Source of the DNA: Geodermatophilus dictyosporus
GTDB taxonomy: Bacteria; Actinomycetota; Actinomycetes; Mycobacteriales; Geodermatophilaceae
Direction: 5' to 3'
Length of the DNA: 64,000 nt
Assembly (NCBI RefSeq): GCF_900115505.1
Contig: NZ_FOWQ01000002.1
Span: forward strand, 186,001-250,000
Under the pieces are notes generated by a model. It had not been told where the DNA came from. It worked only from the letters and a program-made list of their open reading frames with translations, and made no database searches. Made by a program: the position numbers and the translations under genes. The first letter of the stretch is position 1, and each line of letters opens with the position of its first letter. This document shows, in pieces, positions 1 through 64,000 of the stretch.

Positions 1-843
1 ACGGCGCTGACGGCGGCCGTCGTGGGCTTCCCGGCCTCGGCGGCGCACGCCGCCGAGGGCGGCCTGCTACGGCTGGCCCACCTCTCCCCCGACACCCCGG
101 CCGTCGACGTCTACGTCGACTCGGTCGCCGACCCGGCCGTCGGCCAGGTCTTCCCCGGCGTCGACTACGGCACGGTGTCGGAGTACCAGGACGTCCCGCC
201 CGGCAGCTACGCGATCAGCATGCGGCCCGCCGGTGCCGACCCGGGGACCCCGCCGGTGCTGTCCACGACCGTGCAGGTCGACGCGGACAGCGCCCGCACG
301 GTGGCCGGCGTCGGCCCGTTCGCCGACCTCGGCCTCGAGGTGCTCGAGGACGACCTCACGCCCCCGGCCCCGGGCAGCGCGCGGCTGCGGGTCGTCGCCG
401 CGGCCGCCGGCGCGCAGACCCTCGACGTCGCCGTCCCGGGTGGGCCGGCGCTGGCCGGCGGCCTGGCGTTCGCCGACACCACCCCCTACGTCGACGTCCC
501 GGCCGGCGCCACGGCCATCACGGTGACGCCGGCCGGTGGCCAGGCCACCGAGCTGCCGGTGCAGGTGGCCGCGGGCTCGGTGTACAGCGTGCTGGTGCTC
601 GACCGCCCCGGCGGTGGGCTGACCGTGCAGACCGCCCTGGACGCCGCCGGCCCCGGCGTCGTCCCGGCCGGTGGCGTGGAGGCGGGTGCGGGCGGCACCG
701 CCGATGACGGCGCGCCGCTGCCCGTGACGGCCGGCGTGGTGGCCGGTTCGCTGGCCGCCGGCGCCGGGCTGGTCCTGGTGGCGACCCGGGCGGTCGCGGG
801 ACGCGGTCCCGGCCGGCACGCGGCGCGGTCCCGCGTGCGGTGA
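1..843 (+). CDS. Secreted DUF4397 domain protein, 5' end outside window
   Basis: The reading frame is open from the first base, and the first residues (TALTAAVVGF, then an Ala-rich AHAAEGG cleavage-like stretch) look like the end of a signal peptide, so the true start lies upstream. The mature part begins with LRLAHLSPDTPAVDVYVD, typical of DUF4397 domains, and a second related beta-rich repeat follows near residues 120-215 (ARLRVVAAAAG, TLDVAV). A hydrophobic segment near the C-terminus (about residues 238-255) is followed by Arg-rich residues, suggesting a membrane anchor with the domain outside the cell. The stop overlaps the start of the sortase gene by four bases, so the two are probably co-translated, and this protein may be a substrate or partner of that sortase, although no clear sortase sorting motif was seen. 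The function of DUF4397 is not established. Confidence 0.8.
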   Translation, partial: TALTAAVVGFPASAAHAAEGGLLRLAHLSPDTPAVDVYVDSVADPAVGQVFPGVDYGTVSEYQDVPPGSYAISMRPAGADPGTPPVLSTTVQVDADSARTVAGVGPFADLGLEVLEDDLTPPAPGSARLRVVAAAAGAQTLDVAVPGGPALAGGLAFADTTPYVDVPAGATAITVTPAGGQATELPVQVAAGSVYSVLVLDRPGGGLTVQTALDAAGPGVVPAGGVEAGAGGTADDGAPLPVTAGVVAGSLAAGAGLVLVATRAVAGRGPGRHAARSRVR

Positions 844-1493
844 GGGCTCTGCGGCACGGTGCTGCCCGGCGGCCGCGTCACCGTGCCCCGCGCGGCCGCG
901 GGCCGGCCGCCCTCCGGGTGCTCCTGGCCGTCCTCGCCGCCGGTGCCGGCGGCTTCGCCCTGCTCGCGCCGGCCGGGTCCCCCCCGGCGGCCGCGCAGGC
1001 CCGCGAGACGCCGCCACCCGTGGTCGTGGTCCAGCAGACCCGGGCGCCCTCGGCGCCGCCCACCCGCGTCCGGGTGCCGGCCATCGGCGTGGACACCCCG
1101 CTGGTCGACCTCGGCCTGGACGCCGCGGGCGCCCTCGAGGCCCCGGCCGACTTCGGCCGGGCCGGGTGGTTCGCCGGCGGCACGGTGCCCGGCGACGTCG
1201 GCCCCGCCGTGCTCGCCGGTCACGTGGACTCCGTCGACGGCCCCGCGGTCTTCTCCCGGCTGCGCGAGCTGGCCGCCGGCGACGAGGTCCTCGTCGACCG
1301 CGCCGACGGGACGACGGCCCGCTTCCGGGTCACCGACGTCGAGCGCCACCCCAAGGACGCCTTCCCGACCGCGTCGGTCTACGGCCCCACGGCCGACGCC
1401 CAGCTGCGGCTGGTCACCTGCGGCGGCGACTTCGACCGCGCGGCGCGCAGCTACGAGGACAACGTGGTGGTCTTCGCGACGCTGGTGGGGTGA
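840..1493 (+). CDS. Sortase (class E/F-like)
   Basis: A 217-residue cysteine transpeptidase-type protein. After a basic N-terminus there is one membrane segment (about residues 25-45), then a Pro/Ala-rich stretch and the sortase beta-barrel. The catalytic triad is visible: His128 in AGHVDS, Cys194 in LVTCGG, and Arg203 in the following RAARSYEDN segment. The motif VPAIGVDTPLVDLGL at the start of the domain is typical of actinobacterial sortases. The GTG start overlaps the preceding DUF4397 gene (GTGA), which supports this start and coupling. The expected role is covalent or processing action on surface proteins outside the membrane. The substrate is unknown; the neighbouring DUF4397 protein is the obvious candidate. 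Confidence 0.88.
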   Translation: MRALRHGAARRPRHRAPRGRGPAALRVLLAVLAAGAGGFALLAPAGSPPAAAQARETPPPVVVVQQTRAPSAPPTRVRVPAIGVDTPLVDLGLDAAGALEAPADFGRAGWFAGGTVPGDVGPAVLAGHVDSVDGPAVFSRLRELAAGDEVLVDRADGTTARFRVTDVERHPKDAFPTASVYGPTADAQLRLVTCGGDFDRAARSYEDNVVVFATLVG

Positions 1494-1510
1494 GGCAGCG
1501 GGGCCTCCTC

Positions 1511-1822
1511 CTACCGCCGGTGGCCGCGGGCCCGCCAGCAGGCGGTGTGCCAGTGCCGGCGCAGGTCGGCGGCGGAGTCGGTGTCCCACGGGTCGTGGTC
1601 GGAGTCGCGCGGGTAGGCCGGCCAGGTGACCAGGTGCGGCGTCCCCGGCCGGATCTCCTGGTCGCAGCCCGGGCAGCGGTAGGGCTTGGTGCTGGCCGCA
1701 CCGGTCAGCGTGCGGACCACCCAGTCGCCGTCGGCGGCCTCCTCGACGTCCTCGCGGCGACGCGACAGCGGGGGGCGGCCGGCCGGCCGCCCCCCGCTGC
1801 TGCGTCGTCCCCGGCGGGGCAC
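1511..1822 (-). CDS. Small conserved protein with a Cys/His metal-site-like motif
   Basis: A 103-residue protein whose C-terminal two thirds carry YRCPGCDQEI, then HLVTWP and RRHWHTACW: two Cys pairs or singles and several His residues that could bind zinc. Small proteins with this pattern occur next to unrelated genes in many Actinobacteria, but their function is not known to me. The GTG start lies one base beyond the stop codon of the 3-hydroxyacyl-CoA dehydrogenase gene, so translation is probably coupled to it. The first 20 or so residues are encoded by a perfect 34-bp palindrome and are Arg/Gly/Pro-rich, unlike a normal N-terminus. A start further inside cannot be excluded, though no good ATG or GTG is available before DGDWVV. 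Confidence 0.7.
   Translation of the reverse strand: MPRRGRRSSGGRPAGRPPLSRRREDVEEAADGDWVVRTLTGAASTKPYRCPGCDQEIRPGTPHLVTWPAYPRDSDHDPWDTDSAADLRRHWHTACWRARGHRR
1766..1799. repeat. 34-bp perfect palindrome
   Basis: The two 17-base arms are exact reverse complements (5' arm cagcggggggcggccgg) with no spacer. The palindrome lies in the presumed 5' coding part of the small Cys/His protein, just downstream of the end of the dehydrogenase gene on the same strand. It could form a hairpin in mRNA and attenuate expression of the downstream gene, or mark an inserted sequence. Confidence 0.8.
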
Positions 1823-1823
1823 C

Positions 1824-3605
1824 TCAGCGGCCGGAGTAGTCCCGGAAGCCGCGGCCGGCCTTGCGGCCGAGGTACCCGGCGGTCACCAGGTGCTCGAGCA
1901 GCGGCGCGGGCGCGAAACCGGGCTCGCGGAACTCGGTGTAGAGCTCGCGCTCGATGGCGAGCGCCACGTCCAGGCCGACGACGTCGAGCAGCTCGAAGGG
2001 GCCCATCGGGTAGCCGCAGCCGACCTTCATCGCCGCGTCGATGTCGTCGGCGGTCGCGTAGTGCGCCTCGAGCATCTTCACCGCGTCGTTGAGGTAGGGG
2101 AACAGCAGCGCGTTGACGATGAACCCGGCCCGGTCCGAGCAGGACACCGCGTGCTTGCCCAGCTGCCCGCAGACGGCGTGCGCGGTGGCCGCGACGTCGG
2201 GCGCGGTGGCGATGGTGCTCACCACCTCGACCAGCTTCATCACCGGCGCGGGGTTGAAGAAGTGCAGGCCGACCACGTCGCCCGGGCGCTCGCTGGCCTT
2301 GGCGCACTCGATGACCGGCAGGCTGGAGGTCGTCGTGGCGAGCACGGCACCGGGCCGGGCGATCTCGCCCAGGGCGGCGAACAGCGCCTGCTTGACCGGC
2401 AGCGACTCCACGACCGCCTCGACGACGAGGTCGCGGTCGGCGAACTCGTCGAGCGACGTCGTCCCGCGGACCCGGCCCATGACCTCGTCGCGGCCGGCCT
2501 CGTCGAGCCGCCCGCGGGCGACCTGCTTGTCCAGCGAGCGGCGCAGCGCCGTGAGGACCGCCTCGACCTTCTCCGGGGAGCGGGCCTGGAACAGCGTGTC
2601 GTACCCGCCCTTGGCGACCACCTCGACGATGCCGGTGGCCATGGTCCCCGAGCCGACGACGCCGACGGTGGCGACCGGGCGGGCGCCCTCGGTGGTCCCG
2701 CCGGGGACGGGGGTCTGCTCGTCGGCGACGACCTCGGCCGAGCCGGGGGCCGCGTAGGTGTAGAAGCCGCGGCCGGACTTCCGGCCCAGCAGGCCCGCGG
2801 TCACCATCTGCTTGATGACCGGGCTCGGTGCGTGCAGCCGGTCGCGCGACTGCTTGTACATCGTGTCGAGGATCTCGTAGGCGGTGTCGATGCCGATGAG
2901 GTCCATGAGCGCCAACGGGCCCATCGGCAGGCCACAGCCCAGCCGCATCGCCGCGTCGAGGTCCTCGCGGCTGGCGTAGCGGTTCTCGTACATGGCCACG
3001 GCGTGGTTGAGGTAGCCGAAGAGCAGCGCGTTGGCGATGAAGCCCGCCTTGTCGCCGATCGTGACGTCGACCTTGCCCAGCCGGGCGGCCAGCGCCTCGA
3101 CGTCCTCGATGACCGAGGGCTCGGTGACGACGGTGCGCACCACCTCGACGAGCTTCATGACCGGCGCGGGGTTGAAGAAGTGCATCCCGATGACCTTGCT
3201 CGGCCGGCCGGTGGCCACCGACAGCTCGGTCACCGACAGGCTGGAGGTGTTGGTCGCCAGGATGGTGTCCGGCGGGCAGATCTTGTCCAGCTGCGCGAAC
3301 AGGTCGGTCTTGAGCTCCATCCGCTCGGGGACCGCCTCGACGACCAGCTCGGCCTGGGCGAGGTCCTCCAGCGCCGTGCTGAACCGGATCCGCCCGAGGA
3401 TGGCGTCCCGCTCGGCGGGCTCCAGCTTGCCGCGCGCCACCGCGCGCCCGGTGGAGTGCTCGACGTGTGCCCGGCCCCGGGCCAGCGCGTCCCCGCTGAT
3501 CTCGACGGCGGTCACCGACAGGCCCGCGCGGGCCAGCACCTCGGCGATGCCGGCACCCATCGTGCCCAGCCCCACCACGCCGACCTCGGTCAGTTCTCTG
3601 GCCAC
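1824..3605 (-). CDS. Tandem-domain 3-hydroxyacyl-CoA dehydrogenase
   Basis: Two complete 3-hydroxybutyryl-CoA dehydrogenase modules are fused head to tail, about 593 residues against roughly 285 for the single-module enzyme. Module 1 starts with the NAD-binding GLGTMGAGIAE and has HFFNPAPVMKLVEVV; module 2 repeats this near residue 315 with VGSGTMATGIVEVV and the same HFFNPAPVMKLVEVV. Each ends with a conserved GLLGRKSGRGFY or GYLGRKAGRGFR segment. The enzyme should oxidise (S)-3-hydroxyacyl-CoA with NAD(P)+ in beta-oxidation or the acetoacetyl/3-hydroxybutyryl-CoA interchange. A longer frame begins with TTG at 3623, but the GTG at 3605 (MARELTEVGVVG) follows a GGAGG sequence at good distance and was chosen. 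An enoyl-CoA hydratase lies 1.7 kb away. Confidence 0.93.
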   Translation of the reverse strand: MARELTEVGVVGLGTMGAGIAEVLARAGLSVTAVEISGDALARGRAHVEHSTGRAVARGKLEPAERDAILGRIRFSTALEDLAQAELVVEAVPERMELKTDLFAQLDKICPPDTILATNTSSLSVTELSVATGRPSKVIGMHFFNPAPVMKLVEVVRTVVTEPSVIEDVEALAARLGKVDVTIGDKAGFIANALLFGYLNHAVAMYENRYASREDLDAAMRLGCGLPMGPLALMDLIGIDTAYEILDTMYKQSRDRLHAPSPVIKQMVTAGLLGRKSGRGFYTYAAPGSAEVVADEQTPVPGGTTEGARPVATVGVVGSGTMATGIVEVVAKGGYDTLFQARSPEKVEAVLTALRRSLDKQVARGRLDEAGRDEVMGRVRGTTSLDEFADRDLVVEAVVESLPVKQALFAALGEIARPGAVLATTTSSLPVIECAKASERPGDVVGLHFFNPAPVMKLVEVVSTIATAPDVAATAHAVCGQLGKHAVSCSDRAGFIVNALLFPYLNDAVKMLEAHYATADDIDAAMKVGCGYPMGPFELLDVVGLDVALAIERELYTEFREPGFAPAPLLEHLVTAGYLGRKAGRGFRDYSGR

Positions 3606-3655
3606 GCTGCCATCCCTCCACAACGGATCGTCGGCGACGAGTCTCTCACCACGCC

Positions 3656-3716
3656 GGCCCCGTCCAGAGGCTCGCCCCGGGCTCGCGAGGGGTGAGGAGG
3701 ACGGGGTCCTTCGTCA
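3656..3716. repeat. Stem-loop element copy A (GGTCCTTC-tail family)
   Basis: The outer stem is ccccgtcc (3658-3665) pairing with ggacgggg (3699-3706). The inner stem is ctcgcccc (3671-3678) with ggggtgag, containing one G.T pair five positions from the loop. The directional tail ggtccttcgtca follows, and its last three bases are the complement of the nucS stop codon. It lies between the dehydrogenase 5' end and the nucS 3' end. Confidence 0.75.
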
Positions 3717-4397
3717 GAACAGGCGCTGGGTGGGGTCGTCGGTGCCCTTCAGGACGGCGTAGTCGACGGTCACGCAGTCGATGCCCCGGTCGTGCGCCAG
3801 CACCCGCGCCTGCGGCTTGATCTCCTGCGCGGCGAACACGCCCTTGACCGGCGCCAGCAGCGGGTCGCGGTTGAGCAGCTCGAGGTAGCGGGTCAGCTGC
3901 TCGACGCCGTCGATCTCGCCGCGCCGCTTGACCTCGACCGCCACGGTGGTGCCGTCGGCGTCGCGGCAGAGCAGGTCGACCGGGCCGATCGCGGTGGGGT
4001 ACTCGCGGCGCACCAGCGACCAGCCCGCGCCGAAGGTCTCCACGTGCAGGGCCAGCAGCCGCTGCAGCTCGGCCTCGACGCCGTCCTTCTGCAGGCCGGG
4101 GTCGACGCCGAGCTCGTGGGAGGAGTCGTGCTCGACCGACTCGATGGTGATGACCAGCTGCTCACCCGCCTTGTTGGTGACCGTCCAGGTACCCGCTCTG
4201 CCGTCCGGGGTGTCGACCAGCTCGTCCTTGAGGGTGCAGGGCGGCGTCATCCAGTTCAGCGGCTTGTAGGCGCGGTCGTCGGCGTGCACCGACACCGAGC
4301 CGTCGGCCTTGACCAGCAGCAGCCGGTTGGCCATGGGCAGGTGGGCGGTCAGCCGCCCGATGTAGTCGACCGAGCAGCGGGCGATGACCAGACGCAC
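3714..4397 (-). CDS. nucS: Endonuclease NucS, mismatch-specific
   Basis: A 227-residue protein starting [16 protein letters not shown], the typical actinobacterial NucS opening. The N-terminal half is the beta-sandwich DNA-binding and dimerisation domain. The C-terminal RecB-like nuclease domain shows the catalytic Asp in GPVDLLCRD and the Glu and Lys in [10 protein letters not shown], followed by [15 protein letters not shown]. NucS cuts both strands at mismatches and is the core of the non-canonical mismatch repair that replaces MutS/MutL in many Actinobacteria. The start was moved from 4424 to the GTG at 4397 because family members begin there. A TACCGT -10-like box at 4406-4411 ends eight bases before this GTG, so the mRNA may be leaderless. 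Repeat copy A touches the stop codon. Confidence 0.95.
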
Positions 4398-4462
4398 GGG
4401 CGCCGACGGTACCGGTCGGGTCACGGCGGGAACCGCCGAGCCGGGCCGGGCGTCGCAGGACC

Positions 4463-5299
4463 GTGAGGAGCACGCGTCCCGGTCCGGTCGTCACCGCCGT
4501 CCTGCTGCTGGTGCTCACCGCGGCCTGCGCCACGAGCTCCGGCAGCGGCGGGACGGCGCCGTCCCCGGGTCCCGCGCCGCTGCCGGCGGGGCTGGTGCTG
4601 GAGGTGGCGCAGACCGGCGGGTTCACCACGCCGGAGGCGCTGGCCACCCGGCTGCCGGTGGTCACCGTCCACGGCGACGGGCGGGTGTTCACCCAGGGTC
4701 CGCAGATCGCGATCTGGCCGGCGCCGGCGCTGCCGAACGTGCAGGTACAGCAGGTCGGCACCGAGACGGTCCGCGACCTGGTCGAGCAGGCGGTGGCCGC
4801 GGGCGTGACCGATGACGGCGACCTCGGCGAGCCGCCGCTGGCCGATGCGACGACGACCCGCTTCACCCTGGTCACCGACGAGGGCACCGCCGTCCGGGAG
4901 GTCTACGCCCTCGCCGAGACGCCCGACGACACGGTCACCCCCGAGCAGGCCGAGGCGCGAGGCCGGCTGCGCGACCTGGTCGACGCGCTCACCGGGCTGC
5001 CCGCCACCGCGGAGCCGTACGTGCCGCAGACCGTGGCCGCCGTCGTCCGGCCGTACACCGGAGGCGACCCCGAGCTGCCGCAGCCCGACGTCGCCTGGCC
5101 CGGCCCGCAGCTGCCCGGCGTCCCGGTCGGCGCCGGGCTGACCTGCGTGAGCGCCACGGGGCAGCAGGCCGCCGACGTGCTCGCCGCCGCCGGGATGGCG
5201 AACGCGCTCACCCCGTGGGTGACGCCCGACGGCAGCCGCTGGTCGATCGCCTTCCGGCCCGTGCTGCCGCACGAGTCCGGCTGCGCCGACCTGGCCTAG
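4463..5299 (+). CDS. Putative lipoprotein of unknown function
   Basis: The 278-residue product starts with a basic tip and a hydrophobic segment ([14 protein letters not shown]) ending in a lipobox-like LTAAC, so it should be lipidated at Cys21 and held on the outer face of the membrane. The mature part begins with a Ser/Gly/Pro linker. No catalytic motif was recognised. The central [10 protein letters not shown] and [13 protein letters not shown] segments resemble proteins found next to nucS or elsewhere in Actinobacteria, but I cannot name a function. The GTG start follows a cagga sequence. The gene is divergent from nucS and convergent with the enoyl-CoA hydratase, overlapping its end by four bases. 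Confidence 0.75.
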
Positions 5300-6069
5300 T
5301 CCGTCCAGACCGGCGCGCGCTTCTCCAGGAAGGAGTGCATGCCCTCGCGGGCGCCGTCGAGCTGGCTGGTCGCGGCCATGACCTCGACGGCGGTGGTGTA
5401 GGCGTCCCGCTCGGGCCGGTCGAGCTGCGCGTACATCGTCTGCTTGCCGATCGCCTTGCTCGCCCGCGAGCCGCGGATCGCCCGGCCCAGGAGCTCGTCG
5501 ACGGCGGCGTCGAGCTCGTCGTCGGGGACCACCCGGTTGACCAGGCCCCAGTCCAGCGCCGTGCGCGCGTCGATCACGTCACCGGTCAGCGCCATCTCCA
5601 TGGCGCGCTTGCGGCCGACGTTGCGCGCGATGGCGACCATCGGCGTGTGGCAGAACCAGCCGCCCTTGCCGCCGGGGGCGGCGAACCCAGCCGACTCGGC
5701 GGCGACGGCGAGGTCGCAGGAGGCGACGAGCTGGCACCCGGCGGCGGTGGCCAGGGCGTGCACCCGGGCGATGACCACCTGCGGCACCGTCTGGATCGTG
5801 CCCACCAGCTCGGTGCACAGCGCCAGCAGGCTGCGCACCTCCGGCAGTGGCCGGTCGACGACGTCGGCGAAGTCGTGGCCGGCGCTGAACACCGGCCCCT
5901 CGGCGGCCAGCACGATGCCGGCCGCGTCCGAGCGCCCGGCGCCGGTGACGGCCTCGAGCAGCTGGCCCAGGTGCTCCCGGGACAGCGCGTTGCGCCGGGC
6001 CGGCCGGCACATGGTGATGCGGACGACGTCGCCGTCGCGCTCGACGCGGGGAGCTCCCTCGGCACTCAT
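5296..6069 (-). CDS. Enoyl-CoA hydratase/isomerase family protein (ECHDC3-like)
   Basis: A 257-residue crotonase-fold protein. The oxyanion-hole region reads GPVFSAGHDFADV, and the second region reads ATAAGCQLVASCDLAVAA. A GWFCHTPMVAIARNVGRKRA segment is characteristic of the ECHDC3-type subgroup, and TGDVIDARTALDWGLVNRVVP follows. The classical pair of catalytic glutamates of mitochondrial-type hydratases is not obvious in this alignment, so the reaction could be a hydratase, isomerase or another CoA-ester reaction. The long frame extends to 6699, but the ATG at 6069 (MSAEGAPRVERDGDVV) gives the family-typical length. It may work with the nearby tandem 3-hydroxyacyl-CoA dehydrogenase. The start lies very close to the divergent DUF2071 gene. 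Confidence 0.88.
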   Translation of the reverse strand: MSAEGAPRVERDGDVVRITMCRPARRNALSREHLGQLLEAVTGAGRSDAAGIVLAAEGPVFSAGHDFADVVDRPLPEVRSLLALCTELVGTIQTVPQVVIARVHALATAAGCQLVASCDLAVAAESAGFAAPGGKGGWFCHTPMVAIARNVGRKRAMEMALTGDVIDARTALDWGLVNRVVPDDELDAAVDELLGRAIRGSRASKAIGKQTMYAQLDRPERDAYTTAVEVMAATSQLDGAREGMHSFLEKRAPVWTD

Positions 6070-6120
6070 GTGAGCGACCTCACCACGCCCGCCGCCCGTC
6101 CGGCAACGCAGGCTGGGGAC

Positions 6121-6843
6121 GTGCAGCCCGAGGACGTCACCGACACCGCACCCCGCGCCGCCGGCCGGACGCTGTTCAGCCAGGGCTGGCGCGACGTCGC
6201 CTTCCTGCACTGGTCGGTCGACCCCGCGCTGGTCGCCCCGCTGCTGCCGCCGGGGACCGAGCCGGACCTCCACGAGGGCCGCAGCTGGGTGGGACTGGTG
6301 CCCTTCCGCATGCGCCGGCTCGGGTTGCTCGGCTCCCCCGGCCTGCCCTGGGTCGGGTCGTTCCTGGAGACCAACGTCCGGCTGTACTCGGTCGACGCCC
6401 GCGGCCGCCGCGGCGTCGTCTTCCGGTCCCTGGACGCCGACCGGCTGCTGCCCGTCCTGGTCGCCCGCGCCGCCGGCCTGCCCTACCTGTGGTCGCGGAT
6501 GCGGTTCACCCGCGACGGCGACCGGCTGACCTACACCTCCCGGCGGCGCTGGCCCGGTCCCCGGGGGGCCGGCGGCCGGATCGAGGTGCGGGTGGGACCC
6601 CGGCTGGCAGACCCCGGCCCGCTGGAGCGGTTCCTCACCGGCCGCTGGGGCCTGCACGAGACCGTGCTCGGCCGGACGTACTACTGGCCGAACGAGCACC
6701 CCGCCTGGCCGCTGTACCGCGCCGAGCTCCTGACCTGGGACGGCGACCTGCTCGCCGCGGCCGGGCTGCCCGGGATCGGCGGCCCGCCCGACAGCGTGCT
6801 GTTCTCCCCCGGCGTCGACGTCCGCTTCGGCCCGCCGACCTGA
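6121..6843 (+). CDS. DUF2071 (YqjF-like) protein
   Basis: About 240 residues with the DUF2071 pattern: LFSQGWRDVAFLHWSVDPALVAPLLPPG near the N-terminus, then WVGLVPFRMR, FLETNVRLYS, RGVVFRSLDAD and, near the C-terminus, FLTGRWGLHE followed by the HPAWPLYRAEL segment. The family has no established activity. The GTG at 6121 follows a gctgggga purine run and leaves a sensible N-terminus; the GTG at 6070, which overlaps the divergent hydratase start region, is an alternative that would add 17 residues. The gene is followed 59 bases later by a GAF-EAL gene on the same strand. Confidence 0.8.
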   Translation: MQPEDVTDTAPRAAGRTLFSQGWRDVAFLHWSVDPALVAPLLPPGTEPDLHEGRSWVGLVPFRMRRLGLLGSPGLPWVGSFLETNVRLYSVDARGRRGVVFRSLDADRLLPVLVARAAGLPYLWSRMRFTRDGDRLTYTSRRRWPGPRGAGGRIEVRVGPRLADPGPLERFLTGRWGLHETVLGRTYYWPNEHPAWPLYRAELLTWDGDLLAAAGLPGIGGPPDSVLFSPGVDVRFGPPT

Positions 6844-6902
6844 CGCACCGAGTCGTTCCGCAACCCCTTGGGCGGGGCCGCCGCAGCCGGGAGGATGCCC
6901 CG

Positions 6903-8090
6903 GTGACAGCAGCCCCGGCGGCCCGGCCCACCACGACCGACGACGGCGACTGGGTGCACCGGCTGCTCGACCTGGCCCGCGACCGGCTCGGGATGGACAT
7001 CGCCTGGCTGTCGGTGTTCACCGAGGACCGCCAGGAGCTCACCCGGGCGACCGGCGACCTGGCCTCGATGCACGTCGCGGAGGGCATGTCGCTGCCGCTG
7101 GAGGAGTCCTTCTGCGTGCGGGTGCTGTCCGGCCAGCTGCCGCCGGTGGTCACCGCGGCCGACCGCAACCCGGTCACCCGCGACCTGCCGGTCACCCGGA
7201 AGCTGGGGATCGGCTCCTACGTGGGCGCCCCGGTGCGCGCGCCCGACCGCCGTCCGGTGGGGATGCTGTGCTGCCTGAGCCGGGACCCCGGCGAGCAGCT
7301 CGACGGGTCGTCGGTGCGCACGGTCGAGCTGCTCGCCGAGCTGCTCGGCGACCACCTCGCCGCCGAGCAGCTGGCCGAGCGCGAGCTCGCCGCCCGGCGC
7401 GCCCGCGTCCTCGACGTGCTGCACCGGCGGACGGTGACCACCGCCGTCCAGCCGGTGGTGGACATGGCCACCGGCGAGGTCGTGGCGCACGAGGCGCTGT
7501 CCCGCTTCCCGGGCCGCGAGCAGGGGCCCGCGACCCTGTTCTCCGACGCGGCGGCCGTCGGCCTGGGCGTGGAACTGGAGATCCTGGCCGTGCGCACGGC
7601 GCTGGAGACGGCGGCCCGGCTGCCCCGCGACCTGCCCCTGGCGGTCAACCTCTCCCCCCAGGCGCTGCTGGCCCCGGAGGTCGGCGAGCTGCTGCTGCGC
7701 GGGGCGGCCGGCACGGCCCTGACCGTCGAGGTCACCGAGCACAGCCCGATCGAGGACTACCCGGCCGTGCTCGCCGCCCTCGAGCCGCTGCGCCGGGCCG
7801 GCGTCCTGCTCGGCGTCGACGACGCGGGCGCCGGGTACGCCAGCCTCCGGCACATCCTGCGGCTGCGCCCGGACACCATCAAGCTCGACATCGCGCTGGT
7901 CAGCCGGGTCGACACCGACCCCGCGCGGCAGGCGATGACCGCGGCGCTGGTGGCCTTCGCGGGCGAGACCGGCGCCGCGCTCGTCGCCGAGGGCGTCGAG
8001 ACACCCGGCGAGCGCGACGCGCTGCTCGCCCGCGGCGTCCGGCTCGGCCAGGGTCACCTGTTCGGCCGGCCGGCGGTGCCGCCGACCTGA
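6903..8090 (+). CDS. GAF-EAL cyclic-di-GMP phosphodiesterase
   Basis: A 395-residue soluble protein. The N-terminal GAF domain (about residues 10-165) contains LGMDIAWLSVF, the FCVRVLSGQLPPVV segment and GSYVGAPV. The C-terminal EAL domain (about residues 178-395) keeps the catalytic set: Glu in AHEALSRF, Asn in AVNLSPQ, Glu in VEVTEH, the Asp pair in GVDDAGAGYASL, Lys in DTIKLD and Glu in AEGVET. It should therefore hydrolyse c-di-GMP, with activity set by a ligand, redox or light state sensed by the GAF domain. There is no GGDEF domain. The GTG start at 6903 was chosen because the GAF domain begins shortly after it, while upstream codons overlap the DUF2071 gene in another frame. Confidence 0.9.
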   Translation: MTAAPAARPTTTDDGDWVHRLLDLARDRLGMDIAWLSVFTEDRQELTRATGDLASMHVAEGMSLPLEESFCVRVLSGQLPPVVTAADRNPVTRDLPVTRKLGIGSYVGAPVRAPDRRPVGMLCCLSRDPGEQLDGSSVRTVELLAELLGDHLAAEQLAERELAARRARVLDVLHRRTVTTAVQPVVDMATGEVVAHEALSRFPGREQGPATLFSDAAAVGLGVELEILAVRTALETAARLPRDLPLAVNLSPQALLAPEVGELLLRGAAGTALTVEVTEHSPIEDYPAVLAALEPLRRAGVLLGVDDAGAGYASLRHILRLRPDTIKLDIALVSRVDTDPARQAMTAALVAFAGETGAALVAEGVETPGERDALLARGVRLGQGHLFGRPAVPPT

Positions 8091-8094
8091 GGGC

Positions 8095-10128
8095 TCAGGC
8101 GGGAGCCGGCACCCGCTCGTCGAGCCCGTGCGCCTCGAGTCCGTGGGCACTGCGGACCACGTCGACGACCTGGCCCATGATGTCGGTGAGCCCGAAGTCC
8201 TTCGGCGTGAAGACGCGGGCCACGCCCTGCTCGCGCAGCCGCCGGGCGTCGCTGTCGGGGATGATCCCGCCGACGACCACCGGGACGTCGTCCAGGCCGG
8301 CCTCCCGCAGTCCCCGCAGCACCGCCGGGACCACCTGCAGGTGCGAGCCGGACAGCACCGACAGCCCGACGACGTGCACGTCCTCCTCGACCGCCGCCGA
8401 CACGATCTGCGCGGGCGTGAGCCGGATCCCCTGGTAGACGACCTCGAAGCCGGCGTCGCGGGCGCGGACGGCGATCTGCTCGGCACCGTTGGAGTGCCCG
8501 TCGAGACCGGGCTTGCCGACCAGGAACCGCAGCCGCCCGCCGAGCTCCTCGCCGGTGGCCCGCACCCGCTCGCGCACCTGCCCGAGCATCTCGTCGGCCT
8601 CCCCGCTCCCGGTCGCCGCGGCCACGCCGGTGGGCGCCCGGTACTCGCCGAACACCTCGCGGAGCACACCGGCCCACTCCCCCGTCGTCACGCCGGCGCG
8701 GGCGCACTCGAGGGTGGCGGCCATGAGGTTCTCGTCGGTGCCGGCGACCTCGCGCAGCCGGGCGAGCGTGCGCCGCACCGGCTCCGGGTCACGCCCGGCG
8801 CGCCACCGACGCACCGCCTCCTGCGCCGCGGACTCCACGGCGGGGTCGACGACCTGGATGGCGGCGTCGAGGTCGGCGGTCAGCGGGTTGGGCTCGGTGC
8901 CCTCGAACCGGTTGACGCCGACGACGACGTCCTCGCCGCGCTCCATCCGGCGGCGGCGCTCGGCCAGCGAGGCGACCAGCCCGCCCTTCATGTAGCCGGA
9001 CTCGACGGCGGCCACCGCGCCGCCCATCTCCTGCACCCGGGCGATCTCGGCGCGGGCGCCCTCGACCAGCTCGGCGACCTTGCGCTCCACCACGACCGAC
9101 CCGGTGAACAGGTCGTCGTACTCGAGCAGGTCGGTCTCGTAGGCGAGCACCTGCTGCAGCCGCAGCGACCACTGCTGGTCCCAGGGGCGGGGCAGGCCGA
9201 GCGCCTCGTTCCAGGCCGGCAGCTGGACCGCCCGGGCGCGGGCGTCCTTGGACAGGGTGACGCCGAGCATCTCCAGCACGATCCGCTGCACGTTGTTCTC
9301 CGGCTGCGCCTCGGTCAGGCCCAGGGAGTTGACCTGCACCCCGTAGCGGAAGCGCCGGAGCCTCGGGTCCTGGACGCCGTAGCGCTCCTCGGTCAGCTCG
9401 TCCCAGAGCCGGGTGAAGGCGCGCATCTTGCACATCTCCTCGACGAAGCGGACGCCCGCGTTGACGAAGAAGGAGATGCGCGCGACCACCTCGCCGAAGC
9501 GCTCCTGCGGCACCTGGCCGGAGTCGCGCACCGAGTCCAGGACGGCGATCGCGGTGCTCATCGCGTAGGCGATCTCCTGCACCGGCGTCGCTCCCGCCTC
9601 CTGCAGGTGGTAGCTGCAGATGTTGATCGGGTTCCACCTCGGCATCGCCGTCACGGTGTGGGCGACCACGTCGGTGATCAGCCGCATCGAGGGCCCGGGC
9701 GGGAACACGTAGGTCCCCCGCGACAGGTACTCCTTGACGATGTCGTTCTGCGTCGTGCCCGCGAGCGCGGCGACGTCGTGGCCCTGCTCCTCGGCGACCA
9801 CCTGGTAGAGCGCCAGCAGCCACATCGCCGTGGCGTTGATCGTCATCGACGTGTTCATCTCGTCCAGCGGGATGCCGTCGAACAGCGCGCGCACGTCCCC
9901 GACGTGGGCGACCGGCACGCCGACCTTGCCGACCTCGCCGGCCGCCAGCTCGTCGTCGGGGTCGTAGCCGGTCTGCGTCGGCAGGTCGAAGGCGACCGAC
10001 AGGCCGGTCTGGCCCTTCGCCAGGTTGCGGCGGTAGAGCGCGTTGGACTCTGCCGGTGACGAGTGGCCGGCGTAGGTGCGCATGACCCAGGGACGGTCGC
10101 GGTCCTTCGACGGTGAAGAGGACGGCAT
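8095..10128 (-). CDS. meaA: Adenosylcobalamin-dependent acyl-CoA mutase (MeaA/ethylmalonyl-CoA mutase type)
   Basis: A single chain of 677 residues combines the TIM-barrel substrate domain (about 1-500) and the B12-binding domain (about 530-665). The substrate domain shows RTYAGHSSPAESNALYRRN, GLSVAFDLPTQTGYDPD and the TQNDIVKEYLSRGTYVFPP segment. The cobalamin site is DGHSNG (Asp543, His545, Gly548). The DGHSNGAEQIA signature and single-chain layout point to the MeaA/ethylmalonyl-CoA mutase group rather than heterodimeric methylmalonyl-CoA mutase; isobutyryl-CoA-type activity is a remaining possibility. The ATG at 10128 (MPSSSPSKDRDRPW) was chosen; the frame continues far upstream as a shadow of the murA region. 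The cofactor-making adenosyltransferase gene lies 2 kb away. Confidence 0.92.
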   Translation of the reverse strand: MPSSSPSKDRDRPWVMRTYAGHSSPAESNALYRRNLAKGQTGLSVAFDLPTQTGYDPDDELAAGEVGKVGVPVAHVGDVRALFDGIPLDEMNTSMTINATAMWLLALYQVVAEEQGHDVAALAGTTQNDIVKEYLSRGTYVFPPGPSMRLITDVVAHTVTAMPRWNPINICSYHLQEAGATPVQEIAYAMSTAIAVLDSVRDSGQVPQERFGEVVARISFFVNAGVRFVEEMCKMRAFTRLWDELTEERYGVQDPRLRRFRYGVQVNSLGLTEAQPENNVQRIVLEMLGVTLSKDARARAVQLPAWNEALGLPRPWDQQWSLRLQQVLAYETDLLEYDDLFTGSVVVERKVAELVEGARAEIARVQEMGGAVAAVESGYMKGGLVASLAERRRRMERGEDVVVGVNRFEGTEPNPLTADLDAAIQVVDPAVESAAQEAVRRWRAGRDPEPVRRTLARLREVAGTDENLMAATLECARAGVTTGEWAGVLREVFGEYRAPTGVAAATGSGEADEMLGQVRERVRATGEELGGRLRFLVGKPGLDGHSNGAEQIAVRARDAGFEVVYQGIRLTPAQIVSAAVEEDVHVVGLSVLSGSHLQVVPAVLRGLREAGLDDVPVVVGGIIPDSDARRLREQGVARVFTPKDFGLTDIMGQVVDVVRSAHGLEAHGLDERVPAPA

Positions 10129-10257
10129 GCCCGCGGAGTGTAGGGCCCGGCTACCCGCCAGTAGCAGACCCGTCGGGGGGACGTCGGTGGTGGCACACTC
10201 GATCGCGCACGGCCGGGCCGACCTGGGCTCTGCCGCCGGTGACCGAAGGAGGTCGGG

Positions 10258-10587
10258 GTGCTCCAGCCGGGCAGCCTCAGCTACATCGCCGGACCGGTCG
10301 TCGCGGTCGTGGTGATGGTGCTGCTGGCCCTCTTCATGCGCTGGGCCTTCGGCACCGGCGGGTCCGGCAGCGTGCGCCGCCGTCCGGCGCCGTCCGACGA
10401 CGGCCTGCTCACCCGCGTGGCCACCCTCTCCCGCCGCGAGTCGGCGCTGGCCTTCCGCGCGGTGCTCTCCGACGCCGGGATCCGGTCCACGGTCCGCTGT
10501 CCTTCGCCCCACCGCGCCGACGTGCTGGTGTTCCCCGAGGACGCCTCCCGCGCCCGCGAGATCGCGGCCTCCTTCCCGGCGGCCTAG
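10258..10587 (+). CDS. Small membrane protein with DUF2007-like C-terminal domain
   Basis: A 109-residue protein with one membrane segment (about residues 10-28, [19 protein letters not shown]), a basic linker, then a cytoplasmic domain with [19 protein letters not shown] and [15 protein letters not shown]. The last part resembles the DUF2007 (putative signal-transducing) fold, in which LVxxEDAxxARxI is a hallmark. The GTG start at 10258 sits eight bases after a strong aaggaggt ribosome-binding site. The stop overlaps the convergent murA stop by four bases. No specific function can be given. Confidence 0.78.
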
Positions 10588-11870
10588 CCGGCGTCGGCGC
10601 GGTCGACCCGCGTGACCTCCGCGCCCAGGCCGCGCAGCTGGTCGACGAAGTCGGGGTAGCCGCGGTCGACGTGGTGCACGTCCTGCACCTCGGTCACGCC
10701 GTCGGAGACCAGCCCGGCCAGCACCAGGCCGGCGCCGGCGCGGATGTCGGTGGCCACCACGGGCGCGCTCGACAGCCGCTCCCGGCCGCGGACGACGGCG
10801 TGGTGGCCGTCGATGCGGACGTCGGCGCCCAGCCGGACCAGCTCGTTGACGAACATGAACCGGCCCTCGAACACGTTCTCGGTGATGAGCGCGGTGCCGG
10901 TGGAGACGGCGGCCAGCGCGACGGCCATCGGCTGCAGGTCGGTCGGGAACCCCGGGAAGGGCAGCGTGACGACGTCGACCCCGCGGGGCCGCTCGTCCAT
11001 GGCCACCCGCACGCCGCCGTCGACGACCTCCACCGTGGCGCCGGCGCCGACCAGCTTGTCCAGCGGGACGGCGAGGTGCTCGGGAACGGCCCGCTCGACG
11101 ACGACGTCCCCGCGGGTCATGACCGCCCCGATGCACCAGGTGCCGGCCACGATCCGGTCGGGGACGGTGGTGTAGGTGACCGGCGCCAGCTCGGTGACGC
11201 CCTCGACGGTGAGCGTGGAGGTGCCCGCACCGTCGATGCGCGCCCCCATCGCGGCGAGCATCGAGCAGATGTCGACGATCTCCGGCTCGCGGGCGGCGTT
11301 GTCGATGACCGTCGTGCCCTCGGCGAGCACGGCCGCCATGAGCAGGTTCTCCGTGGCCCCCACCGAGGGGAAGTCCAGCCAGATCGACGTGCCGCGCAGT
11401 CGCGGGGCGCTGGCCACCAGGAAGCCGTGCTCACTGTGGATCGAGGCACCCAGCCGCTCCAGGCCGGAGATGTGCATGTCCAGCCCGCGGGAGCCGATCG
11501 CGTCGCCGCCGGGCAGGGCGACCCGGGCGCTGCCGCAGCGCGCCACCAGCGGGCCCAGCACGCTGATCGACGCGCGCATCCGGCGCACCAGGTCGTAGTC
11601 GGTCTCGGTGGCCGGGTCGTCGGGGACGTCGACGACCACCCGCCCGCCGCCACCGGACAGACCCGACCGCTCGTAGGTGACGCCGCAGCCGAGCCGGCGC
11701 AGCACCTCGCTCATGATCGAGACGTCGAGGATGTCGGGCACCTCCTCGACGGTGGTCCGTCCGGAGGCCAGCAACGCGGCGGCCATGAGCTTGAGGGCGC
11801 TGTTCTTCGCCCCCGTGACGCGCACCCGGCCGGTCAGGGCCGTGCCGCCGGTCACCTCGAAGCACTGCAC
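10584..11870 (-). CDS. murA: UDP-N-acetylglucosamine 1-carboxyvinyltransferase MurA, Asp active-site variant
   Basis: A 428-residue EPSP-synthase-fold enzyme that transfers enolpyruvate from PEP to UDP-GlcNAc, the first committed step of peptidoglycan synthesis. The [15 protein letters not shown] start, [18 protein letters not shown] and FPTDLQP segments are diagnostic. The catalytic loop reads [11 protein letters not shown]: Asp123 replaces the usual Cys (position 115 in E. coli), the residue alkylated by fosfomycin. M. tuberculosis MurA has the same Cys-to-Asp change and is intrinsically fosfomycin resistant. The GTG start is six bases after a TAGGGT -10 box, so the transcript is probably leaderless. 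Only one murA-like gene is present in this window. Confidence 0.96.
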
Positions 11871-11876
11871 CGGGAC

Positions 11877-11882
11877 ACCCTA
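11877..11882 (-). promoter_or_regulatory. -10 box TAGGGT for leaderless murA
   Basis: On the minus strand TAGGGT is followed by six bases and then the murA GTG. That places the expected transcription start on the first base of the start codon. No ribosome-binding site could fit in the gap. Confidence 0.55.
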
Positions 11883-11885
11883 GTT

Positions 11886-11944
11886 GGCCCCGCTGCAGGG
11901 CCCCGCCGCGAGCCTGCGAGCGGTGGGGGGCAGCGGGGTCCTTC
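11886..11944. repeat. Stem-loop element copy B, inside a divergent promoter region
   Basis: The outer stem is ccccgctgc (11888-11896) with gcagcgggg (11930-11938). The inner stem is ccccgccgc (11901-11909) with gcggtgggg (11920-11928), with the G.T pair five positions from the loop gagcctgcga. The tail is ggtccttc. Unlike the other copies this one lies between two gene starts rather than beyond a stop codon. Confidence 0.8.
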
Positions 11945-11950
11945 TAGGCT
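11945..11950 (+). promoter_or_regulatory. -10 box TAGGCT for leaderless adenosyltransferase gene
   Basis: TAGGCT is followed by seven bases and then the ATG at 11958, with no Shine-Dalgarno sequence. It directly abuts the tail of repeat copy B, so the repeat occupies the -35 region. Confidence 0.55.
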
Positions 11951-11957
11951 CGCCGGC

Positions 11958-12563
11958 ATGACGGTCCGGCTGACGCGCATCTACACGAAGACCGGTGACG
12001 CCGGCCAGACGCACCTGGGCGACATGAGCCGGGTGACCAAGACCGACCCCCGGCTGGTCGCCTACGCCGACGTCGACGAGGCCAACAGCGTGCTGGGGAT
12101 CGCCCTGGCCCTCGGGTCGCCGTCGCCGGAGCTCACCGAGCTGGTCCGCAGCGTGCAGAACGACCTGTTCGACGTCGGCGCCGACCTGTCCACGCCGGTG
12201 GTGCCCGACCCCGCGCACCCGCCGCTGCGGGTGACCGCCGCCTACACCGAGCGGCTGGAGGCGGCCTGCGACGAGCACAACGAGACGCTGCCTCCGCTGA
12301 CCAGCTTCGTGCTGCCCGGGGGCACCCCGCTGGCGGCACTGCTGCACCAGGCGCGGGTGGTCGTCCGGCGGGCCGAGCGCAGCGTGTGGGCGCTGCTGCA
12401 GGCCGACGGTGGGCGCACCAACCCCGAGACCGCCCGTTACCTCAACCGGCTCTCCGACCTGCTGTTCATCCTCGCCCGCGAGGCCAACCCGGACGGCGAC
12501 GTGCTCTGGGAGCCCGGCGCGCACAGCGGCGTCCACGCCCAGCGGGCGGCCCGCGACAGCTAG
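11958..12563 (+). CDS. Cob(I)yrinic acid a,c-diamide/cobalamin adenosyltransferase, PduO type
   Basis: A 201-residue helical-bundle protein of the PduO-type ATP:cob(I)alamin adenosyltransferase family. The ATP-binding N-terminus TRIYTKTGDAGQTHLGD, the VDEANSVLG helix and FVLPGGTPLAALLHQARVVVRRAER with the RYLNRLSDLLFILAR segment are all diagnostic. It attaches the adenosyl group to cobalamin, making the cofactor for the neighbouring MeaA-type mutase and delivering it. The gene is divergent from murA and convergent with the DUF2550 gene, whose stop it overlaps by four bases. The ATG start is preceded by a -10 box at leaderless distance. Confidence 0.95.
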   Translation: MTVRLTRIYTKTGDAGQTHLGDMSRVTKTDPRLVAYADVDEANSVLGIALALGSPSPELTELVRSVQNDLFDVGADLSTPVVPDPAHPPLRVTAAYTERLEAACDEHNETLPPLTSFVLPGGTPLAALLHQARVVVRRAERSVWALLQADGGRTNPETARYLNRLSDLLFILAREANPDGDVLWEPGAHSGVHAQRAARDS

Positions 12564-12961
12564 CTGCCCGGCGGGGCCGACTCCACCCAGGAGAGGAACC
12601 CGGTCACCGTCGAGGGCTCCATGGCCAGCTCCTTGCGCCCGCTGCCGGTGGCGCAGGTGAGGACGACGACGTCGTCGGGCAGGGCGACGTCGTCCCGGCC
12701 GGCGCCGCGGCGGCTCTCCACACGCACCTCGTGGCGGCACAGCCGCTGCTGGGGCCGCACGGACAGCGACAGGCCGCGGTACCACAGCAGCGCGTCCCCG
12801 CCGTACCAGGCCACGCCCACCGACCAGCGGGAGCTCCCGGCCGGGCGCAGCCACATGGTCACCGCGCCCAGGCCGGTCAGCAGCAGCCGCCGGCGCAGCA
12901 GGAAGGCGACCACCACGGCGACCACCAGCGCGGCGGCCACGACGAGGAGGGCGGTGGTCAC
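12560..12961 (-). CDS. DUF2550 membrane protein
   Basis: A 133-residue protein with an N-terminal membrane segment (TTALLVVAAALVVAVVVAFLL) followed by a basic stretch and a small domain with WSVGVAWYGGDALLWYRGLSLSVRP. This is the DUF2550 family, which sits downstream of atpC in many Actinobacteria (the position of Rv1312 in M. tuberculosis). The GTG at 12961 was chosen because the hydrophobic helix begins right after it; the longer frame runs into atpC, whose stop is at 12993, leaving a 31-base gap. The function is unknown. The position suggests co-transcription with atpC. Confidence 0.85.
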   Translation of the reverse strand: MTTALLVVAAALVVAVVVAFLLRRRLLLTGLGAVTMWLRPAGSSRWSVGVAWYGGDALLWYRGLSLSVRPQQRLCRHEVRVESRRGAGRDDVALPDDVVVLTCATGSGRKELAMEPSTVTGFLSWVESAPPGS

Positions 12962-12992
12962 CGGCGGGATCGTGCGGGTGGGTCCGGTCGGT

Positions 12993-13382
12993 TCAGCTGG
13001 ACTGGCCGGCGGCCTGCAGCCGTGACTGGGCACGACGGGCGGCGGCCAGCGCCTCCGGGTCGTCGCCGCCCTCCTCGGCCCGGCGCAGCGCCTCACGGGC
13101 GCGCTCGACGTCGATCTCGGAGGAGATCTCGGCGGTCTCGGCGAGGATCGACACCTTGTCCGGGGTGACCGAGAGGAAGCCGCCGTGCGCGGCGACGACC
13201 AGGTCCTCGCCCTCGACCGTGCGGATCGTGACGACGCCGCCCGGGGCGAGCTCCCCGAGCAGCGGGGTGTGGCCGGGTAGGACGCCGAGATCACCCTCGG
13301 TGGTCCGGGCGATGACCATGCTGGCCTCGCCGGACCAGATCGTCCGCTCGACGGCCACCAACTCGACCTGCAGGGTCGCCAC
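12993..13382 (-). CDS. atpC: F1 ATP synthase epsilon subunit
   Basis: A 129-residue protein with the beta-sandwich (about 1-85): [23 protein letters not shown] and [17 protein letters not shown], then [21 protein letters not shown]-terminal helical hairpin ([14 protein letters not shown] and [15 protein letters not shown]) follows. It belongs to the central stalk and can inhibit ATP hydrolysis. Unusually it is separated from atpD by about 620 bases with a strong hairpin in between, so it may have its own promoter or depend on read-through. The RBS-like ggaggagt lies just before the ATG. Confidence 0.95.
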
Positions 13383-13514
13383 GACACTCCTCCGGGTCCA
13401 CCGACGAACGGTGCTCAGGACGCCGGCCGGGAAGCGGGCACGGCGACGGTCGGCCCCACTCTAGCGGCGGGCGCCCCGGCACCCGGTGGCGGCCGGGTGA
13501 CGTGCTGGAACGGT

Positions 13515-13572
13515 CACCCTCCAGGGGCCGCGCCGAGCGTGCCAGGCGTGGGGGAAGGGTGGTCCTTCGTCA
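13515..13572. repeat. Stem-loop element copy F, between atpD and atpC
   Basis: The outer stem is caccct (13515-13520) with agggtg (13556-13561). The inner stem is cgcgcc (13529-13534) with ggcgtg (13545-13550), with a G.T pair five positions from the loop gagcgtgcca. The tail ggtccttcgtca follows, and its last three bases are the complement of the stop codon of the small open frame 13570-13758. Confidence 0.7.
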
Positions 13573-13758
13573 GGCCGCGCGGCGGTAGAGCAGGGTCCAG
13601 CGGCCCACGCGCACCCACGGGTGGCGGACCGTGGAGGCCGGCGCCCAGTCCTCGGTGTCGAAGCGCCGGGCGTCGACGTGCGGCACCGGGGCCGACGGTG
13701 GCCAGGTCCAGCCCGGGTCGGGGCCACCGGCCCTGCTCGTGGCATCCAGCCAGTCCAT
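13570..13758 (-). CDS. Possible small protein inserted between atpD and atpC
   Basis: A 62-residue frame beginning MDWLDATSRAGG and ending VGRWTLLYRRAA, rich in Trp, Pro and Asp. The ATG is preceded by gggaga at suitable distance on the minus strand. Sequence such as DTEDWAPASTVRHPWVRVGRW looks like protein rather than noise, but I do not recognise a family. The stop codon coincides with the tail of repeat copy F. If real, it is an extra gene inside the atp operon; the upstream part of the same frame (to 14055) overlaps the end of atpD and the hairpin and is not credible. Confidence 0.45.
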   Translation of the reverse strand: MDWLDATSRAGGPDPGWTWPPSAPVPHVDARRFDTEDWAPASTVRHPWVRVGRWTLLYRRAA

Positions 13759-13941
13759 CGTCGTCTCCCACAACCGAGCGTCCGGTCCCTCCGGGCGCCA
13801 CCTGCTCGATCGGCAGGCAGACTCCCGTGCTTGAGGGCGCATCCGCCAGCCCCGATGCCCACGGACGGCGGAGACGAACCACCCGGCCGGGTGCACTCCT
13901 GGCCGGTCCCGACGCTGCGTGAGGGACCGCGCACGACCCGG

Positions 13942-13988
13942 ACGCTCGACGGCCGGGTCCCCGTGGCGGGGACCCGGCCGTCGAGCGT
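13942..13988 (-). terminator. 21-bp hairpin just beyond atpD
   Basis: Arms 13942-13962 and 13968-13988 are exact complements with a five-base loop. The hairpin begins 17 bases after the atpD stop. It lacks a long T run, as is common in high-GC Actinobacteria. It would be expected to end or reduce transcription before atpC. Confidence 0.7.
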
Positions 13989-14005
13989 CTCGTGCCGGGG
14001 TGGCG

Positions 14006-15532
<1,527 letters not shown>

Positions 15533-16504
15533 TCAGTCGTCGGCGCCCGCCGAGACCAGCGCGTCGGCGCCGCCGACGATCTCGCTGATCTCCTGCGTGA
15601 TCTCCGCCTGCCGGGCCTGGTTGGCCTGGCGGGACAGGTTCTTGGCCAGCTCCTCGGCGTTGTCCGACGCCGACTTCATCGCCCGCCGCCGCGACGCCGA
15701 CTCCGAGGCGGCCGCCTCGAGCATCGCCGCGTAGATGCGGGTGGTGACGTACTTGGGCAGCAGCGCGTCGAGGAGTGCCTCGGCGGAGGGCTCGAACTCG
15801 TAGGAGGTCGCGGCGCCGCCGTCGCCGGTGCGGCCGGCCTCGCGGTCCTCGCGCTCGTAGTCGAACTCCTCGACCTCCTCGACCTCCAGCGGAGCCATCC
15901 GCTTGGCGACCGGGACCTGGGCCAGCAGCGACCGGAACTCGGTGTAGACGATGTGCAGCTCGTCCACGCCCTCCACGCCGTCCGCGCCCGGGCCGCCGTC
16001 GGCGTCGTCCTCACCGGCGGTGAACGCGTCGATGAGGGCGCCACCGACCGCCTGCGCGTCGGCGTAGCCCGGCTGCTCGGAGAAGCCGGTGAACGTCCCC
16101 GCCATCGGGCGGTCGCGGAAGGAGTAGTAGGTCTCCCCCTTGCGTCCGACGACGTAGAGGACCGGCTCCTTGCCCTCCTGCCGCAGCAGCGACAGCAGTT
16201 CCTCGGTGCGCCGGAGCACGTTGACGTTGTACGAGCCGGCGAACCCGCGGTCGGAGGTGATCACCAGGACCGCCGCGCGGCGGGCGTCCTGCCGCTCGGT
16301 GAGCAGCGGGTGCTCCAGCGACGCGGAGGACGCCAGCGCGGACAGCACGCGGGTGATCTCCCGGGCGTAGGGCTTGGAGGCCTCCACCCGGGCCTGGGCG
16401 CGCACGATGCGGGCGCCGGCGATCAGCTCCTGCGCCGAGAAGATCTTCTTCGTCGACTGGGTGGAGCGGATGCGGCGCCGCAGCGCGCGGAGCGAACCGG
16501 CCAC
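15533..16504 (-). CDS. atpG: F1 ATP synthase gamma subunit with two inserts
   Basis: A 323-residue rotor-shaft subunit starting [21 protein letters not shown]. The GTG at 16504 was chosen over 16543 because this is the family start and lies four bases after the atpA stop. Compared with E. coli gamma (about 287 residues) there are two acidic inserts: residues about 163-180 ([14 protein letters not shown]), at the place of the mycobacterial gamma loop, and about 211-235 ([19 protein letters not shown]). The C-terminal helix [30 protein letters not shown] is typical. The first insert suggests a loop that affects rotation or ATP hydrolysis, as reported for mycobacteria. Confidence 0.95.
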
Positions 16505-16508
16505 CGCC

Positions 16509-18137
<1,629 letters not shown>

Positions 18138-18199
18138 GGCTCGCGTCCTCTTCCCTGCTGGGTGGTGCTGCTGGGTGGTGTCTGGGGTGGGGTGGGCGG

Positions 18200-19018
18200 T
18201 CAGCCCGTGAGCCGCCGGCCCGCGGTCTCGAGCCGGTTGGCGATGCTGCCGTCGATGACCTCGTCGCCGACGCGGACGACGAGCCCACCGAGGACGGAGG
18301 GGTCCACGGTGACCTGCAGGCCGATCGCCCGTCCGTAGACCCGGCCGAGCACGTCGCGCAGCCGCTGCTCCTGCTGCGCGGTCAGCGGCACGGCGCTCGT
18401 CACGTGGGCGACCGACCGGCCGCGCCGCGCGGAGGCGGCCTCCGAGAGGCGCTCGACCCGGTTCTCCGCGTTACCCACGTGCCGGACGGTCAGCGAGTTC
18501 CGCAGCAGCTGCTCGCTGACCGGGCTGACCCGGCCGGAGACCAGCCGGTCAAGCAGCGCCGTCTTGCCCTCGGCAGGCGCCTTGTCGTCGGAGAGGATGC
18601 GGGCCAGCTCCGCGTCACCGGCGACGATCCGGCCGAACCGGAAGAGCTCGTCCTCCACGCCCTCGAGCTCGCCGCGGGCCTCCGCGGCGTCCAGCGAGGC
18701 CTCGGTGGCCAGGGCCTCCATGGCCTCGACCAGGTCCAGCGGCCGCGACCAGCGCTGCCGGGCGACGGTCTGGACGAGGTCGACGGTGGCCTCGGAGACC
18801 CGCCCGCCGAGGATCCGCGCGGCGAGCCCGGCGCGGTCGGCGGGCTTGGCCGCCGGGTCCGACAGGGCCCGGCGCAGCGTGACCTGCCCGTCGAGCAGCC
18901 GCGCCACGGCGAACAGCTCGTCGGCGAAGGCCAGCAGCCCCGGGCCCGCGGCCCCGCGCGTCGTCTCCGCCAGGCGCTCACGCGAGAGCGTGAGCGCCTC
19001 CCGGCTGGAGGCGTCCAT
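18200..19018 (-). CDS. atpH: F1 ATP synthase delta subunit
   Basis: A 272-residue peripheral-stalk subunit, longer than the roughly 177-residue E. coli protein, as usual in high-GC Actinobacteria. The six-helix N-terminal part contains [27 protein letters not shown]; the C-terminal part has [34 protein letters not shown] and [16 protein letters not shown], which bind the alpha subunits and the b stalk. The ATG overlaps the atpF stop by one base (TGATG), a sign of coupled translation. Confidence 0.94.
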
Positions 19019-19638
19019 CAGCGGTCGCCCCCGGGCACGAACACGCTGCTGCCGGTCCGCCCGTCACCGGGGGTGCCGGGGGCCATGCCGTCGAGCTGGT
19101 CGAGGAAGCGGTCGACGGTGCCGCGGCGGCGCGCGTCGTCCTCGAGGGACTCGCCCACCACCCGGCCGGCGAGGTCGACGGCGAGCGCGCCGATCTGGCC
19201 GCGCAGCTCGTTGACCACCGACTGCCGGTTGGCGGCCAGCTGCTCCTCGCCGCGGGCGACGATCCGCGCGGACTCCTCCTGCGCCTGGGCGCGCAGCTCC
19301 TCCAGGATCTGCTGCCCCTCGGCGCGGGCCTGGTCGCGGATCTGCGCCGCCTCGGTCCGGGCCTCGGCGAGCTGGGCACGGTACTGCTCCAGCGCGGCCT
19401 TGGCCTCGGCCTGCATGGCCTCGGCCCGCTCGATGCCGCCCTCGATGCCCTTCCGGCGCTCGGCCAGCAGCTTCTCCAGCCGCGGGACGACGAGCCGCCG
19501 GTAGACGACGTACAGGACGAGGAAGGAGATGATGCCGACGATCAGCTCACCCGGGTGCGGGATGACCGGGTAGGCGTCCTCCCAGAAACCGCCGTCGCCA
19601 CCCTCGGCTGCGGCGGTCACGTCGCTGAGCGCGCTCAT
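19018..19638 (-). CDS. atpF: Fo ATP synthase b subunit
   Basis: A 206-residue protein with a short N-terminal tail, one membrane helix (ELIVGIISFLVLYVVYRRLVVPRL) and then a long charged coiled coil with RKGIEGGIERAEAMQAEAKAALEQYRAQLAEAR and QILEELRAQAQEESARIVARG. It forms the peripheral stalk linking Fo to F1. It is followed by atpH with a one-base overlap and preceded by atpE with a 23-base gap. Confidence 0.95.
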   Translation of the reverse strand: MSALSDVTAAAEGGDGGFWEDAYPVIPHPGELIVGIISFLVLYVVYRRLVVPRLEKLLAERRKGIEGGIERAEAMQAEAKAALEQYRAQLAEARTEAAQIRDQARAEGQQILEELRAQAQEESARIVARGEEQLAANRQSVVNELRGQIGALAVDLAGRVVGESLEDDARRRGTVDRFLDQLDGMAPGTPGDGRTGSSVFVPGGDR

Positions 19639-19661
19639 CGTGTGCTCCTCTCGTCCCTCGA

Positions 19662-19886
<225 letters not shown>

Positions 19887-19955
19887 TCAGTGGGTCTGTG
19901 CGGCCGGGTGGCCCACGACGGTCGTGCGGGGCGGTGCTGGGTGGAGCCGCGGACG

Positions 19956-20738
19956 TCAGTGGTCGTCCGCGTACACCTCGGCGATGTAGACCGAGGCGAG
20001 CAGGATGAAGACGTAGGCCTGCAGGAACGCGATCAGGATCTCGAACGCGGTGAACAGGAAGAACATCAGGAAGGCCGGCAGCGACACCAGCTTCAGCAGG
20101 CCCTCGCCGTGCAGCAGCAGGTACTCCCCGCCCAGGGCGAAGAGCAGCAGCAGGATGTGGCCGGCGAACATGTTGCCGAAGAGCCGCAGCGTCAGCGTCA
20201 CCGGACGGGTGATGAGGAAGGTGACCAGCTCGAGGAGGAACACCACCGGCACGACCCAGAACGGCAGGCCGCTGGGCACCAGGTTCCTCAGGAAGCCACC
20301 GAGGCCGCGCCGCCGGACGCCGGCCACCAGGTAGACGACGTAGACGCCGAGCGCCAGGGCGAGCGGGAAGCCGATCCGGCTCATCGTCGGGAACTGGACG
20401 GGCGGGACGATGCCCATCAGGTTGTTCAGCAGGATCAGCGTGAAGAGGGTGAACAGCAGCGGCACGTAGGGCCGGAAGTGGGCGCTGCCGATGATGTCGC
20501 GGCCGATGGAGTTGCGGACCAGGCCGTAGACGCCCTCCAGGTAGTACTGCCCACGACCGGGCACCACCGAGAGCCGACGGGTGGCGGCGACCATCACCAC
20601 GGCGAGGACCAGGGTCACCAGCAGCATGACGATCATCGAGCGGGTCACCGCGAAGGCACCGGTGCCGACCAGCGGCTGCCAGAAGTCCGGGGCGCTCGGT
20701 GGGACGAACTCCTCGGCGGCCGACACCATGGTCGTCAC
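19956..20738 (-). CDS. atpB: Fo ATP synthase a subunit
   Basis: A 260-residue polytopic membrane protein with five to six hydrophobic segments. The essential arginine is Arg185 in RPVTLTLRLFGNMFAGH. LNNLMGIVPPVQFPTMSRIGFPLALALG in the middle and LQAYVFILLASVYIAEVYADDH at the C-terminus are typical. It forms the proton half-channels against the c ring. The GTG start at 20738 gives MTTMVSAAEEF; an internal ATG three codons on is possible. Confidence 0.96.
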   Translation of the reverse strand: MTTMVSAAEEFVPPSAPDFWQPLVGTGAFAVTRSMIVMLLVTLVLAVVMVAATRRLSVVPGRGQYYLEGVYGLVRNSIGRDIIGSAHFRPYVPLLFTLFTLILLNNLMGIVPPVQFPTMSRIGFPLALALGVYVVYLVAGVRRRGLGGFLRNLVPSGLPFWVVPVVFLLELVTFLITRPVTLTLRLFGNMFAGHILLLLFALGGEYLLLHGEGLLKLVSLPAFLMFFLFTAFEILIAFLQAYVFILLASVYIAEVYADDH

Positions 20739-20826
20739 TACTCAGCCTCCGTCGTGGACTGCGTCGGGTTGGTGCGTTGCTGCGGACCGGGGAGCAGTCG
20801 CGCGAGACCCGTGGTGCAGGCGCTGC

Positions 20827-21150
20827 TCACGGGCCGTGGACACCGTAACGGACCCAGATGGTGGCGATCGCAGTGGCCATCCCCAGGACCAGTCCCACGG
20901 GGATGATCCACACCTGGTCGAGGGCCTCGCTCAGCCACCACGACGGCAGCCCGAACACGAGCATCGCCGACAGCATCGTGGACAGGGCGTGCCACCCCTG
21001 GTCGAGGTGCGCCCCGGTCACCATCTGCGCGTGCACCGGCGCCGGACGCCGGCCCTCGCCGGTGTCGTGGGCGGGGCCGCCGCCCGTGCCGTCACCCGTG
21101 TCCTCGCCGGGGCGGCCGGCGGCACCGGCGCCGGTCCGGGGGTCGGTCAA
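20827..21150 (-). CDS. AtpZ/AtpI-like small membrane protein
   Basis: About 107 residues: a polar, Gly/Asp-rich N-terminal half, then two membrane helices in HLDQGWHALSTMLSAMLVFGLPSWWLSEALDQVWIIPVGLVLGMATAIATIWVRYG. This two-helix layout with a glycine-rich turn matches the AtpZ/AtpI group found upstream of atpB and thought to help Fo assembly or ion handling. The TTG start at 21150 overlaps the stop of the previous gene (TTGA), which supports it; the frame continues upstream as a shadow. It lies 88 bases before atpB. Confidence 0.7.
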   Translation of the reverse strand: MTDPRTGAGAAGRPGEDTGDGTGGGPAHDTGEGRRPAPVHAQMVTGAHLDQGWHALSTMLSAMLVFGLPSWWLSEALDQVWIIPVGLVLGMATAIATIWVRYGVHGP

Positions 21151-21593
21151 CGCCCCGCCACGGGCGGCGTCGTCGGCTGGTCGTAGATGTAGGTCTTCAC
21201 CCGGGTGAAGGCGAGGATCTCGCCGGTCGTGCCCACCAGCGACACGACGACCGCGGTCACCGCGAAGGCCGTGGGCGAGAGCCACTCCGCGTTGCGGAAG
21301 ACGAGGAGGAAGACCCCCAGCAGGCCGACCTTGAAGAAGTAGCCGACCATCGCGCCCAGGAACATCACCCGCGGGTCCAGTCCGGCCATGCGCCGCAGGA
21401 ACAGGAACGTCGAGGCCGAGCTCAGCAGGACCACGGCGGTGGCCAGTGCGCTGCCCGCGGCACCGAGGCCGCCCTGGACGGCGGTGGAGACGGCGAGCGC
21501 GACCACGCCCGCCGCGGCCGCGGGGACCAGGCCCCCGCGCAACATGGCGGCGTAGGGATCGCGGGGTGCCGTGTTCTGGTCTCCGGAGTGCAC
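21147..21593 (-). CDS. AtpI-like membrane protein, first gene of the atp operon
   Basis: A 148-residue protein with four hydrophobic segments (VPAAAAGVVALAVSTAVQGGLG, LATAVVLLSSASTFLFL, VMFLGAMVGYFFKVGLLGVFLLVF and LSPTAFAVTAVVVSLVGTTGEI). The GAMVGYFFKVGLLGVFL helix pair resembles AtpI family proteins at the head of atp operons (position of Rv1303). AtpI has been proposed to assist c-ring assembly. The GTG start at 21593 lies five bases after a TATCGT -10 box and lacks an RBS, so the operon transcript may be leaderless. Its stop overlaps the start of the AtpZ-like gene. Confidence 0.75.
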   Translation of the reverse strand: MHSGDQNTAPRDPYAAMLRGGLVPAAAAGVVALAVSTAVQGGLGAAGSALATAVVLLSSASTFLFLRRMAGLDPRVMFLGAMVGYFFKVGLLGVFLLVFRNAEWLSPTAFAVTAVVVSLVGTTGEILAFTRVKTYIYDQPTTPPVAGR

Positions 21594-21598
21594 GACTC

Positions 21599-21604
21599 AC
21601 GATA
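21599..21604 (-). promoter_or_regulatory. Candidate -10 box TATCGT for the atp operon
   Basis: On the minus strand TATCGT is followed by GAGTC and then the GTG start of the AtpI-like gene. This spacing fits a leaderless transcript. A good -35 match was not identified. Confidence 0.4.
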
Positions 21605-21682
21605 ACCGCCGCCACCTGGCCCGCAGTCGGTCACGAGTGGGCCGGTCACCGTCCCGGGGCGCCGGGGTCGGTGCCGGAGGGG

Positions 21683-23014
21683 TCAGCGCAGGCCCTGACC
21701 GGCGCCCGCGGCCCGCGGCGCGGCCGTGCCGGGCGGCGGGGTCGGCGGGGAGGCCTCCGACGGGGGCGTCTGCGCGGCGGTGACGCCGCGCTCGGCGGCG
21801 GGCCCCTGCGCGGCGACCGGACCGCGAGTCGCGCCGGGGGTGGCCCGCGCGCTGGGGTGGGCGGCGCGGCTGCGCCGCCGCTGGGCGGCGATCTCCGCCG
21901 CCCGGGCCTCCCGGGCCGTCCGCCGGGTGTGCGGGGCGAGGACGACGACGACGCCCACGACCAGCAGCGCCGCGATCAGCACGAGCAGCTCCGCCTTGCC
22001 GCCGGTCACCGACAGGGCCACCGCACCGAAGGACAGCAGGGCCGCCCAGAAGTACATCGTGAGCACCGCGCGGCGGTGCGAGTGGCCGATCGCCAGCAGC
22101 CGGTGGTGCAGGTGCATCTTGTCCGGGGAGAACGGCGACTGGCCGCGCCGGGTCCGGCGGACGACGGCCAGCACCAGGTCGATGAACGGGATGAAGAGCA
22201 CCGCCACCGGCACCAGCAGGGGCAGCGCCAGGGGCAGCAGGCTGGCCGCCGAGTCGAAGGACTGGGCGTCGACGCGGCCGGTGGCGCTCACGGCGGCCGC
22301 CGACAGCATCAGCCCGACCAGCATCGACCCCGAGTCGCCCATGAAGATCCGGGCCGGGCTGAAGTTGTGCGGCAGGAACCCCAGGCAGGCACCGGCGAGC
22401 ACGGCGGTCACCAGGGCGGGGGCGCTGGCGACGTCGTCGTAGCCGACCCGGCTGAGGTTGTAGCTGTAGGCGAAGAAGGCCAGCGCGGCGATCGCCGAGA
22501 CGCCGGCGGCCAGCCCGTCGAGGCCGTCGATGAAGTTGAGCGCGTTGACGGTGAGGACGGTCAGCAGGATGGTCAGCGGCACGCCGACGTCCGGGCCGAA
22601 CGAGATGGTGCCGATGTCGGCCACCGGCACGAACAGGAACGCCAGCTGGACGCCGACGAGCACCATGACGCCGGCCGCGGCGATCTGGCCGGTGAGCTTG
22701 GTGAGCGCGTCGAGGCCGAACTTGTCATCGAGCACGCCGAGCAGGCAGATGAGCCCGCCGGCGACGAGGACGGCGGCGGTCTGCGAGTCGTCGAAGGTGC
22801 GCTGCAGCGCGGGCAGCCTGGTGGCCACCATGATCGCCGCGGCCACGCCGAGGTACATGGCCACGCCGCCGCCGCGCGGGGTCGGGATGACGTGCACGTC
22901 GCGCTCGCGGGGCGCGGCCATCATCCGCAGCCGCACCGCGGCGAGCCGCACGACCGGGGTGGCCAGGAAGGTGACCAGCCCGGCGGTCAGCAGGACCACG
23001 GCGTACTCGCGCAC
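21683..23014 (-). CDS. wecA: WecA-type polyprenyl-phosphate GlcNAc-1-phosphate transferase
   Basis: A 443-residue polytopic membrane enzyme of the MraY/WecA family. The hallmarks are HVIPTPRGGG (41-50), the Asp pair in GVLDDKFG (96-98), NALNFIDGLDGLAAG (157-171) and the cytoplasmic HLHHRLL (301-307). It transfers GlcNAc-1-phosphate to decaprenyl phosphate, the first lipid-linked step of arabinogalactan or other envelope glycan synthesis. The C-terminal 75 residues are a disordered Ala/Pro/Arg-rich tail. It lies between sua5 and the atp operon, the same place as rfe (Rv1302) in M. tuberculosis. Confidence 0.93.
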   Translation of the reverse strand: MREYAVVLLTAGLVTFLATPVVRLAAVRLRMMAAPRERDVHVIPTPRGGGVAMYLGVAAAIMVATRLPALQRTFDDSQTAAVLVAGGLICLLGVLDDKFGLDALTKLTGQIAAAGVMVLVGVQLAFLFVPVADIGTISFGPDVGVPLTILLTVLTVNALNFIDGLDGLAAGVSAIAALAFFAYSYNLSRVGYDDVASAPALVTAVLAGACLGFLPHNFSPARIFMGDSGSMLVGLMLSAAAVSATGRVDAQSFDSAASLLPLALPLLVPVAVLFIPFIDLVLAVVRRTRRGQSPFSPDKMHLHHRLLAIGHSHRRAVLTMYFWAALLSFGAVALSVTGGKAELLVLIAALLVVGVVVVLAPHTRRTAREARAAEIAAQRRRSRAAHPSARATPGATRGPVAAQGPAAERGVTAAQTPPSEASPPTPPPGTAAPRAAGAGQGLR

Positions 23015-23148
23015 GGATCAGCCTCGGCGGGGACCGGCGGAGGTGCTCATCGCGACGGTGCTCCCGGGGCCAGACGACAAGACGTTCGGCCCCACGGTAT
23101 CGCCCCCACCTGGCACCGAGCAGGACCGCGAGCGACCGGGTCCCGCCG

Positions 23149-23790
23149 TCAGTCCGTGAGGTCGGGCACGACCTCGCGCAGCCGGTCGACCGGCACCGCG
23201 CCGACGCGCAGCACCCGCGGCACCGGGCCCGTGCAGTCGACGATGGTGCTCGGGGCCGCCCCGGCGCGGGGTCCGCCGTCGAGGACCACCGCCGCGCGCT
23301 CGCCGAGCTGGGCGAGCGCCTCCTGCGCCGTCGTCGCGGCCGGCCGGCCGGAGCGGTTGGCGCTGGAGACCGCCAGCGGACCGGTGCGGCGCAGCAGGTC
23401 GCGGGCGACGTCGTCGTCGGGGAGGCGGACGGCGACGGTGCCCTCGGCGTCCCCGAGGTCCCAGGCCAGCGACGGCGCGTGCTCGACCACCAGGGTCAGC
23501 CCGCCGGGCCAGAACGCCTCGGCGAGCCGCGAGGCGACCGGCGGCACGCTCAGCGTCAGCCCGCCCAGCGTCGAGGCCTCGCCGATGAGCACGGGCACCG
23601 GCATGGCCCGGCCGCGGTTCTTGGCGGCGAGCAGCCCGGCGACCGCGGCGGGTGAGAACGCGTCGGCGCCCACGCCGTAGACGGTGTCGGTGGGCAGCAG
23701 GACGAGCTGTCCGCGGGCGATCGCCGCGGCGGCGGCGTCCAGACCCGCGGCGCGCGCCTCCGGGTCGGTGCAGTCGTACAGGTCGGCCAC
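23149..23790 (-). CDS. sua5: L-threonylcarbamoyladenylate synthase (Sua5/YrdC family)
   Basis: A 213-residue YrdC-fold protein. It makes threonylcarbamoyl-AMP from threonine, bicarbonate and ATP for t6A37 formation in ANN-decoding tRNAs. The segment [19 protein letters not shown] binds nucleotide; [14 protein letters not shown] and [21 protein letters not shown] are family signatures. The short length corresponds to a YrdC domain with little extra C-terminal sequence. The GTG start is six bases beyond the prmC stop, so both are probably in one operon serving translation. Confidence 0.94.
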
Positions 23791-23796
23791 GAGGGG

Positions 23797-24660
23797 TCAG
23801 TCTCGCGCGGCCCGGCGGGCGGTGGTGAAGCGGGGGCGCCCGGCCAGGTCGGGGTGGTCGGCGACGTCGCCGAACGCGCCGTGCGCCCGCACCAGCGCGG
23901 GCAGCGCGCCGCCCTGCTGGTCGGCGTGCTCGATGCCGAGCGCGCCGCCGTCGCGCAGCAGCCGCGCGGCGGTGCGCAGCAGCCCGCGGACGACGTCGAG
24001 GCCGTCGGGACCGCCCCACAGCGCCAGCGGCGGGTCGTGGTCGGCGACCTCCCGGGGCACGCGGGCGCCGTCGGGCACGTAGGGCGGGTTGGAGACGACG
24101 AGGTCGACGGTGCCGTCGAGGCCGGTCAGCAGGCCCGCGTCGGTCATGTCGCCGGCCAGCACGGTCACCGGCCGGTCGCCGACGCCGGCGCGCAGCACGG
24201 CGTTGTGCCGGGTCCACTCCAGGGCCTGCGGGTCGCGCTCGACGGCGGTGACGCGCGCGCCGGCGTGCTCGTGCGCGATCGACAGCGCGATGGCGCCCGA
24301 CCCGCTGCCCAGGTCGACGACGACCGGCTCGGGGACGCCGGCCAGCCGCCCGAGCGCCCACTCGACGAGCTGCTCGGTCTCCGGGCGGGGCACGAACACA
24401 CCGGGGCCGACGGCGAGCTCGAGGTGGCGGAAGGGCGCCCGGCCGGTGAGGTGCTGCAGCGGCACCCGTTGCGCCCGCTGGTCGAGCAGCGCGGCGAAGC
24501 GGGCGGCGACGTCGTCGTCCACGTCGTCGAGGGTGAGCAGCGCGGTGCGCGGGCGGCCGAGGGCGTGGGCGAGCAGCAGCTCGGCGTCCACGCGCGGGGA
24601 CCCGACGCCGGCCGCGGCCAGCCGCCGCGCGGCGTCGGTCAGCAGCGCCCGGGGGTTCAG
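23797..24660 (-). CDS. prmC: Release factor glutamine N5-methyltransferase, probable CTG start
   Basis: About 287 residues. The N-terminal helical domain (about 1-85) includes [15 protein letters not shown]; the SAM-binding Rossmann domain has [16 protein letters not shown] and the signature SNPPYVPDG that binds the target glutamine. It methylates the Gln of the GGQ motif in RF1 and RF2. No ATG, GTG or TTG is available at the expected position; the natural first residues ([13 protein letters not shown]) are preceded by CTG, which overlaps the prfA stop as CTGA. I infer a CTG start at 24660. The long upstream frame is a shadow of prfA. Confidence 0.9.
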
Positions 24661-25736
24661 GAGCCGGCCGCCAGCAGCTCGGCGGTGTGCGCGCGGGTGA
24701 GCGCGTCGATGACCGGGTCGAGCTCGCCGTCGAGCACGGCGTCGAGGTTGTGCGCCTTGAAGCCCACCCGGTGGTCGGAGATGCGGCTCTCCGGGAAGTT
24801 GTAGGTGCGCACCCGCTCGCTGCGGTCGACGGTGCGCACCTGGCTGCGCCGCTGGTCGCTGGCGGTGGCCGCGGCCTCCTCGCGGGCCGCGGCCAGCAGC
24901 CGGGAGCGCAGCACGCGCAGCGCCGACTCCCGGTTCTGCAGCTGGCTCTTCTCGTTCTGCGAGCTGACCACGATGCCGGTGGGCAGGTGGGTGATGCGCA
25001 CGGCGGAGTCGGTGGTGTTCACGCTCTGCCCGCCGGGCCCCGACGAGCGGAAGACGTCGATGCGCAGGTCGTTCGGGTCGACGGTGACGTCGACCTCCTC
25101 GGCCTCGGGCAGCACCAGGACGCCGACGGCGGAGGTGTGGATGCGGCCCTGCGACTCGGTGACCGGTACCCGCTGCACGCGGTGCACGCCGCCCTCGAAC
25201 TTCAGCCGCGACCAGATGCCCTCGTCGGTGCGGGACTTCACCGCGATCGAGACGTCCTTGTAGCCGCCGAGCTCGGCGGGGACGGCGTCGAGCACCTCGG
25301 TGGCCCAGCCCCGCCGCTCGGCGTAGCGCAGGTACATGCGCAGCAGGTCGCCGGCGAACAGCGCCGACTCCGCGCCGCCCTCCCCCGCCTTGATCTCGAG
25401 GATGACGTCCTTGTCGTCGTCGGGGTCCTCGGGCAACAGCAAGGAGCGCAGCCGGTCGGTCAGCTCCTCGATGCGCGTCTCGAGGCCGCGGGCCTCCTCG
25501 GCGAAGGAGGGGTCCTCGGCGGCCAGCTCGCGGGCGGCGGCCAGGTCGTCGCGGGCGGCGTCCAGCGCCCGCGCCGTCTCCACGAGGGGCGCGAGCTGCG
25601 CGTAGCGGCGGCCCAGCCGGCGGGCGCGGGCCTGGTCGGCGTGCACCGCGGGGTCGGCGAGCTCGGTCTCCAGCGCGGCGTGCTCCTCGAGCAGCCCGCC
25701 CAGCCGGTCGGGCGCGGTGTCGGTGGGGCTGCTCAT
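24657..25736 (-). CDS. prfA: Peptide chain release factor 1
   Basis: A 359-residue class I release factor reading UAA and UAG. The codon-recognition motif PVT is at 191-193 in [13 protein letters not shown], and the peptidyl-hydrolysis motif GGQ is at 235-237 in [14 protein letters not shown]. The N-terminal coiled-coil domain 1 and the [18 protein letters not shown] segment complete the family pattern. The ATG at 25736 ([12 protein letters not shown]) was preferred to 25769. Its substrate relation to the next gene, prmC, explains the gene pair. Confidence 0.96.
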
Positions 25737-25765
25737 CTGGGACCTCTCGGGCGGGACGGTGCGGT

Positions 25766-25783
25766 GCACTTCCGCGGAAGTGC
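25766..25783. repeat. 18-bp perfect palindrome upstream of prfA
   Basis: The sequence gcacttccgcggaagtgc is its own reverse complement and lies 30 bases upstream of the prfA start, between the rpmE terminator and prfA. It could be a protein-binding site or the base of a leader hairpin. Confidence 0.6.
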
Positions 25784-25806
25784 CCGGTGGGGCGGGGCGG
25801 ACACGA

Positions 25807-25847
25807 CGACGGCGCCCGCCCCACGCGAGGTGGGACGGGCGCCGTCG
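25807..25847 (-). terminator. Hairpin after rpmE
   Basis: Arms 25807-25824 and 25830-25847 pair over 18 positions with one mismatch and a five-base loop. The hairpin starts seven bases after the rpmE stop, the position of an intrinsic terminator or attenuator before prfA. Confidence 0.65.
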
Positions 25848-25853
25848 GGGGGA

Positions 25854-26078
25854 CTACTTGCCGGCGTTCGCGCCGCGCTTGCCGAACCGCTTCTCGAAGC
25901 GGGCCACGCGGCCACCGGTGTCGAGGATGCGCTGCTTGCCGGTGTAGAAGGGGTGGCAGGCCGAGCAGGTCTCGACGGTCAGCTGGCCGCTGGGCGCGGT
26001 GCTGCGGGTGGTGAAGGTGTTCCCACACCCGCAGGTGACCGTGGTGGTGTGGTAGTCGGGGTGGATACCGGGCTTCAT
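25854..26078 (-). CDS. rpmE: 50S ribosomal protein L31 (zinc form)
   Basis: A 74-residue L31 protein starting [22 protein letters not shown]. The zinc-binding Cys residues (CGC, then CSACHPF) are intact, so this is the C+ form that can be replaced by a zinc-free paralogue during zinc limitation. The C-terminus [17 protein letters not shown] is basic for rRNA contact. The ATG is preceded by ggaagagg on the minus strand. It lies between rho and prfA, the usual actinobacterial order. Confidence 0.96.
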
Positions 26079-26218
26079 GATGCGGGCCTCTTCCGGGGAC
26101 GTCTCGGTGCTGTCTGTCTGAACGCGGGCCACCGGCCGGTCATTCCGACCGGCCGCGCGGCCACGGCGCGGGGGCTCGGCCGTCGAGTGTCCCAGACGGC
26201 CGGGCCCCGCTGCCCTGG

Positions 26219-26282
26219 TGGCCCCGCTGCGAGGTCCCACCGCGAGCGTGCGAGCGGTGGGGGCAGCAGGGTCCCTTCCTCA
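26219..26282. repeat. Stem-loop element copy C, after rho
   Basis: The inner stem is cccaccgc with gcggtggg around the loop gagcgtgcga. At the position that is G.T in copies A, B, D and F this copy has an A-T pair. The outer arms are ccccgctgc and gcagcaggg with one mismatch, and the tail ggtcccttcctca ends on the rho stop codon. A second partial arm (ggccccgctgcc) lies just upstream near 26204. Confidence 0.75.
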
Positions 26283-28547
26283 GTCCCGCTCGGGGCCCAG
26301 CGTCGTCTTCTGGATCTGCATGAGGAACTCGATGTTGTTGCGCGTCTTGCGCAGCTTGTCGAGCAGCAGCTCCAGCGCCTGCTGCGGCTCGAGCGCGGCG
26401 AGCACCCGGCGCAGCTTGATGACGATGGCCAGCTCGTCGGGCGAGAGGAGGATCTCCTCCTTGCGCGTGCCCGACGCGTTGACGTCGACCGCCGGGAAGA
26501 CCCGCTTGTCCGCCAGCCGGCGGTCGAGCTTGATCTCCGCGTTCCCCGTGCCCTTGAACTCCTCGAAGATGACCGTGTCCATCGTCGACCCGGTCTCGAC
26601 CAGCGCCGAGGCGAGGATGGTCAGCGAGCCGCCGTTCTCGATGTTGCGGGCGGCGCCGAGGAAGCGCTTGGGCGGGTAGAGCGCGGTGGAGTCGACACCA
26701 CCGGAGAGGATGCGCCCGCTGGCGGGCGCGGCCAGGTTGTAGGCGCGGCCCAGTCGGGTGATCGAGTCCAGCAGGACGACGACGTCGTGGCCCATCTCGA
26801 CCAGGCGCTTGGCGCGCTCGATCGACAGCTCGGCGACCGTGGTGTGGTCCGACGGCGGCCGGTCGAAGGTCGAGGCGATGACCTCGCCCTTCACCGACCG
26901 CTGCATGTCGGTGACCTCCTCGGGCCGCTCGTCGACGAGGACGACCATGAGGTGGCACTCGGGGTTGTTCGTGGTGATCGCGTTGGCGATCGCCTGCAGC
27001 ACCATCGTCTTGCCGGCCTTGGGCGGCGAGACGATGAGGGCGCGCTGCCCCTTGCCGATCGGCATGACCAGGTCGATGACCCGGGTGGTCAGCTGGTGCG
27101 GCTCGGTCTCCAGCCGCAGGCGCTCCTGCGGGTAGAGCGGCGTCAGCTTGGTGAACTCCGGCCGGTTGCGGGCCTGCTCGGGGTCCAGGCCGTTGACCGA
27201 GTCGAGGCGGACCAGCGCGTTGTACTTGTCCTTGCGCTCGCCCTCGCGCGGCTGCCGGACGGCGCCGGTGATGGCGTCGCCGCGGCGCAGGCCGTGCCGG
27301 CGCACCTGGGACAGCGACACGTAGACGTCGTTCGGCCCGGTCAGGTAGCCCGACGTGCGGACGAAGGCGTAGTTGTCGAGGACGTCGAGGATGCCGGCCA
27401 CGGGCAGCAGGACGTCGTCCTCGCTGACGGTGGGCTCGGTCGGCTGGTCGAAGCGCTCCCGGCCGTTGCGGCGGTTGCGGTCGCGGTAGCGGCGGCCGCG
27501 GCGGCCGCGGCCGCCCTCGAAGTCGTCGTCGTCCTCGTCGGTGCGGTCGTCGGTGCGGTTGCGGTCGTCGGTCCGGCCGCGCTCGTCGGTGCGGTTGCGC
27601 TCGTCGGTGCGGTTGCGCTCGTCGGTGCGGTTGCGCTCGGTGCGGTCCGGCCGGCCACCGCGGTCGGTGCGCTCGCCGCGGTCGGGGACGCGGTTGCCGT
27701 CCCGGGTGCCCTCGCGGCCGCCGTCCCGGTTGCCGTCGCGGCCGCCGTCGCGGCTGCGCTCGCCGTCGCGGTTGCCGTCCCGACCGCGCTCGGCGCGCTC
27801 GCCGTCGCGGGCGGTGCCGTTGCCGTCGCGGGTCCGCTCGGCGCGCTCGCCGTCGCGGTTGTCCCGGCCGTCGCGGGTGCGGGTGCGGTCGCGGCGCGGG
27901 CGGTCGCCCTCGGTGGGGTCACCCTCGCTGCGCTCGCCGTCGGTGCGCTCACCGTCGGTGCGCTCGTCCTCGGTGCGCTCGGCGGGCGGGGTGGTGACGG
28001 GGCCGCCGTTGGCGCCTCCGCTGACGGGGGCCTCGAGCGGCGCGGCGGTCGCGGCGACGCCGCGCGCGGCGGGCGCGCCGGAGTCCTCGGCGGCCGGCGC
28101 GCCGGCGGGACGGCTGGCGGCGCGGCGGCGGCGCGGCGCGCTCCCGGCGCCGTCGGCGGCCGGGGTGGTCAGGGGGCCGCCGTTGGCGCCTCCGCTGACG
28201 GGGGCCTCGAGCGGCGCGGCGGTGGCGGCGACGCCGCGCGCGGCGGGCGCGCCGGAGTCCTCGGCGGCCAGCGCGCCGGCGGCCGGGGCACCGGGGGCCG
28301 GGGCACCGCCGCCCTGCTCACCGCCGACCTGGCGGGCGGAGATGGCGGCGACGAGGTCGCCCTTGCGCATGCGGCCGGTGCCGGAGATGCCCAGCTCGGA
28401 CGCGAGCCGCTGGAGCTCGGGGAGCAGCATCCCGGCCAGCCCGCTGCCGCGGCGGCGCGACCGGCCCGCCGTCCCCGGAGCAGCAGGTGCCTCACCCGCG
28501 GCGCCCTCGGGGGCACCGACGGTGGTGAGGTCGGTGGTTTCGCTCAC
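26280..28547 (-). CDS. rho: Transcription termination factor Rho with large Arg/Asp/Gly-rich insert
   Basis: A 755-residue Rho (E. coli 419). The N-terminal helix bundle [17 protein letters not shown] is followed by an insert of about 300 residues: Ala/Pro-rich with a 34-residue duplicated block (96-129 and 154-187), then many RDG, RTDER and RAER repeats (about 190-350). The RNA-binding fold begins near 378 ([24 protein letters not shown]), and the ATPase core carries the P-loop SPPKAGKT (507-514) and [16 protein letters not shown]. Rho unwinds RNA to end transcription; long inserts of this kind in Actinobacteria bind extra RNA and aid termination on structured transcripts. A sigma70-like promoter lies 190 bases upstream. 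Confidence 0.96.
28001..28282. repeat. Intragenic 174-bp-period duplication in rho
   Basis: Bases 28001-28108 and 28175-28282 are nearly identical (over 100 bases, few differences), spaced 174 bases apart, exactly 58 codons. They encode the repeated block ending in [11 protein letters not shown]. The close identity at DNA level implies a recent duplication or continuing gene conversion. Confidence 0.85.
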
Positions 28548-28739
28548 GTACAGGTCCTTCCCTGCGGTGACCTGCGCCTACCAGCGCAGGGGGTGACCCG
28601 ACGGCTGCCCGTCCGGCCGGTGTGGCGGGACAGCAGGACAGACCGCGGATCGAGTGGGTGCGGGACGGATCGGCGCCGACGGTGAGAACGTCTGCAACGC
28701 CCCGCGCGAGGCTCGCCCGAGAAGGACGGCTACGCCCGA

Positions 28740-28768
28740 AGACTAGACTCGCCCCACGACCGGGACAA
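28740..28768 (-). promoter_or_regulatory. Sigma70-like promoter for rho
   Basis: On the minus strand TTGTCC (28763-28768) and TAGTCT (28740-28745) are separated by exactly 17 bases. The predicted start near 28733 gives an unusually long leader of about 185 bases before the rho ATG, room for autoregulation by Rho-dependent attenuation. Nothing else was seen in 28548-28795. Confidence 0.6.
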
Positions 28769-28795
28769 CACCGCTGGCTCGCAGTGTGTTCCTCG

Positions 28796-29719
28796 TTATG
28801 GAGACGATACCCCAGGAGCCTCGCGCACCACCCGGGCTCCGTCGCAGTCCACCTCCAGGGGGTACACGTCCCACCCGTCCGGGGTGAGTGACGTCACGTC
28901 GTCCGTCCCCGCGGCGGGGTCCCCGGCGCCGAGGACGAGCAGGCTCGGTCCGGCGCCGGAGACCGTCGCGGCGTGGCCGGCGGCGCGCAGCCGGTCGAGC
29001 AGCGCGGCCGAGCCGGGCATCGCGGCGGCGCGCTGGCGCTGGTGCAGCCGGTCCTCGGTGGCCTCGACCAAGAGCCCCGGGTCGCAGGTCAGCGCGTGCA
29101 CCAGCAGCGCGGCGCGGCCGGCGGCGTGCGCGGCGTCGGCGTGCGGGACGGCGTCGGGCAGCAGCCCGCGGGCGACGTGCGTCGACAGCGTCGCGCCCGG
29201 CACGAGGACGAGGGGGCGGACGCCGGCGGCGACCGGCAGCCGCACGGCGCGGGCACCGGCCTCCCCCATCCACGACAGCGTGGCCCCGCCGAGCAGGCAC
29301 GGGGCGACGTTGTCGGGGTGGCCCTCGAGCTCGGTGGCCAGCCGCAGCACGGCGTCGTCGTCGCGGACGTCGACGTCGGGGCACAGCTCGAAGGCGCCGA
29401 CGACGCCGGCGACGACGGCCGCGGCCGACGAGCCCATCCCCCTCCCCTGCGGGATGCCGTTGCGGGCGCGCACGCGCAGGCCGGGCGGCGACCAGCCGAG
29501 CACGCCGCAGGCCGCGCGGAAGGCGCGCACGACCAGGTGCGAGGCGTCGGTGGGCAGCTCGCCGGCCCCGGCGCCGGACACCTCGACGGCCAGGCCGGTG
29601 TCGGCGACGGCGAACTCGACGACGTCGTGCAGGGTCAGCGCGAGGCCCGCGCAGTCGAACGCGGGGCCGAGGTTCGCGCTGGTGGCGGGGACCCGGACGC
29701 GGACGGCGCGGCCGTTCAC
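28796..29719 (-). CDS. thrB: Homoserine kinase
   Basis: A 307-residue GHMP kinase that phosphorylates homoserine in threonine synthesis. The N-terminal [18 protein letters not shown], the ATP-binding [18 protein letters not shown] and the C-terminal [13 protein letters not shown] motifs are all present. The GTG start overlaps the thrC stop (GTGA). It is the last gene of the argS-lysA-hom-thrC-thrB series; the gap to rho contains the rho promoter. Confidence 0.95.
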
Positions 29720-30795
29720 AGACCGAGCTTCGCGGCGGCCGCGGCGGCGTCGACCGGGACCGTCACCGGGGCGGGCGCACCGGAGATGGCCCAGTCGGGG
29801 TCCTTGAGCCCGTTGCCGGTCACCGTGCAGACGACCCGCTGTCCCGGCTCGAGCTCGCCGGCGGCGGCGACCTTGAGCAGCCCCGCGACCGAGGCGGCCG
29901 ACGCCGGCTCGACGAAGACGGCTTCACTGCGGGCGAGCAGCCGGTAGGCGGCGAGGATCTCGCGGTCGGTGACGGCGTCGATGCGCCCGCCGGACTCGTC
30001 GCGGGCGGCCAGCGCCTTGGTCCACGACGCCGGGTTGCCGATGCGGATGGCGGTGGCGATGGTGCTCGGCTGCTCGACGACCTGGCCGGTGACGATCGGC
30101 GCGGCGCCGGCTGCCTGGAAGCCCCACATCCGCGGTCGCCGGGTGGCCGGGCCGTCGTCGGTGTACTCGCGGTAGCCCTGCCAGTAGGCGGTGATGTTGC
30201 CGGCGTTGCCGACCGGCAGGCAGTGCACGTCGGGGGCGTCACCGAGGACGTCGACGACCTCGAAGGACGCGGTCTTCTGCCCCTCGATGCGGAACTGGTT
30301 GACGCTGTTGACCAGGCTCACCGGGTAGTCGATGGCGAGCTTGCTGGCCAGGGCGAGGCAGTCGTCGAAGTTGCCGTCGACCTGCAGCAGCTTGGCACCG
30401 TGCACCAGCGCCTGGGCCAGCTTGCCCAGCGCGATCTTGCCCTGGGGCACGAGGACGGCGCAGACCATGCCGGCGCGCGCGGCGTAGGCGGCGGCGCTCG
30501 CGCTGGTGTTGCCGGTGGAGGCGCAGATGACCGCCTGCGCGCCCTCCTCCTTGGCCTTGGTGATGGCCATCGTCATGCCGCGGTCCTTGAACGACCCGGT
30601 CGGGTTGGCGCCCTCGACCTTGAGGAACACCTCGCAGCCGGTGCGCCGCGACAGCTCGACGGCCGGCACCAGCGGGGTGGCGCCCTCGTGCAGGGTGACC
30701 ACCGGTGTGCTCGCGCTGACCGGCAGCCGCGACCGGTAGGCCTCGATCAGCCCCGGCCAGAACGGGGAGACGGTCCCGCGCAGCGTCCCGGTCAT
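29716..30795 (-). CDS. thrC: Threonine synthase
   Basis: A 359-residue PLP enzyme converting O-phosphohomoserine to threonine. The PLP lysine is Lys70 in [11 protein letters not shown], and the phosphate-binding glycine loop is [13 protein letters not shown]. The short form matches actinobacterial thrC. Start and stop overlap neighbours by four bases on each side (ATGA with hom, GTGA with thrB), so the three threonine genes are translationally coupled. Confidence 0.96.
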
Positions 30796-32081
30796 GACAG
30801 CCCCTCCACCCTCAGCACGCTGGTGACACCGCGGACCGCGGGCACCTCCCGCAGCGCCGCGATCGTCGCCGACAGCGCCGCGTCCGGGGCGCTGTGCGTC
30901 ACGATGACCAGCGTCGCGGCGTCGCCGTGCCCGTCCTGGCGGACGGTGGCGATGCTCACCTCGTGACGGGCGAACTCGGTCGCCACGGTGGCCAGCACCC
31001 CCGGGACGTCGGCGACGTCGAGGCTGACGTGGTAGCGCGTCGGCGTCTCGGCGATCGGCCGGGCCGGCAGGTCGGCGTAGGCGCTCGGGCCCGCCCCCGC
31101 GGCGCCGGCCACCCGGTTGCGGGCCACGGCGACCAGGTCGCCGAGGACGGCGCTGGCGGTCGGCTCGCCACCGGCGCCCTGGCCGTAGAACATCAGCTGC
31201 CCGGCGGCCTCGGCCTCGACGAACACGGCGTTGAACGCCCCGCCGACGGCGGCCAGCGGGTGGCTGGTCGGGATCATCGCCGGGTGCACGCGGACGGCGA
31301 CCGACTCGCCCTCCTCCCCCGGCACCCGCTCGCAGATGGCCAGCAGCTTCACCGTGCAGCCGATCTCCGCGGCGCGGGCCACGTCGGTGGCGGTCACCGA
31401 CGCGATGCCCTCGCGGTGCACGTCGGCGGCGGTGACGGCGCTGTGGAAGGCCAGCGAGGCGAGGATCGCGCCCTTGGCGGCGGCGTCGAAGCCGTCGACG
31501 TCGGCGGTCGGGTCGGCCTCGGCGTAGCCGAGCTCGGTCGCCTCGGCCAGCGCCTCGCTGAACCCCGCGCCGGTCTCGGCCATCCGGGACAGGATGTAGT
31601 TGGTCGTGCCGTTGACGATGCCGACCACCCGCCGGATCTGGTCGCCGGCCAGCGACTCGCGCAGCGGGCGCAGCAGCGGGATGGCCCCGGCCACCGAGGC
31701 CTCGTAGTAGAGGTCGACGCCGGCCTTGGCCGCCGCGGCGTGCAGCGCGACGCCGTCCTCGGCCAGCAGCGCCTTGTTCGCGCTGACCACCGACTTGCCG
31801 GCCTCGATCGCGGCGAGGATCAGCGAGCGGGCCGGCTCGATGCCACCGATGACCTCGACGACGAGGTCGACGTCGTCGCGGGTGACCAGGCCCAGCGCGT
31901 CGGTGGTGAGCAGGTGCGCGGGCACCTCGGGGTGCCGGTCGGGCCGGCGGACGGCGACCCCGGCGATCTCGACCGGGCGGCCGACCCGCGCGGTGAGGTC
32001 GGCGGCCTGCTCCGCGACCAGCCGCAGCACCGCACCGCCGACCGTGCCGCAGCCGAGCAGGGCGACCTTGAGGGGGTTCAC
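30792..32081 (-). CDS. hom: Homoserine dehydrogenase
   Basis: About 429 residues. The NAD(P)-binding motif [14 protein letters not shown] opens the protein; [32 protein letters not shown] and [18 protein letters not shown] follow, with the catalytic Lys region in [22 protein letters not shown]-terminal ACT domain (about 350-429, [17 protein letters not shown]) suggests feedback inhibition by threonine. The GTG at 32081 ([10 protein letters not shown]) overlaps the lysA stop. The longer frame is a shadow of lysA. Confidence 0.96.
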
Positions 32082-33532
32082 GAACGGGCTCCCACGGGGT
32101 GCTCGGGGGCGGGCTGGTCGATCGCCGGCGAGGGCGCCGGCACGTCCGCCAGGACGGCGTCCAGGGCGAACACGTCGGCCAGCGTCTGGCGCCGGACGAC
32201 CTCGGTGGCCGCGCCGTCGCGCACGGCGACCACCGGCGGCTTGAGCAGGTAGTTGTAGTTGCTGGCCATCGACCAGCAGTAGGCGCCGGTGGCCGCGACG
32301 GCGAGCAGGTCGCCGGGCTGCACGTCCGAGGGCAGCCACAGGTCGCGCACCAGCACGTCGCCGCTCTCGCAGTGCTTGCCGACGACGCGGCACAGCGCCG
32401 GTGGGGCGTCGGAGGTGCGGTTGGCCAGCACGCAGGTGTAGCTCGCGTCGTAGAGGGCGGTGCGGATGTTGTCGCTCATCCCGCCGTCGACCGACACGTA
32501 GTTGCGCACCTGCGGCGCCCCGTGCCCGCTGCTGCCCAGCCGGACCGGCTTGATGGTGCCGATCTCGTAGAGGGTGACCGTGCCGGGGCCGGCGATCGCG
32601 CGGCCGGGCTCGACGGCCAGCCGCGGCACCGGCAGGTCCAGCGCCGCGCACTCGGCGGCCACGACGGTGCGCAGCCGCCGGGCGACGTCGCCGGGGGTGA
32701 CCGGGTCGTCGTCGGGCAGGTAGGCGATGCCGAAGCCGCCGCCGAGGTTGAGCTCGCCGAGCACCTCGCCGGTCGCCTGGTGCACCTGGCCCATGAGGCC
32801 GACGACGCGGTGCGCGGCCGCCTCGAAGCCGGCGGTGTCGAAGATCTGCGAGCCGATGTGGCTGTGCAGCCCGGAGAGGTGCAGCGCGGGCTCGCGGATC
32901 ACCCGGACGGCGGCGGTCAGCGCGTCGCCGGTGGCCAGCGAGAAACCGAACTTCTGGTCCTCGTGGGCGGTGGCGATGAACTCGTGGGTGTGCGCCTCGA
33001 TGCCGACGGTGGTGCGGATGAGCACCGGCACCGGGGAGCCGCCGGCGGCCACCCGCGCCGCGGCCATCGGCACCAGCCGGTCGATCTCGTCGAAGGAGTC
33101 CAGGACGACGTGGCCGATGCCGGCGTCGACGGCCAGCTGCAGCTCGACCAGCGACTTGTTGTTGCCGTGCAGCGCGATGCGCCCGGCGGGGAACCCGGCG
33201 GCCAGCGCGACGGCGAGCTCGTTGCCGCTGCAGGCGTCCAGGTGCAGGCCGTCGTCGGCCAGCCACCGGGCCACCTGGCCGCAGAGGAAGGCCTTGGACG
33301 CGTAGTGGACGTCGGCGCCGGTGAACGCGGTGGCGAAGTCGGCGGCGCGACCGCGGAAGTCGTCCTCGTCGAGGACGAACAGCGGGGTGCCGTGCGCGCG
33401 CGCCAGCTCGGTGACGGGCCGGCCGCCCAGGTGCAGCTCGCCGTCGACCCGGCGGGCCGAGCGCGGCCACACCTCCGGGTCGAGCGCGCCGAGGTCGGCC
33501 GGGGGCAGGCCGACCGACGGCGGCGGGGTCAT
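32078..33532 (-). CDS. lysA: Diaminopimelate decarboxylase
   Basis: A 484-residue fold-type III PLP enzyme making lysine from meso-diaminopimelate. The PLP lysine is Lys80 in [22 protein letters not shown] and [12 protein letters not shown] bind the cofactor phosphate; [13 protein letters not shown] and [12 protein letters not shown] contribute active-site residues from the partner subunit. The ATG at 33532 ([15 protein letters not shown]) was chosen from a longer frame that runs into argS. It is 32 bases downstream of argS and overlaps hom by four bases. Confidence 0.95.
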
Positions 33533-33564
33533 GCCCCCGTGCAGCGGGCCGGCCGGGTGCGCCC

Positions 33565-35226
33565 TCACATCCGCTCCGGGGCGGAGACGCCGAGCACGGC
33601 GAGGCCGTTGCGCAGCACCACGGCGGTGGCGGCGCACAGCCAGAGGCGCGCGGTGGTCAGCGGGCCGGCCTCCTCGTCGCCGCGGGGCAGCACCCGGCAG
33701 ACGTCGTAGAAGCGGTGGTAGGTGCCGGCCAGCTCCTCGAGGTAGCGGGCCACCCGGTGCGGGGCCCGCAGCTCCGCGGCGGAGGTCAGCACCCGCGGGA
33801 ACTCGCCGAGCGCCCGGAGCAGGTCGTTCTCCCGCTCGTGGCTGAGCTGTGCGACGTCGACGTCGACGACCTCCCCGAGGGTCAGGCCGAGGTCGGCGGC
33901 GTTGCGCAGCACCGAGGCGATGCGGGCGTGCGCGTACTGCACGTAGAAGACCGGGTTGTCGTTGGACTGCCGGCTCCACAGGTCCAGGTCGAGGTCGATC
34001 TGCTGGTCGACCGAGGCCCGGGCCAGGGCGTAGCGGGCGGCGTCGGCGCCGACGGCGTCCACCAGGTCGTCGAGCCGCACGACGGTGCCGGCCCGCTTGC
34101 TCATCCGCAGCGGCTGTCCGTCGCGCACGAGGTTGACCAGCTGGCCGAGCAGGATCTCCAGGTTGGCGTCGGGGTCGTCGCCGACCGCGGCCACCAGCGC
34201 CCGGTACCGGCCGACGTAGCCGGCGTGGTCGGCGCCGAGCATGATCACGACCTTGTCGAAGCCGCGGGTGCGCTTGTCCAGGTAGTAGGCGCAGTCGGCG
34301 GCGAAGTAGGTCGGCTCGCCGTCGCTCTTGACCAGCGGGCGGTCCTTGTCGTCGCCGAAGTCGGTGGTGCGCAGCCAGACGGCGCCGTCGGCCTCGTAGA
34401 CGTGGCCGTTCTCCCGCAGCCGGGCGACGGCCTTCTCCAGCGCGCCGGTCTCGTGCAGCGTGCGCTCGCTGAAGTAGACGTCGAAGACGACGCCGAACTC
34501 GGCCAGCGTCTGCTTGATCTCGGCGAACATCAGCTCGACGCCGCGCGCGCGGAAGCGCTCCTGCTGCTGGTCCTCGGGCAGCTCGAGCACGCCGGGCTCG
34601 GCCGCCACGACCTGGCCGGCGATCTCGCCGACGTAGTCGCCGGCGTAGCCGTCCTCGGGCACCGGCCGGCCGTGCGCGGCGGCCACCAGGCTCCGGGCGA
34701 ACCGGTCGATCTGCGCGCCGGCGTCGTTGAAGTAGTACTCGCGCGTCACCTCGGCGCCGCTGGCCTCGAGCAGCCGGCCGAGCGCGTCGCCGACGGCGGC
34801 CCAGCGGGTGCCCCCGATGTGCACGGGGCCGGTCGGGTTGGCCGAGACGAACTCCAGGTTCAGCCGCTGCCCGGCCAGCGTGGTGGTGCGGCCGTAGGCC
34901 TCCCCCGCGGTGACCGCCTCGACCGCGATGCGGCCCAGCGCCCCCTGCGCGAGCCGGATGTTGAGGAACCCGGGACCGGCGACGTCGACCGCGGCGACGC
35001 CCGGCTGCGCGCGCAGCTCCGCGGCCACGGCCTCGGCGACCTCGCGCGGCGGCCGCCCGGCGGGCTTGGCCAGGCGCAGCGCCACGTTGGTGGCGTAGTC
35101 GCCGTGCTCGGGGTTCCTGGGGCGCTCGACGACGACGTCGTCGGGGACGGCGACGGCGAGCGTGCCGCGCTCGACGACCGCCCCCACCGCGGTCCGGACG
35201 AGGTCGCGCAACTGCTCGGGTGTCAC
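33565..35226 (-). CDS. argS: Arginyl-tRNA synthetase
   Basis: A 553-residue class I synthetase. The N-terminal Arg-tRNA domain is followed by the HIGH-equivalent segment in [21 protein letters not shown], where the last His is Gly, as in other actinobacterial ArgRS. The KMSKS region reads [11 protein letters not shown]. The C-terminal DALR anticodon-binding domain ends APERM. The GTG at 35226 ([10 protein letters not shown]) was chosen over 35382. A tRNA-Arg gene is only 1.8 kb away. It is probably the first gene of the lysine/threonine operon. Confidence 0.96.
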
Positions 35227-35447
35227 CGCGTCATCGTAGGCAGCGCGCACCACACGACCACCCGCCGCACCACAGCTGTCAGGGAGCACACAGCCGCCCG
35301 ACCTAGACTCGTGGGCGAGCAGACGTGCCGGGCGCGCGGGCCAGGAGGCCCCATCGTGGCCTCCCCCGCGCGGGAGCACCACCGGGAGCCCGGCGGCGAC
35401 ACCGGAGCCGGCACCAGAGCAGCGCGACAGCGAGACGAGGAGAGCCC

Positions 35448-36236
35448 GTGGCCAAGGACCGCAAGCCCGACGCCGGCCGTGCCGGAGGCGGGGCGAGCCG
35501 GTCGGGGTCCGGCGCCCGTCCGGCGGCCCCCCGCGGTGGCGGCCGCGGCCGCACCCGGCCGCCGACGCAGGTGGTCACCCAGAGCCGGCCGTGGGGCCTG
35601 ATCGCCGCGGCCGTCGCCGTCGTCGTCTTCGCCGCCGCCGCGATCACCTACGCGGTGGTGCAGGTGCGCGAGGCCGACGCCCAGCAGATCGACGCGATCG
35701 ACGAGATCGCCGGCATCGAGAGCTTCGACTACGCCGCGGGCCAGGAGCACGTGACCACCCCCGTGCAGTACGAGCAGTCGCCGCCGGTCGGCGGCCCGCA
35801 CGACGGCGAGTGGGCCGACTGCACCGGCACGGTCTACGACGTCGACGTCCGGCACGAGAACGCCGTCCACTCGATGGAGCACGGCGCGGTGTGGATCGCC
35901 TACGACCCCGAGCGGGTCTCCGGCGACGACGTGGCCACGCTGGCCGAGCTGGTCGACGGCGTCTCCGGCCGGCTGCTCTCGCCCTACGCCGGGCTGGACT
36001 CCGCGGTGAGCCTGCAGTCCTGGAACCACCAGCTGAAGGTCGACTCGGTCGACGACCCGCGCATCGAGCAGTTCGCCGACTTCCTCACCTTCAACGGCGA
36101 CGTCGAGGGCCACTACCCCGAGATCGGCGCCAGCTGCGAGAACCCGACGTTCGTGGCCGACCCGCTCACCGTCGACGACGGCAGCCGTGGCGCGGGCGCG
36201 ACGACCACCGACGCCCCGACCACGCCGACCTCCTGA
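35448..36236 (+). CDS. DUF3105 membrane-anchored protein
   Basis: About 262 residues: a basic Gly/Arg-rich cytoplasmic tail, one membrane helix ([23 protein letters not shown], about residues 46-70) and an extracellular DUF3105 domain. Its conserved pieces [37 protein letters not shown] and [13 protein letters not shown] contain His and Cys residues that could bind metal, but the family has no proven function. The GTG at 35448 follows a gaggaga RBS. A TAGACT -10-like box lies at 35304, giving a leader of about 130 bases. The DUF305 gene follows after ten bases, and this pair is common in Actinobacteria. Confidence 0.88.
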
Positions 36237-36246
36237 GGGGCCCGCG

Positions 36247-36948
36247 ATGACCGCCACCGCCGTCCGTCCCGGCCAGGACGCGCCCGCCCCGGCGCCCCGT
36301 CCGCGGGGGCGGGGCCTGCGCGCCGCGCTGCTGGCGCTGATCGCCGTGGCGCTCGTGGCCCTGGGCGGGGGGCTGGCGGTGGGCCTGGGCATCGGGCGGG
36401 ACCCGGCGCCGACGGCGGACTCGGTCGACGCCGGCTTCGCCCGGGACATGGCGCTGCACCACCGGCAGGGCGTGGAGATGGCCAACCTGGCGCTCGAGCG
36501 CAGCCCCGATCCCGAGGTGCGGCAGCTGGCCTTCGACATCTCCAGCACGCAGACCAACCAGGCCGGCCGGATGGAGGGCTGGCTGTCGCTGTGGGGGCTG
36601 CCCCGCTCCGGTGGGGAGCACATGGCGTGGATGGGCGGCGCGCACGCCGGGCACGACACGGGCTCGGTGGCGGGGACGGACGGCGCGGTGATGCCGGGCA
36701 TGGCCACCGAGGCGGAGCTGGCCGGCCTGCGGTCGCTGTCGGGGACGGCGTTCGACGTCGAGTTCCTGCGGCTGATGACCCGCCACCACCAGGGCGGCTT
36801 CGACATGGCCGAGTACGCCGCGCAGCACGCCGACGAGCCCGCGGTGCGCACGCTGGCCCGCTCGATCGCCGACACGCAGGGCGCCGAGGTCACCACCATG
36901 GTCGGCATGCTCACCGCGCGGGGCGGGACGCCCCTGCCGGCGCCCTGA
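36247..36948 (+). CDS. DUF305 membrane-anchored ferritin-like protein
   Basis: A 233-residue protein with a membrane helix (AALLALIAVALVALGGGLAVGLG, about 30-52) and an extracellular DUF305 domain made of two repeats. Each repeat starts with a His-rich pair: DMALHHRQGVEMANLAL and LMTRHHQGGFDMAEYAA. A Met/His-rich stretch (GGEHMAWMGGAHAGHD, VMPGM) lies between. Such residues suggest binding of copper or another metal, though that is inference. It is co-transcribed with the DUF3105 gene. A multicopper oxidase lies 1.6 kb away on the other strand. Confidence 0.9.
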   Translation: MTATAVRPGQDAPAPAPRPRGRGLRAALLALIAVALVALGGGLAVGLGIGRDPAPTADSVDAGFARDMALHHRQGVEMANLALERSPDPEVRQLAFDISSTQTNQAGRMEGWLSLWGLPRSGGEHMAWMGGAHAGHDTGSVAGTDGAVMPGMATEAELAGLRSLSGTAFDVEFLRLMTRHHQGGFDMAEYAAQHADEPAVRTLARSIADTQGAEVTTMVGMLTARGGTPLPAP

Positions 36949-36980
36949 GTCCCGCCGTCGGACGGGTCGGGGCGGGCTGG

Positions 36981-36986
36981 TAGCTT
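36981..36986 (+). promoter_or_regulatory. Candidate -10 box TAGCTT for tRNA-Arg
   Basis: TAGCTT lies 13 bases before the mature tRNA 5' end, leaving a short leader for RNase P. No convincing -35 was seen. Confidence 0.35.
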
Positions 36987-36999
36987 CTCCCCTGCCCGG

Positions 37000-37071
37000 G
37001 CCCCCGTAGCTCAGGGGATAGAGCACCGCCCTCCGGAGGCGGGTGCGCAGGTTCGAATCCTGCCGGGGGCA
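37000..37071 (+). tRNA. tRNA-Arg (anticodon CCG)
   Basis: A complete cloverleaf: acceptor stem gcccccg with cgggggc, D arm gctcaggggatagagc, anticodon stem ccgcc/ggcgg with loop ctccgga (anticodon CCG), and T arm gcagg-ttcgaat-cctgc, then discriminator a. The CCA end is not encoded. It reads the CGG codon, frequent in this GC-rich genome. A 17-bp hairpin follows. Confidence 0.97.
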
Positions 37072-37097
37072 CCCAGGAGCCGCAGGTCAGCGGTTCA

Positions 37098-37138
37098 CCG
37101 GAACGGCCCGGACGGTCTTGTCGTCCGGGCCGTTCCGG
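37098..37138 (+). terminator. 17-bp hairpin after tRNA-Arg
   Basis: Arms 37098-37114 and 37122-37138 are perfect complements (ccggaacggcccggacg) with a seven-base loop gtcttgt. It starts 26 bases after the tRNA. Confidence 0.8.
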
Positions 37139-37231
37139 CTTCCGCTCCGCAGACGGTCCGCCGCCGGGTCTCTCAGCCCGAGGACGCCGGCCGCGAGGAC
37201 GGCGACGTCGCGCGGCGAACGGCCGCGCGGC

Positions 37232-37876
37232 TCACCTGTGGTCGGCGTAGGCGTAGGCGTGTCCGTGCGCCTGGCCGCGGTCACCGTCGAACCACGTGCA
37301 CAGGTCGATGATCCGGCCATCCACGTCGGCCTCCTCGGTGACGGCCTCACCGGTGTCCGGGTCGATGACCAGGTCGAACGTGACGACGCCCTTCTCGACG
37401 TAGGCCAGGTCGGGGATGCCTGCCGCCTCGAAGGCCGCGGCGTCCACCGGCCCGAGTTCCGGGTACGGGAACAGGATCGACGGCGCGTGGTAGGCGCCGA
37501 CGATCTGCGTGCCATCTGCGGAGACCTGCTCGGTGTACGGCCCGGAGACGTCGAGCTCATCGATCACCTGACCCGTGTCGTGACGCGTCAGGTCGACCGT
37601 CACGTCGCCACGGACCTCGAAGAGGAGGCCACCGTCGGGCAGCGGCGTCTCGCGACCCTCGATGTCGGCGACGTCGCCGGTGGTCATGGTGACGGTCGTT
37701 CCGCACGCCGAGATGTCGATCGGGTCGTAGTAGCCGGGGCGCAGTTCCTCGATGGGTACCCAGCCGGCGTCGTCGCCAGGCGCCGCTGCAGCGGGGTGAG
37801 CCCCTGCCGGTGACGCGGTCAGCGCCATGGTTCCGCCGGCGACCAGGACGGCGCCGAGACGTGCGAGACGGTTCAT
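37232..37876 (-). CDS. Secreted protein of unknown function
   Basis: About 214 residues with a clear signal peptide (MNRLARLGAVLVAGGTMALTASPAGA, cleavage near AGA-HP). The mature domain is acidic: YYDPIDISACGTTVTMTTGDVADIEG, a beta-rich VRGDVTVDLTRHDTGQ segment, DVDGRIIDLCTWFDG and a C-terminal AHGHAYAYADH. Two Cys residues could form a disulphide. No family was recognised. The ATG at 37876 follows gaggag and was chosen over 37930. Codon choice is a little less GC-biased than in neighbours. It lies just beyond tRNA-Arg, a common place for acquired genes, but no integrase or attachment repeat was seen. The flank 37877-38102 holds no convincing gene. Confidence 0.72.
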   Translation of the reverse strand: MNRLARLGAVLVAGGTMALTASPAGAHPAAAAPGDDAGWVPIEELRPGYYDPIDISACGTTVTMTTGDVADIEGRETPLPDGGLLFEVRGDVTVDLTRHDTGQVIDELDVSGPYTEQVSADGTQIVGAYHAPSILFPYPELGPVDAAAFEAAGIPDLAYVEKGVVTFDLVIDPDTGEAVTEEADVDGRIIDLCTWFDGDRGQAHGHAYAYADHR

Positions 37877-38102
37877 GGGGGGCTCCTCACCGAGCGGTGT
37901 CAACACGGAGGTCGGTCTCGTGACCGACACAGGGCCCTGATGAGCCTCCCCCTGACCCCGCGCAGACCGTGGGCCGTGTCACAGTCGATGTCCAGGGGCC
38001 TCGCGGCGGACGTTGAGGTCACCGGCGCCGTGGACCCGCCAGCCGTCACGACCAGCAGGTGGTCGTTCACGGAGACAGCGGTGCAGCCTCGACCCGGCGG
38101 CG

Positions 38103-38543
38103 TCAGCCGGTCCGCTGGGTCAGGGACACGACGATCCCCTCCGGGCCGCGCACGTGGGCCATGAGCCAGGCCTGCTCGTACTCGCCGACGCCGCCGACCA
38201 GGCCGTAGCCGTCGGCGGCCAGGCGGTCGACGGCCCCCCGGAGGTCGTCGACCTCGAAGGTCACGTTGCGCAGCCCCAGCCGGTTGGCCATCGCGGCGGG
38301 CGACCCCGGCTCGGAGTCGGGCCGGACGAAGCGCGACAGCTCCAGCCCGGTCCCCCCGCCGGGCGGCCGCAGCACGACGATCTCCGCACGGGCACCGGGG
38401 ATGCCGATCACGGTGTCCACGAACTCCCCCTCGAGGAAGGTGCGCCCCTCGACCTCCAGACCCAGCCCGGCGAAGAACGCCGTCGCCGCGTCGAGGTCCG
38501 CGACCGTGATGCCGACGTGGTCGAAGCGTCGGACCTGGACCAT
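38103..38543 (-). CDS. VOC (glyoxalase/bleomycin-resistance) family protein
   Basis: A 146-residue protein of two beta-alpha-beta-beta-beta modules: FDHVGITVADLDAATAFFAGLG at the start and LRNVTFEVDDLRGAVDRLAADGY in the middle, with GPEGIVVSLTQ at the end. His and Glu at the usual metal positions (DHVGI, GLELSRF, GPEGI) suggest a metal-dependent enzyme. The substrate is unknown. The ATG follows a ggagg RBS, 34 bases after the multicopper oxidase stop, so it may be co-transcribed with that gene. Confidence 0.88.
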   Translation of the reverse strand: MVQVRRFDHVGITVADLDAATAFFAGLGLEVEGRTFLEGEFVDTVIGIPGARAEIVVLRPPGGGTGLELSRFVRPDSEPGSPAAMANRLGLRNVTFEVDDLRGAVDRLAADGYGLVGGVGEYEQAWLMAHVRGPEGIVVSLTQRTG

Positions 38544-38577
38544 CGCCGTGTCCTCCCGTGCCCGTCCGGGGCGGGAC

Positions 38578-40179
38578 CTACGGAGCCGGCCTCGGGGCGA
38601 AGCGCGGGTCGAGGGGGTCCAGGCCCTCGTCGGCGCCGTCCCTGACCCAGAACTGGTGCATCATCATGTGGTCCTCGTGCCCGGAGTTGTGGCAGTGGAT
38701 CGTGTACCGGCCGGTGTGCGGCCCGAACCGGACGGCGATGCGCACCAGCTCCCGCTCCCCCAGGTAGACGGCGTCCTTGGGCCCGTCCTCGTACGGGGCG
38801 GGTGGGCGGCCGTCGCGGTCGAGCACCCGGAAGTCGACCAGGTGCAGGTGCACCGGGTGGAACCAGCGCCGGGAGGGGTTCTCCAGCTCCCACACCTCGA
38901 CGGTGCCGCGCTGCGGCTCGGCGACGGCCAGCCGGAACCCCGAGTTCTCGACGTCGGTCCAGGTCTGCCCGTTGATGGTCATCACCCCGCCCCGGCTGAC
39001 GAAGCGCAGCCGCCGGGTGGCCACCGCCTCGGCGGGGTCGATGGCGAGCGTCCCCGCCGCGTCCGCGCCCGGCCACTCGTCCTCGCGCAGGACGGTGTCC
39101 GGTCCACCCGGGTCGGTGCCGACGCGGAAGGCCATCACCTCACCGGTGTGCTCGTGGTCGGTGGCGTTGGGCACCCCGAGGTTGCGCAGCTCGACCCGCT
39201 GTCCGGCGAACGGCGCGAAGTCGACCAGGACGTCGTACCGCTCGGACATGCCGACCCGCAGCTGGTCCACGGTGACCGGCCGGCGGAGCAGCCCGCCGTC
39301 GGTGGCGACCACCGTCATGGGCAGCCCGCCGGTCAGCCGGAGCAGGTACCCCCGGGCGATCGAGGCGTTGAGCAGCCGGAACCGGTAGGTGCGCGGCAGC
39401 ACCGGCACCTCCGGCCACGGCACCCCGTTGACCAGGACCACGTCGCCGAGGACCCCGTCGACGCTGTGCGGGTCCATGAGCAGCTGGCCGTCGGCCCGGA
39501 AGGCGACGTCGCTGATGGTCACGGGCACGTCGAACTCGTCGTCCACCGGGAGGCCCAGGTCGGGTGCGCCCGCCTCGGGCAGCACGTGGTACTGCCCGGC
39601 CAGCCCGGTGTAGACGTTCGGCGCGGTGTGGTGCGCGGCGTGGTCGTGGTACCAGAGGGTCCGCGCGTCCTCCTCGTTGTCGTACTCGTGGTCCTTGAGG
39701 AAGCCCGGGTGGCTCAGGTCGTTGGCGTAGCCGTCGAACGGGGGCAGCGACGGTGACCCGTGCAGGTGCGCGGAGGTGTGGAACCCGTACCCGAACAGCG
39801 GGTGGGCCGCGGGCAGGCGGTTGACCTGGCGCACGGTGACCGGCTGGTGGCGCCGCACCTTGATCGTCGGGCCGGGATAGGAGCCGCCGTAGACCCACAT
39901 CGCCGTCTCGGGTCCCGGTTGCGGCAGCAGCCGCACCGACGTGGGGGCCTGCACCACCTCGACGACCGGACGGCTGCCCGGCGCGTCCGGCACCCGCAGC
40001 ACCGGCGGCTGCACGAACCGGTCGTAGGGGGTGTACGGCCGCGGCAGGCGATCCGGTGCCAGCTCCGAGACCCCGGCCGCGCGGGCGCTGCTGCCGGCGG
40101 CGGAGGGCAGGACGAGGGCCGCCGCCCCCACCGCGGTGGCCTTGAGCACGCTGCGGCGCGTGAGGGCGGGTTCTCTCAT
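38578..40179 (-). CDS. Tat-exported multicopper oxidase
   Basis: A 533-residue three-cupredoxin oxidase. A twin-arginine signal ([23 protein letters not shown]) directs folded export. Copper ligands: HLHG (138-141) and WYHDHA (176-181) in domain 1, [10 protein letters not shown] and [13 protein letters not shown] in domain 3, with Met as the probable axial ligand of the type 1 copper. The layout ([31 protein letters not shown]) resembles CotA/bilirubin-oxidase/phenoxazinone-synthase types. It could oxidise Cu(I), phenols or pigments outside the membrane. The gene is divergent from the TetR regulator and may share its operator. Confidence 0.94.
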
Positions 40180-40287
40180 GGGACGTCCTGACTGTGTCGA
40201 CGGTCACGCCGGGGTACACCTTGCCGCACCGTCACACTCGAGAGTCGAGCCCCTTCCGTCCGTAAAGGATGAGGGTGTGCCCGACGC

Positions 40288-40329
40288 CACCGACCGATCC
40301 GGTCGGTCCACCGACCGGATCGGTCGGTG
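40288..40329. promoter_or_regulatory. Double palindromic operator for the TetR regulator
   Basis: A 20-base arm (40288-40307) is repeated as a perfect inverted copy (40310-40329) with a two-base spacer. Each arm itself contains the hyphenated palindrome ACCGACCG-n3-CGGTCGGT (40289-40307 and 40310-40328). This gives two adjacent operator sites, two dimers' worth, covering the expected -35 region of the tetR promoter. Confidence 0.85.
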
Positions 40330-40334
40330 CGGGC

Positions 40335-40340
40335 TATCGT
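40335..40340 (+). promoter_or_regulatory. -10 box TATCGT for tetR (leaderless)
   Basis: TATCGT is followed by seven bases and then GTG at 40348, with the double operator directly upstream. The spacing predicts a leaderless tetR-MMPL transcript repressed by TetR. Confidence 0.5.
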
Positions 40341-40347
40341 GGTCCGC

Positions 40348-40941
40348 GTGGCGCGCCCCTTCCGGCACCAGGTCGACGAGGGCATCCTCGACCGCGCTGC
40401 GGCGCTGTTCGCCCGCGGCGGCTTCGCCAAGACCTCCGTGCAGGACGTCGCCGGCGCCGTCGGCCTGTCCAAGGCGGGCCTGCTGCACCACTTCCGGAGC
40501 AAGGACGCGCTGCACGAGGCCGTCCTGGCCCAGGCCGACACGCTGGGACGGCAGGTGCTCGCCGAGGTCGGCGACCTCCCGGCGGGCGCGGCGCGCGACG
40601 TCCGCGCCGTCGAGGTGCTCGTCGACGTCGCCCTCGCCCACCCCGGCATGGTCGCCCTGCTGCTCGCCCCGGCCACCCGCCCCGGCGACGAGGACGACCG
40701 GTCCTCGGCCACCTCCGAGCTGGTCCTGCGCGCCTTCGACGTCGACCTCGCGACCACCGAGCCGCAGCGGGTGGTCCGGGTCCTGGGGGCGCTGGCCGCC
40801 CTCGCCGTCCTGACCCTCGCGGCCCACCAGCAGGACCGCACCACCGCGTGGCGGCCGCACGTCGTCGCCACCTGCACCGACGCGCTGGGCCACCGCAGCC
40901 CCGGCGCCGCCCGTCCCCACCCCGAACAGGCGGAGGCCTGA
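40348..40941 (+). CDS. TetR/AcrR family transcriptional regulator
   Basis: About 197 residues. The N-terminal helix-turn-helix is clear: ILDRAAALFARGGFAKTSVQDVAGAVGLSKAGLLHHFRSKDALHEAVL. The C-terminal ligand domain (about 70-190) is unrelated to anything I can name. GTG at 40348 was chosen: the GTG at 40327 would start inside the operator, and a -10 box sits at leaderless distance from 40348. It is expected to bind the double palindrome just upstream and repress itself and the MMPL gene that begins five bases after its stop, perhaps also the divergent multicopper oxidase. Confidence 0.92.
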   Translation: MARPFRHQVDEGILDRAAALFARGGFAKTSVQDVAGAVGLSKAGLLHHFRSKDALHEAVLAQADTLGRQVLAEVGDLPAGAARDVRAVEVLVDVALAHPGMVALLLAPATRPGDEDDRSSATSELVLRAFDVDLATTEPQRVVRVLGALAALAVLTLAAHQQDRTTAWRPHVVATCTDALGHRSPGAARPHPEQAEA

Positions 40942-40946
40942 TCTGC

Positions 40947-43130
40947 ATGGCTGTCTCGTTGTCCCGGCTCGGTGCCGCGTCGCACCGCCACCGGCTGCCG
41001 GTCGTCCTCGTCTGGCTCCTCGTCCTCGTGGGCGGCGGCGTCGGCGCGGTCACCCTGGCCGGTGAGACCACCAACTCGTTCTCCATCCCCGGGCAGGAGT
41101 CGACGACCGCGCTCGAGCGCATCGGCGAGGAGTTCGGCGGCGTCGGCGGCGCGACCGCCCGCGTGGTGCTCCAGGCCCCCGACGGCCAGACGCTGGCCAC
41201 CCCGGAGAACGCCGCCGCGGTCACCGGCCTGGCCGGCGAGCTCGCGCAGCTGCCCGGCGTCGCCTCGGCCACCGACCCGCTGGACCCGGCCGCGCCCGCG
41301 GTCGACCCCCGGCTGACCACCGGCTACAGCACCGTCACCTACGACGCCGCCCCCGGCGAGGTGACCCCCGAGCAGCAGGACGCGCTGCTGACCGCCGTCG
41401 ACGACGCCCGCGGCACCGGCCTGACCGTGGAGGTCGGCGGCGAGGCGGTGCAGGAGCCGCCGCACGTCGGCGGCCCGGCCGAGGCGATCGGGGTCGTCGT
41501 CGCGCTCATGGTCCTCGCCGTCACCTACGGCGCGCTGGCCATGGCCGGGCTCAACCTGCTGACCGCGCTGGTCGGCGTCGGCATCGGCGTCCTCGGCATC
41601 ACGATCGCCACGGGCTTCACCGAGCTGTCCTCGACGACGCCCACGCTGGCCGCGATGCTGGGCCTGGCCGTCGGCATCGACTACGCGCTGTTCATCGTCA
41701 CCCGCTTCCGCCAGGAGCTGCGCGGGGGCGCCGACGTGCCCACCGCGGTCGCCGTGGCCACCGGCACCGCCGGGTCGGCCGTGGTCACCGCCGGGCTCAC
41801 CGTGGTCATCGCGCTGGTCGGCCTGGCCGTCGTCGGCATCCCGTTCCTGACCCAGATGGGCGTGGCCGCCGCCGCCACGATCGTCGTCGCCGTGCTCGTC
41901 GCCCTGACCCTGGTCCCGGCCGTGCTGGGCTTCCTGGGCGTCCGGGCGCTGCCGCGCCGGCAGCGGCCCGGCGCGGCCCGGCACGGCGCGCACGGAGCCG
42001 CCCGGCCCGGCTTCCTCGCCGGCTGGGTCGCCACCGTCACCCGCCACCGCGTGGTCACGCTGCTGCTGGCGGTCGCGGCCCTCGGGACGGTCGCGGTCCC
42101 GTTCTCCTCCATGCAGACCACGCTGGTGCAGGCCCCGCCGGCCGACAGCACGCAGGAGCGCGCGCAGGAGCTGCTCGCCGACGGCTTCGGGGAGGGGTTC
42201 AACGGCCCGATCACCGTGCTGTTCGAGGGCGACGGCGCGCCGCGGACGGCAGCCGGCCTCAGCGGCCGGGTGGGCGAGCTCGACGACGTCGCCCTGGTCA
42301 CCCCGCCGGTGCCCAACGCCGACGGCACCGCCGCGCTGCTCACCGTCGTCCCGGAGTCCGGGCCGACCGACCCGGCCACCGAGCAGCTGGTCGCCGACCT
42401 GCGCGACCTGCTCCCCGGCACCGACGGGGTGCAGGCCTCGGTGACCGGCCAGACGGCGGTCAGCGTGGACGTCGCGCGGAGCCTGGACGAGGCGCTGCCC
42501 GTCTACCTCGCCCTCGTCGTCGGGCTGGCGCTGGTGCTGCTGGTGCTGGTCTTCCGCTCGCTGCTGGTGCCGCTGGTCGGCGTCCTGGGCTTCGTGCTCA
42601 CCGTGGGCGCGGCGCTGGGCGCCACCGTCGCGGTGTTCCAGTGGGGCTGGCTGGCCGACGTGGTCAACCTCGACGCCACCGGCCCGCTGATCAGCCTCAC
42701 GCCGATCCTGGTCATCGGCATCCTGTTCGGCCTGGCGATGGACTACCAGATCTTCCTGGTCTCGCGGATGCACGAGGCGCACGCCCACGGCACCGCGCCG
42801 CTGGAGGCCATCCGCACCGGCTTCCGCCAGGCGGCCCCCGTGGTCGTCGCCGCCGCGCTGATCATGTTCAGCGTCTTCGCCGGCTTCGTCCCCGCCGGCG
42901 AGGCCACCATCAAGTCGATCGCCTTCGCCCTGGCCGCCGGGATCCTCTTCGACGCCTTCGTCGTCCGGATGGTGCTGGTGCCGGCGGCGCTGGCCCTGCT
43001 CGGCGGCCGGGCGTGGTGGCTGCCGCGCTGGCTGCGCTGGCTGCCGGTGCTCGACGTCGAGGGTGCCGCGCTCGAGCGGTCCCCGGCGCGCGAGGACAGC
43101 GGCGAGCTGGTCGGGGCCACCCGGGACTGA
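40947..43130 (+). CDS. MMPL family exporter
   Basis: A 727-residue RND-type membrane protein with about 11-12 helices in two halves. Each half has an extracellular domain after helix 1 (about 35-180 and 380-520) and a block of five helices. The proton-relay region GLAVGIDYALFIVTRFRQEL in the first half and GLAMDYQIFLVSRMHEAHA in the second are MMPL hallmarks. Mycobacterial relatives export lipids or siderophores, while others export drugs; the cargo here is unknown. The gene lies five bases after tetR, and a GGAGG at the end of tetR may serve as RBS. Control by TetR and a lipid-like ligand is inference. Confidence 0.93.
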   Translation: MAVSLSRLGAASHRHRLPVVLVWLLVLVGGGVGAVTLAGETTNSFSIPGQESTTALERIGEEFGGVGGATARVVLQAPDGQTLATPENAAAVTGLAGELAQLPGVASATDPLDPAAPAVDPRLTTGYSTVTYDAAPGEVTPEQQDALLTAVDDARGTGLTVEVGGEAVQEPPHVGGPAEAIGVVVALMVLAVTYGALAMAGLNLLTALVGVGIGVLGITIATGFTELSSTTPTLAAMLGLAVGIDYALFIVTRFRQELRGGADVPTAVAVATGTAGSAVVTAGLTVVIALVGLAVVGIPFLTQMGVAAAATIVVAVLVALTLVPAVLGFLGVRALPRRQRPGAARHGAHGAARPGFLAGWVATVTRHRVVTLLLAVAALGTVAVPFSSMQTTLVQAPPADSTQERAQELLADGFGEGFNGPITVLFEGDGAPRTAAGLSGRVGELDDVALVTPPVPNADGTAALLTVVPESGPTDPATEQLVADLRDLLPGTDGVQASVTGQTAVSVDVARSLDEALPVYLALVVGLALVLLVLVFRSLLVPLVGVLGFVLTVGAALGATVAVFQWGWLADVVNLDATGPLISLTPILVIGILFGLAMDYQIFLVSRMHEAHAHGTAPLEAIRTGFRQAAPVVVAAALIMFSVFAGFVPAGEATIKSIAFALAAGILFDAFVVRMVLVPAALALLGGRAWWLPRWLRWLPVLDVEGAALERSPAREDSGELVGATRD

Positions 43131-43196
43131 CGCGGTGCCCGGCCGGTGCCCGGAGTCACCGGCCAGGCCGGCACGCGACCGTCCGGAACGGCGGGT

Positions 43197-43202
43197 TACC
43201 GT
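43197..43202 (+). promoter_or_regulatory. Candidate -10 box TACCGT for leaderless hydrolase gene
   Basis: TACCGT is followed by six bases and the ATG at 43209. No ribosome-binding site lies in the gap. Confidence 0.45.
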
Positions 43203-43208
43203 CCGGCC

Positions 43209-44102
43209 ATGGAGCACACCGGGGTGCGGACCGTCCGCGTCGGGGACGTCGAGCTGGCCTACGAGACCTTCGGCTCGGCGGAGGACGCGCCGCTGCTGCT
43301 GGTCATGGGCCTGGCCACGCAGATGATCGGCTGGCCCGACGAGTTCTGCCGGATGCTGGCCGAGCGCGGCACGTACGTGGTCCGGTTCGACAACCGCGAC
43401 ATCGGCCTGTCCACCCACCTCGACGCCGCCGGCAAGCCGGACGTCCTGGCCGTCATGGGCGGCGACCGGTCGGGCGTCCCCTACCTGCTGGCCGACATGG
43501 CCGACGACACCGCCGGCCTGCTCGACGCGCTCGGGATCGACAGCGCCCACGTGGTCGGCGCCTCGATGGGCGGGATGATCGCCCAGCTGCTGGCGGTCCG
43601 GCACCCGGACCGGGTGCGCAGCCTCACCTCGATCATGTCCACGACCGGCGACCCGGCGGTCGGCGCCCCGGCCGAGGCAGCGATCGGGGTGCTCCTCGCT
43701 CCCCCGGCCGCCGACCGCGACGCCGCCGTGCAGCGCGCCGTCGACGCCTACCGGGTGATCGGCTCCCCCGGCTTCGAGTTCGACGAGCACGCCCTGCGCG
43801 AGCGGGCCGGGCTGTCCTACGACCGGGCGTACAACCCGGCCGGTGTGGCCCGGCAGCTCGCCGCGATCCTGGCCAGCCCCGACCGCACGGCCGACCTCGG
43901 GCGGGTCACCGTCCCGACGCTCGTGGTGCACGGCGAGCAGGACGCGCTGGTGGACGTGTCCGGCGGCCGGGCCACGGCGGCCGCGATCCCGGGCGCCGAG
44001 CTGCTCGTCGTCGACGGGATGGGCCACGACCTGCCGCGCGACGTGTGGCCGCAGCTGGTCGAGCGGATCACCGCGCTGGCCGCCCGCGCCGACAGCCGCT
44101 GA
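43209..44102 (+). CDS. Alpha/beta hydrolase
   Basis: A 297-residue alpha/beta-hydrolase. The oxyanion region is LLLVMGLATQMIGWPDEF; the nucleophile elbow GASMGGMIAQ gives Ser; the acid is probably Asp in VHGEQDALVD; the His is in DGMGHDLPRDVW. The pattern FDNRDIGLSTHLD after strand 4 is typical of the actinobacterial RdmC/DnrP-like esterase group. The substrate is unknown. The ATG at 43209 was chosen from a frame opening at 43146, with a -10 box suggesting a leaderless transcript. It is convergent with the SDR gene, with a hairpin between. Confidence 0.9.
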   Translation: MEHTGVRTVRVGDVELAYETFGSAEDAPLLLVMGLATQMIGWPDEFCRMLAERGTYVVRFDNRDIGLSTHLDAAGKPDVLAVMGGDRSGVPYLLADMADDTAGLLDALGIDSAHVVGASMGGMIAQLLAVRHPDRVRSLTSIMSTTGDPAVGAPAEAAIGVLLAPPAADRDAAVQRAVDAYRVIGSPGFEFDEHALRERAGLSYDRAYNPAGVARQLAAILASPDRTADLGRVTVPTLVVHGEQDALVDVSGGRATAAAIPGAELLVVDGMGHDLPRDVWPQLVERITALAARADSR

Positions 44103-44104
44103 GC

Positions 44105-44134
44105 CCCGGTGCCCCGCCGCGGCCGGGCACCGGG
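44105..44134. terminator. Bidirectional hairpin between convergent genes
   Basis: Arms cccggtgccc (44105-44114) and gggcaccggg (44125-44134) are exact complements around a ten-base loop, between the hydrolase stop and the SDR stop. Confidence 0.65.
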
Positions 44135-44141
44135 AGCCCGG

Positions 44142-44912
44142 TCAGCTGGTGAGCATGCCGCCCTCGACCGGGATCGTCGTCCCGGTGACGTAGCCGCCGG
44201 CCTCGCTGACCAGGAACACCAGGGCCGCGGCGAGCTCCATCGGGTCGCCGGCCCGGCCCACGAGCACCCGGGCCATCTGCTGGTCGAGGTAGCCCTCGGG
44301 GTACTGGTCGGTCATCTCCGAGGCGAAGAAGCCCGGCGCCAGCGCGTTGACCCGGATGCCCTTGCGGCCGGTCCACTGCTGGGCCAGGTCGCGGGTCAGG
44401 CCGATCAGCCCCGCCTTGCTGGCCGCGTAGGCCGCCTGCGGCAGGCCGGCGGTGGTCAGCCCCAGGATGCTCGAGATGTTGACGATCGAGCTGCCCGGCT
44501 GCATGACCCGCCCGCACGCCTGCGCCATCCAGTAGCAGCCGTTGAGGTTGACGTCGATGACCGCCCGGAACTCCTCCGGCTTCTCGCGCGTCGCCGGGAC
44601 GGCGGTGCCGATGCCGGCGTTGTTGACCAGGACGTCGACCCGGCCGAACTCCGCCATGGCCGCGTCGACCAGGGCCTGGCAGTCCTCGACCTTCGCGACG
44701 TCGGTGCGCACGGTGATCGCCCGCCGACCGGCCGCCTCGACCGCCTCCTTCGTGGCGGCCATCTTCTCCTCCCGCCGGGCCCCGAGGACGACGTCGGCGC
44801 CGGCCTGGGCCAGGGCCCGGGCGAACACCACGCCCAGACCCGAGGACGCCCCCGTCACGATCGCCACCCTGCCGTCGAGCCGGAACATGTCCAGGACCGT
44901 CCTGTCCGCCAC
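44142..44912 (-). CDS. Short-chain dehydrogenase/reductase
   Basis: A 256-residue classical SDR. It has the cofactor motif TGASSGLGVVFA, VNNAGIG, catalytic Ser in IVNISSILG, and Tyr and Lys in AAYAASKAG, then the RVNALAPGFFASEMT loop. The Arg pair GARREEK after the second strand hints at NADP preference. With the PHA synthase genes next door, a role as acetoacetyl-CoA or 3-oxoacyl reductase is possible, but the family is too broad to be sure. The GTG start at 44912 is divergent from the phasin-like gene. Confidence 0.9.
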   Translation of the reverse strand: MADRTVLDMFRLDGRVAIVTGASSGLGVVFARALAQAGADVVLGARREEKMAATKEAVEAAGRRAITVRTDVAKVEDCQALVDAAMAEFGRVDVLVNNAGIGTAVPATREKPEEFRAVIDVNLNGCYWMAQACGRVMQPGSSIVNISSILGLTTAGLPQAAYAASKAGLIGLTRDLAQQWTGRKGIRVNALAPGFFASEMTDQYPEGYLDQQMARVLVGRAGDPMELAAALVFLVSEAGGYVTGTTIPVEGGMLTS

Positions 44913-45039
44913 GCGCCCACTCCCTCGCTCGTCGCCGTCTTCCTGCCCGGACGGTATCCGGCACGACTGTGGGGTGGATCACCGGCCGGGCGGGTAGGGG
45001 CCGGACGCGGGCAGCCGGGCCCGGCGAGGAGGTCGGACG

Positions 45040-45453
45040 ATGACGTCGGGGACACCAGCAGGACCGCCCCTGTGGCGGCAGGCCTTCGACGCGGCGGAGA
45101 AGCGGGTCACCCCGCACGCGGAGAGCCTGGTGCGCACGCCGGGCTTCGCCACCGGCGTCGCGCTGGTGAAGCGGGTGCAGAACCTGGCCAAGGACACCGC
45201 CCGCGGCGTCTCCGCCCGCGCCTGGCACCTGGTCAACCTGCCGGCGGGCACCGACGTCGCCCGCCTGCGCGCCCAGGTCGGCGCCCTGGACCGCGAGGTC
45301 CGGCGGCTGACCGTGCAGCTGGAGAACGAGCGCCGCCGTCCGCGGCCGACCGACGTCCCCCGGGAGGAACCCGATGCCGACGGTGCCCAGTCCCCAGGCG
45401 GTGCTCGACCGCGTCCGGCGCGACGTGGAGCGCAACGCCCTCCGCGCGCGTAA
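45040..45453 (+). CDS. Phasin/PhaE-like PHA synthase partner
   Basis: A 137-residue protein with a helical core: LWRQAFDAAEKRVTPHAESLVRTPGFATGVALVKRVQNLAKDTARG, and a C-terminal coiled coil VARLRAQVGALDREVRRLTVQLENERRR. This resembles short actinobacterial proteins encoded directly in front of phaC that act as granule or synthase-associated partners (phasin or PhaE-like). The last 27 codons overlap the phaC gene in another frame by 80 bases and give a low-complexity Pro/Arg tail. The start is an ATG after ggaggtcgg. Confidence 0.72.
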   Translation: MTSGTPAGPPLWRQAFDAAEKRVTPHAESLVRTPGFATGVALVKRVQNLAKDTARGVSARAWHLVNLPAGTDVARLRAQVGALDREVRRLTVQLENERRRPRPTDVPREEPDADGAQSPGGARPRPARRGAQRPPRA

Positions 45454-46462
45454 CGGCATCAAGCTCGTCGCCGGCGTCGACCGGCCCGGCGTCGGGCTGA
45501 CGCCCAAGGACGTCGTCTGGGAGCGCGGCCGCACCCAGCTGTGGCACTACCGCAGCGACAAGGTGCGGTACTCCCCGCCGCTGCTGATCGTGTTCAGCCT
45601 GGTCAGCCGCAGCTACATCCTCGACCTGACGCCGGGCAACAGCTTCGTCGAGCAGCTGCTCGACGCCGGCTTCGACGTCTACATGGTCGACTGGGGCGAG
45701 CCCGACGAGCGGGACGCCCACAACCGCCTCGAGGACTACGTCGACGACTACGTCCCGGCCGCCGTCGAGCGGGTGCGCGAGCTCTCGGGCGCCGACCAGG
45801 TCAACCTGTTCGGCTACTGCTTCGGCGGCGACCTCTCGCTGCTCTACGCCGCGCACCACCCCGACGCGCCGCTGCGCAGCCTCACCGTGCTGGCCACCCC
45901 GGTCGACTTCGCGAAGATGGGGCCGATGGCCGACGTCTTCCGCGGCGGGCTGGAGGTCGACGACGTCGTCGACGAGGACGGCAACGTGCCGCCCCGGGTG
46001 GTGGTGCAGGGCTTCAAGACCCTCACCCCCACCGCGGAGGTCACCCGCTACGTGACGCTGTGGGAACGGCTCTGGAACGACGAGTACGTCTCGGCCTACC
46101 AGGCGATGACCGGCTGGTCGGACGACCACATCCCGTTCCCCGGCGCGGCGGCGCGCGAGACGGTGCAGATGCTGGTGCGCGACAACGCGATGGTCACCGA
46201 CCGGCTGACCGTCGCCGGTGACCCGGTGCACCTGTCCGACATCCGGCTGCCGTTCCTCACCGTGCGCGCCGAGCGCGACCACATCGTCCCGCCGGAGGCG
46301 ACCGCCCCGCTGATCGACCTGGTGGGTTCCGAGGACAAGCACGAGCTGCGGCTCGACGCCGGGCACATGGGACTGGTCGTCGGCCGGACGGCGGCGAAGA
46401 CGACGGTGCCGGAGATCATCGGCTTCCTCCGGAAGCGCAGCGACGAGGTCGGGGAGGACTGA
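45374..46462 (+). CDS. phaC: Poly(3-hydroxyalkanoate) synthase, class III-like PhaC
   Basis: A 362-residue synthase that polymerises (R)-3-hydroxyacyl-CoA into storage polyester. The lipase-like box is GYCFGG with nucleophile Cys149; the acid is Asp302 in AERDHIVPP and the base His331 in DAGHMG. The motif TPGNSFVEQLLDAGFDVYMVDWGEPD is diagnostic. The length matches class III PhaC (about 355), which needs a PhaE partner, rather than the longer class I enzymes. The ATG follows a strong ggaggaaccc RBS. The overlapping upstream gene is the likely partner. MeaA, the dehydrogenase and the SDR in this window could share the same CoA-ester pool. Confidence 0.95.
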   Translation: MPTVPSPQAVLDRVRRDVERNALRARNGIKLVAGVDRPGVGLTPKDVVWERGRTQLWHYRSDKVRYSPPLLIVFSLVSRSYILDLTPGNSFVEQLLDAGFDVYMVDWGEPDERDAHNRLEDYVDDYVPAAVERVRELSGADQVNLFGYCFGGDLSLLYAAHHPDAPLRSLTVLATPVDFAKMGPMADVFRGGLEVDDVVDEDGNVPPRVVVQGFKTLTPTAEVTRYVTLWERLWNDEYVSAYQAMTGWSDDHIPFPGAAARETVQMLVRDNAMVTDRLTVAGDPVHLSDIRLPFLTVRAERDHIVPPEATAPLIDLVGSEDKHELRLDAGHMGLVVGRTAAKTTVPEIIGFLRKRSDEVGED

Positions 46463-46464
46463 AC

Positions 46465-47022
46465 GTGGAGGTCGTCGAGCTGCAGGCCGCGCACTGCGAG
46501 GCGCTGCTGCGCTTCTTCGGAGGGCTGCCCGAGGGCGACCTGACCTTCATCGAGGAGGAGGTCACCGACCCCGACGTCGTCCGCTCGTGGGCGGCGGGCA
46601 AGGCGCCGGGACGGCGGTGGGTCGCCCTCGACGGCGACGCCGCGGACGGCGGCGAGGTGGCCGGCTACGTCGCCGTCCGGCCGCTGCCGGGCTGGTCCTC
46701 GCACGTGGGCGAGGTGCGGCTGGTGGTCTCCCCCACCCGGCGCGGCTCCGGGCTGGGCCGCCGGCTGGCCCGCCAGGCGCTGGTGTCGGCGGTCGGCGAC
46801 GGGCTGGGCAAGCTGGTCGTGGAGGTCGTCGCCGAGCAGGGCTCGGCGCTGGCTCTGTTCACCGCGCTGGGCTTCACCGGGGAGGCGCTGCTGCGCGACC
46901 ACGTCCGCGACCGCGAGGGGGAGCTGCGCGACCTCATGGTGCTGGCCCACCACGTCGACGAGACCTGGTCGGGCATGGCCACCGTCGGCCTCGACGAGGC
47001 CCTCGGCCCAGACCTGAGCTGA
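46465..47022 (+). CDS. GNAT-family N-acetyltransferase
   Basis: A 185-residue acetyltransferase-fold protein. The acetyl-CoA loop appears as VVSPTRRGSGLGRRLARQAL, preceded by EVAGYVAVRPLPGWSSHVGEVRL and followed by KLVVEVVAEQGSALALFTALGF. The motif LTFIEEEVTDPDVVRSWA in the N-terminal part is typical of an actinobacterial subgroup of unknown substrate. The GTG is two bases after the phaC stop, so it is probably in the same operon. Confidence 0.9.
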   Translation: MEVVELQAAHCEALLRFFGGLPEGDLTFIEEEVTDPDVVRSWAAGKAPGRRWVALDGDAADGGEVAGYVAVRPLPGWSSHVGEVRLVVSPTRRGSGLGRRLARQALVSAVGDGLGKLVVEVVAEQGSALALFTALGFTGEALLRDHVRDREGELRDLMVLAHHVDETWSGMATVGLDEALGPDLS

Positions 47023-47040
47023 GTCCGGTTCCGTCTCCCG

Positions 47041-47098
47041 GCCTCCCTGCAGGGGTCCGCCGCGAGCCTGCGAGCGGTGGGGTGCGGGGAGGTCCTTC
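47041..47098. repeat. Stem-loop element copy D
   Basis: The outer stem is cctccctgc (47042-47050) with gcggggagg (47084-47092), including one T.G pair. The inner stem is ccgccgc with gcggtgg and the G.T pair five positions from the loop gagcctgcga. The tail ggtccttc ends 18 bases before the ABC-F stop codon. It lies between convergent genes. Confidence 0.8.
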
Positions 47099-47116
47099 GA
47101 CTGGGCCAGGCGGGCC

Positions 47117-48754
<1,638 letters not shown>

Positions 48755-48836
48755 GGAGGGGCTCCCGGGAGGACGGACCGGTGGGTGCGACGTCGTCCGG
48801 GCTCACAGCACGCACCCACGGTAGCGCGCGACCGGC

Positions 48837-49952
48837 TCAGCCGTCGCCCGGGTTCGCGCCCGCGTCGTCGGCGTCCGGCTCGGTCGCGAGCACCTCGTCG
48901 GCCATCTCGTCGAGCATCTCCTCGAGCGGGGTGTCGGTCCGCTCCGGCGGGCGGCGGCGCACCAGCCACGGCTGCAGGTCGTCGTAGCCGCGCACCGAGA
49001 CCCGGCGCATCGGCCGCACCCGGTACTGCGGCAGGCCGCGCAGGTGCCCGGCGAGCGCCCGGTCGACCAGCACGGTCCCGGGCCGGGCCAGCGAGCACAG
49101 CCGGCTGGCCAGGTTCACCACCGGCGAGTAGACGTCGCCCAGCCGGGTCAGCACCACGCCGTGCGCGGCCCCCACCCGCAGCTGCGGGCGGTCGTCGTCG
49201 TCCCAGACGTCGGGCAGCGTCAGCCCGATCTCGACGGCGTCCACGGCCGACGCGGCGGTGTAGAGGACGCCGTCGCCGACGGTCTTGACCACCCGGCCGT
49301 GGGAGCGGGCGATGACCTCGGCCACGGTGGCCTCGAACGCCTCGACCATGGCGCCGAGCTCGCGGCCGTCCATGCCGCGGGAGCGGGAGGTGTAGCCGAC
49401 GAGGTCGGCGAAGCCCACGGCCAGCTCCCGGCGGTCACCCGGCCCGCCGGAGGACAGCAGCCGGTCGACGTTGGCCGCCAGGTGCCGGCGCCACACGTAG
49501 TCCTGGGTGCGGGCCAGCAGCGGCAGCAGCGTCTCGGCCGCGGCGACGGCGTCGGCCCGGCCGTGCTCCTCGGCCTGCCGGGTCAGCACCTCGGCGAGCA
49601 TGTCGGTCTGCCAGTCGGCCAGCCGGGACAGCGCCTGCGCGGTGGCGCGGGCGATGGAGGCCTCGGTGTCGAGGTCGACGAAACCGGAGTCGATGAGCGC
49701 CGAGAGGGTCGCCAGCGCCCCGACGTCGGAGAGCGTGAAGGCGGGGTCGTCGTCGGCGACGTCGGGGAAGCCCAGCGCGCGCCACAGCCGCTGCGTGCGC
49801 TCGGGCGGCATGCCGGCCGCGGCGGCCACCTGCATCCGGGTGAGCCGGCGCGGCCCGCCGAGCAGCAGCCGCTCCAGCGCGTCGCGGACGTCCGCGCGCG
49901 GGTCGGCGCCGGCGGGGTCCGGTCCGCCGGGTTCCAGTCCGTCGGGGTGCAC
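48837..49952 (-). CDS. Class III adenylate cyclase with N-terminal regulatory domain
   Basis: About 371 residues. The N-terminal half (about 1-195) has a winged-helix-like RRLTRMQVAAAAGMPPERTQRLWRALGFPDV and helical segments, as in pH-sensing Rv1264-type cyclases. The catalytic domain begins ELAVGFADLVGYTSRSRGM with the first metal Asp, then RVVKTVGDGVLYTA with the substrate-binding Lys and second Asp, and VNLASRL with the transition-state Asn and Arg. All key residues are present, so it should make cAMP. The GTG at 49952 was chosen because the 5' part of the longer frame is intergenic. In M. tuberculosis a cyclase of this group is also near nucS, but here it is 45 kb away. Confidence 0.9.
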   Translation of the reverse strand: MHPDGLEPGGPDPAGADPRADVRDALERLLLGGPRRLTRMQVAAAAGMPPERTQRLWRALGFPDVADDDPAFTLSDVGALATLSALIDSGFVDLDTEASIARATAQALSRLADWQTDMLAEVLTRQAEEHGRADAVAAAETLLPLLARTQDYVWRRHLAANVDRLLSSGGPGDRRELAVGFADLVGYTSRSRGMDGRELGAMVEAFEATVAEVIARSHGRVVKTVGDGVLYTAASAVDAVEIGLTLPDVWDDDDRPQLRVGAAHGVVLTRLGDVYSPVVNLASRLCSLARPGTVLVDRALAGHLRGLPQYRVRPMRRVSVRGYDDLQPWLVRRRPPERTDTPLEEMLDEMADEVLATEPDADDAGANPGDG

Positions 49953-50053
49953 GGCGACCGGCCCCCGGGTCAGTCCGTCGTACGGACGTCGGGCAGGCGG
50001 ACCACGTCGCGCACTGTAGTGACCGCCGTCGCAGCGGGCGGCGCCACCGGCGT

Positions 50054-50086
50054 CCGGTGGACGGCCGGTGGACGGCCGGTGGACGA
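50054..50086. repeat. Three tandem 11-bp repeats
   Basis: The unit ccggtggacgg occurs three times in a row (third copy with one change) in the divergent gap between the cyclase and the ABC transporter genes. The gap 49953-50215 holds no gene; these repeats could be binding sites. Confidence 0.7.
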
Positions 50087-50215
50087 CCGGCGACGCGCGG
50101 GCCGGACGTGCCGCGCGCCCGGCCGGGTGCGCCAGGATGGGCACCGCACGGGGGTGCACGACGAGGGGGACACGTCATCGCGACGACGGCCAGCGGCCCG
50201 GCCGGGCACCGACCC

Positions 50216-51151
50216 GTGCGGGTCGAGGTGTCAGGCCTGACCAAGAGCTTCGGCACCGTGCGTGCGGTCAGCGACCTGGGCTTCACCGTGGAGCCCGGCT
50301 CGGTGACCGGCTTCCTCGGTCCCAACGGGGCGGGCAAGACCACGACGCTGCGCATGGTGCTCGGGCTGATCACCCCCGACGCCGGCAGCGCGACCTTCGA
50401 CGGGGTCCCCTACGCGGCGCTGCCCGACCCGGTGGGCACCGTCGGCGCGGTCCTCGAGACCGCCTTCCACCCGGCCCGCTCCGGCCGTGACCACCTGCGC
50501 GTGTACTGCCGGGCCGCCGGGCTGCCGGTCTCGCGGGCCGACGAGGTGCTCACCGCCGTCGGCCTGGCCACGGCCGGCCGGCGCCGCGCGGGCGGCTACT
50601 CGCTGGGCATGCGCCAGCGCCTGGCCCTGGCCACCGCGCTGCTCGGCGACCCGCCGGTGCTGGTGCTCGACGAGCCGGCCAACGGCCTGGACCCCGAGGG
50701 CATCCTCTGGCTGCGCGGCTTCCTCCGGCACCTGGCCCACGAGGAGGGCCGCACGGTGCTGGTGTCCAGCCACCTGCTGTCGGAGATGGAACAGACCGCC
50801 GACCGTGTGGTCATCGTCGGTGCCGGCCGGCTGGTGCGGCAGGGCTCGATCACCGAGCTGCGCTCGGGTGCCCAGGGCGCCGGCACGGTGCTCGCCCGCA
50901 CCCCCGACGCCGACCGGCTGGCCGCCGTGCTCGGGGACGCGGGGATGTCGGCCGACCGCGGCACGGACGGCCTGGTCACCGTGACCGGGGCGACGCCCGC
51001 CGAGGTGGGCGCCCGCGCCTTCCACGCCGGCGTCGAGCTGCACGAGCTGCGCGCCGAGACCACCGGCCTGGAGGACCTCTACTTCCGGCTCACCGCCGGG
51101 CAGGAGCAGTTCGCCGCCACCTCCCCCACCCCCGAGGGAGCCGCCCGGTGA
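50216..51151 (+). CDS. ABC transporter ATP-binding protein
   Basis: About 311 residues of the drug/lantibiotic-export type. It has Walker A GPNGAGKTTTLRM, the Q-loop area ETAFHPARSGRDHL, signature YSLGMRQRLALATALL, Walker B VLVLDEPANGLDPEG, and His switch VSSHLLSEME. The C-terminal 80 residues form a DUF4162-like regulatory domain. The GTG at 50216 (MRVEVSGLTKSFG) was taken as start; a strong gaggggga lies further upstream before an ATC at 50177, an unusual codon, so the true start is uncertain. The permease overlaps by four bases. Confidence 0.9.
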   Translation: MRVEVSGLTKSFGTVRAVSDLGFTVEPGSVTGFLGPNGAGKTTTLRMVLGLITPDAGSATFDGVPYAALPDPVGTVGAVLETAFHPARSGRDHLRVYCRAAGLPVSRADEVLTAVGLATAGRRRAGGYSLGMRQRLALATALLGDPPVLVLDEPANGLDPEGILWLRGFLRHLAHEEGRTVLVSSHLLSEMEQTADRVVIVGAGRLVRQGSITELRSGAQGAGTVLARTPDADRLAAVLGDAGMSADRGTDGLVTVTGATPAEVGARAFHAGVELHELRAETTGLEDLYFRLTAGQEQFAATSPTPEGAAR

Positions 51152-51915
51152 CCGGCCTCGTGCGCGCCGAGTGGACGAAGCTGTTGACCACCCGGGTCTG
51201 GATCGGCCTGGTGCTCGGCGCCTGCGTCATGGTCGGCGGGTTCGCCGCGCTGTTCACCGGCCTGGCCGGCGCCGAGCCGGACGGCGGCCAGCCAGGTCTG
51301 CCGGCGGTGGGCACGCCGCAGTACGAGGAGGTCGTCTTCTCGGTCGCCGCCAACGCCAGCGTGCTGCTGCTGATCCTCGGGATCATCGGCACGACGCAGG
51401 AGTACCGGCACCGGACCGCGACGCCCACCTTCCTCACCACGCCCCGCCGCGGCCGGGTGGTCGCCGCCAAGCTCGTCGCCTACGCGCTGGCGGCGGTGCC
51501 GATCGCGCTGCTCGTGCTCGCCGTCGACGTCGTCGTCGTGCTGCTGTTCGCGGGCGCGCGCGGGGCGGCCCCGTCGCTGGACGCCGACAACCTGCAGACG
51601 CTGGGCGCCGCCGGGCTGGTGCTGGTCGTCTTCGCGGTGATCGGCGTCGGCGTCGGGGCGCTGCTGCGCAACCAGGTGGGCGCCATCGTCGGGGCGCTGG
51701 TGTACCTGTACGTGGTCGAGCCGATCGTCTCCTCCATCGGCGTGCTGCAGCCGGCCTACAAGTGGCTGCCCGGCGGCGCGGTGCAGGCGGTCACCTCCGA
51801 CTTCCAGGCCCCCGACCTCCTGGAGCCGTGGCAGGGCGCCCTGTTGCTGCTCGGCTACGGTCTGCTCACGGCTTTCCTCGGGACGGTCCTCGCCGTCCGC
51901 CGCGACGTCGTCTGA
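51148..51915 (+). CDS. ABC-2 type permease
   Basis: A 255-residue integral membrane protein with six hydrophobic segments, including VWIGLVLGACVMVGGFAALF, VLLLILGIIGTTQEYRHRT and a C-terminal GALLLLGYGLLTAFLGTVLAV. The TQEYRHRTATPTFLTTPRRGRVVAAKL segment after helix 2 is the usual ABC-2 coupling region. GTGA overlap with the ATPase gene means coupled translation. The pair should form an exporter; the substrate is unknown. Confidence 0.92.
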   Translation: MTGLVRAEWTKLLTTRVWIGLVLGACVMVGGFAALFTGLAGAEPDGGQPGLPAVGTPQYEEVVFSVAANASVLLLILGIIGTTQEYRHRTATPTFLTTPRRGRVVAAKLVAYALAAVPIALLVLAVDVVVVLLFAGARGAAPSLDADNLQTLGAAGLVLVVFAVIGVGVGALLRNQVGAIVGALVYLYVVEPIVSSIGVLQPAYKWLPGGAVQAVTSDFQAPDLLEPWQGALLLLGYGLLTAFLGTVLAVRRDVV

Positions 51916-51957
51916 GGAGCACCCGGACGACCGCCACCCACGACAAGGGGGACCCGG

Positions 51958-52758
51958 ATGACGACCCGCATGACCGTGCCGCGCCTCGGCCGGCTGGTGC
52001 GCGACGGGGACGTGGCCGCCGTGCGCAGCGCGGTCGCCGACACACCGCACCTGCTCGGCGGCACCGTCGAGCACGGCGGGGAGGACGGCTGGACACCGCT
52101 GCACCTGGCGGTGTCGGCGGGCCGGGAGGACGTCGTCCGCGAGCTGGTGACCGCGGGCGCCGACCTGTCCGCGCGCACCGAGTCGGGGCGGACGCCGCTG
52201 CACGTGGCGATCGAGCACGCCCCCGGGCTGGTCGGGCTGCTGTGCGCGCTGGGCGCCACGGTCGACGCGCCGGCCGCCGCGTACCTCGACGACGCCACCC
52301 AGCTGGCCCGCGAGCTGGACGCGGGCGCGCCCCTCGCCGACCCGCGCACCGGCCTGGACCTGCTGACCGTGGCCGCGATCGGCGGCGCGGCGGGCACCCT
52401 GCGGCTGCTGCTCGACCGCGGCGCCGACCCCGACGCCGGGGCGCTGCACGCCGCCGCGGCCGGCCGCCGGGCCGACCTCGTGCGGGCGCTGGTCGACGCC
52501 GGCGCCGCCGTCGACCGGCGCGACCCCGACACCGGCCGCACCCCCCTGCACGACGCCGTGGCGGCCGGCGACGCGCCCGAGGTGGTCCGCGTCCTGCTGG
52601 CCGCCGGCGCCGACGTCAACGCCACCACCAGCGACGGGGCCAGCGCGCTGGACATCAGCCGGGTCGCCGCGGCCCGCCACCGGCGTGACGACGCAGGTGG
52701 GGCCGGTGCCCGCGACGCCCTCGTCGACCTCCTGGTGGCCTCCGGCGCCACCGACTGA
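51958..52758 (+). CDS. Ankyrin-repeat protein
   Basis: A 266-residue protein with about five or six ankyrin repeats. The clearest are DGWTPLHLAVSAGREDVVRELVTAGADLS, SGRTPLHVAIEHAPGLVGLL, LLTVAAIGGAAGTLRLLLDRGADPD and TGRTPLHDAVAAGDAPEVVRVLLAAGADVN. No signal peptide or other domain is visible. It is likely a cytoplasmic protein-binding module; the partner is unknown. The ATG is preceded by aagggggac and lies 42 bases after the permease gene. Confidence 0.92.
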   Translation: MTTRMTVPRLGRLVRDGDVAAVRSAVADTPHLLGGTVEHGGEDGWTPLHLAVSAGREDVVRELVTAGADLSARTESGRTPLHVAIEHAPGLVGLLCALGATVDAPAAAYLDDATQLARELDAGAPLADPRTGLDLLTVAAIGGAAGTLRLLLDRGADPDAGALHAAAAGRRADLVRALVDAGAAVDRRDPDTGRTPLHDAVAAGDAPEVVRVLLAAGADVNATTSDGASALDISRVAAARHRRDDAGGAGARDALVDLLVASGATD

Positions 52759-52887
52759 CCCACCACCGGCGGGCCGGTCCCCGACCCTCGGGCGCAGGCC
52801 GCTGCACGCCGAGGAGCCCTGCCGGCGGGCGTAGACTCCGTCCCCGGTCCAGAGACGCCCACCGACGACGAAGAAGGCACTCGACCC

Positions 52888-55800
52888 GTGTCACGCGACA
52901 ACGCATCCCGGCCGTCCTCCACCGCCTCCTCGTCCGCGGTGGCCGGATTCGGCACCAACGAGTGGCTGGTCGAGGAGATGTACCAGCAGTTCCTGGCCGA
53001 CCCGTCCAGCGTGGACCAGGCCTGGCACGAGTTCTTCGCCGACTACCGGCCCGGCAGCCCGGTCGCCGCCAGCGACGACCGCGGGTCCGCCTCGGCCCCC
53101 TCGACCCCGGCCTCGACCGCCTCGACCCCGGCCACCTCGACCCCGGCGGCCCCGGCTCCCTCGACCCCCGCTCCCTCGGGCAACGGCTCGCCGGCCGCGT
53201 CGCAGCCCGCCCCGGCCGCCCGGCCCGCACCGCAGCCGGCGCCCCCGGCTGCCGCCACCTCCCCCGAGCGTCCGGCCGGGGCCGACGCCGAGGGCTCGGC
53301 CACCCGGCCCGGCAGCCCCGCCGTCGCGCCGGGCGCACCCAAGCCCGCGCCCCGGTCCACCCCGGTCCCCGAGCGCACCGAGGCCACCGTCGTCGACCAG
53401 GCCGCCGACCGCGCCGACCAGAAGGTGAAGGCCGCGCCGGCCCCGGCCCGGCCGGCCCCGGCCCCCGCCCCCGCCTCCGACGGCCCCCGGCGGACGCCGC
53501 TGCGCGGTGCCGCGGCCAGCGTCGTCAAGAACATGAACGCCTCGCTCACCGTCCCGACGGCGACGAGCGTGCGCGCGGTGCCGGCCAAGCTGCTCGCCGA
53601 CAACCGCATCGTCCTGAACAACCACCTGAAGCGCTCGCGCGGCGGGAAGGTGTCGTTCACCCACCTGATCGGCTACGCGCTGGTCCGGGCGCTCGACGAC
53701 TTCCCGAACATGAACGCGGCGTTCGCCGAGGTCGACGGCAAGCCGACCCTCGTGCAGCCGGAGCACGTCAACTTCGGCCTGGCCATCGACCTGCCCAGGT
53801 CCGACGGCTCCCGCTCGCTCGTCGTCGCCTCGATCAAGGGCGCCGAGCAGATGGACTTCGCCCAGTTCTGGGGCGCCTACGAGGACGTCATCCGCCGCGC
53901 CCGCGCCGGCAAGCTGACCCTCGAGGACTTCCAGGGCACCACCATCAGCCTGACCAACCCCGGCACGATCGGCACCGTCCACTCGGTGCCGCGGCTGACG
54001 GCCGGTCAGGGCGCGATCATCGGCGTCGGGGCCATGGAGTACCCGGCCGAGTTCCAGGGGATGAGCGCCGAGGCGCTGACCGAGCTCGGCATCTCCAAGA
54101 TCATCACGCTGACCTCGACCTACGACCACCGGATCATCCAGGGCGCCGAGTCCGGCGACTTCCTGCGCCGGCTGCACCAGCTGCTCCTCGGCGAGGACGG
54201 CTTCTACGACGACGTCTTCCGGTCGCTGCGCTGCCCCTACGAGCCGGTGCGCTGGATGCCCGACGTCCGGGTCAGCCGCGAGGGGGAGATCGACAAGGAA
54301 GCCCGGGTCATCGAGGTCATCGAGTCCTACCGGCGCAACGGCCACCTGCTGGCCGACACCGACCCGCTCGAGTTCAAGGTCCGCAGCCACCCCGACCTGG
54401 ACATCCTCCAGCACGGGCTCACGCTGTGGGACCTCGACCGCACCTTCCCCGTCGGCGGCTTCGCCGGCGAGAGGGTCATGGCCCTGCGCGACATCCTCGG
54501 CGTGCTGCGCAACTCCTACTGCCGCACCGTCGGCGTGGAGTACATGCACATCACCGACCCCGAGGAGCGCGAGTGGCTCCAGTCGCGGGTCGAGGTCAAG
54601 GCCGAGCAGCCCGACCGGGAGAAGCAGAAGCACATCCTCGGCCGGCTCAACGCCGCCGAGGCGTTCGAGAACTTCCTGCAGACCAAGTACGTCGGGCAGA
54701 AGCGGTTCAGCCTCGAGGGCGGCGAGTCGCTGATCCCGGTCCTCGACGAGGTGCTCATCGCCGGCACCGACCACGGCCTCGACGAGGTCGCGATCGGCAT
54801 GCCGCACCGCGGCCGGCTCAACGTGCTGGCCAACGTGCTCGGCAAGAGCTACGCCAAGATCTTCGGCGAGTTCGAGGGCAACATCGACCCCGGCACCGTG
54901 CAGGGCTCCGGCGACGTCAAGTACCACCTCGGCGCCGAGGGGACCTTCGAGAACCCCTTCCGCCCGGGTGCGCGGATCGACGTCTCGCTGGCCAGCAACC
55001 CCTCGCACCTGGAGACGGTCAACCCCGTCCTCGAGGGCGTCGTCCGCGCCAAGCAGGACATGATCGACAAGGGCGAGGAGGGCTTCACCGTCCTCCCGGT
55101 CCTGCTGCACGGGGACGCGGCCTTCGCCGGCCAGGGCGTCGTGGCCGAGACGCTGAACCTCTCCCAGCTGCGCGGCTACCGCACCGGCGGCACCGTCCAC
55201 GTCGTCGTCAACAACCAGGTCGGCTTCACCACCAGCCCGGCCTCGTCCCGGTCGAGCCTCTACTCGACCGACGTCGCGCGGATGGTCAACGCGCCGGTCT
55301 TCCACGTCAACGGCGACGACCCCGAGGCGTGCGTGCGGGTGGCCCGGCTGGCCGTGGAGTACCGGCAGGCGTTCAAGAAGGACGTCGTCATCGACCTGGT
55401 GTGCTACCGCCGCCGCGGGCACAACGAGGGCGACGACCCGTCGATGACCCAGCCCCTGATGTACGAGATCATCGACCGCAAGCGCTCGGTGCGGAAGCTC
55501 TACACCGAGGCGCTGGTCGGCCGCGGCGACATCACGCTGCAGGAGGCCGAGGAGGCCCTCAAGGACTACCGCGGGCAGCTCGAGCGGGCCTTCGCCGAGA
55601 CGCACGACATCACCGAGAGCCCGAAGCCCCAGCCGGTCATGGACCAGCCGGCGCAGCAGGTCTCGACGGTCACCACCGCCGTCTCGGCCGAGGTGATGAA
55701 GGCGATCGGCGACGCGCACGTGTCGCTGCCGCAGGACTTCACCGTGCACCCGAAGCTCAAGCGGCTGCTCGAGCGGCGCGCGGCGATGGTCAGCGAGGGC

Positions 55801-56841
55801 GACATCGACTGGGCCATGGGCGAGCTGCTCGCCTTCGGGTCGCTGCTCATGCAGGGCGTGCCGGTGCGGCTGGCCGGCCAGGACTCCCGCCGCGGCACGT
55901 TCGTGCAGCGGCACGCGGTGCTCATCGACCGGGAGACCGCCGGGGAGTACACGCCGCTGGCGCACCTGTCCGACGACCAGGCGAAGTTCTTCGTCTACGA
56001 CTCGCTGCTCAGCGAGTACGCCGCACTCGGGTTCGAGTACGGCTACTCGGTGGCCGACCCCCGGGCACTGGTCCTCTGGGAGGCGCAGTTCGGCGACTTC
56101 GTCAACGGCGCGCAGATGGTCATCGACGAGTTCATCTCCTCCGGCGAGGCCAAGTGGGGGCAGCGCTCGGGCGTGGTGCTGCTCCTGCCGCACGGCCTCG
56201 AGGGCCAGGGACCGGACCACTCCAGCGGCCGCATCGAGCGGTTCCTGCAGCTGTCGGCGGAGAACAACATCACCGTCGCCAACTGCTCGACGCCGGGGAA
56301 CTACTTCCACCTGCTGCGCCGGCAGGCGCTCTCCGACGTGCACCGGCCGCTGGTCGTGTTCACGCCGAAGTCGCTGCTGCGCGCCAAGGCCGCCGTCAGC
56401 CCGGTCGCGGACTTCACCGACGAGGGCTTCCGGCCGGTGCTCGCCGACCCGGGCGTGGGCGGCGAGCCACTCGAGGACCCCGCCGTCCGCCGGGTGCTGC
56501 TGTGCAGCGGCAAGGTCTCCTACGACCTGCTCGCCCAGCGCGAGGCCGAGGGGCGCACCGACACCGCGGTCGTGCGCGTCGAGCAGCTCTACCCGCTGCC
56601 GGCCGAGGAGATCCGCCAGGCCGTCGGGCGCTACCCGAACGCCGACGACCTGGTCTGGGTGCAGGAGGAGCCGGCGAACATGGGTGCCTGGCAGTTCATG
56701 GCCTGCAACCTGCCCGAGCACCTCGACGGCCGGGCGCTGCGCCGCGTCAGCCGCCGGGCCTCGGCCAGCCCCGCCGTCGGCTCGGCCAAGGTGCACGAGG
56801 GAGAGCAGCGGGAGCTGGTCGCACAGGCCTTCGCGGGCTGA
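52888..56841 (+). CDS. kgd: Multifunctional 2-oxoglutarate metabolism enzyme (Kgd/SucA with E2-like domain)
   Basis: A 1317-residue single chain. The N-terminal E1o segment (20-52, [20 protein letters not shown]) is followed by an Ala/Pro-rich linker (about 55-205), longer than in M. tuberculosis Kgd (1231 residues). An acyltransferase domain without a lipoyl domain ends at the catalytic [12 protein letters not shown] (His414). Next comes the thiamin-diphosphate E1 part, with [25 protein letters not shown] (from 809) and [13 protein letters not shown]. Family members decarboxylate 2-oxoglutarate to succinic semialdehyde, condense it with glyoxylate, or act as E1/E2 of the dehydrogenase. In mycobacteria it is inhibited by GarA. 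Confidence 0.97.
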
Positions 56842-56847
56842 GCACCG

Positions 56848-57033
56848 GTGTACTTCACCGATCGGGGGCTGGAGGAGCTGGCCGACCGGCGGGGCGAGGA
56901 GCAGGTCACCCTCGCCTGGCTGGCCGACCAGCTCCAGGCCTTCGTCGACCAGAACCCGGAGTTCGAGGTACCGGTCGAGCGGCTGGCCACCTGGCTGGCG
57001 CGCGGCGGCACCGACGACGTCGACGACGACTGA
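56848..57033 (+). CDS. DUF6104 family small protein
   Basis: A 61-residue acidic protein starting MYFTDRGLEELADRRGEEQVTLAWLADQLQAFVDQNPEFEVPVERLATWLAR. Nearly the same short protein follows kgd in Streptomyces and other Actinobacteria, annotated as DUF6104. The GTG start lies six bases after the kgd stop, so it is co-transcribed with kgd and may affect that enzyme, which is inference. Its stop codon abuts repeat copy E. Confidence 0.85.
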   Translation: MYFTDRGLEELADRRGEEQVTLAWLADQLQAFVDQNPEFEVPVERLATWLARGGTDDVDDD

Positions 57034-57083
57034 GGAAGGACCCCCCCTCGCACGCTCGGGGCCGGATCCTGCGAGGGGGCCAC
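57034..57083. repeat. Stem-loop element copy E, inverted orientation
   Basis: Directly after the TGA of the DUF6104 gene comes ggaaggacc, the reverse complement of the family tail, then a 10-bp perfect stem ccccctcgca (57043-57052) with tgcgaggggg (57070-57079). The position five from the loop is a T-A pair. No clear outer stem was found, so this copy is degenerate. Confidence 0.6.
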
Positions 57084-57146
57084 GGCTCGTCGGCTCCCGG
57101 GGCGCGCCTCCCCCGCCCCCGTCCGCTCCGGCGGCACGCTGCGCAG

Positions 57147-57860
57147 GTGCTCGGTCACTCGCACGCCCTCTCCGGTCTCGCCGTGGGCGCGGCGACCCTG
57201 CCCTGGGCGCCCGTCGAGGGCGGCGTCGCCCAGGTGGCCTGGGTCGCCGCCGTCGGCGGGTTCGCGATGCTGCCCGACCTCGACCACAGCGGTTCCACGG
57301 TCTCGGACATGTGGGGGCCGGTGACCGACGTCCCCTCCGGCGCGATCGGCCGGCTCGCCGGTGGCCACCGCTGGGGCACCCACGACGCGCTGCTGGCCCC
57401 GCTCGCGTTCGGCGCGGTCGCGCTGGCCGCGGCCAGCCTCTACTGGTCCAGCCTGCTGGTCGTGGCGCTGGCCATCGGGCTGGCGCTGCGCGCGCTGCAC
57501 TTCGTCATCCCCGGCCGCGCGGAGAACACCGTCGTCGGCAACCTGGTGCTCTCCTTCGCCGCCGCCTGGCTGCTGCTGGAGCACTCACCGCACCCGACCT
57601 GGCTGCCGTGGGCAGTCGCGCTCGGCGTCCTCACCCACGTCGCCGGCGACCTGGTCACCACGCAGGGCGTGCCGGTGCCGGTGCTCTGGCTGCTCCGGCG
57701 CAGACGGCTGGCCCTGACGCCGATGCGCACCGGCACCACCCTGGAGAAGGCCGTGCTGGCGCCGCTGTTCCTCGGCGTCGCGCTGTGGTTCTGCTACGCC
57801 AACACCGGCGCCCGGTCGGCGCTGGACCCTTACCTGCAGGCGCTGATGGACCTCGGGTAG
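57147..57860 (+). CDS. Membrane-bound metal-dependent hydrolase family protein (DUF457/YdjM-like)
   Basis: About 237 residues with five to six membrane helices. His and Asp residues sit in a typical set: MLGHSHALSGLAVG at the start, AMLPDLDHSGST, GGHRWGTHDALL and HVAGDLVTTQGVP. This matches the DUF457/YdjM family of membrane-bound putative metal-dependent hydrolases, some members of which are linked to the SOS response in E. coli. The GTG at 57147 follows gcgcag and gives the family start; the frame runs open through the kgd gene as a shadow. The substrate is unknown. Confidence 0.85.
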   Translation: MLGHSHALSGLAVGAATLPWAPVEGGVAQVAWVAAVGGFAMLPDLDHSGSTVSDMWGPVTDVPSGAIGRLAGGHRWGTHDALLAPLAFGAVALAAASLYWSSLLVVALAIGLALRALHFVIPGRAENTVVGNLVLSFAAAWLLLEHSPHPTWLPWAVALGVLTHVAGDLVTTQGVPVPVLWLLRRRRLALTPMRTGTTLEKAVLAPLFLGVALWFCYANTGARSALDPYLQALMDLG

Positions 57861-57876
57861 CGCGCCCCACGCGGCC

Positions 57877-58310
57877 TCAGCAACGGGTCATCGTCGACGC
57901 GCACCCGCCGCCCGGCCACTGCCAGGCCCCCTCGTTGACGGTGCCGTCGGCGCTGGAGCGCCCCTCGAAGCGCGCCGGGGAGTCGGTGCCGCCGAACCAG
58001 GTCGTCAGCAGGTCGCCCTCGATCCGGTAGGTGTACTCGAGGAGCTCCCCCCGGGAGCCGAAGGAGTGCGACCGCAGCTCGCCGCTGCTCTCGTCCCAGC
58101 CGGTGCACTCGGCCCCGCGGTCGTGCTCGTCGCCGTGGCGCAGGTCCACGTGCTGCACCAGCCAGCACCCGCCCGCCATCCACTCGTAGCGGACCTCGCC
58201 GCCCAGGCCGCCGGGGTCCGAGACGGCCCTGGTGCCGACGCGGCGGTCGAGCGTGCGCAGCGCGGCCGCGCGGGCGTCGCCGGCCCGGGGGTGCCCGTGT
58301 CGGTGGTCAT
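57877..58310 (-). CDS. Hypothetical protein with probable 5' frameshift
   Basis: The conserved-looking frame reads VRYEWMAGGCWLVQHVDLRHGDEHDRGAECTGWDESSGELRSHSFGSRGELLEYTYRIEGDLLTTWFGG, resembling DUF1579-type lipocalin-like proteins. In this frame no start is backed by an RBS (the only early one is a GTG at 58356). A different frame has caggagcacacc directly before ATG at 58310 (MTTDTGTPGP) but then leaves the conserved sequence. One missing base in the run around 58283-58291 would join MTTDTGTPGP to GDARAAALRTLDRRVGT. So it is either a sequencing error, a recent inactivation or programmed frameshifting. Confidence 0.55.
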
Positions 58311-58405
58311 GGTGTGCTCCTGCCCGGACGGGGCCCGGCGGGGAGGCGGGCCACACCGGGAGGACCGGCCGGCGAGCACCGCCTCATCGGTGCGCGCCGC
58401 CCCGA

Positions 58406-59626
58406 CTACACCGTGACGCGCTGCTCCCGGGCGCAGGTGCCGACGGCCTCGGCGACCGCGGTGGCCACCCGCCGGTCGAGCGGGCTGGGCACGATGTGGC
58501 CCGGCGCCAGGTCCTCGCCCACCACGCCGGCGATGGCCTCGGCGGCCGCCAGCTTCATCGCCTCGGTGATCGCCGTGGCACCGGCGTCGATGGCGCCGCG
58601 GAAGACGCCGGGGAAGGCCAGCACGTTGTTGATCTGGTTGGGCAGGTCGCTGCGGCCGGTGGCCACCACCGCCGCGTGGCGGGCCGCCATCTCCGGGTCG
58701 ACCTCGGGGGTGGGGTTGGCCAGCGAGAAGACGATGCAGCCCGGCGCCATGGTCGAGATCGCCGACTCCGGCACCGAGCCGCCGGACAGGCCCAGGTAGA
58801 CGTCGGCGCCCTCGAGCGCGCCGGCCATCGTGCCCGCGTACCCCGCGCGGTTGGTGTTCTCGGCGACCCACCGCTTGACCGGCGTCAGGTCCTCGCGGCC
58901 GCCGTGCACGACGCCCCGCGAGTCGGCGACGGCGACCTCGCCGACCCCCGCCCCGATCAGGATCTTGGTGCAGGCGATGCCGGCCGCACCGGCGCCGGAG
59001 ACCACCACCCGCAGGTCGCCGAGCTCCCGGCCGGTGACTCGCGCGGCGTTGCGCAGGGCGGCGAGCACGACGATCGCCGTCCCGTGCTGGTCGTCGTGCA
59101 TGACCGGGATGTCGAGCCGCTCGCGCAGCCGGTCCTCGATCTCGAAGCAGCGCGGCGCGCTGATGTCCTCGAGGTTGATGCCGCCGAACGACGGCGCGAT
59201 GGCGGCGACCGTCTCGACGATCTGGTCGACGTCGGTGGTCGAGAGCACCACCGGCACCGAGGAGAGCCCGGCGAACTCGCTGAACAGGCAGGCCTTGCCC
59301 TCCATGACCGGCAGCGCCGCGGCCGGGCCGATGTCGCCCAGGCCGAGGACGGCGGTGCCGTCGGACACCACCGCCACCACCCGCGACGCCCAGGTGAACC
59401 GGCGCGCCAGGGCCGGCTCGGCGGCGATCGCGCTGGAGACCCGGGCCACGCCGGGGGTGTAGGTGAGCGCGAGGTCCTGCTGCGACTCGATCCCCCGGAG
59501 CGGGCGGACCGCCAGCTTGCCGCCCTCGTGCACGGCGAAGGCGGGGTCCTGCGTGAAGCGGTCGGCCACCGGGTCCTGCGGGGTGCGGTCGTCCGTGGTC
59601 CCGGTCGAGCCGGTCTCTGCGCCCAT
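58406..59626 (-). CDS. NAD(P)-dependent malic enzyme (short form)
   Basis: A 406-residue enzyme converting malate to pyruvate and CO2. [19 protein letters not shown] carries the catalytic Tyr, [14 protein letters not shown] the catalytic Lys, then [18 protein letters not shown] and [16 protein letters not shown] bind metal and substrate. The cofactor loop is [18 protein letters not shown], followed by ADSRG. It lacks the C-terminal phosphotransacetylase-like domain of MaeB. The ATG at 59626 gives [13 protein letters not shown]; the longer frame overlaps rfbC. It feeds the pyruvate and NADPH pools, next to Kgd in the same neighbourhood. Confidence 0.94.
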
Positions 59627-59710
59627 GGACCCGAGAGGGTAGCCGGGTGGGCGCCCTCGCCGTTCGGCGCGGCCGCGGCTGCCGACCCGGGCCTCGCTAC
59701 CGTGCCGCCC

Positions 59711-60322
59711 GTGGAGATCGCCCCGCTCGCCGTGCCGGACGGCTACGTGCTCGATCTGGTGCCGCACGGCGACGAGCGCGGCCGGTTCACCGAGTGGTAC
59801 CGGGCCGACGTGCTCGCCGCGGCCACCGGGTGGGCCCTGCCGCTGGCGCAGGCCAACCACAGCGTCTCCGCCCGCGGGGTGCTGCGCGGCGTGCACTTCG
59901 CGCTCGTGCCGCCCGGTCAGGCCAAGTACGTGTACTGCCCCGCGGGCCGCGTGCTCGACGTGGTCGTCGACGTCCGGGTCGGCTCGCCGACCTTCGGCGT
60001 CTGCGACAGCGTGCTGCTCGAGGCCGACCGGCCGCGCGCGGTGTTCCTCGCCGAGGGGCTCGGGCACGCCTTCCTGTCCCTGGAGGACCGGTCCTCGGTG
60101 ACCTACCTCGTCTCCTCGGGCTGGTCCCCCGGCCGCGAGTTCGGCGTCTCGCCGCTGGACCCCGACCTGGACCTGCCCTGGCCGGCCGACGTGGAGTTCG
60201 TGCTGTCGGACAAGGACCGCGGCGCGCCCACCCTCGGCGAGGCGCGCGACCGGGGGCTGCTGCCGACCATGGCGGAGTGCGCCGCGCGCTACGCCGAGCT
60301 GCGCGCCCGGCCCGGAGGGTGA
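59711..60322 (+). CDS. rfbC: dTDP-4-dehydrorhamnose 3,5-epimerase family protein
   Basis: A 203-residue cupin-fold protein. VPHGDERGRFTEWYRADVL opens the domain; NHSVSARGVLRGVHFALVPPGQAKYVYCPAGRVLDVVVDVRVGSPTFG contains the catalytic His and the conserved Lys and Asp region. EGLGHAFLSLEDRSSVTYLVS carries the Tyr. The expected product is dTDP-4-keto-L-rhamnose for cell-envelope sugar. The gene stands alone without the other rml genes, so a related sugar epimerase is possible. The GTG at 59711 gives MEIAPLAVPDGYVL. Its end overlaps the convergent signal-peptidase-like gene by 34 bases. Confidence 0.9.
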   Translation: MEIAPLAVPDGYVLDLVPHGDERGRFTEWYRADVLAAATGWALPLAQANHSVSARGVLRGVHFALVPPGQAKYVYCPAGRVLDVVVDVRVGSPTFGVCDSVLLEADRPRAVFLAEGLGHAFLSLEDRSSVTYLVSSGWSPGREFGVSPLDPDLDLPWPADVEFVLSDKDRGAPTLGEARDRGLLPTMAECAARYAELRARPGG

Positions 60323-60690
60323 GGCGGCGGGGCCAGCCGGCCGGGCCGGGGCCGCAGCCGGGCGACGACGCGGCCGACGGCGACGGCGGGCCCGTAGGCG
60401 CGGCTGTCGTCGGTGACCAGCGGGTTGTCGCCCACGACCCACACCCGGTCGCCGTCGAGGGTCCGCTGCACCCGCTTGACCACCAGCAGGCCGGGCCGGG
60501 CCGGGAACCGCGCCAGGACGACGTCGCCGGCCCGGGCCCGCCCGGCGCGCAGCCGGCGCACCAGGAGCCGGTCGCCGTGGCGCACCGTGGGCGACATCGA
60601 CGGGCCGCTCACCCGGGCCAGCACCCAGGCGCTGAGCAGCGGCGGGACCGGCTCGGGTGCCGGTCGCTCGGACGTGTCGGACCTGATCAC
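60289..60690 (-). CDS. sodX: Nickel-type superoxide dismutase maturation protease
   Basis: A 133-residue S26 (LexA/signal peptidase-like) serine protease. The catalytic Ser is in VSGPSMSPTVRHGDRLLVRR, and the general-base Lys is in PGLLVVKRVQRTLDGDRVWVVGDNP. No strong membrane helix is seen, as in SodX proteins that act in the cytoplasm. SodX cuts the N-terminal propeptide of SodN so that His1 can bind nickel. The divergent sodN gene starts 51 bases away. The GTG at 60690 was chosen; upstream frame belongs to sodN on the other strand. Confidence 0.92.
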   Translation of the reverse strand: MIRSDTSERPAPEPVPPLLSAWVLARVSGPSMSPTVRHGDRLLVRRLRAGRARAGDVVLARFPARPGLLVVKRVQRTLDGDRVWVVGDNPLVTDDSRAYGPAVAVGRVVARLRPRPGRLAPPPHPPGRARSSA

Positions 60691-60741
60691 CGCGAGTAGG
60701 GTCGCAGACGACCAGATCCCGCGACATCCGGAGGAAAGAGC

Positions 60742-61146
60742 ATGCTGTTCAGCCGCGTGTTCTCCGCCGTGGAGGCCACCGCGCACTGCGACCTCCCCTG
60801 CGGCGTGTACGACCCGGCCCAGGCCCGCATCGAGGCGGAGTCCGTCAAGGCCATCCAGGAGAAGTACCAGGGCAGCGACGACGAGGTCTTCAGGATGCGC
60901 TGCGTGCTCATCAAGGAGCAGCGCTCCGACCTGGTCAAGCACCACCTGTGGGTGCTGTGGACCGACTACTTCAAGCCCCCGCACTTCGAGAAGTACCCGC
61001 AGCTGCACGAGCTGTTCAACAAGGCCACCAAGCAGGCCGGCGCCTCCGGCGGCAAGGGCAGCATGGACCCCGCCGAGGGCCAGAAGCTGCTCGACCACAT
61101 CGCCGAGATCGACCGGATCTTCTGGGAGACCAAGGCCGCCGCATAG
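60742..61146 (+). CDS. sodN: Nickel superoxide dismutase
   Basis: A 134-residue precursor. The nickel hook HCDLPCGVY begins at residue 15, after a 14-residue propeptide removed by SodX; Cys16 and Cys20 of the precursor are the other ligands. The helical bundle follows with VFRMRCVLIKEQRSDLVKHHLWVLWTDYFKP. It dismutates superoxide in the cytoplasm. The RBS is a strong ggaggaaa. A TAGGGT -10-like box lies at 60697-60702. In Streptomyces this gene is controlled by the nickel sensor Nur; such an operator was not identified here. A strong 24-bp hairpin ends the gene. Confidence 0.97.
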   Translation: MLFSRVFSAVEATAHCDLPCGVYDPAQARIEAESVKAIQEKYQGSDDEVFRMRCVLIKEQRSDLVKHHLWVLWTDYFKPPHFEKYPQLHELFNKATKQAGASGGKGSMDPAEGQKLLDHIAEIDRIFWETKAAA

Positions 61147-61160
61147 GCGACGCCCCCGCA

Positions 61161-61209
61161 CGACGGCAGCGGCCGGTGGACACCAGGTGTCCACCGGCCG
61201 CTGCCGTCG
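61161..61209 (+). terminator. 24-bp hairpin after sodN
   Basis: Arms 61161-61184 and 61186-61209 are perfect complements with only a single base between them, so the loop opens a few pairs. It begins 15 bases after the sodN stop and is the longest perfect hairpin seen in the window. Confidence 0.8.
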
Positions 61210-61282
61210 GCTCCCCCGGGCGGTGGGTTCCGCCGCACGGCACGGTCCCCATCCGCGACCCCTCCGAGACCGAGGAGACCCG

Positions 61283-61711
61283 ATGGCCATCCGGCTCAAC
61301 CCCTACCTGCACTTCTCCGGCAACGCCCGCGAGGCGATGGAGTTCTACCGCTCCGTCCTGGGCGGGCAGCTCGACGTCATGACCTTCGGCGACGTGGGCG
61401 GCGGGGGCGACCAGTTCCCGGCCGACGGCGTCATGCACGCCTTCCTGCGCACCGAGCACGGCCTGGAGATCATGGCCTCCGACGGGCACGACCCCGACGC
61501 CGGCGGCCCGGACAAGCTGTCGCTGTCGCTGTCCGGGGACGACGCCGAGACGCTCACCCGGTGGTTCGAGGCGCTCGCCGACGGGGGCGCGGTCGACGTG
61601 CCGTTCGAGCAGCAGGTGTGGGGCGACACCTTCGGCCAGGTCACCGACCGCTTCGGCGTGCGGTGGCTGGTCAACCTCTCCACGAGCCCCGGCGCCGGCA
61701 CCACCGGCTGA
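61283..61711 (+). CDS. VOC family protein (PhnB-like)
   Basis: A 142-residue protein. AIRLNPYLHFSGNAREAMEFYRSVLGGQLDVMTFGDV at the start and VPFEQQVWGDTFGQVTDRFGVRWLVN at the end match PhnB/glyoxalase-like VOC proteins, a group with diverse or unknown activities. The ATG at 61283 follows gaggagac. It is isolated between the sodN hairpin and another hairpin, so it is probably a single-gene transcript. Confidence 0.9.
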   Translation: MAIRLNPYLHFSGNAREAMEFYRSVLGGQLDVMTFGDVGGGGDQFPADGVMHAFLRTEHGLEIMASDGHDPDAGGPDKLSLSLSGDDAETLTRWFEALADGGAVDVPFEQQVWGDTFGQVTDRFGVRWLVNLSTSPGAGTTG

Positions 61712-61719
61712 CCTCCCGG

Positions 61720-61749
61720 CCGGTCGCCGGTGGACCTGCCGGCGACCGG
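61720..61749 (+). terminator. Hairpin after the PhnB-like gene
   Basis: Arms ccggtcgccgg (61720-61730) and ccggcgaccgg (61739-61749) pair perfectly around an eight-base loop. A second, shorter inverted repeat, accggtcc...ggaccggt (61750-61770), follows and overlaps a TACCGT -10-like box upstream of psd. Confidence 0.65.
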
Positions 61750-61784
61750 ACCGGTCCACTGCGGACCGGTACCGTCTGACAGCG

Positions 61785-62474
61785 ATGCGCATCGACCCCG
61801 CCGGGTGGCCCCTCGTCACCGGGCCGCTGGCCCCCGCCGTTCTGCTCGCCGCCGCCGGACGGTCCACCGGACGCCGGGGCCTCCGCCGGGCCGCCTGGCC
61901 GTTCCTGGCCCTGTCGGCCTACATGCTGCTGTTCTTCCGCGACCCGGAGCGCGACTGCGACCGCGAGGAGCCCCCGGCCGACGTCGTCCTGTCCCCCGCC
62001 GACGGGATGGTGATGGTCGCCGGCGAGCCGCAGGAGGGCGTGGCCCCCGAGCCGGCACCCGAGGGCGGCTGGCAGCAGGTGAGCGTGTTCCTGTCCGTGG
62101 TCGACGTGCACGTCAACCGCTCGCCCTACCGCGGCGAGGTGGTGGAGAGCTCCTACCGCAAGGGCAGCTTCCTGGCCGCCTACCGCGCGGAGTCGGCGCA
62201 CCGCAACGAGCGCAGCGAGCTGTGGCTGCGCGAGGACCACCCGGAGGGCGAGCGCACGGTCGTCTTCCGGCAGCTGGTCGGCGTCCTCGCCCGCCGCATC
62301 GTCACCCGCACCGGCGTCGGGCAGCGGCTGGCCACCGGTGAGCGGTTCGGGCTGATGAAGTTCGGTTCGCGGATGGACGTGTTCCTCCCGCGCGAGTGCA
62401 CGATCACCGTGTCGAAGGGGCAGCGGGTGCGCGGCGGGGAGACCGTCATCGCCCGCTGGCCCGCCGCCGGCTGA
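61785..62474 (+). CDS. psd: Phosphatidylserine decarboxylase proenzyme
   Basis: A 229-residue short-form PSD. Two N-terminal membrane segments are followed by AYMLLFFRDPERDCDRE and VVLSPADGMVMVAG, then VSVFLSVVDVHVNRSPYRG with catalytic His residues. The C-terminal autocleavage site is LMKFGSRMDVFLP, where cleavage before Ser creates the pyruvoyl group; this FGSR form is that of the short archaeal/actinobacterial type rather than the LGST of E. coli. It makes phosphatidylethanolamine from the PssA product next door. The ATG is nine bases from a TACCGT box, so the leader is very short. Confidence 0.94.
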   Translation: MRIDPAGWPLVTGPLAPAVLLAAAGRSTGRRGLRRAAWPFLALSAYMLLFFRDPERDCDREEPPADVVLSPADGMVMVAGEPQEGVAPEPAPEGGWQQVSVFLSVVDVHVNRSPYRGEVVESSYRKGSFLAAYRAESAHRNERSELWLREDHPEGERTVVFRQLVGVLARRIVTRTGVGQRLATGERFGLMKFGSRMDVFLPRECTITVSKGQRVRGGETVIARWPAAG

Positions 62475-62484
62475 GGGGCCCGCT

Positions 62485-63312
62485 GTGCCCAGCTCCGCCT
62501 CGGGCGAGGGCCGCCCGCAGACCCGGCGCACCGCCACCGTCGAGTTCGTCCGGGGTTCGGTGCGCGGCAGCCGCCGCCGGGCGCTGGCGACGCTCCCGAG
62601 CCTGTTCACCCTCGGCAACATGCTGTGCGGCTTCGCCGCCATCCTGGTGTCCATCCGCGGCCAGTACACCCTCGCCGCGGTGCTCATCGGCCTGTCGGTG
62701 CTCTTCGACATCACCGACGGCGCGGTCGCCCGGCTCGTGGGCGCGGTGAGCTCGTTCGGCCTGCAGTTCGACTCGCTGGCCGACCTGGTGTCCTTCGGCC
62801 TGGCCCCCGCGCTGCTGGCGTTCACCCTGTTCTCCCAGGGGCGCGACGAGTGGGACCCGCTGGGCTGGGTGGTCTGCTTCCTGTGGGTGGCCTGCGCCGC
62901 CATCCGGCTGGCCCGGTTCAACACCACCATCGACCCGACGGCGGACAAGCGGTACTTCACCGGCATGCCCAGTCCCGGTGCGGCCGGGGTGGTGCTGGCC
63001 TCGGTGTTCGCCTTCGGCGACCAGATGCAGGGCCGCGACCGGCTGTGGGTGCTGCTCATCGTCGCCGTCCCCGCGCTGCTCATGGTCAGCACCGTCCGGT
63101 TCCGCTCGTTCCGCTCGCTGGTCAGCCCGAAGAGCGGGCGGCCCTACGGCCTGGTCGCCGCCGCGATCGCGCTGGTGGCCGGGTTCGTCACCGTCCCGGT
63201 CGTCACCGGCTGCGTGCTGGCCTACGGGTACCTGTTCGCGCCGGTGCTGGTGCCCCTGGTCTCGCCGCTGGGCCGGCTGGTGCCCGAGCGGGTGCGGGAG
63301 GTGCTCACGTGA
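62485..63312 (+). CDS. pssA: CDP-diacylglycerol-serine O-phosphatidyltransferase
   Basis: A 275-residue membrane protein with about seven helices. The CDP-alcohol phosphotransferase motif DITDGAVARLVGAVSSFGLQFDSLAD is complete, with all conserved Asp, Gly, Ala and Arg residues. It produces phosphatidylserine, which psd (upstream, 10 bases away) decarboxylates. The GTG start follows gagggg. The stop overlaps the start of the acetyltransferase gene as GTGA. Confidence 0.95.
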   Translation: MPSSASGEGRPQTRRTATVEFVRGSVRGSRRRALATLPSLFTLGNMLCGFAAILVSIRGQYTLAAVLIGLSVLFDITDGAVARLVGAVSSFGLQFDSLADLVSFGLAPALLAFTLFSQGRDEWDPLGWVVCFLWVACAAIRLARFNTTIDPTADKRYFTGMPSPGAAGVVLASVFAFGDQMQGRDRLWVLLIVAVPALLMVSTVRFRSFRSLVSPKSGRPYGLVAAAIALVAGFVTVPVVTGCVLAYGYLFAPVLVPLVSPLGRLVPERVREVLT

Positions 63313-63800
63313 CGGTCCGCCCGATCCGGCCGGACGACGTCCCGGCGGTGGTGGGCCTGGTGCGCGAGCTCGCCGACTACGAGGAGGCCGCGCACGAGGT
63401 GCGGCTGACCGGTGAGCAGCTCACCGCCGCGCTGTTCGGGCCGTCCCCGGCGCTGTTCGGCCACGTCGCGGTCGCCGCCGGGACCGTCGTCGGCACGGCG
63501 CTGTGGTTCCTCAACTTCTCCACGTGGCGCGGCACGCACGGCATCCACCTCGAGGACCTCTACGTGCAGCCCGCGCACCGCGGCACCGGCCTGGGCCGGG
63601 AGCTGCTGCGGACGCTGGCGGCCACCTGCGTCGAGCGCGGCTACGACCGGCTGGAGTGGTCGGTGCTCGACTGGAACGAGCCCTCGATCGCCTTCTACCG
63701 TGCCGCCGGCGCCCTCCCGATGGACGGGTGGACGGTGTTCCGGCTCACCGACGAGGCCCTGGCCGGCTTCGCCGCCGACGCGGGCGGTAGGGCAGGCTGA
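63309..63800 (+). CDS. GNAT N-acetyltransferase (diamine/thialysine acetyltransferase-like)
   Basis: A 163-residue acetyltransferase. VRPIRPDDVPAVVGLVRELADYEEAAHEVRLT, GTALWFLNFSTWRGTHGIHLEDLYVQPAHRGTGLGRELL and LEWSVLDWNEPSIAFYRAAGA give an almost complete SSAT/thialysine-acetyltransferase signature. The acetyl-CoA loop is RGTGLGRELL. It probably acetylates polyamines or related amines. GTG at 63309 overlaps the pssA stop, a sign of coupling. Confidence 0.93.
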   Translation: MTVRPIRPDDVPAVVGLVRELADYEEAAHEVRLTGEQLTAALFGPSPALFGHVAVAAGTVVGTALWFLNFSTWRGTHGIHLEDLYVQPAHRGTGLGRELLRTLAATCVERGYDRLEWSVLDWNEPSIAFYRAAGALPMDGWTVFRLTDEALAGFAADAGGRAG

Positions 63801-63804
63801 CGCG

Positions 63805-64000
63805 GTGACCACCGAGCGCGGCCCCGCGGAGTGCTGGCTGACCGACATGGACGGCGTCCTGGTGCACGAGGGGCAGGCCCTCCCGGGCGCGGCGGAGTTC
63901 CTCGCCCGGCTGGTCGACACCGGGCGGCGCTTCCTCGTCCTCACCAACAACTCGATCTTCACGCCGCGCGACCTCGCCGCCCGGCTGTCGCGCTCCGGGC
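63805..64000 (+). CDS. HAD-superfamily hydrolase, cut by window end
   Basis: The first 65 residues are present: VTTERGPAECWLTDMDGVLVHEG carries the HAD motif I (DMDGV), and FLVLTNNSIFTPRDLAARLSRSG the class IIA motif TNNS. This is the NagD/PGP-like group that dephosphorylates sugar or nucleotide phosphates. The GTG start lies four bases after the acetyltransferase stop. The rest lies beyond the window. Confidence 0.88.
   Translation, partial: MTTERGPAECWLTDMDGVLVHEGQALPGAAEFLARLVDTGRRFLVLTNNSIFTPRDLAARLSRSG

Follow-up and report, generated by a model that had tools for sequence, protein, structure and literature searches.

The window, which is the whole stretch of Geodermatophilus dictyosporus DNA analysed (64,000 nucleotides), contains six copies of an intergenic hairpin. 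All six copies reported in the initial annotation exist, five of them full length and the sixth truncated. Their positions, together with one additional left flank, are as follows.

3656..3712, plus strand: copy 1, full two-tier hairpin with tail.
11886..11944, plus strand: copy 2, full; between divergent genes 10584-11870 (minus) and 11958-12563 (plus).
13496..13511, plus strand: left flank of copy 3, GGTGACGTGCTGGAAC, a long-left-end version.
13512..13568, plus strand: copy 3, full.
26220..26278, plus strand: copy 4, full, with A-T at pair 5.
47040..47098, plus strand: copy 5, full; between convergent genes 46465-47022 (plus) and 47117-48754 (minus).
57035..57081, minus strand: copy 6, truncated, with part of the 3' arm missing; covariance-model score 25.2 bits.

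Comparison of the window with Rfam at the gathering score gave no match except the tRNA at 37000-37071. Copies 1, 3, 4, 5 and 6 lie at gene 3' ends, as had been described, and copy 2 lies between divergent genes. The tail of copy 1 is followed by 1 nt and then by the stop codon (TCA on the plus strand) of the minus-strand gene 3714-4397; the same 1-nt spacing separates copy 3 from the stop (TCA) of the minus-strand ORF 13570-14055, and copy 4 from the stop of the minus-strand gene 26280-28430. For copy 5 the facing stop is 18 nt away and the other stop 17 nt. Copy 6 adjoins TGA 57031-57033, with which a short predicted plus-strand gene (56848-57033) ends, and the tail of copy 2 is flush with a -10-like TAGGCT. 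The 3' tail GGTCCTTC said to be shared by all copies is exact in five, copy 4 having GGGTCCCTTC, and the usual loop GAGCNTGCGA is exact in four of the six. At the fifth pair from the loop, four copies were correctly read as G.T and one as A-T; the T-A assigned to the remaining one was an error, since the truncated copy 6 has G against G there and its full-length ortholog in genome G023 has G-C.

The family is real and far larger than six copies. A covariance model built from five window copies and used to search the genome and its relatives, a check that had been proposed, gave at least 150 matches in the own genome, a number that includes the five training copies; 149 of these matches had E ≤ 0.0075 and at least 144 had E ≤ 1e-4. 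Further copies were thus found both in the genome and in its relatives. The loop motif occurred at 83 places versus 35 for a reversed control. By the same model the element was present in all 24 other genomes of the genus, with 18–137 matches in each of 25 genus genomes and more than 100 in 22 of them. Within the family Geodermatophilaceae, 85 of 96 genomes and 9 of 12 genera had matches, and none were found in 16 genomes of other families of the order, so that among the genomes searched the element is confined to the Geodermatophilaceae. These are soil and stone-dwelling bacteria, which often carry more than 100 copies per genome of an element that as a rule starts directly at a gene's stop codon. 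Thirteen of the 150 own-genome matches listed lie inside called genes, four of these also having a stop codon at the tail, and the remaining 137 are intergenic. Among the papers listed by searches of an open-access library, none was recognised as describing this hairpin family; in one of them the word 'palindromic' refers to CRISPR (PMC9686282).

Most copies measure 57–61 nt and consist of an outer stem of about 11 bp, a 5' bulge of 4–5 nt, an inner stem of 8–9 bp, a loop mostly of 10–12 nt (140 of the 143 parsed copies, 7 more having failed to parse) and an unpaired 3' tail CTTC. About a fifth have a further left flank; the last ten bases of that of copy 3 recur with at least 8 matches in 33 of the 150 own copies listed. 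In an alignment of 124 own-genome matches, which does not include every locus, 94.3% of the cells were paired, and 303 cells were double-changed versus 82.7 in shuffled alignments, none of 500 shuffles being as high and slid controls giving 18–49. The structure, including the compensating stems of the initial annotation, is therefore strongly supported by covariation. The conserved non-GC pair also held: inner pair 5 is a G.T wobble in 87 of 122 copies, and outer pair 2 in 114 of 122. Compared by eye, close copy pairs from the own genome and G006 differ by wobble changes, by A.C changes and, once, by a base pair lost symmetrically, which does not demonstrate compensation in place.

The claim that the structure is strand-specific was borne out, the tail-bearing strand folding better in 116 of 118 copies with RNA parameters and in 109 of 118 with DNA parameters; the comparison was limited to copies of at least 50 bits, and the model that found them itself contains the wobbles. 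Sporadic G.T pairs outnumber A.C pairs on the tail strand by 62 to 17. The initial annotation had left open a reading in RNA, which is awkward because the tail strand is antisense to the gene whose stop it faces in 115 of the 137 intergenic copies; in 69 of these 115 the other neighbour, too, lies on that opposite strand. In G023 the first half had 47 plus and 32 minus copies, and the second had 23 plus and 42 minus (p 0.005; clusters collapsed to 144 places). Nothing follows from this on a replication-strand bias, because no dnaA was recognised among the eight gene calls at position 1 of G023 and the sampled skew had no clear switch.

A further observation, beyond those of the initial annotation, is that the tail is set directly against stop codons. 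Setting aside the 13 copies within called genes, the tail was flush (-4 to +3 nt) with the stop codon of the facing gene in 95 of 115 copies, when 22.5 were expected and the maximum in 20,000 simulations was 38. Between convergent genes, which offer a stop on either side, the tail end was flush in 37 of 46 cases and the 5' end in 8 of 46. Stop-facing neighbours on the tail side lie at a median of 1 nt; for start-facing neighbours the median is 85.5 nt on the 5' side (80 copies) and 42.5 nt on the tail side (22 copies). The stops of the flush genes are TGA in 70 cases, TAG in 23 and TAA in 2, which rules out a target restricted to TGA. The tail overlaps the stop in 29 of the 95 flush copies; that the element supplies its own stop codon was mostly rejected, since element-free orthologs usually keep a stop at or near the same residue. 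Convergent gaps make up 44 of 136 gaps with an element versus 41 of 309 others, and divergent gaps 11 of 136 versus 58 of 309; two of the 11 divergent-gap copies have a missed coding frame at the tail.

Comparison of syntenic sites between species showed, among the sites listed, empty sites, one scar, half remnants and one site with opposite element orientations in G006 and G023. Copy 1 is common to the own genome and G006, and at its site G002 has a 10-nt scar, GGCCCCGTCC followed by TTC. Copy 2 is present only in the own genome and G006 among six syntenic genomes. The site of copy 3 is occupied in the own genome, G002, G023 and G017, with differing stems, and is without the element in G006 and G010. 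That of copy 4 is empty in G006 (58 nt shorter), G002, G017 and G010, and holds a different copy in G023; the stop of the adjoining gene is TGA with the element and TAG without it. Copy 5 is present in the own genome and G010, with a half remnant in G023. No target-site duplication was seen at the compared syntenic sites, and one loss left its scar between direct repeats. Many of the presence/absence differences could be losses rather than insertions, no insertion having been polarised by outgroups.

Many orthologous gene ends are without the element, several of them, judged by eye, carrying an ordinary terminator-like hairpin instead. Orthologous ends keep an element more often than others do, 37 of 98 versus 10 of 183 (281 ends; pairs without an ortholog or a stop omitted, and an element within 60 nt in either orientation counted as present). 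Copies at orthologous ends are on average no more alike than random copies. The gene-end groups, of 13, 8 and 6 copies, were restricted to copies that matched the stored read over their first 30 bases and are smaller than the count by eye; the first random pairs came from copies of the same region, possibly including orthologous pairs, and random own-copy pairs (0.805) were added.

The enzyme proposed in the initial annotation, a RAYT transposase reading REP elements, did not withstand the search. With Y1_Tnp (PF01797) at E ≤ 0.001 no match was obtained in the own genome, in the 24 other genomes of the genus or in the 96 of the family (partly the same genomes), and a control set gave matches in 5 of 14; on this result a RAYT or any other Y1 transposase was rejected. 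RVT_1 exceeded its cut-off in 12 of 25 genomes and was found neither in the own genome nor in G006, so a reverse transcriptase (a retron, group II or DGR route) is not required. No integron integrase scored over the curated cut-off in 25 genomes; sub-threshold matches were present in all 25, as in 14 controls.

The element is probably a miniature mobile hairpin, REP-like and strand-specific, that settles at gene ends in genomes in which no RAYT was found. It would be mobile or copied, and what is recognised would be its tail-bearing strand in a folded, single-stranded form that we infer to be DNA; the loop, the tail and both conserved G.T wobbles would mark strand and end. At insertion the tail end would be set flush with a stop codon or sometimes with a -10-like box, these being likely the main T/A-containing words between genes in a genome of 75% GC, which suggests a T/A-word rule. 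Stop codons and -10 boxes, besides being T/A words, mark functional borders, so the flushness could also be a product of selection. Also weighing against this reading are the lack of a target-site duplication at the compared sites and the hairpin foot, where GTAG and CGTC do not occur in the arrangement typical of known REPs. Insertion, beyond mere loss, is presumably still continuing through some non-RAYT activity, and a deletion that spans the hairpin between short direct repeats can remove a copy. At occupied ends the element may insulate or terminate transcription. A bolder form of this proposal, which we put forward tentatively as possible but doubtful, is a living mobile-hairpin system working on the single-stranded tail strand without Y1/RAYT, with an end-specific rule that sets the 3' end on stops and with gene ends as fixed addresses having changing tenants across a bacterial family.

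The conserved gene-end addresses also fit function in place, and the main rival is a functional 3'-end element, namely a family-specific terminator, insulator or stabiliser of mRNA 3' ends directly behind the stop, the copies being kept as useful. Enrichment in convergent and depletion in divergent gaps, addresses conserved across species and the ordinary terminator-like hairpins of several element-free orthologs speak for it, as does the lower frequency of a second perfect hairpin (at least 8 pairs) in convergent gaps with the element, 5 of 37 versus 11 of 26 without, the gap lengths being unequal; in tandem gaps, however, the element does not go with fewer such hairpins (11 of 41 versus 10 of 68). 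Moreover, the better-folding strand is mostly antisense to the gene with the facing stop, 11 copies lie between divergent genes (two of them with the missed coding frame at the tail), many orthologous ends do without the element, and a T-rich stretch (at least 5 T in the 10 nt after the hairpin) was found on the sense side in 0 of 150 copies and on the tail side in 7 of 150. On this evidence we consider the functional element unlikely, if still the strongest competitor of a mobile hairpin. A fossil REP population, spread by a RAYT or another Y1 transposase that the family ancestor then lost, with copies that now only decay, are deleted or are reshuffled by gene conversion, would explain the missing Y1_Tnp in the genomes searched and the visible deletion losses, but we hold it to be improbable in view of the 18–137 matches in each of 25 genus genomes, the spread over 9 of 12 genera and the intact own-genome pairing; syntenic DNA within the genus is about 79–94% identical in the longest matches, and an unmaintained palindrome should have decayed. 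Least probable is that the element is a MITE derived from an ordinary DNA transposon whose short terminal repeats are TGAS...STCA: some long-left-end copies begin with TGA[CG]G, TGA occurs at -14 in 28 of 150, and TCA or CTA usually comes next after the right end, yet most copies do not have that left end, no target duplication was seen, and the right-hand trinucleotide is usually the stop codon, kept at or near the same residue in element-free orthologs.

The spread of GTAG REPs is usually linked to RAYT transposases. In the present case a large population of structurally intact palindromes occurs in at least nine genera with no RAYT found in the genomes searched; either such a population can be maintained by another enzyme or without one, or its copies are of use at gene ends. 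The stop-codon rule of the tail end and the conserved G.T pairs are sharp, testable handles in dozens of harmless species with sequenced genomes.

GTAG-tagged REPs are described as high-copy intergenic palindromes with a strand-specific fold and a conserved stem irregularity, located near gene 3' ends and often supplying the stop codon (PMC3733652, PMC8266576). The present element is likewise high-copy and mainly extragenic (at least 150 matches, 13 inside called genes among those listed) and, judging from its sequence, appears to share the strand-specific fold close to gene 3' ends. It differs from those REPs in its size (mostly 57–61 nt versus 20–50), its loop of mostly 10–12 nt, its G.T wobbles instead of a bulge and its conserved 3' tail flush with the stop, and in that the Geodermatophilaceae genomes searched had no Y1 transposase match. 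GTAG stood directly 5' of the hairpin in 0 of 150 copies; at a distance of up to 8 nt, 1 of 150 had it on the tail strand, and 7 of 150 had it on the opposite strand. CGTC-tagged REPs, among them Rickettsia RPE-4/6 and Neisseria dRS3, are said to be palindromes without a dedicated transposase, with a CGTC tag, a single stem of 8–9 bp and a loop of 4–5 nt (PMC3733652). The element resembles them, as there described, in that no Y1 transposase was found in the genomes searched, and differs in its two-tier stem and longer loop; CGTC was adjacent to its 5' foot in 2 of 150 copies and within 8 nt in 14 of 150, versus 9 and 12 in control windows.

MIRU elements have the target DTGA. They are actinobacterial interspersed repeats thought to be mobile, with a short ORF, inserted at gene borders and start codons (PMC12548453), whereas the present element is a hairpin with its tail at stop codons. 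In integrons, the attC site is a bottom strand that folds behind a gene's stop codon, the strand being chosen by stem irregularities. PMC8266576 names IntI among proteins acting on folded single strands. By analogy, a fold behind the stop codon and a choice of strand by stem irregularities may be common to attC and the present element, which is, unlike attC, dispersed rather than arranged in cassette arrays, in genomes (25 searched) with no integrase over the curated cut-off. A terminator scan limited to loops of 3–8 nt, too short for these hairpins to be caught, called no site at the six copies. Intrinsic terminators are similar as strong GC-rich hairpins behind stop codons; the element is set apart from them by the lack of a T-run, by its conserved loop, bulge and tail sequence, by the better fold on the antisense strand and by the copies located between divergent genes.

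Direct reading of the sequence placed six copies of the stem-loop element where the initial annotation had put them (near 3656, 11886, 13515, 26219, 47041 and 57034, the last inverted). Five of them show the same two-tier hairpin in full, and the sixth is truncated:

57035-57081, minus strand, truncated sixth copy; its ortholog in the relative G023 is full length.

A full copy is built from an outer stem (GGCC...GGTC), a bulge of about AGGG on its 5′ side, an inner stem with a loop of 10 bases, and the tail CTTC; the strand that bears this tail is called the tail strand. Four copies with G.T and one with A-T were confirmed at the pair five positions from the loop, and the T-A pair also claimed there does not exist. 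The window contains, in addition, 12- and 18-nt tandem repeat runs inside an open frame (27511-27942) and a tRNA gene (37000-37071), which was the sole Rfam match.

A covariance model built on five window copies (R1) was used for genome searches. At least 150 matches were obtained in the own genome, the five training copies included (144 at E ≤ 1e-4 and 149 at E ≤ 0.0075), in agreement with the expected existence of copies beyond the six. All 24 other Geodermatophilus genomes contained matches (from 18 to at least 137 apiece), and more than 100 were found in 22 of the 25 genus genomes, the own one counted. With stricter filters, R1 matched 85 of 96 Geodermatophilaceae genomes, representing 9 of 12 genera; no match was obtained in any sampled genome of genera g21, g24 and g26, nor in two single genomes of other, element-bearing genera, G057 and G116, which are candidates for loss (cut-off E ≤ 1e-4). 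None of 16 genomes from other families of the order had a match. An exact core pattern matched at least 115 stretches, and the 80 titles among the matches listed all named Geodermatophilus, Blastococcus, Modestobacter, Trujillonella, Geodermatophilaceae bacterium or Frankiales MAGs. Short clusters of elements, with certain units devoid of outer stem ends, were observed at G023:C1:3845182-3845341, at loci L264:5495-5640 and L191:6977-7104, and in the own genome at C9:56115 and 56285.

The alignment of own-genome matches (A3; 124 matches, 122 distinct), which was fitted to the model and is hence biased towards it, had 94.3% of its cells paired and both-side changes at 13 of 20 pairs. Double-changed cells numbered 303, versus 82.7 in shuffles (none of 500 reaching 303) and 18–49 in a slid-partner control. 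Two wobbles were conserved: 114 of the 122 distinct matches had G.T at outer pair 2, and inner pair 5 was G.T in 87 of them, G-C in 21 and A-T in 12; a model-free parse of pair 5 in 143 copies gave G.T 99, G-C 25, A-T 13, C-G 1 and 5 unpaired. When both conserved wobbles and the two edge pairs were left out, the tail strand showed 62 sporadic G.T/T.G pairs (20 from one single pair and possibly inherited) versus 17 A.C/C.A. Furthermore, the tail strand was the more stable of the two when folded, in 116 of 118 copies using RNA parameters and in 109 of 118 using DNA parameters. On the basis of the conserved wobbles, the G.T excess and this stability, it appears to be the tail-bearing single strand whose fold is kept.

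Genes were called by a home-made codon model on 477 kb of the own genome. Thirteen of 150 copies were inside called genes, and the remaining 137 had both neighbours, whose orientations (left/right gene, tail on the right) were </< 69, >/< 46, >/> 11 and </> 11. The tail faced a stop codon in 115 of the 137. In 95 of these 115 the stop started at −4 to +3 nt relative to the end of the tail, with the tail overlapping it in 29 of the 95; uniform placement in the same gaps predicted 22.5 flush copies (maximum 38 in 20,000 simulations). Between convergent genes (n = 46), the tail end was flush in 37 copies and the 5′ end in 8, the 5′ end being 9–13 nt off in 8 further copies, where a TGA can be contributed by the extended left flank TGA[CG]GTGCTGGAAC. 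Stop-flush placement is an end-specific rule. Since the tail is flush with the stop, the abutted gene, read on its sense strand, is followed from its stop by few or no bases, GAAGGACC and the hairpin. The better-folding strand is antisense to that gene. The other copies (n = 55) had a stop-like trinucleotide at the tail in 21 cases, versus 1–6 in control windows; eight of the 21 terminate long, strongly coding-like frames missed or set aside by the gene calls, and visual inspection classed about nine as −10-like boxes (CTAGGGT, for example).

Such a box (TAGGCT, TAGGGT) adjoins, by eye, tails that do not face a stop, at 11945-11950 and in some eight further own copies; a gene start often lies no more than about 20 nt away and is possibly leaderless. 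The two halves of the G023 chromosome differ in element strand (47+/32− versus 23+/42−).

Synteny was compared over two regions of the own genome, a 17-kb stretch carrying five copies, in 20 relatives, and the window, in five. Close species differ in element presence in the window regions. Orthologous ends carried an element in 37 of 98 cases where the own genome has one within 60 nt, versus 10 of 183 where it has none. Of 36 ortholog pairs in a separate set, selected in part, a strict pattern detected the element in 13 and visual inspection in 18; several element-less orthologs bear, by eye, ordinary terminator-like hairpins. The copy at 26220 is missing from G006, in a region 58 nt shorter; site 47040 retains half an element in G023; and at one convergent site the G006 and G023 elements are oppositely oriented, each tail being directly followed by TCA. 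Loss across the hairpin was seen once, at site 3656, where G002 has a scar with the hairpin deleted between two GTCC repeats. Copy identity averaged 0.788 over 131 orthologous pairs, and 0.788 and 0.805 for random pairs of the same region's copies and of own copies, respectively. Individual orthologous pairs, mostly among close relatives, reached 0.90–0.95; four of five pairs between the own genome and G006 were clearly the same copy (0.90–0.95) and one was different (0.80). The low mean, in genomes 79–87% identical, can reflect replacement or rapid change that stays within the constraints on the family.

At the copy-6 site (window 57035), G006, G002 and G017 have a second hairpin-like family, delimited by GATCAGGT[GC]ACC[TC]GATC palindromes and seen, by eye, after stop codons elsewhere too; it has one site in 477 kb of the own genome (C11:207582, in L057) and nine in the relatives' loci.

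It is possible that the element acts as a terminator or insulator at the gene ends that it occupies, which is the main rival explanation. Element gaps are indeed overrepresented between convergent genes and underrepresented between divergent ones, and another perfect hairpin is less frequent in element-bearing convergent gaps; however, tandem gaps showed no such replacement. The antisense position of the better folder also argues against this function, as do the lack of a T-run (sense side, 0 of 150; tail side, 7 of 150) and the many orthologous ends lacking the element. The terminator scan has no bearing on the question because its loop limit excludes the element hairpins.

A RAYT (TnpA_REP) gene, suggested by the initial annotation, was not found: Y1_Tnp (PF01797), the domain of RAYT transposases, was detected in 0 of 1 own genome, 0 of 24 other genus genomes and 0 of 96 family genomes, with 5 of 14 positive in the control set. 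The own genome lacked a reverse transcriptase, and no integron integrase scored over the cut-off in any of 25 genomes. Since REP-like features are present and no Y1_Tnp was found, we propose that the element is REP-like and RAYT-less and has its 3′ end placed at T/A words. Such an element would insert next to T/A words by an activity other than RAYT; at a genomic GC content of 75%, stop codons and −10 boxes would account for most of these words, and a single sequence rule would explain both addresses.

No description of this element family, of the two conserved wobbles or of the end-specific stop-codon rule was found in the open-access literature searched. The likeness to REP elements lies in short palindromes near gene ends, a folded strand that would be recognised and a stem irregularity distinguishing the strands. 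According to PMC3733652 and PMC8266576, REPs lie near gene 3′ ends, their termini supply stop codons, and recognition by the E. coli enzyme requires stem mismatches. A difference from RAYT-linked REPs is the lack of Y1_Tnp in the searched genomes. CGTC-type REPs are reported, in PMC3733652, as having no dedicated transposase; since REPs described in this way are already known, the element is not a wholly new kind.
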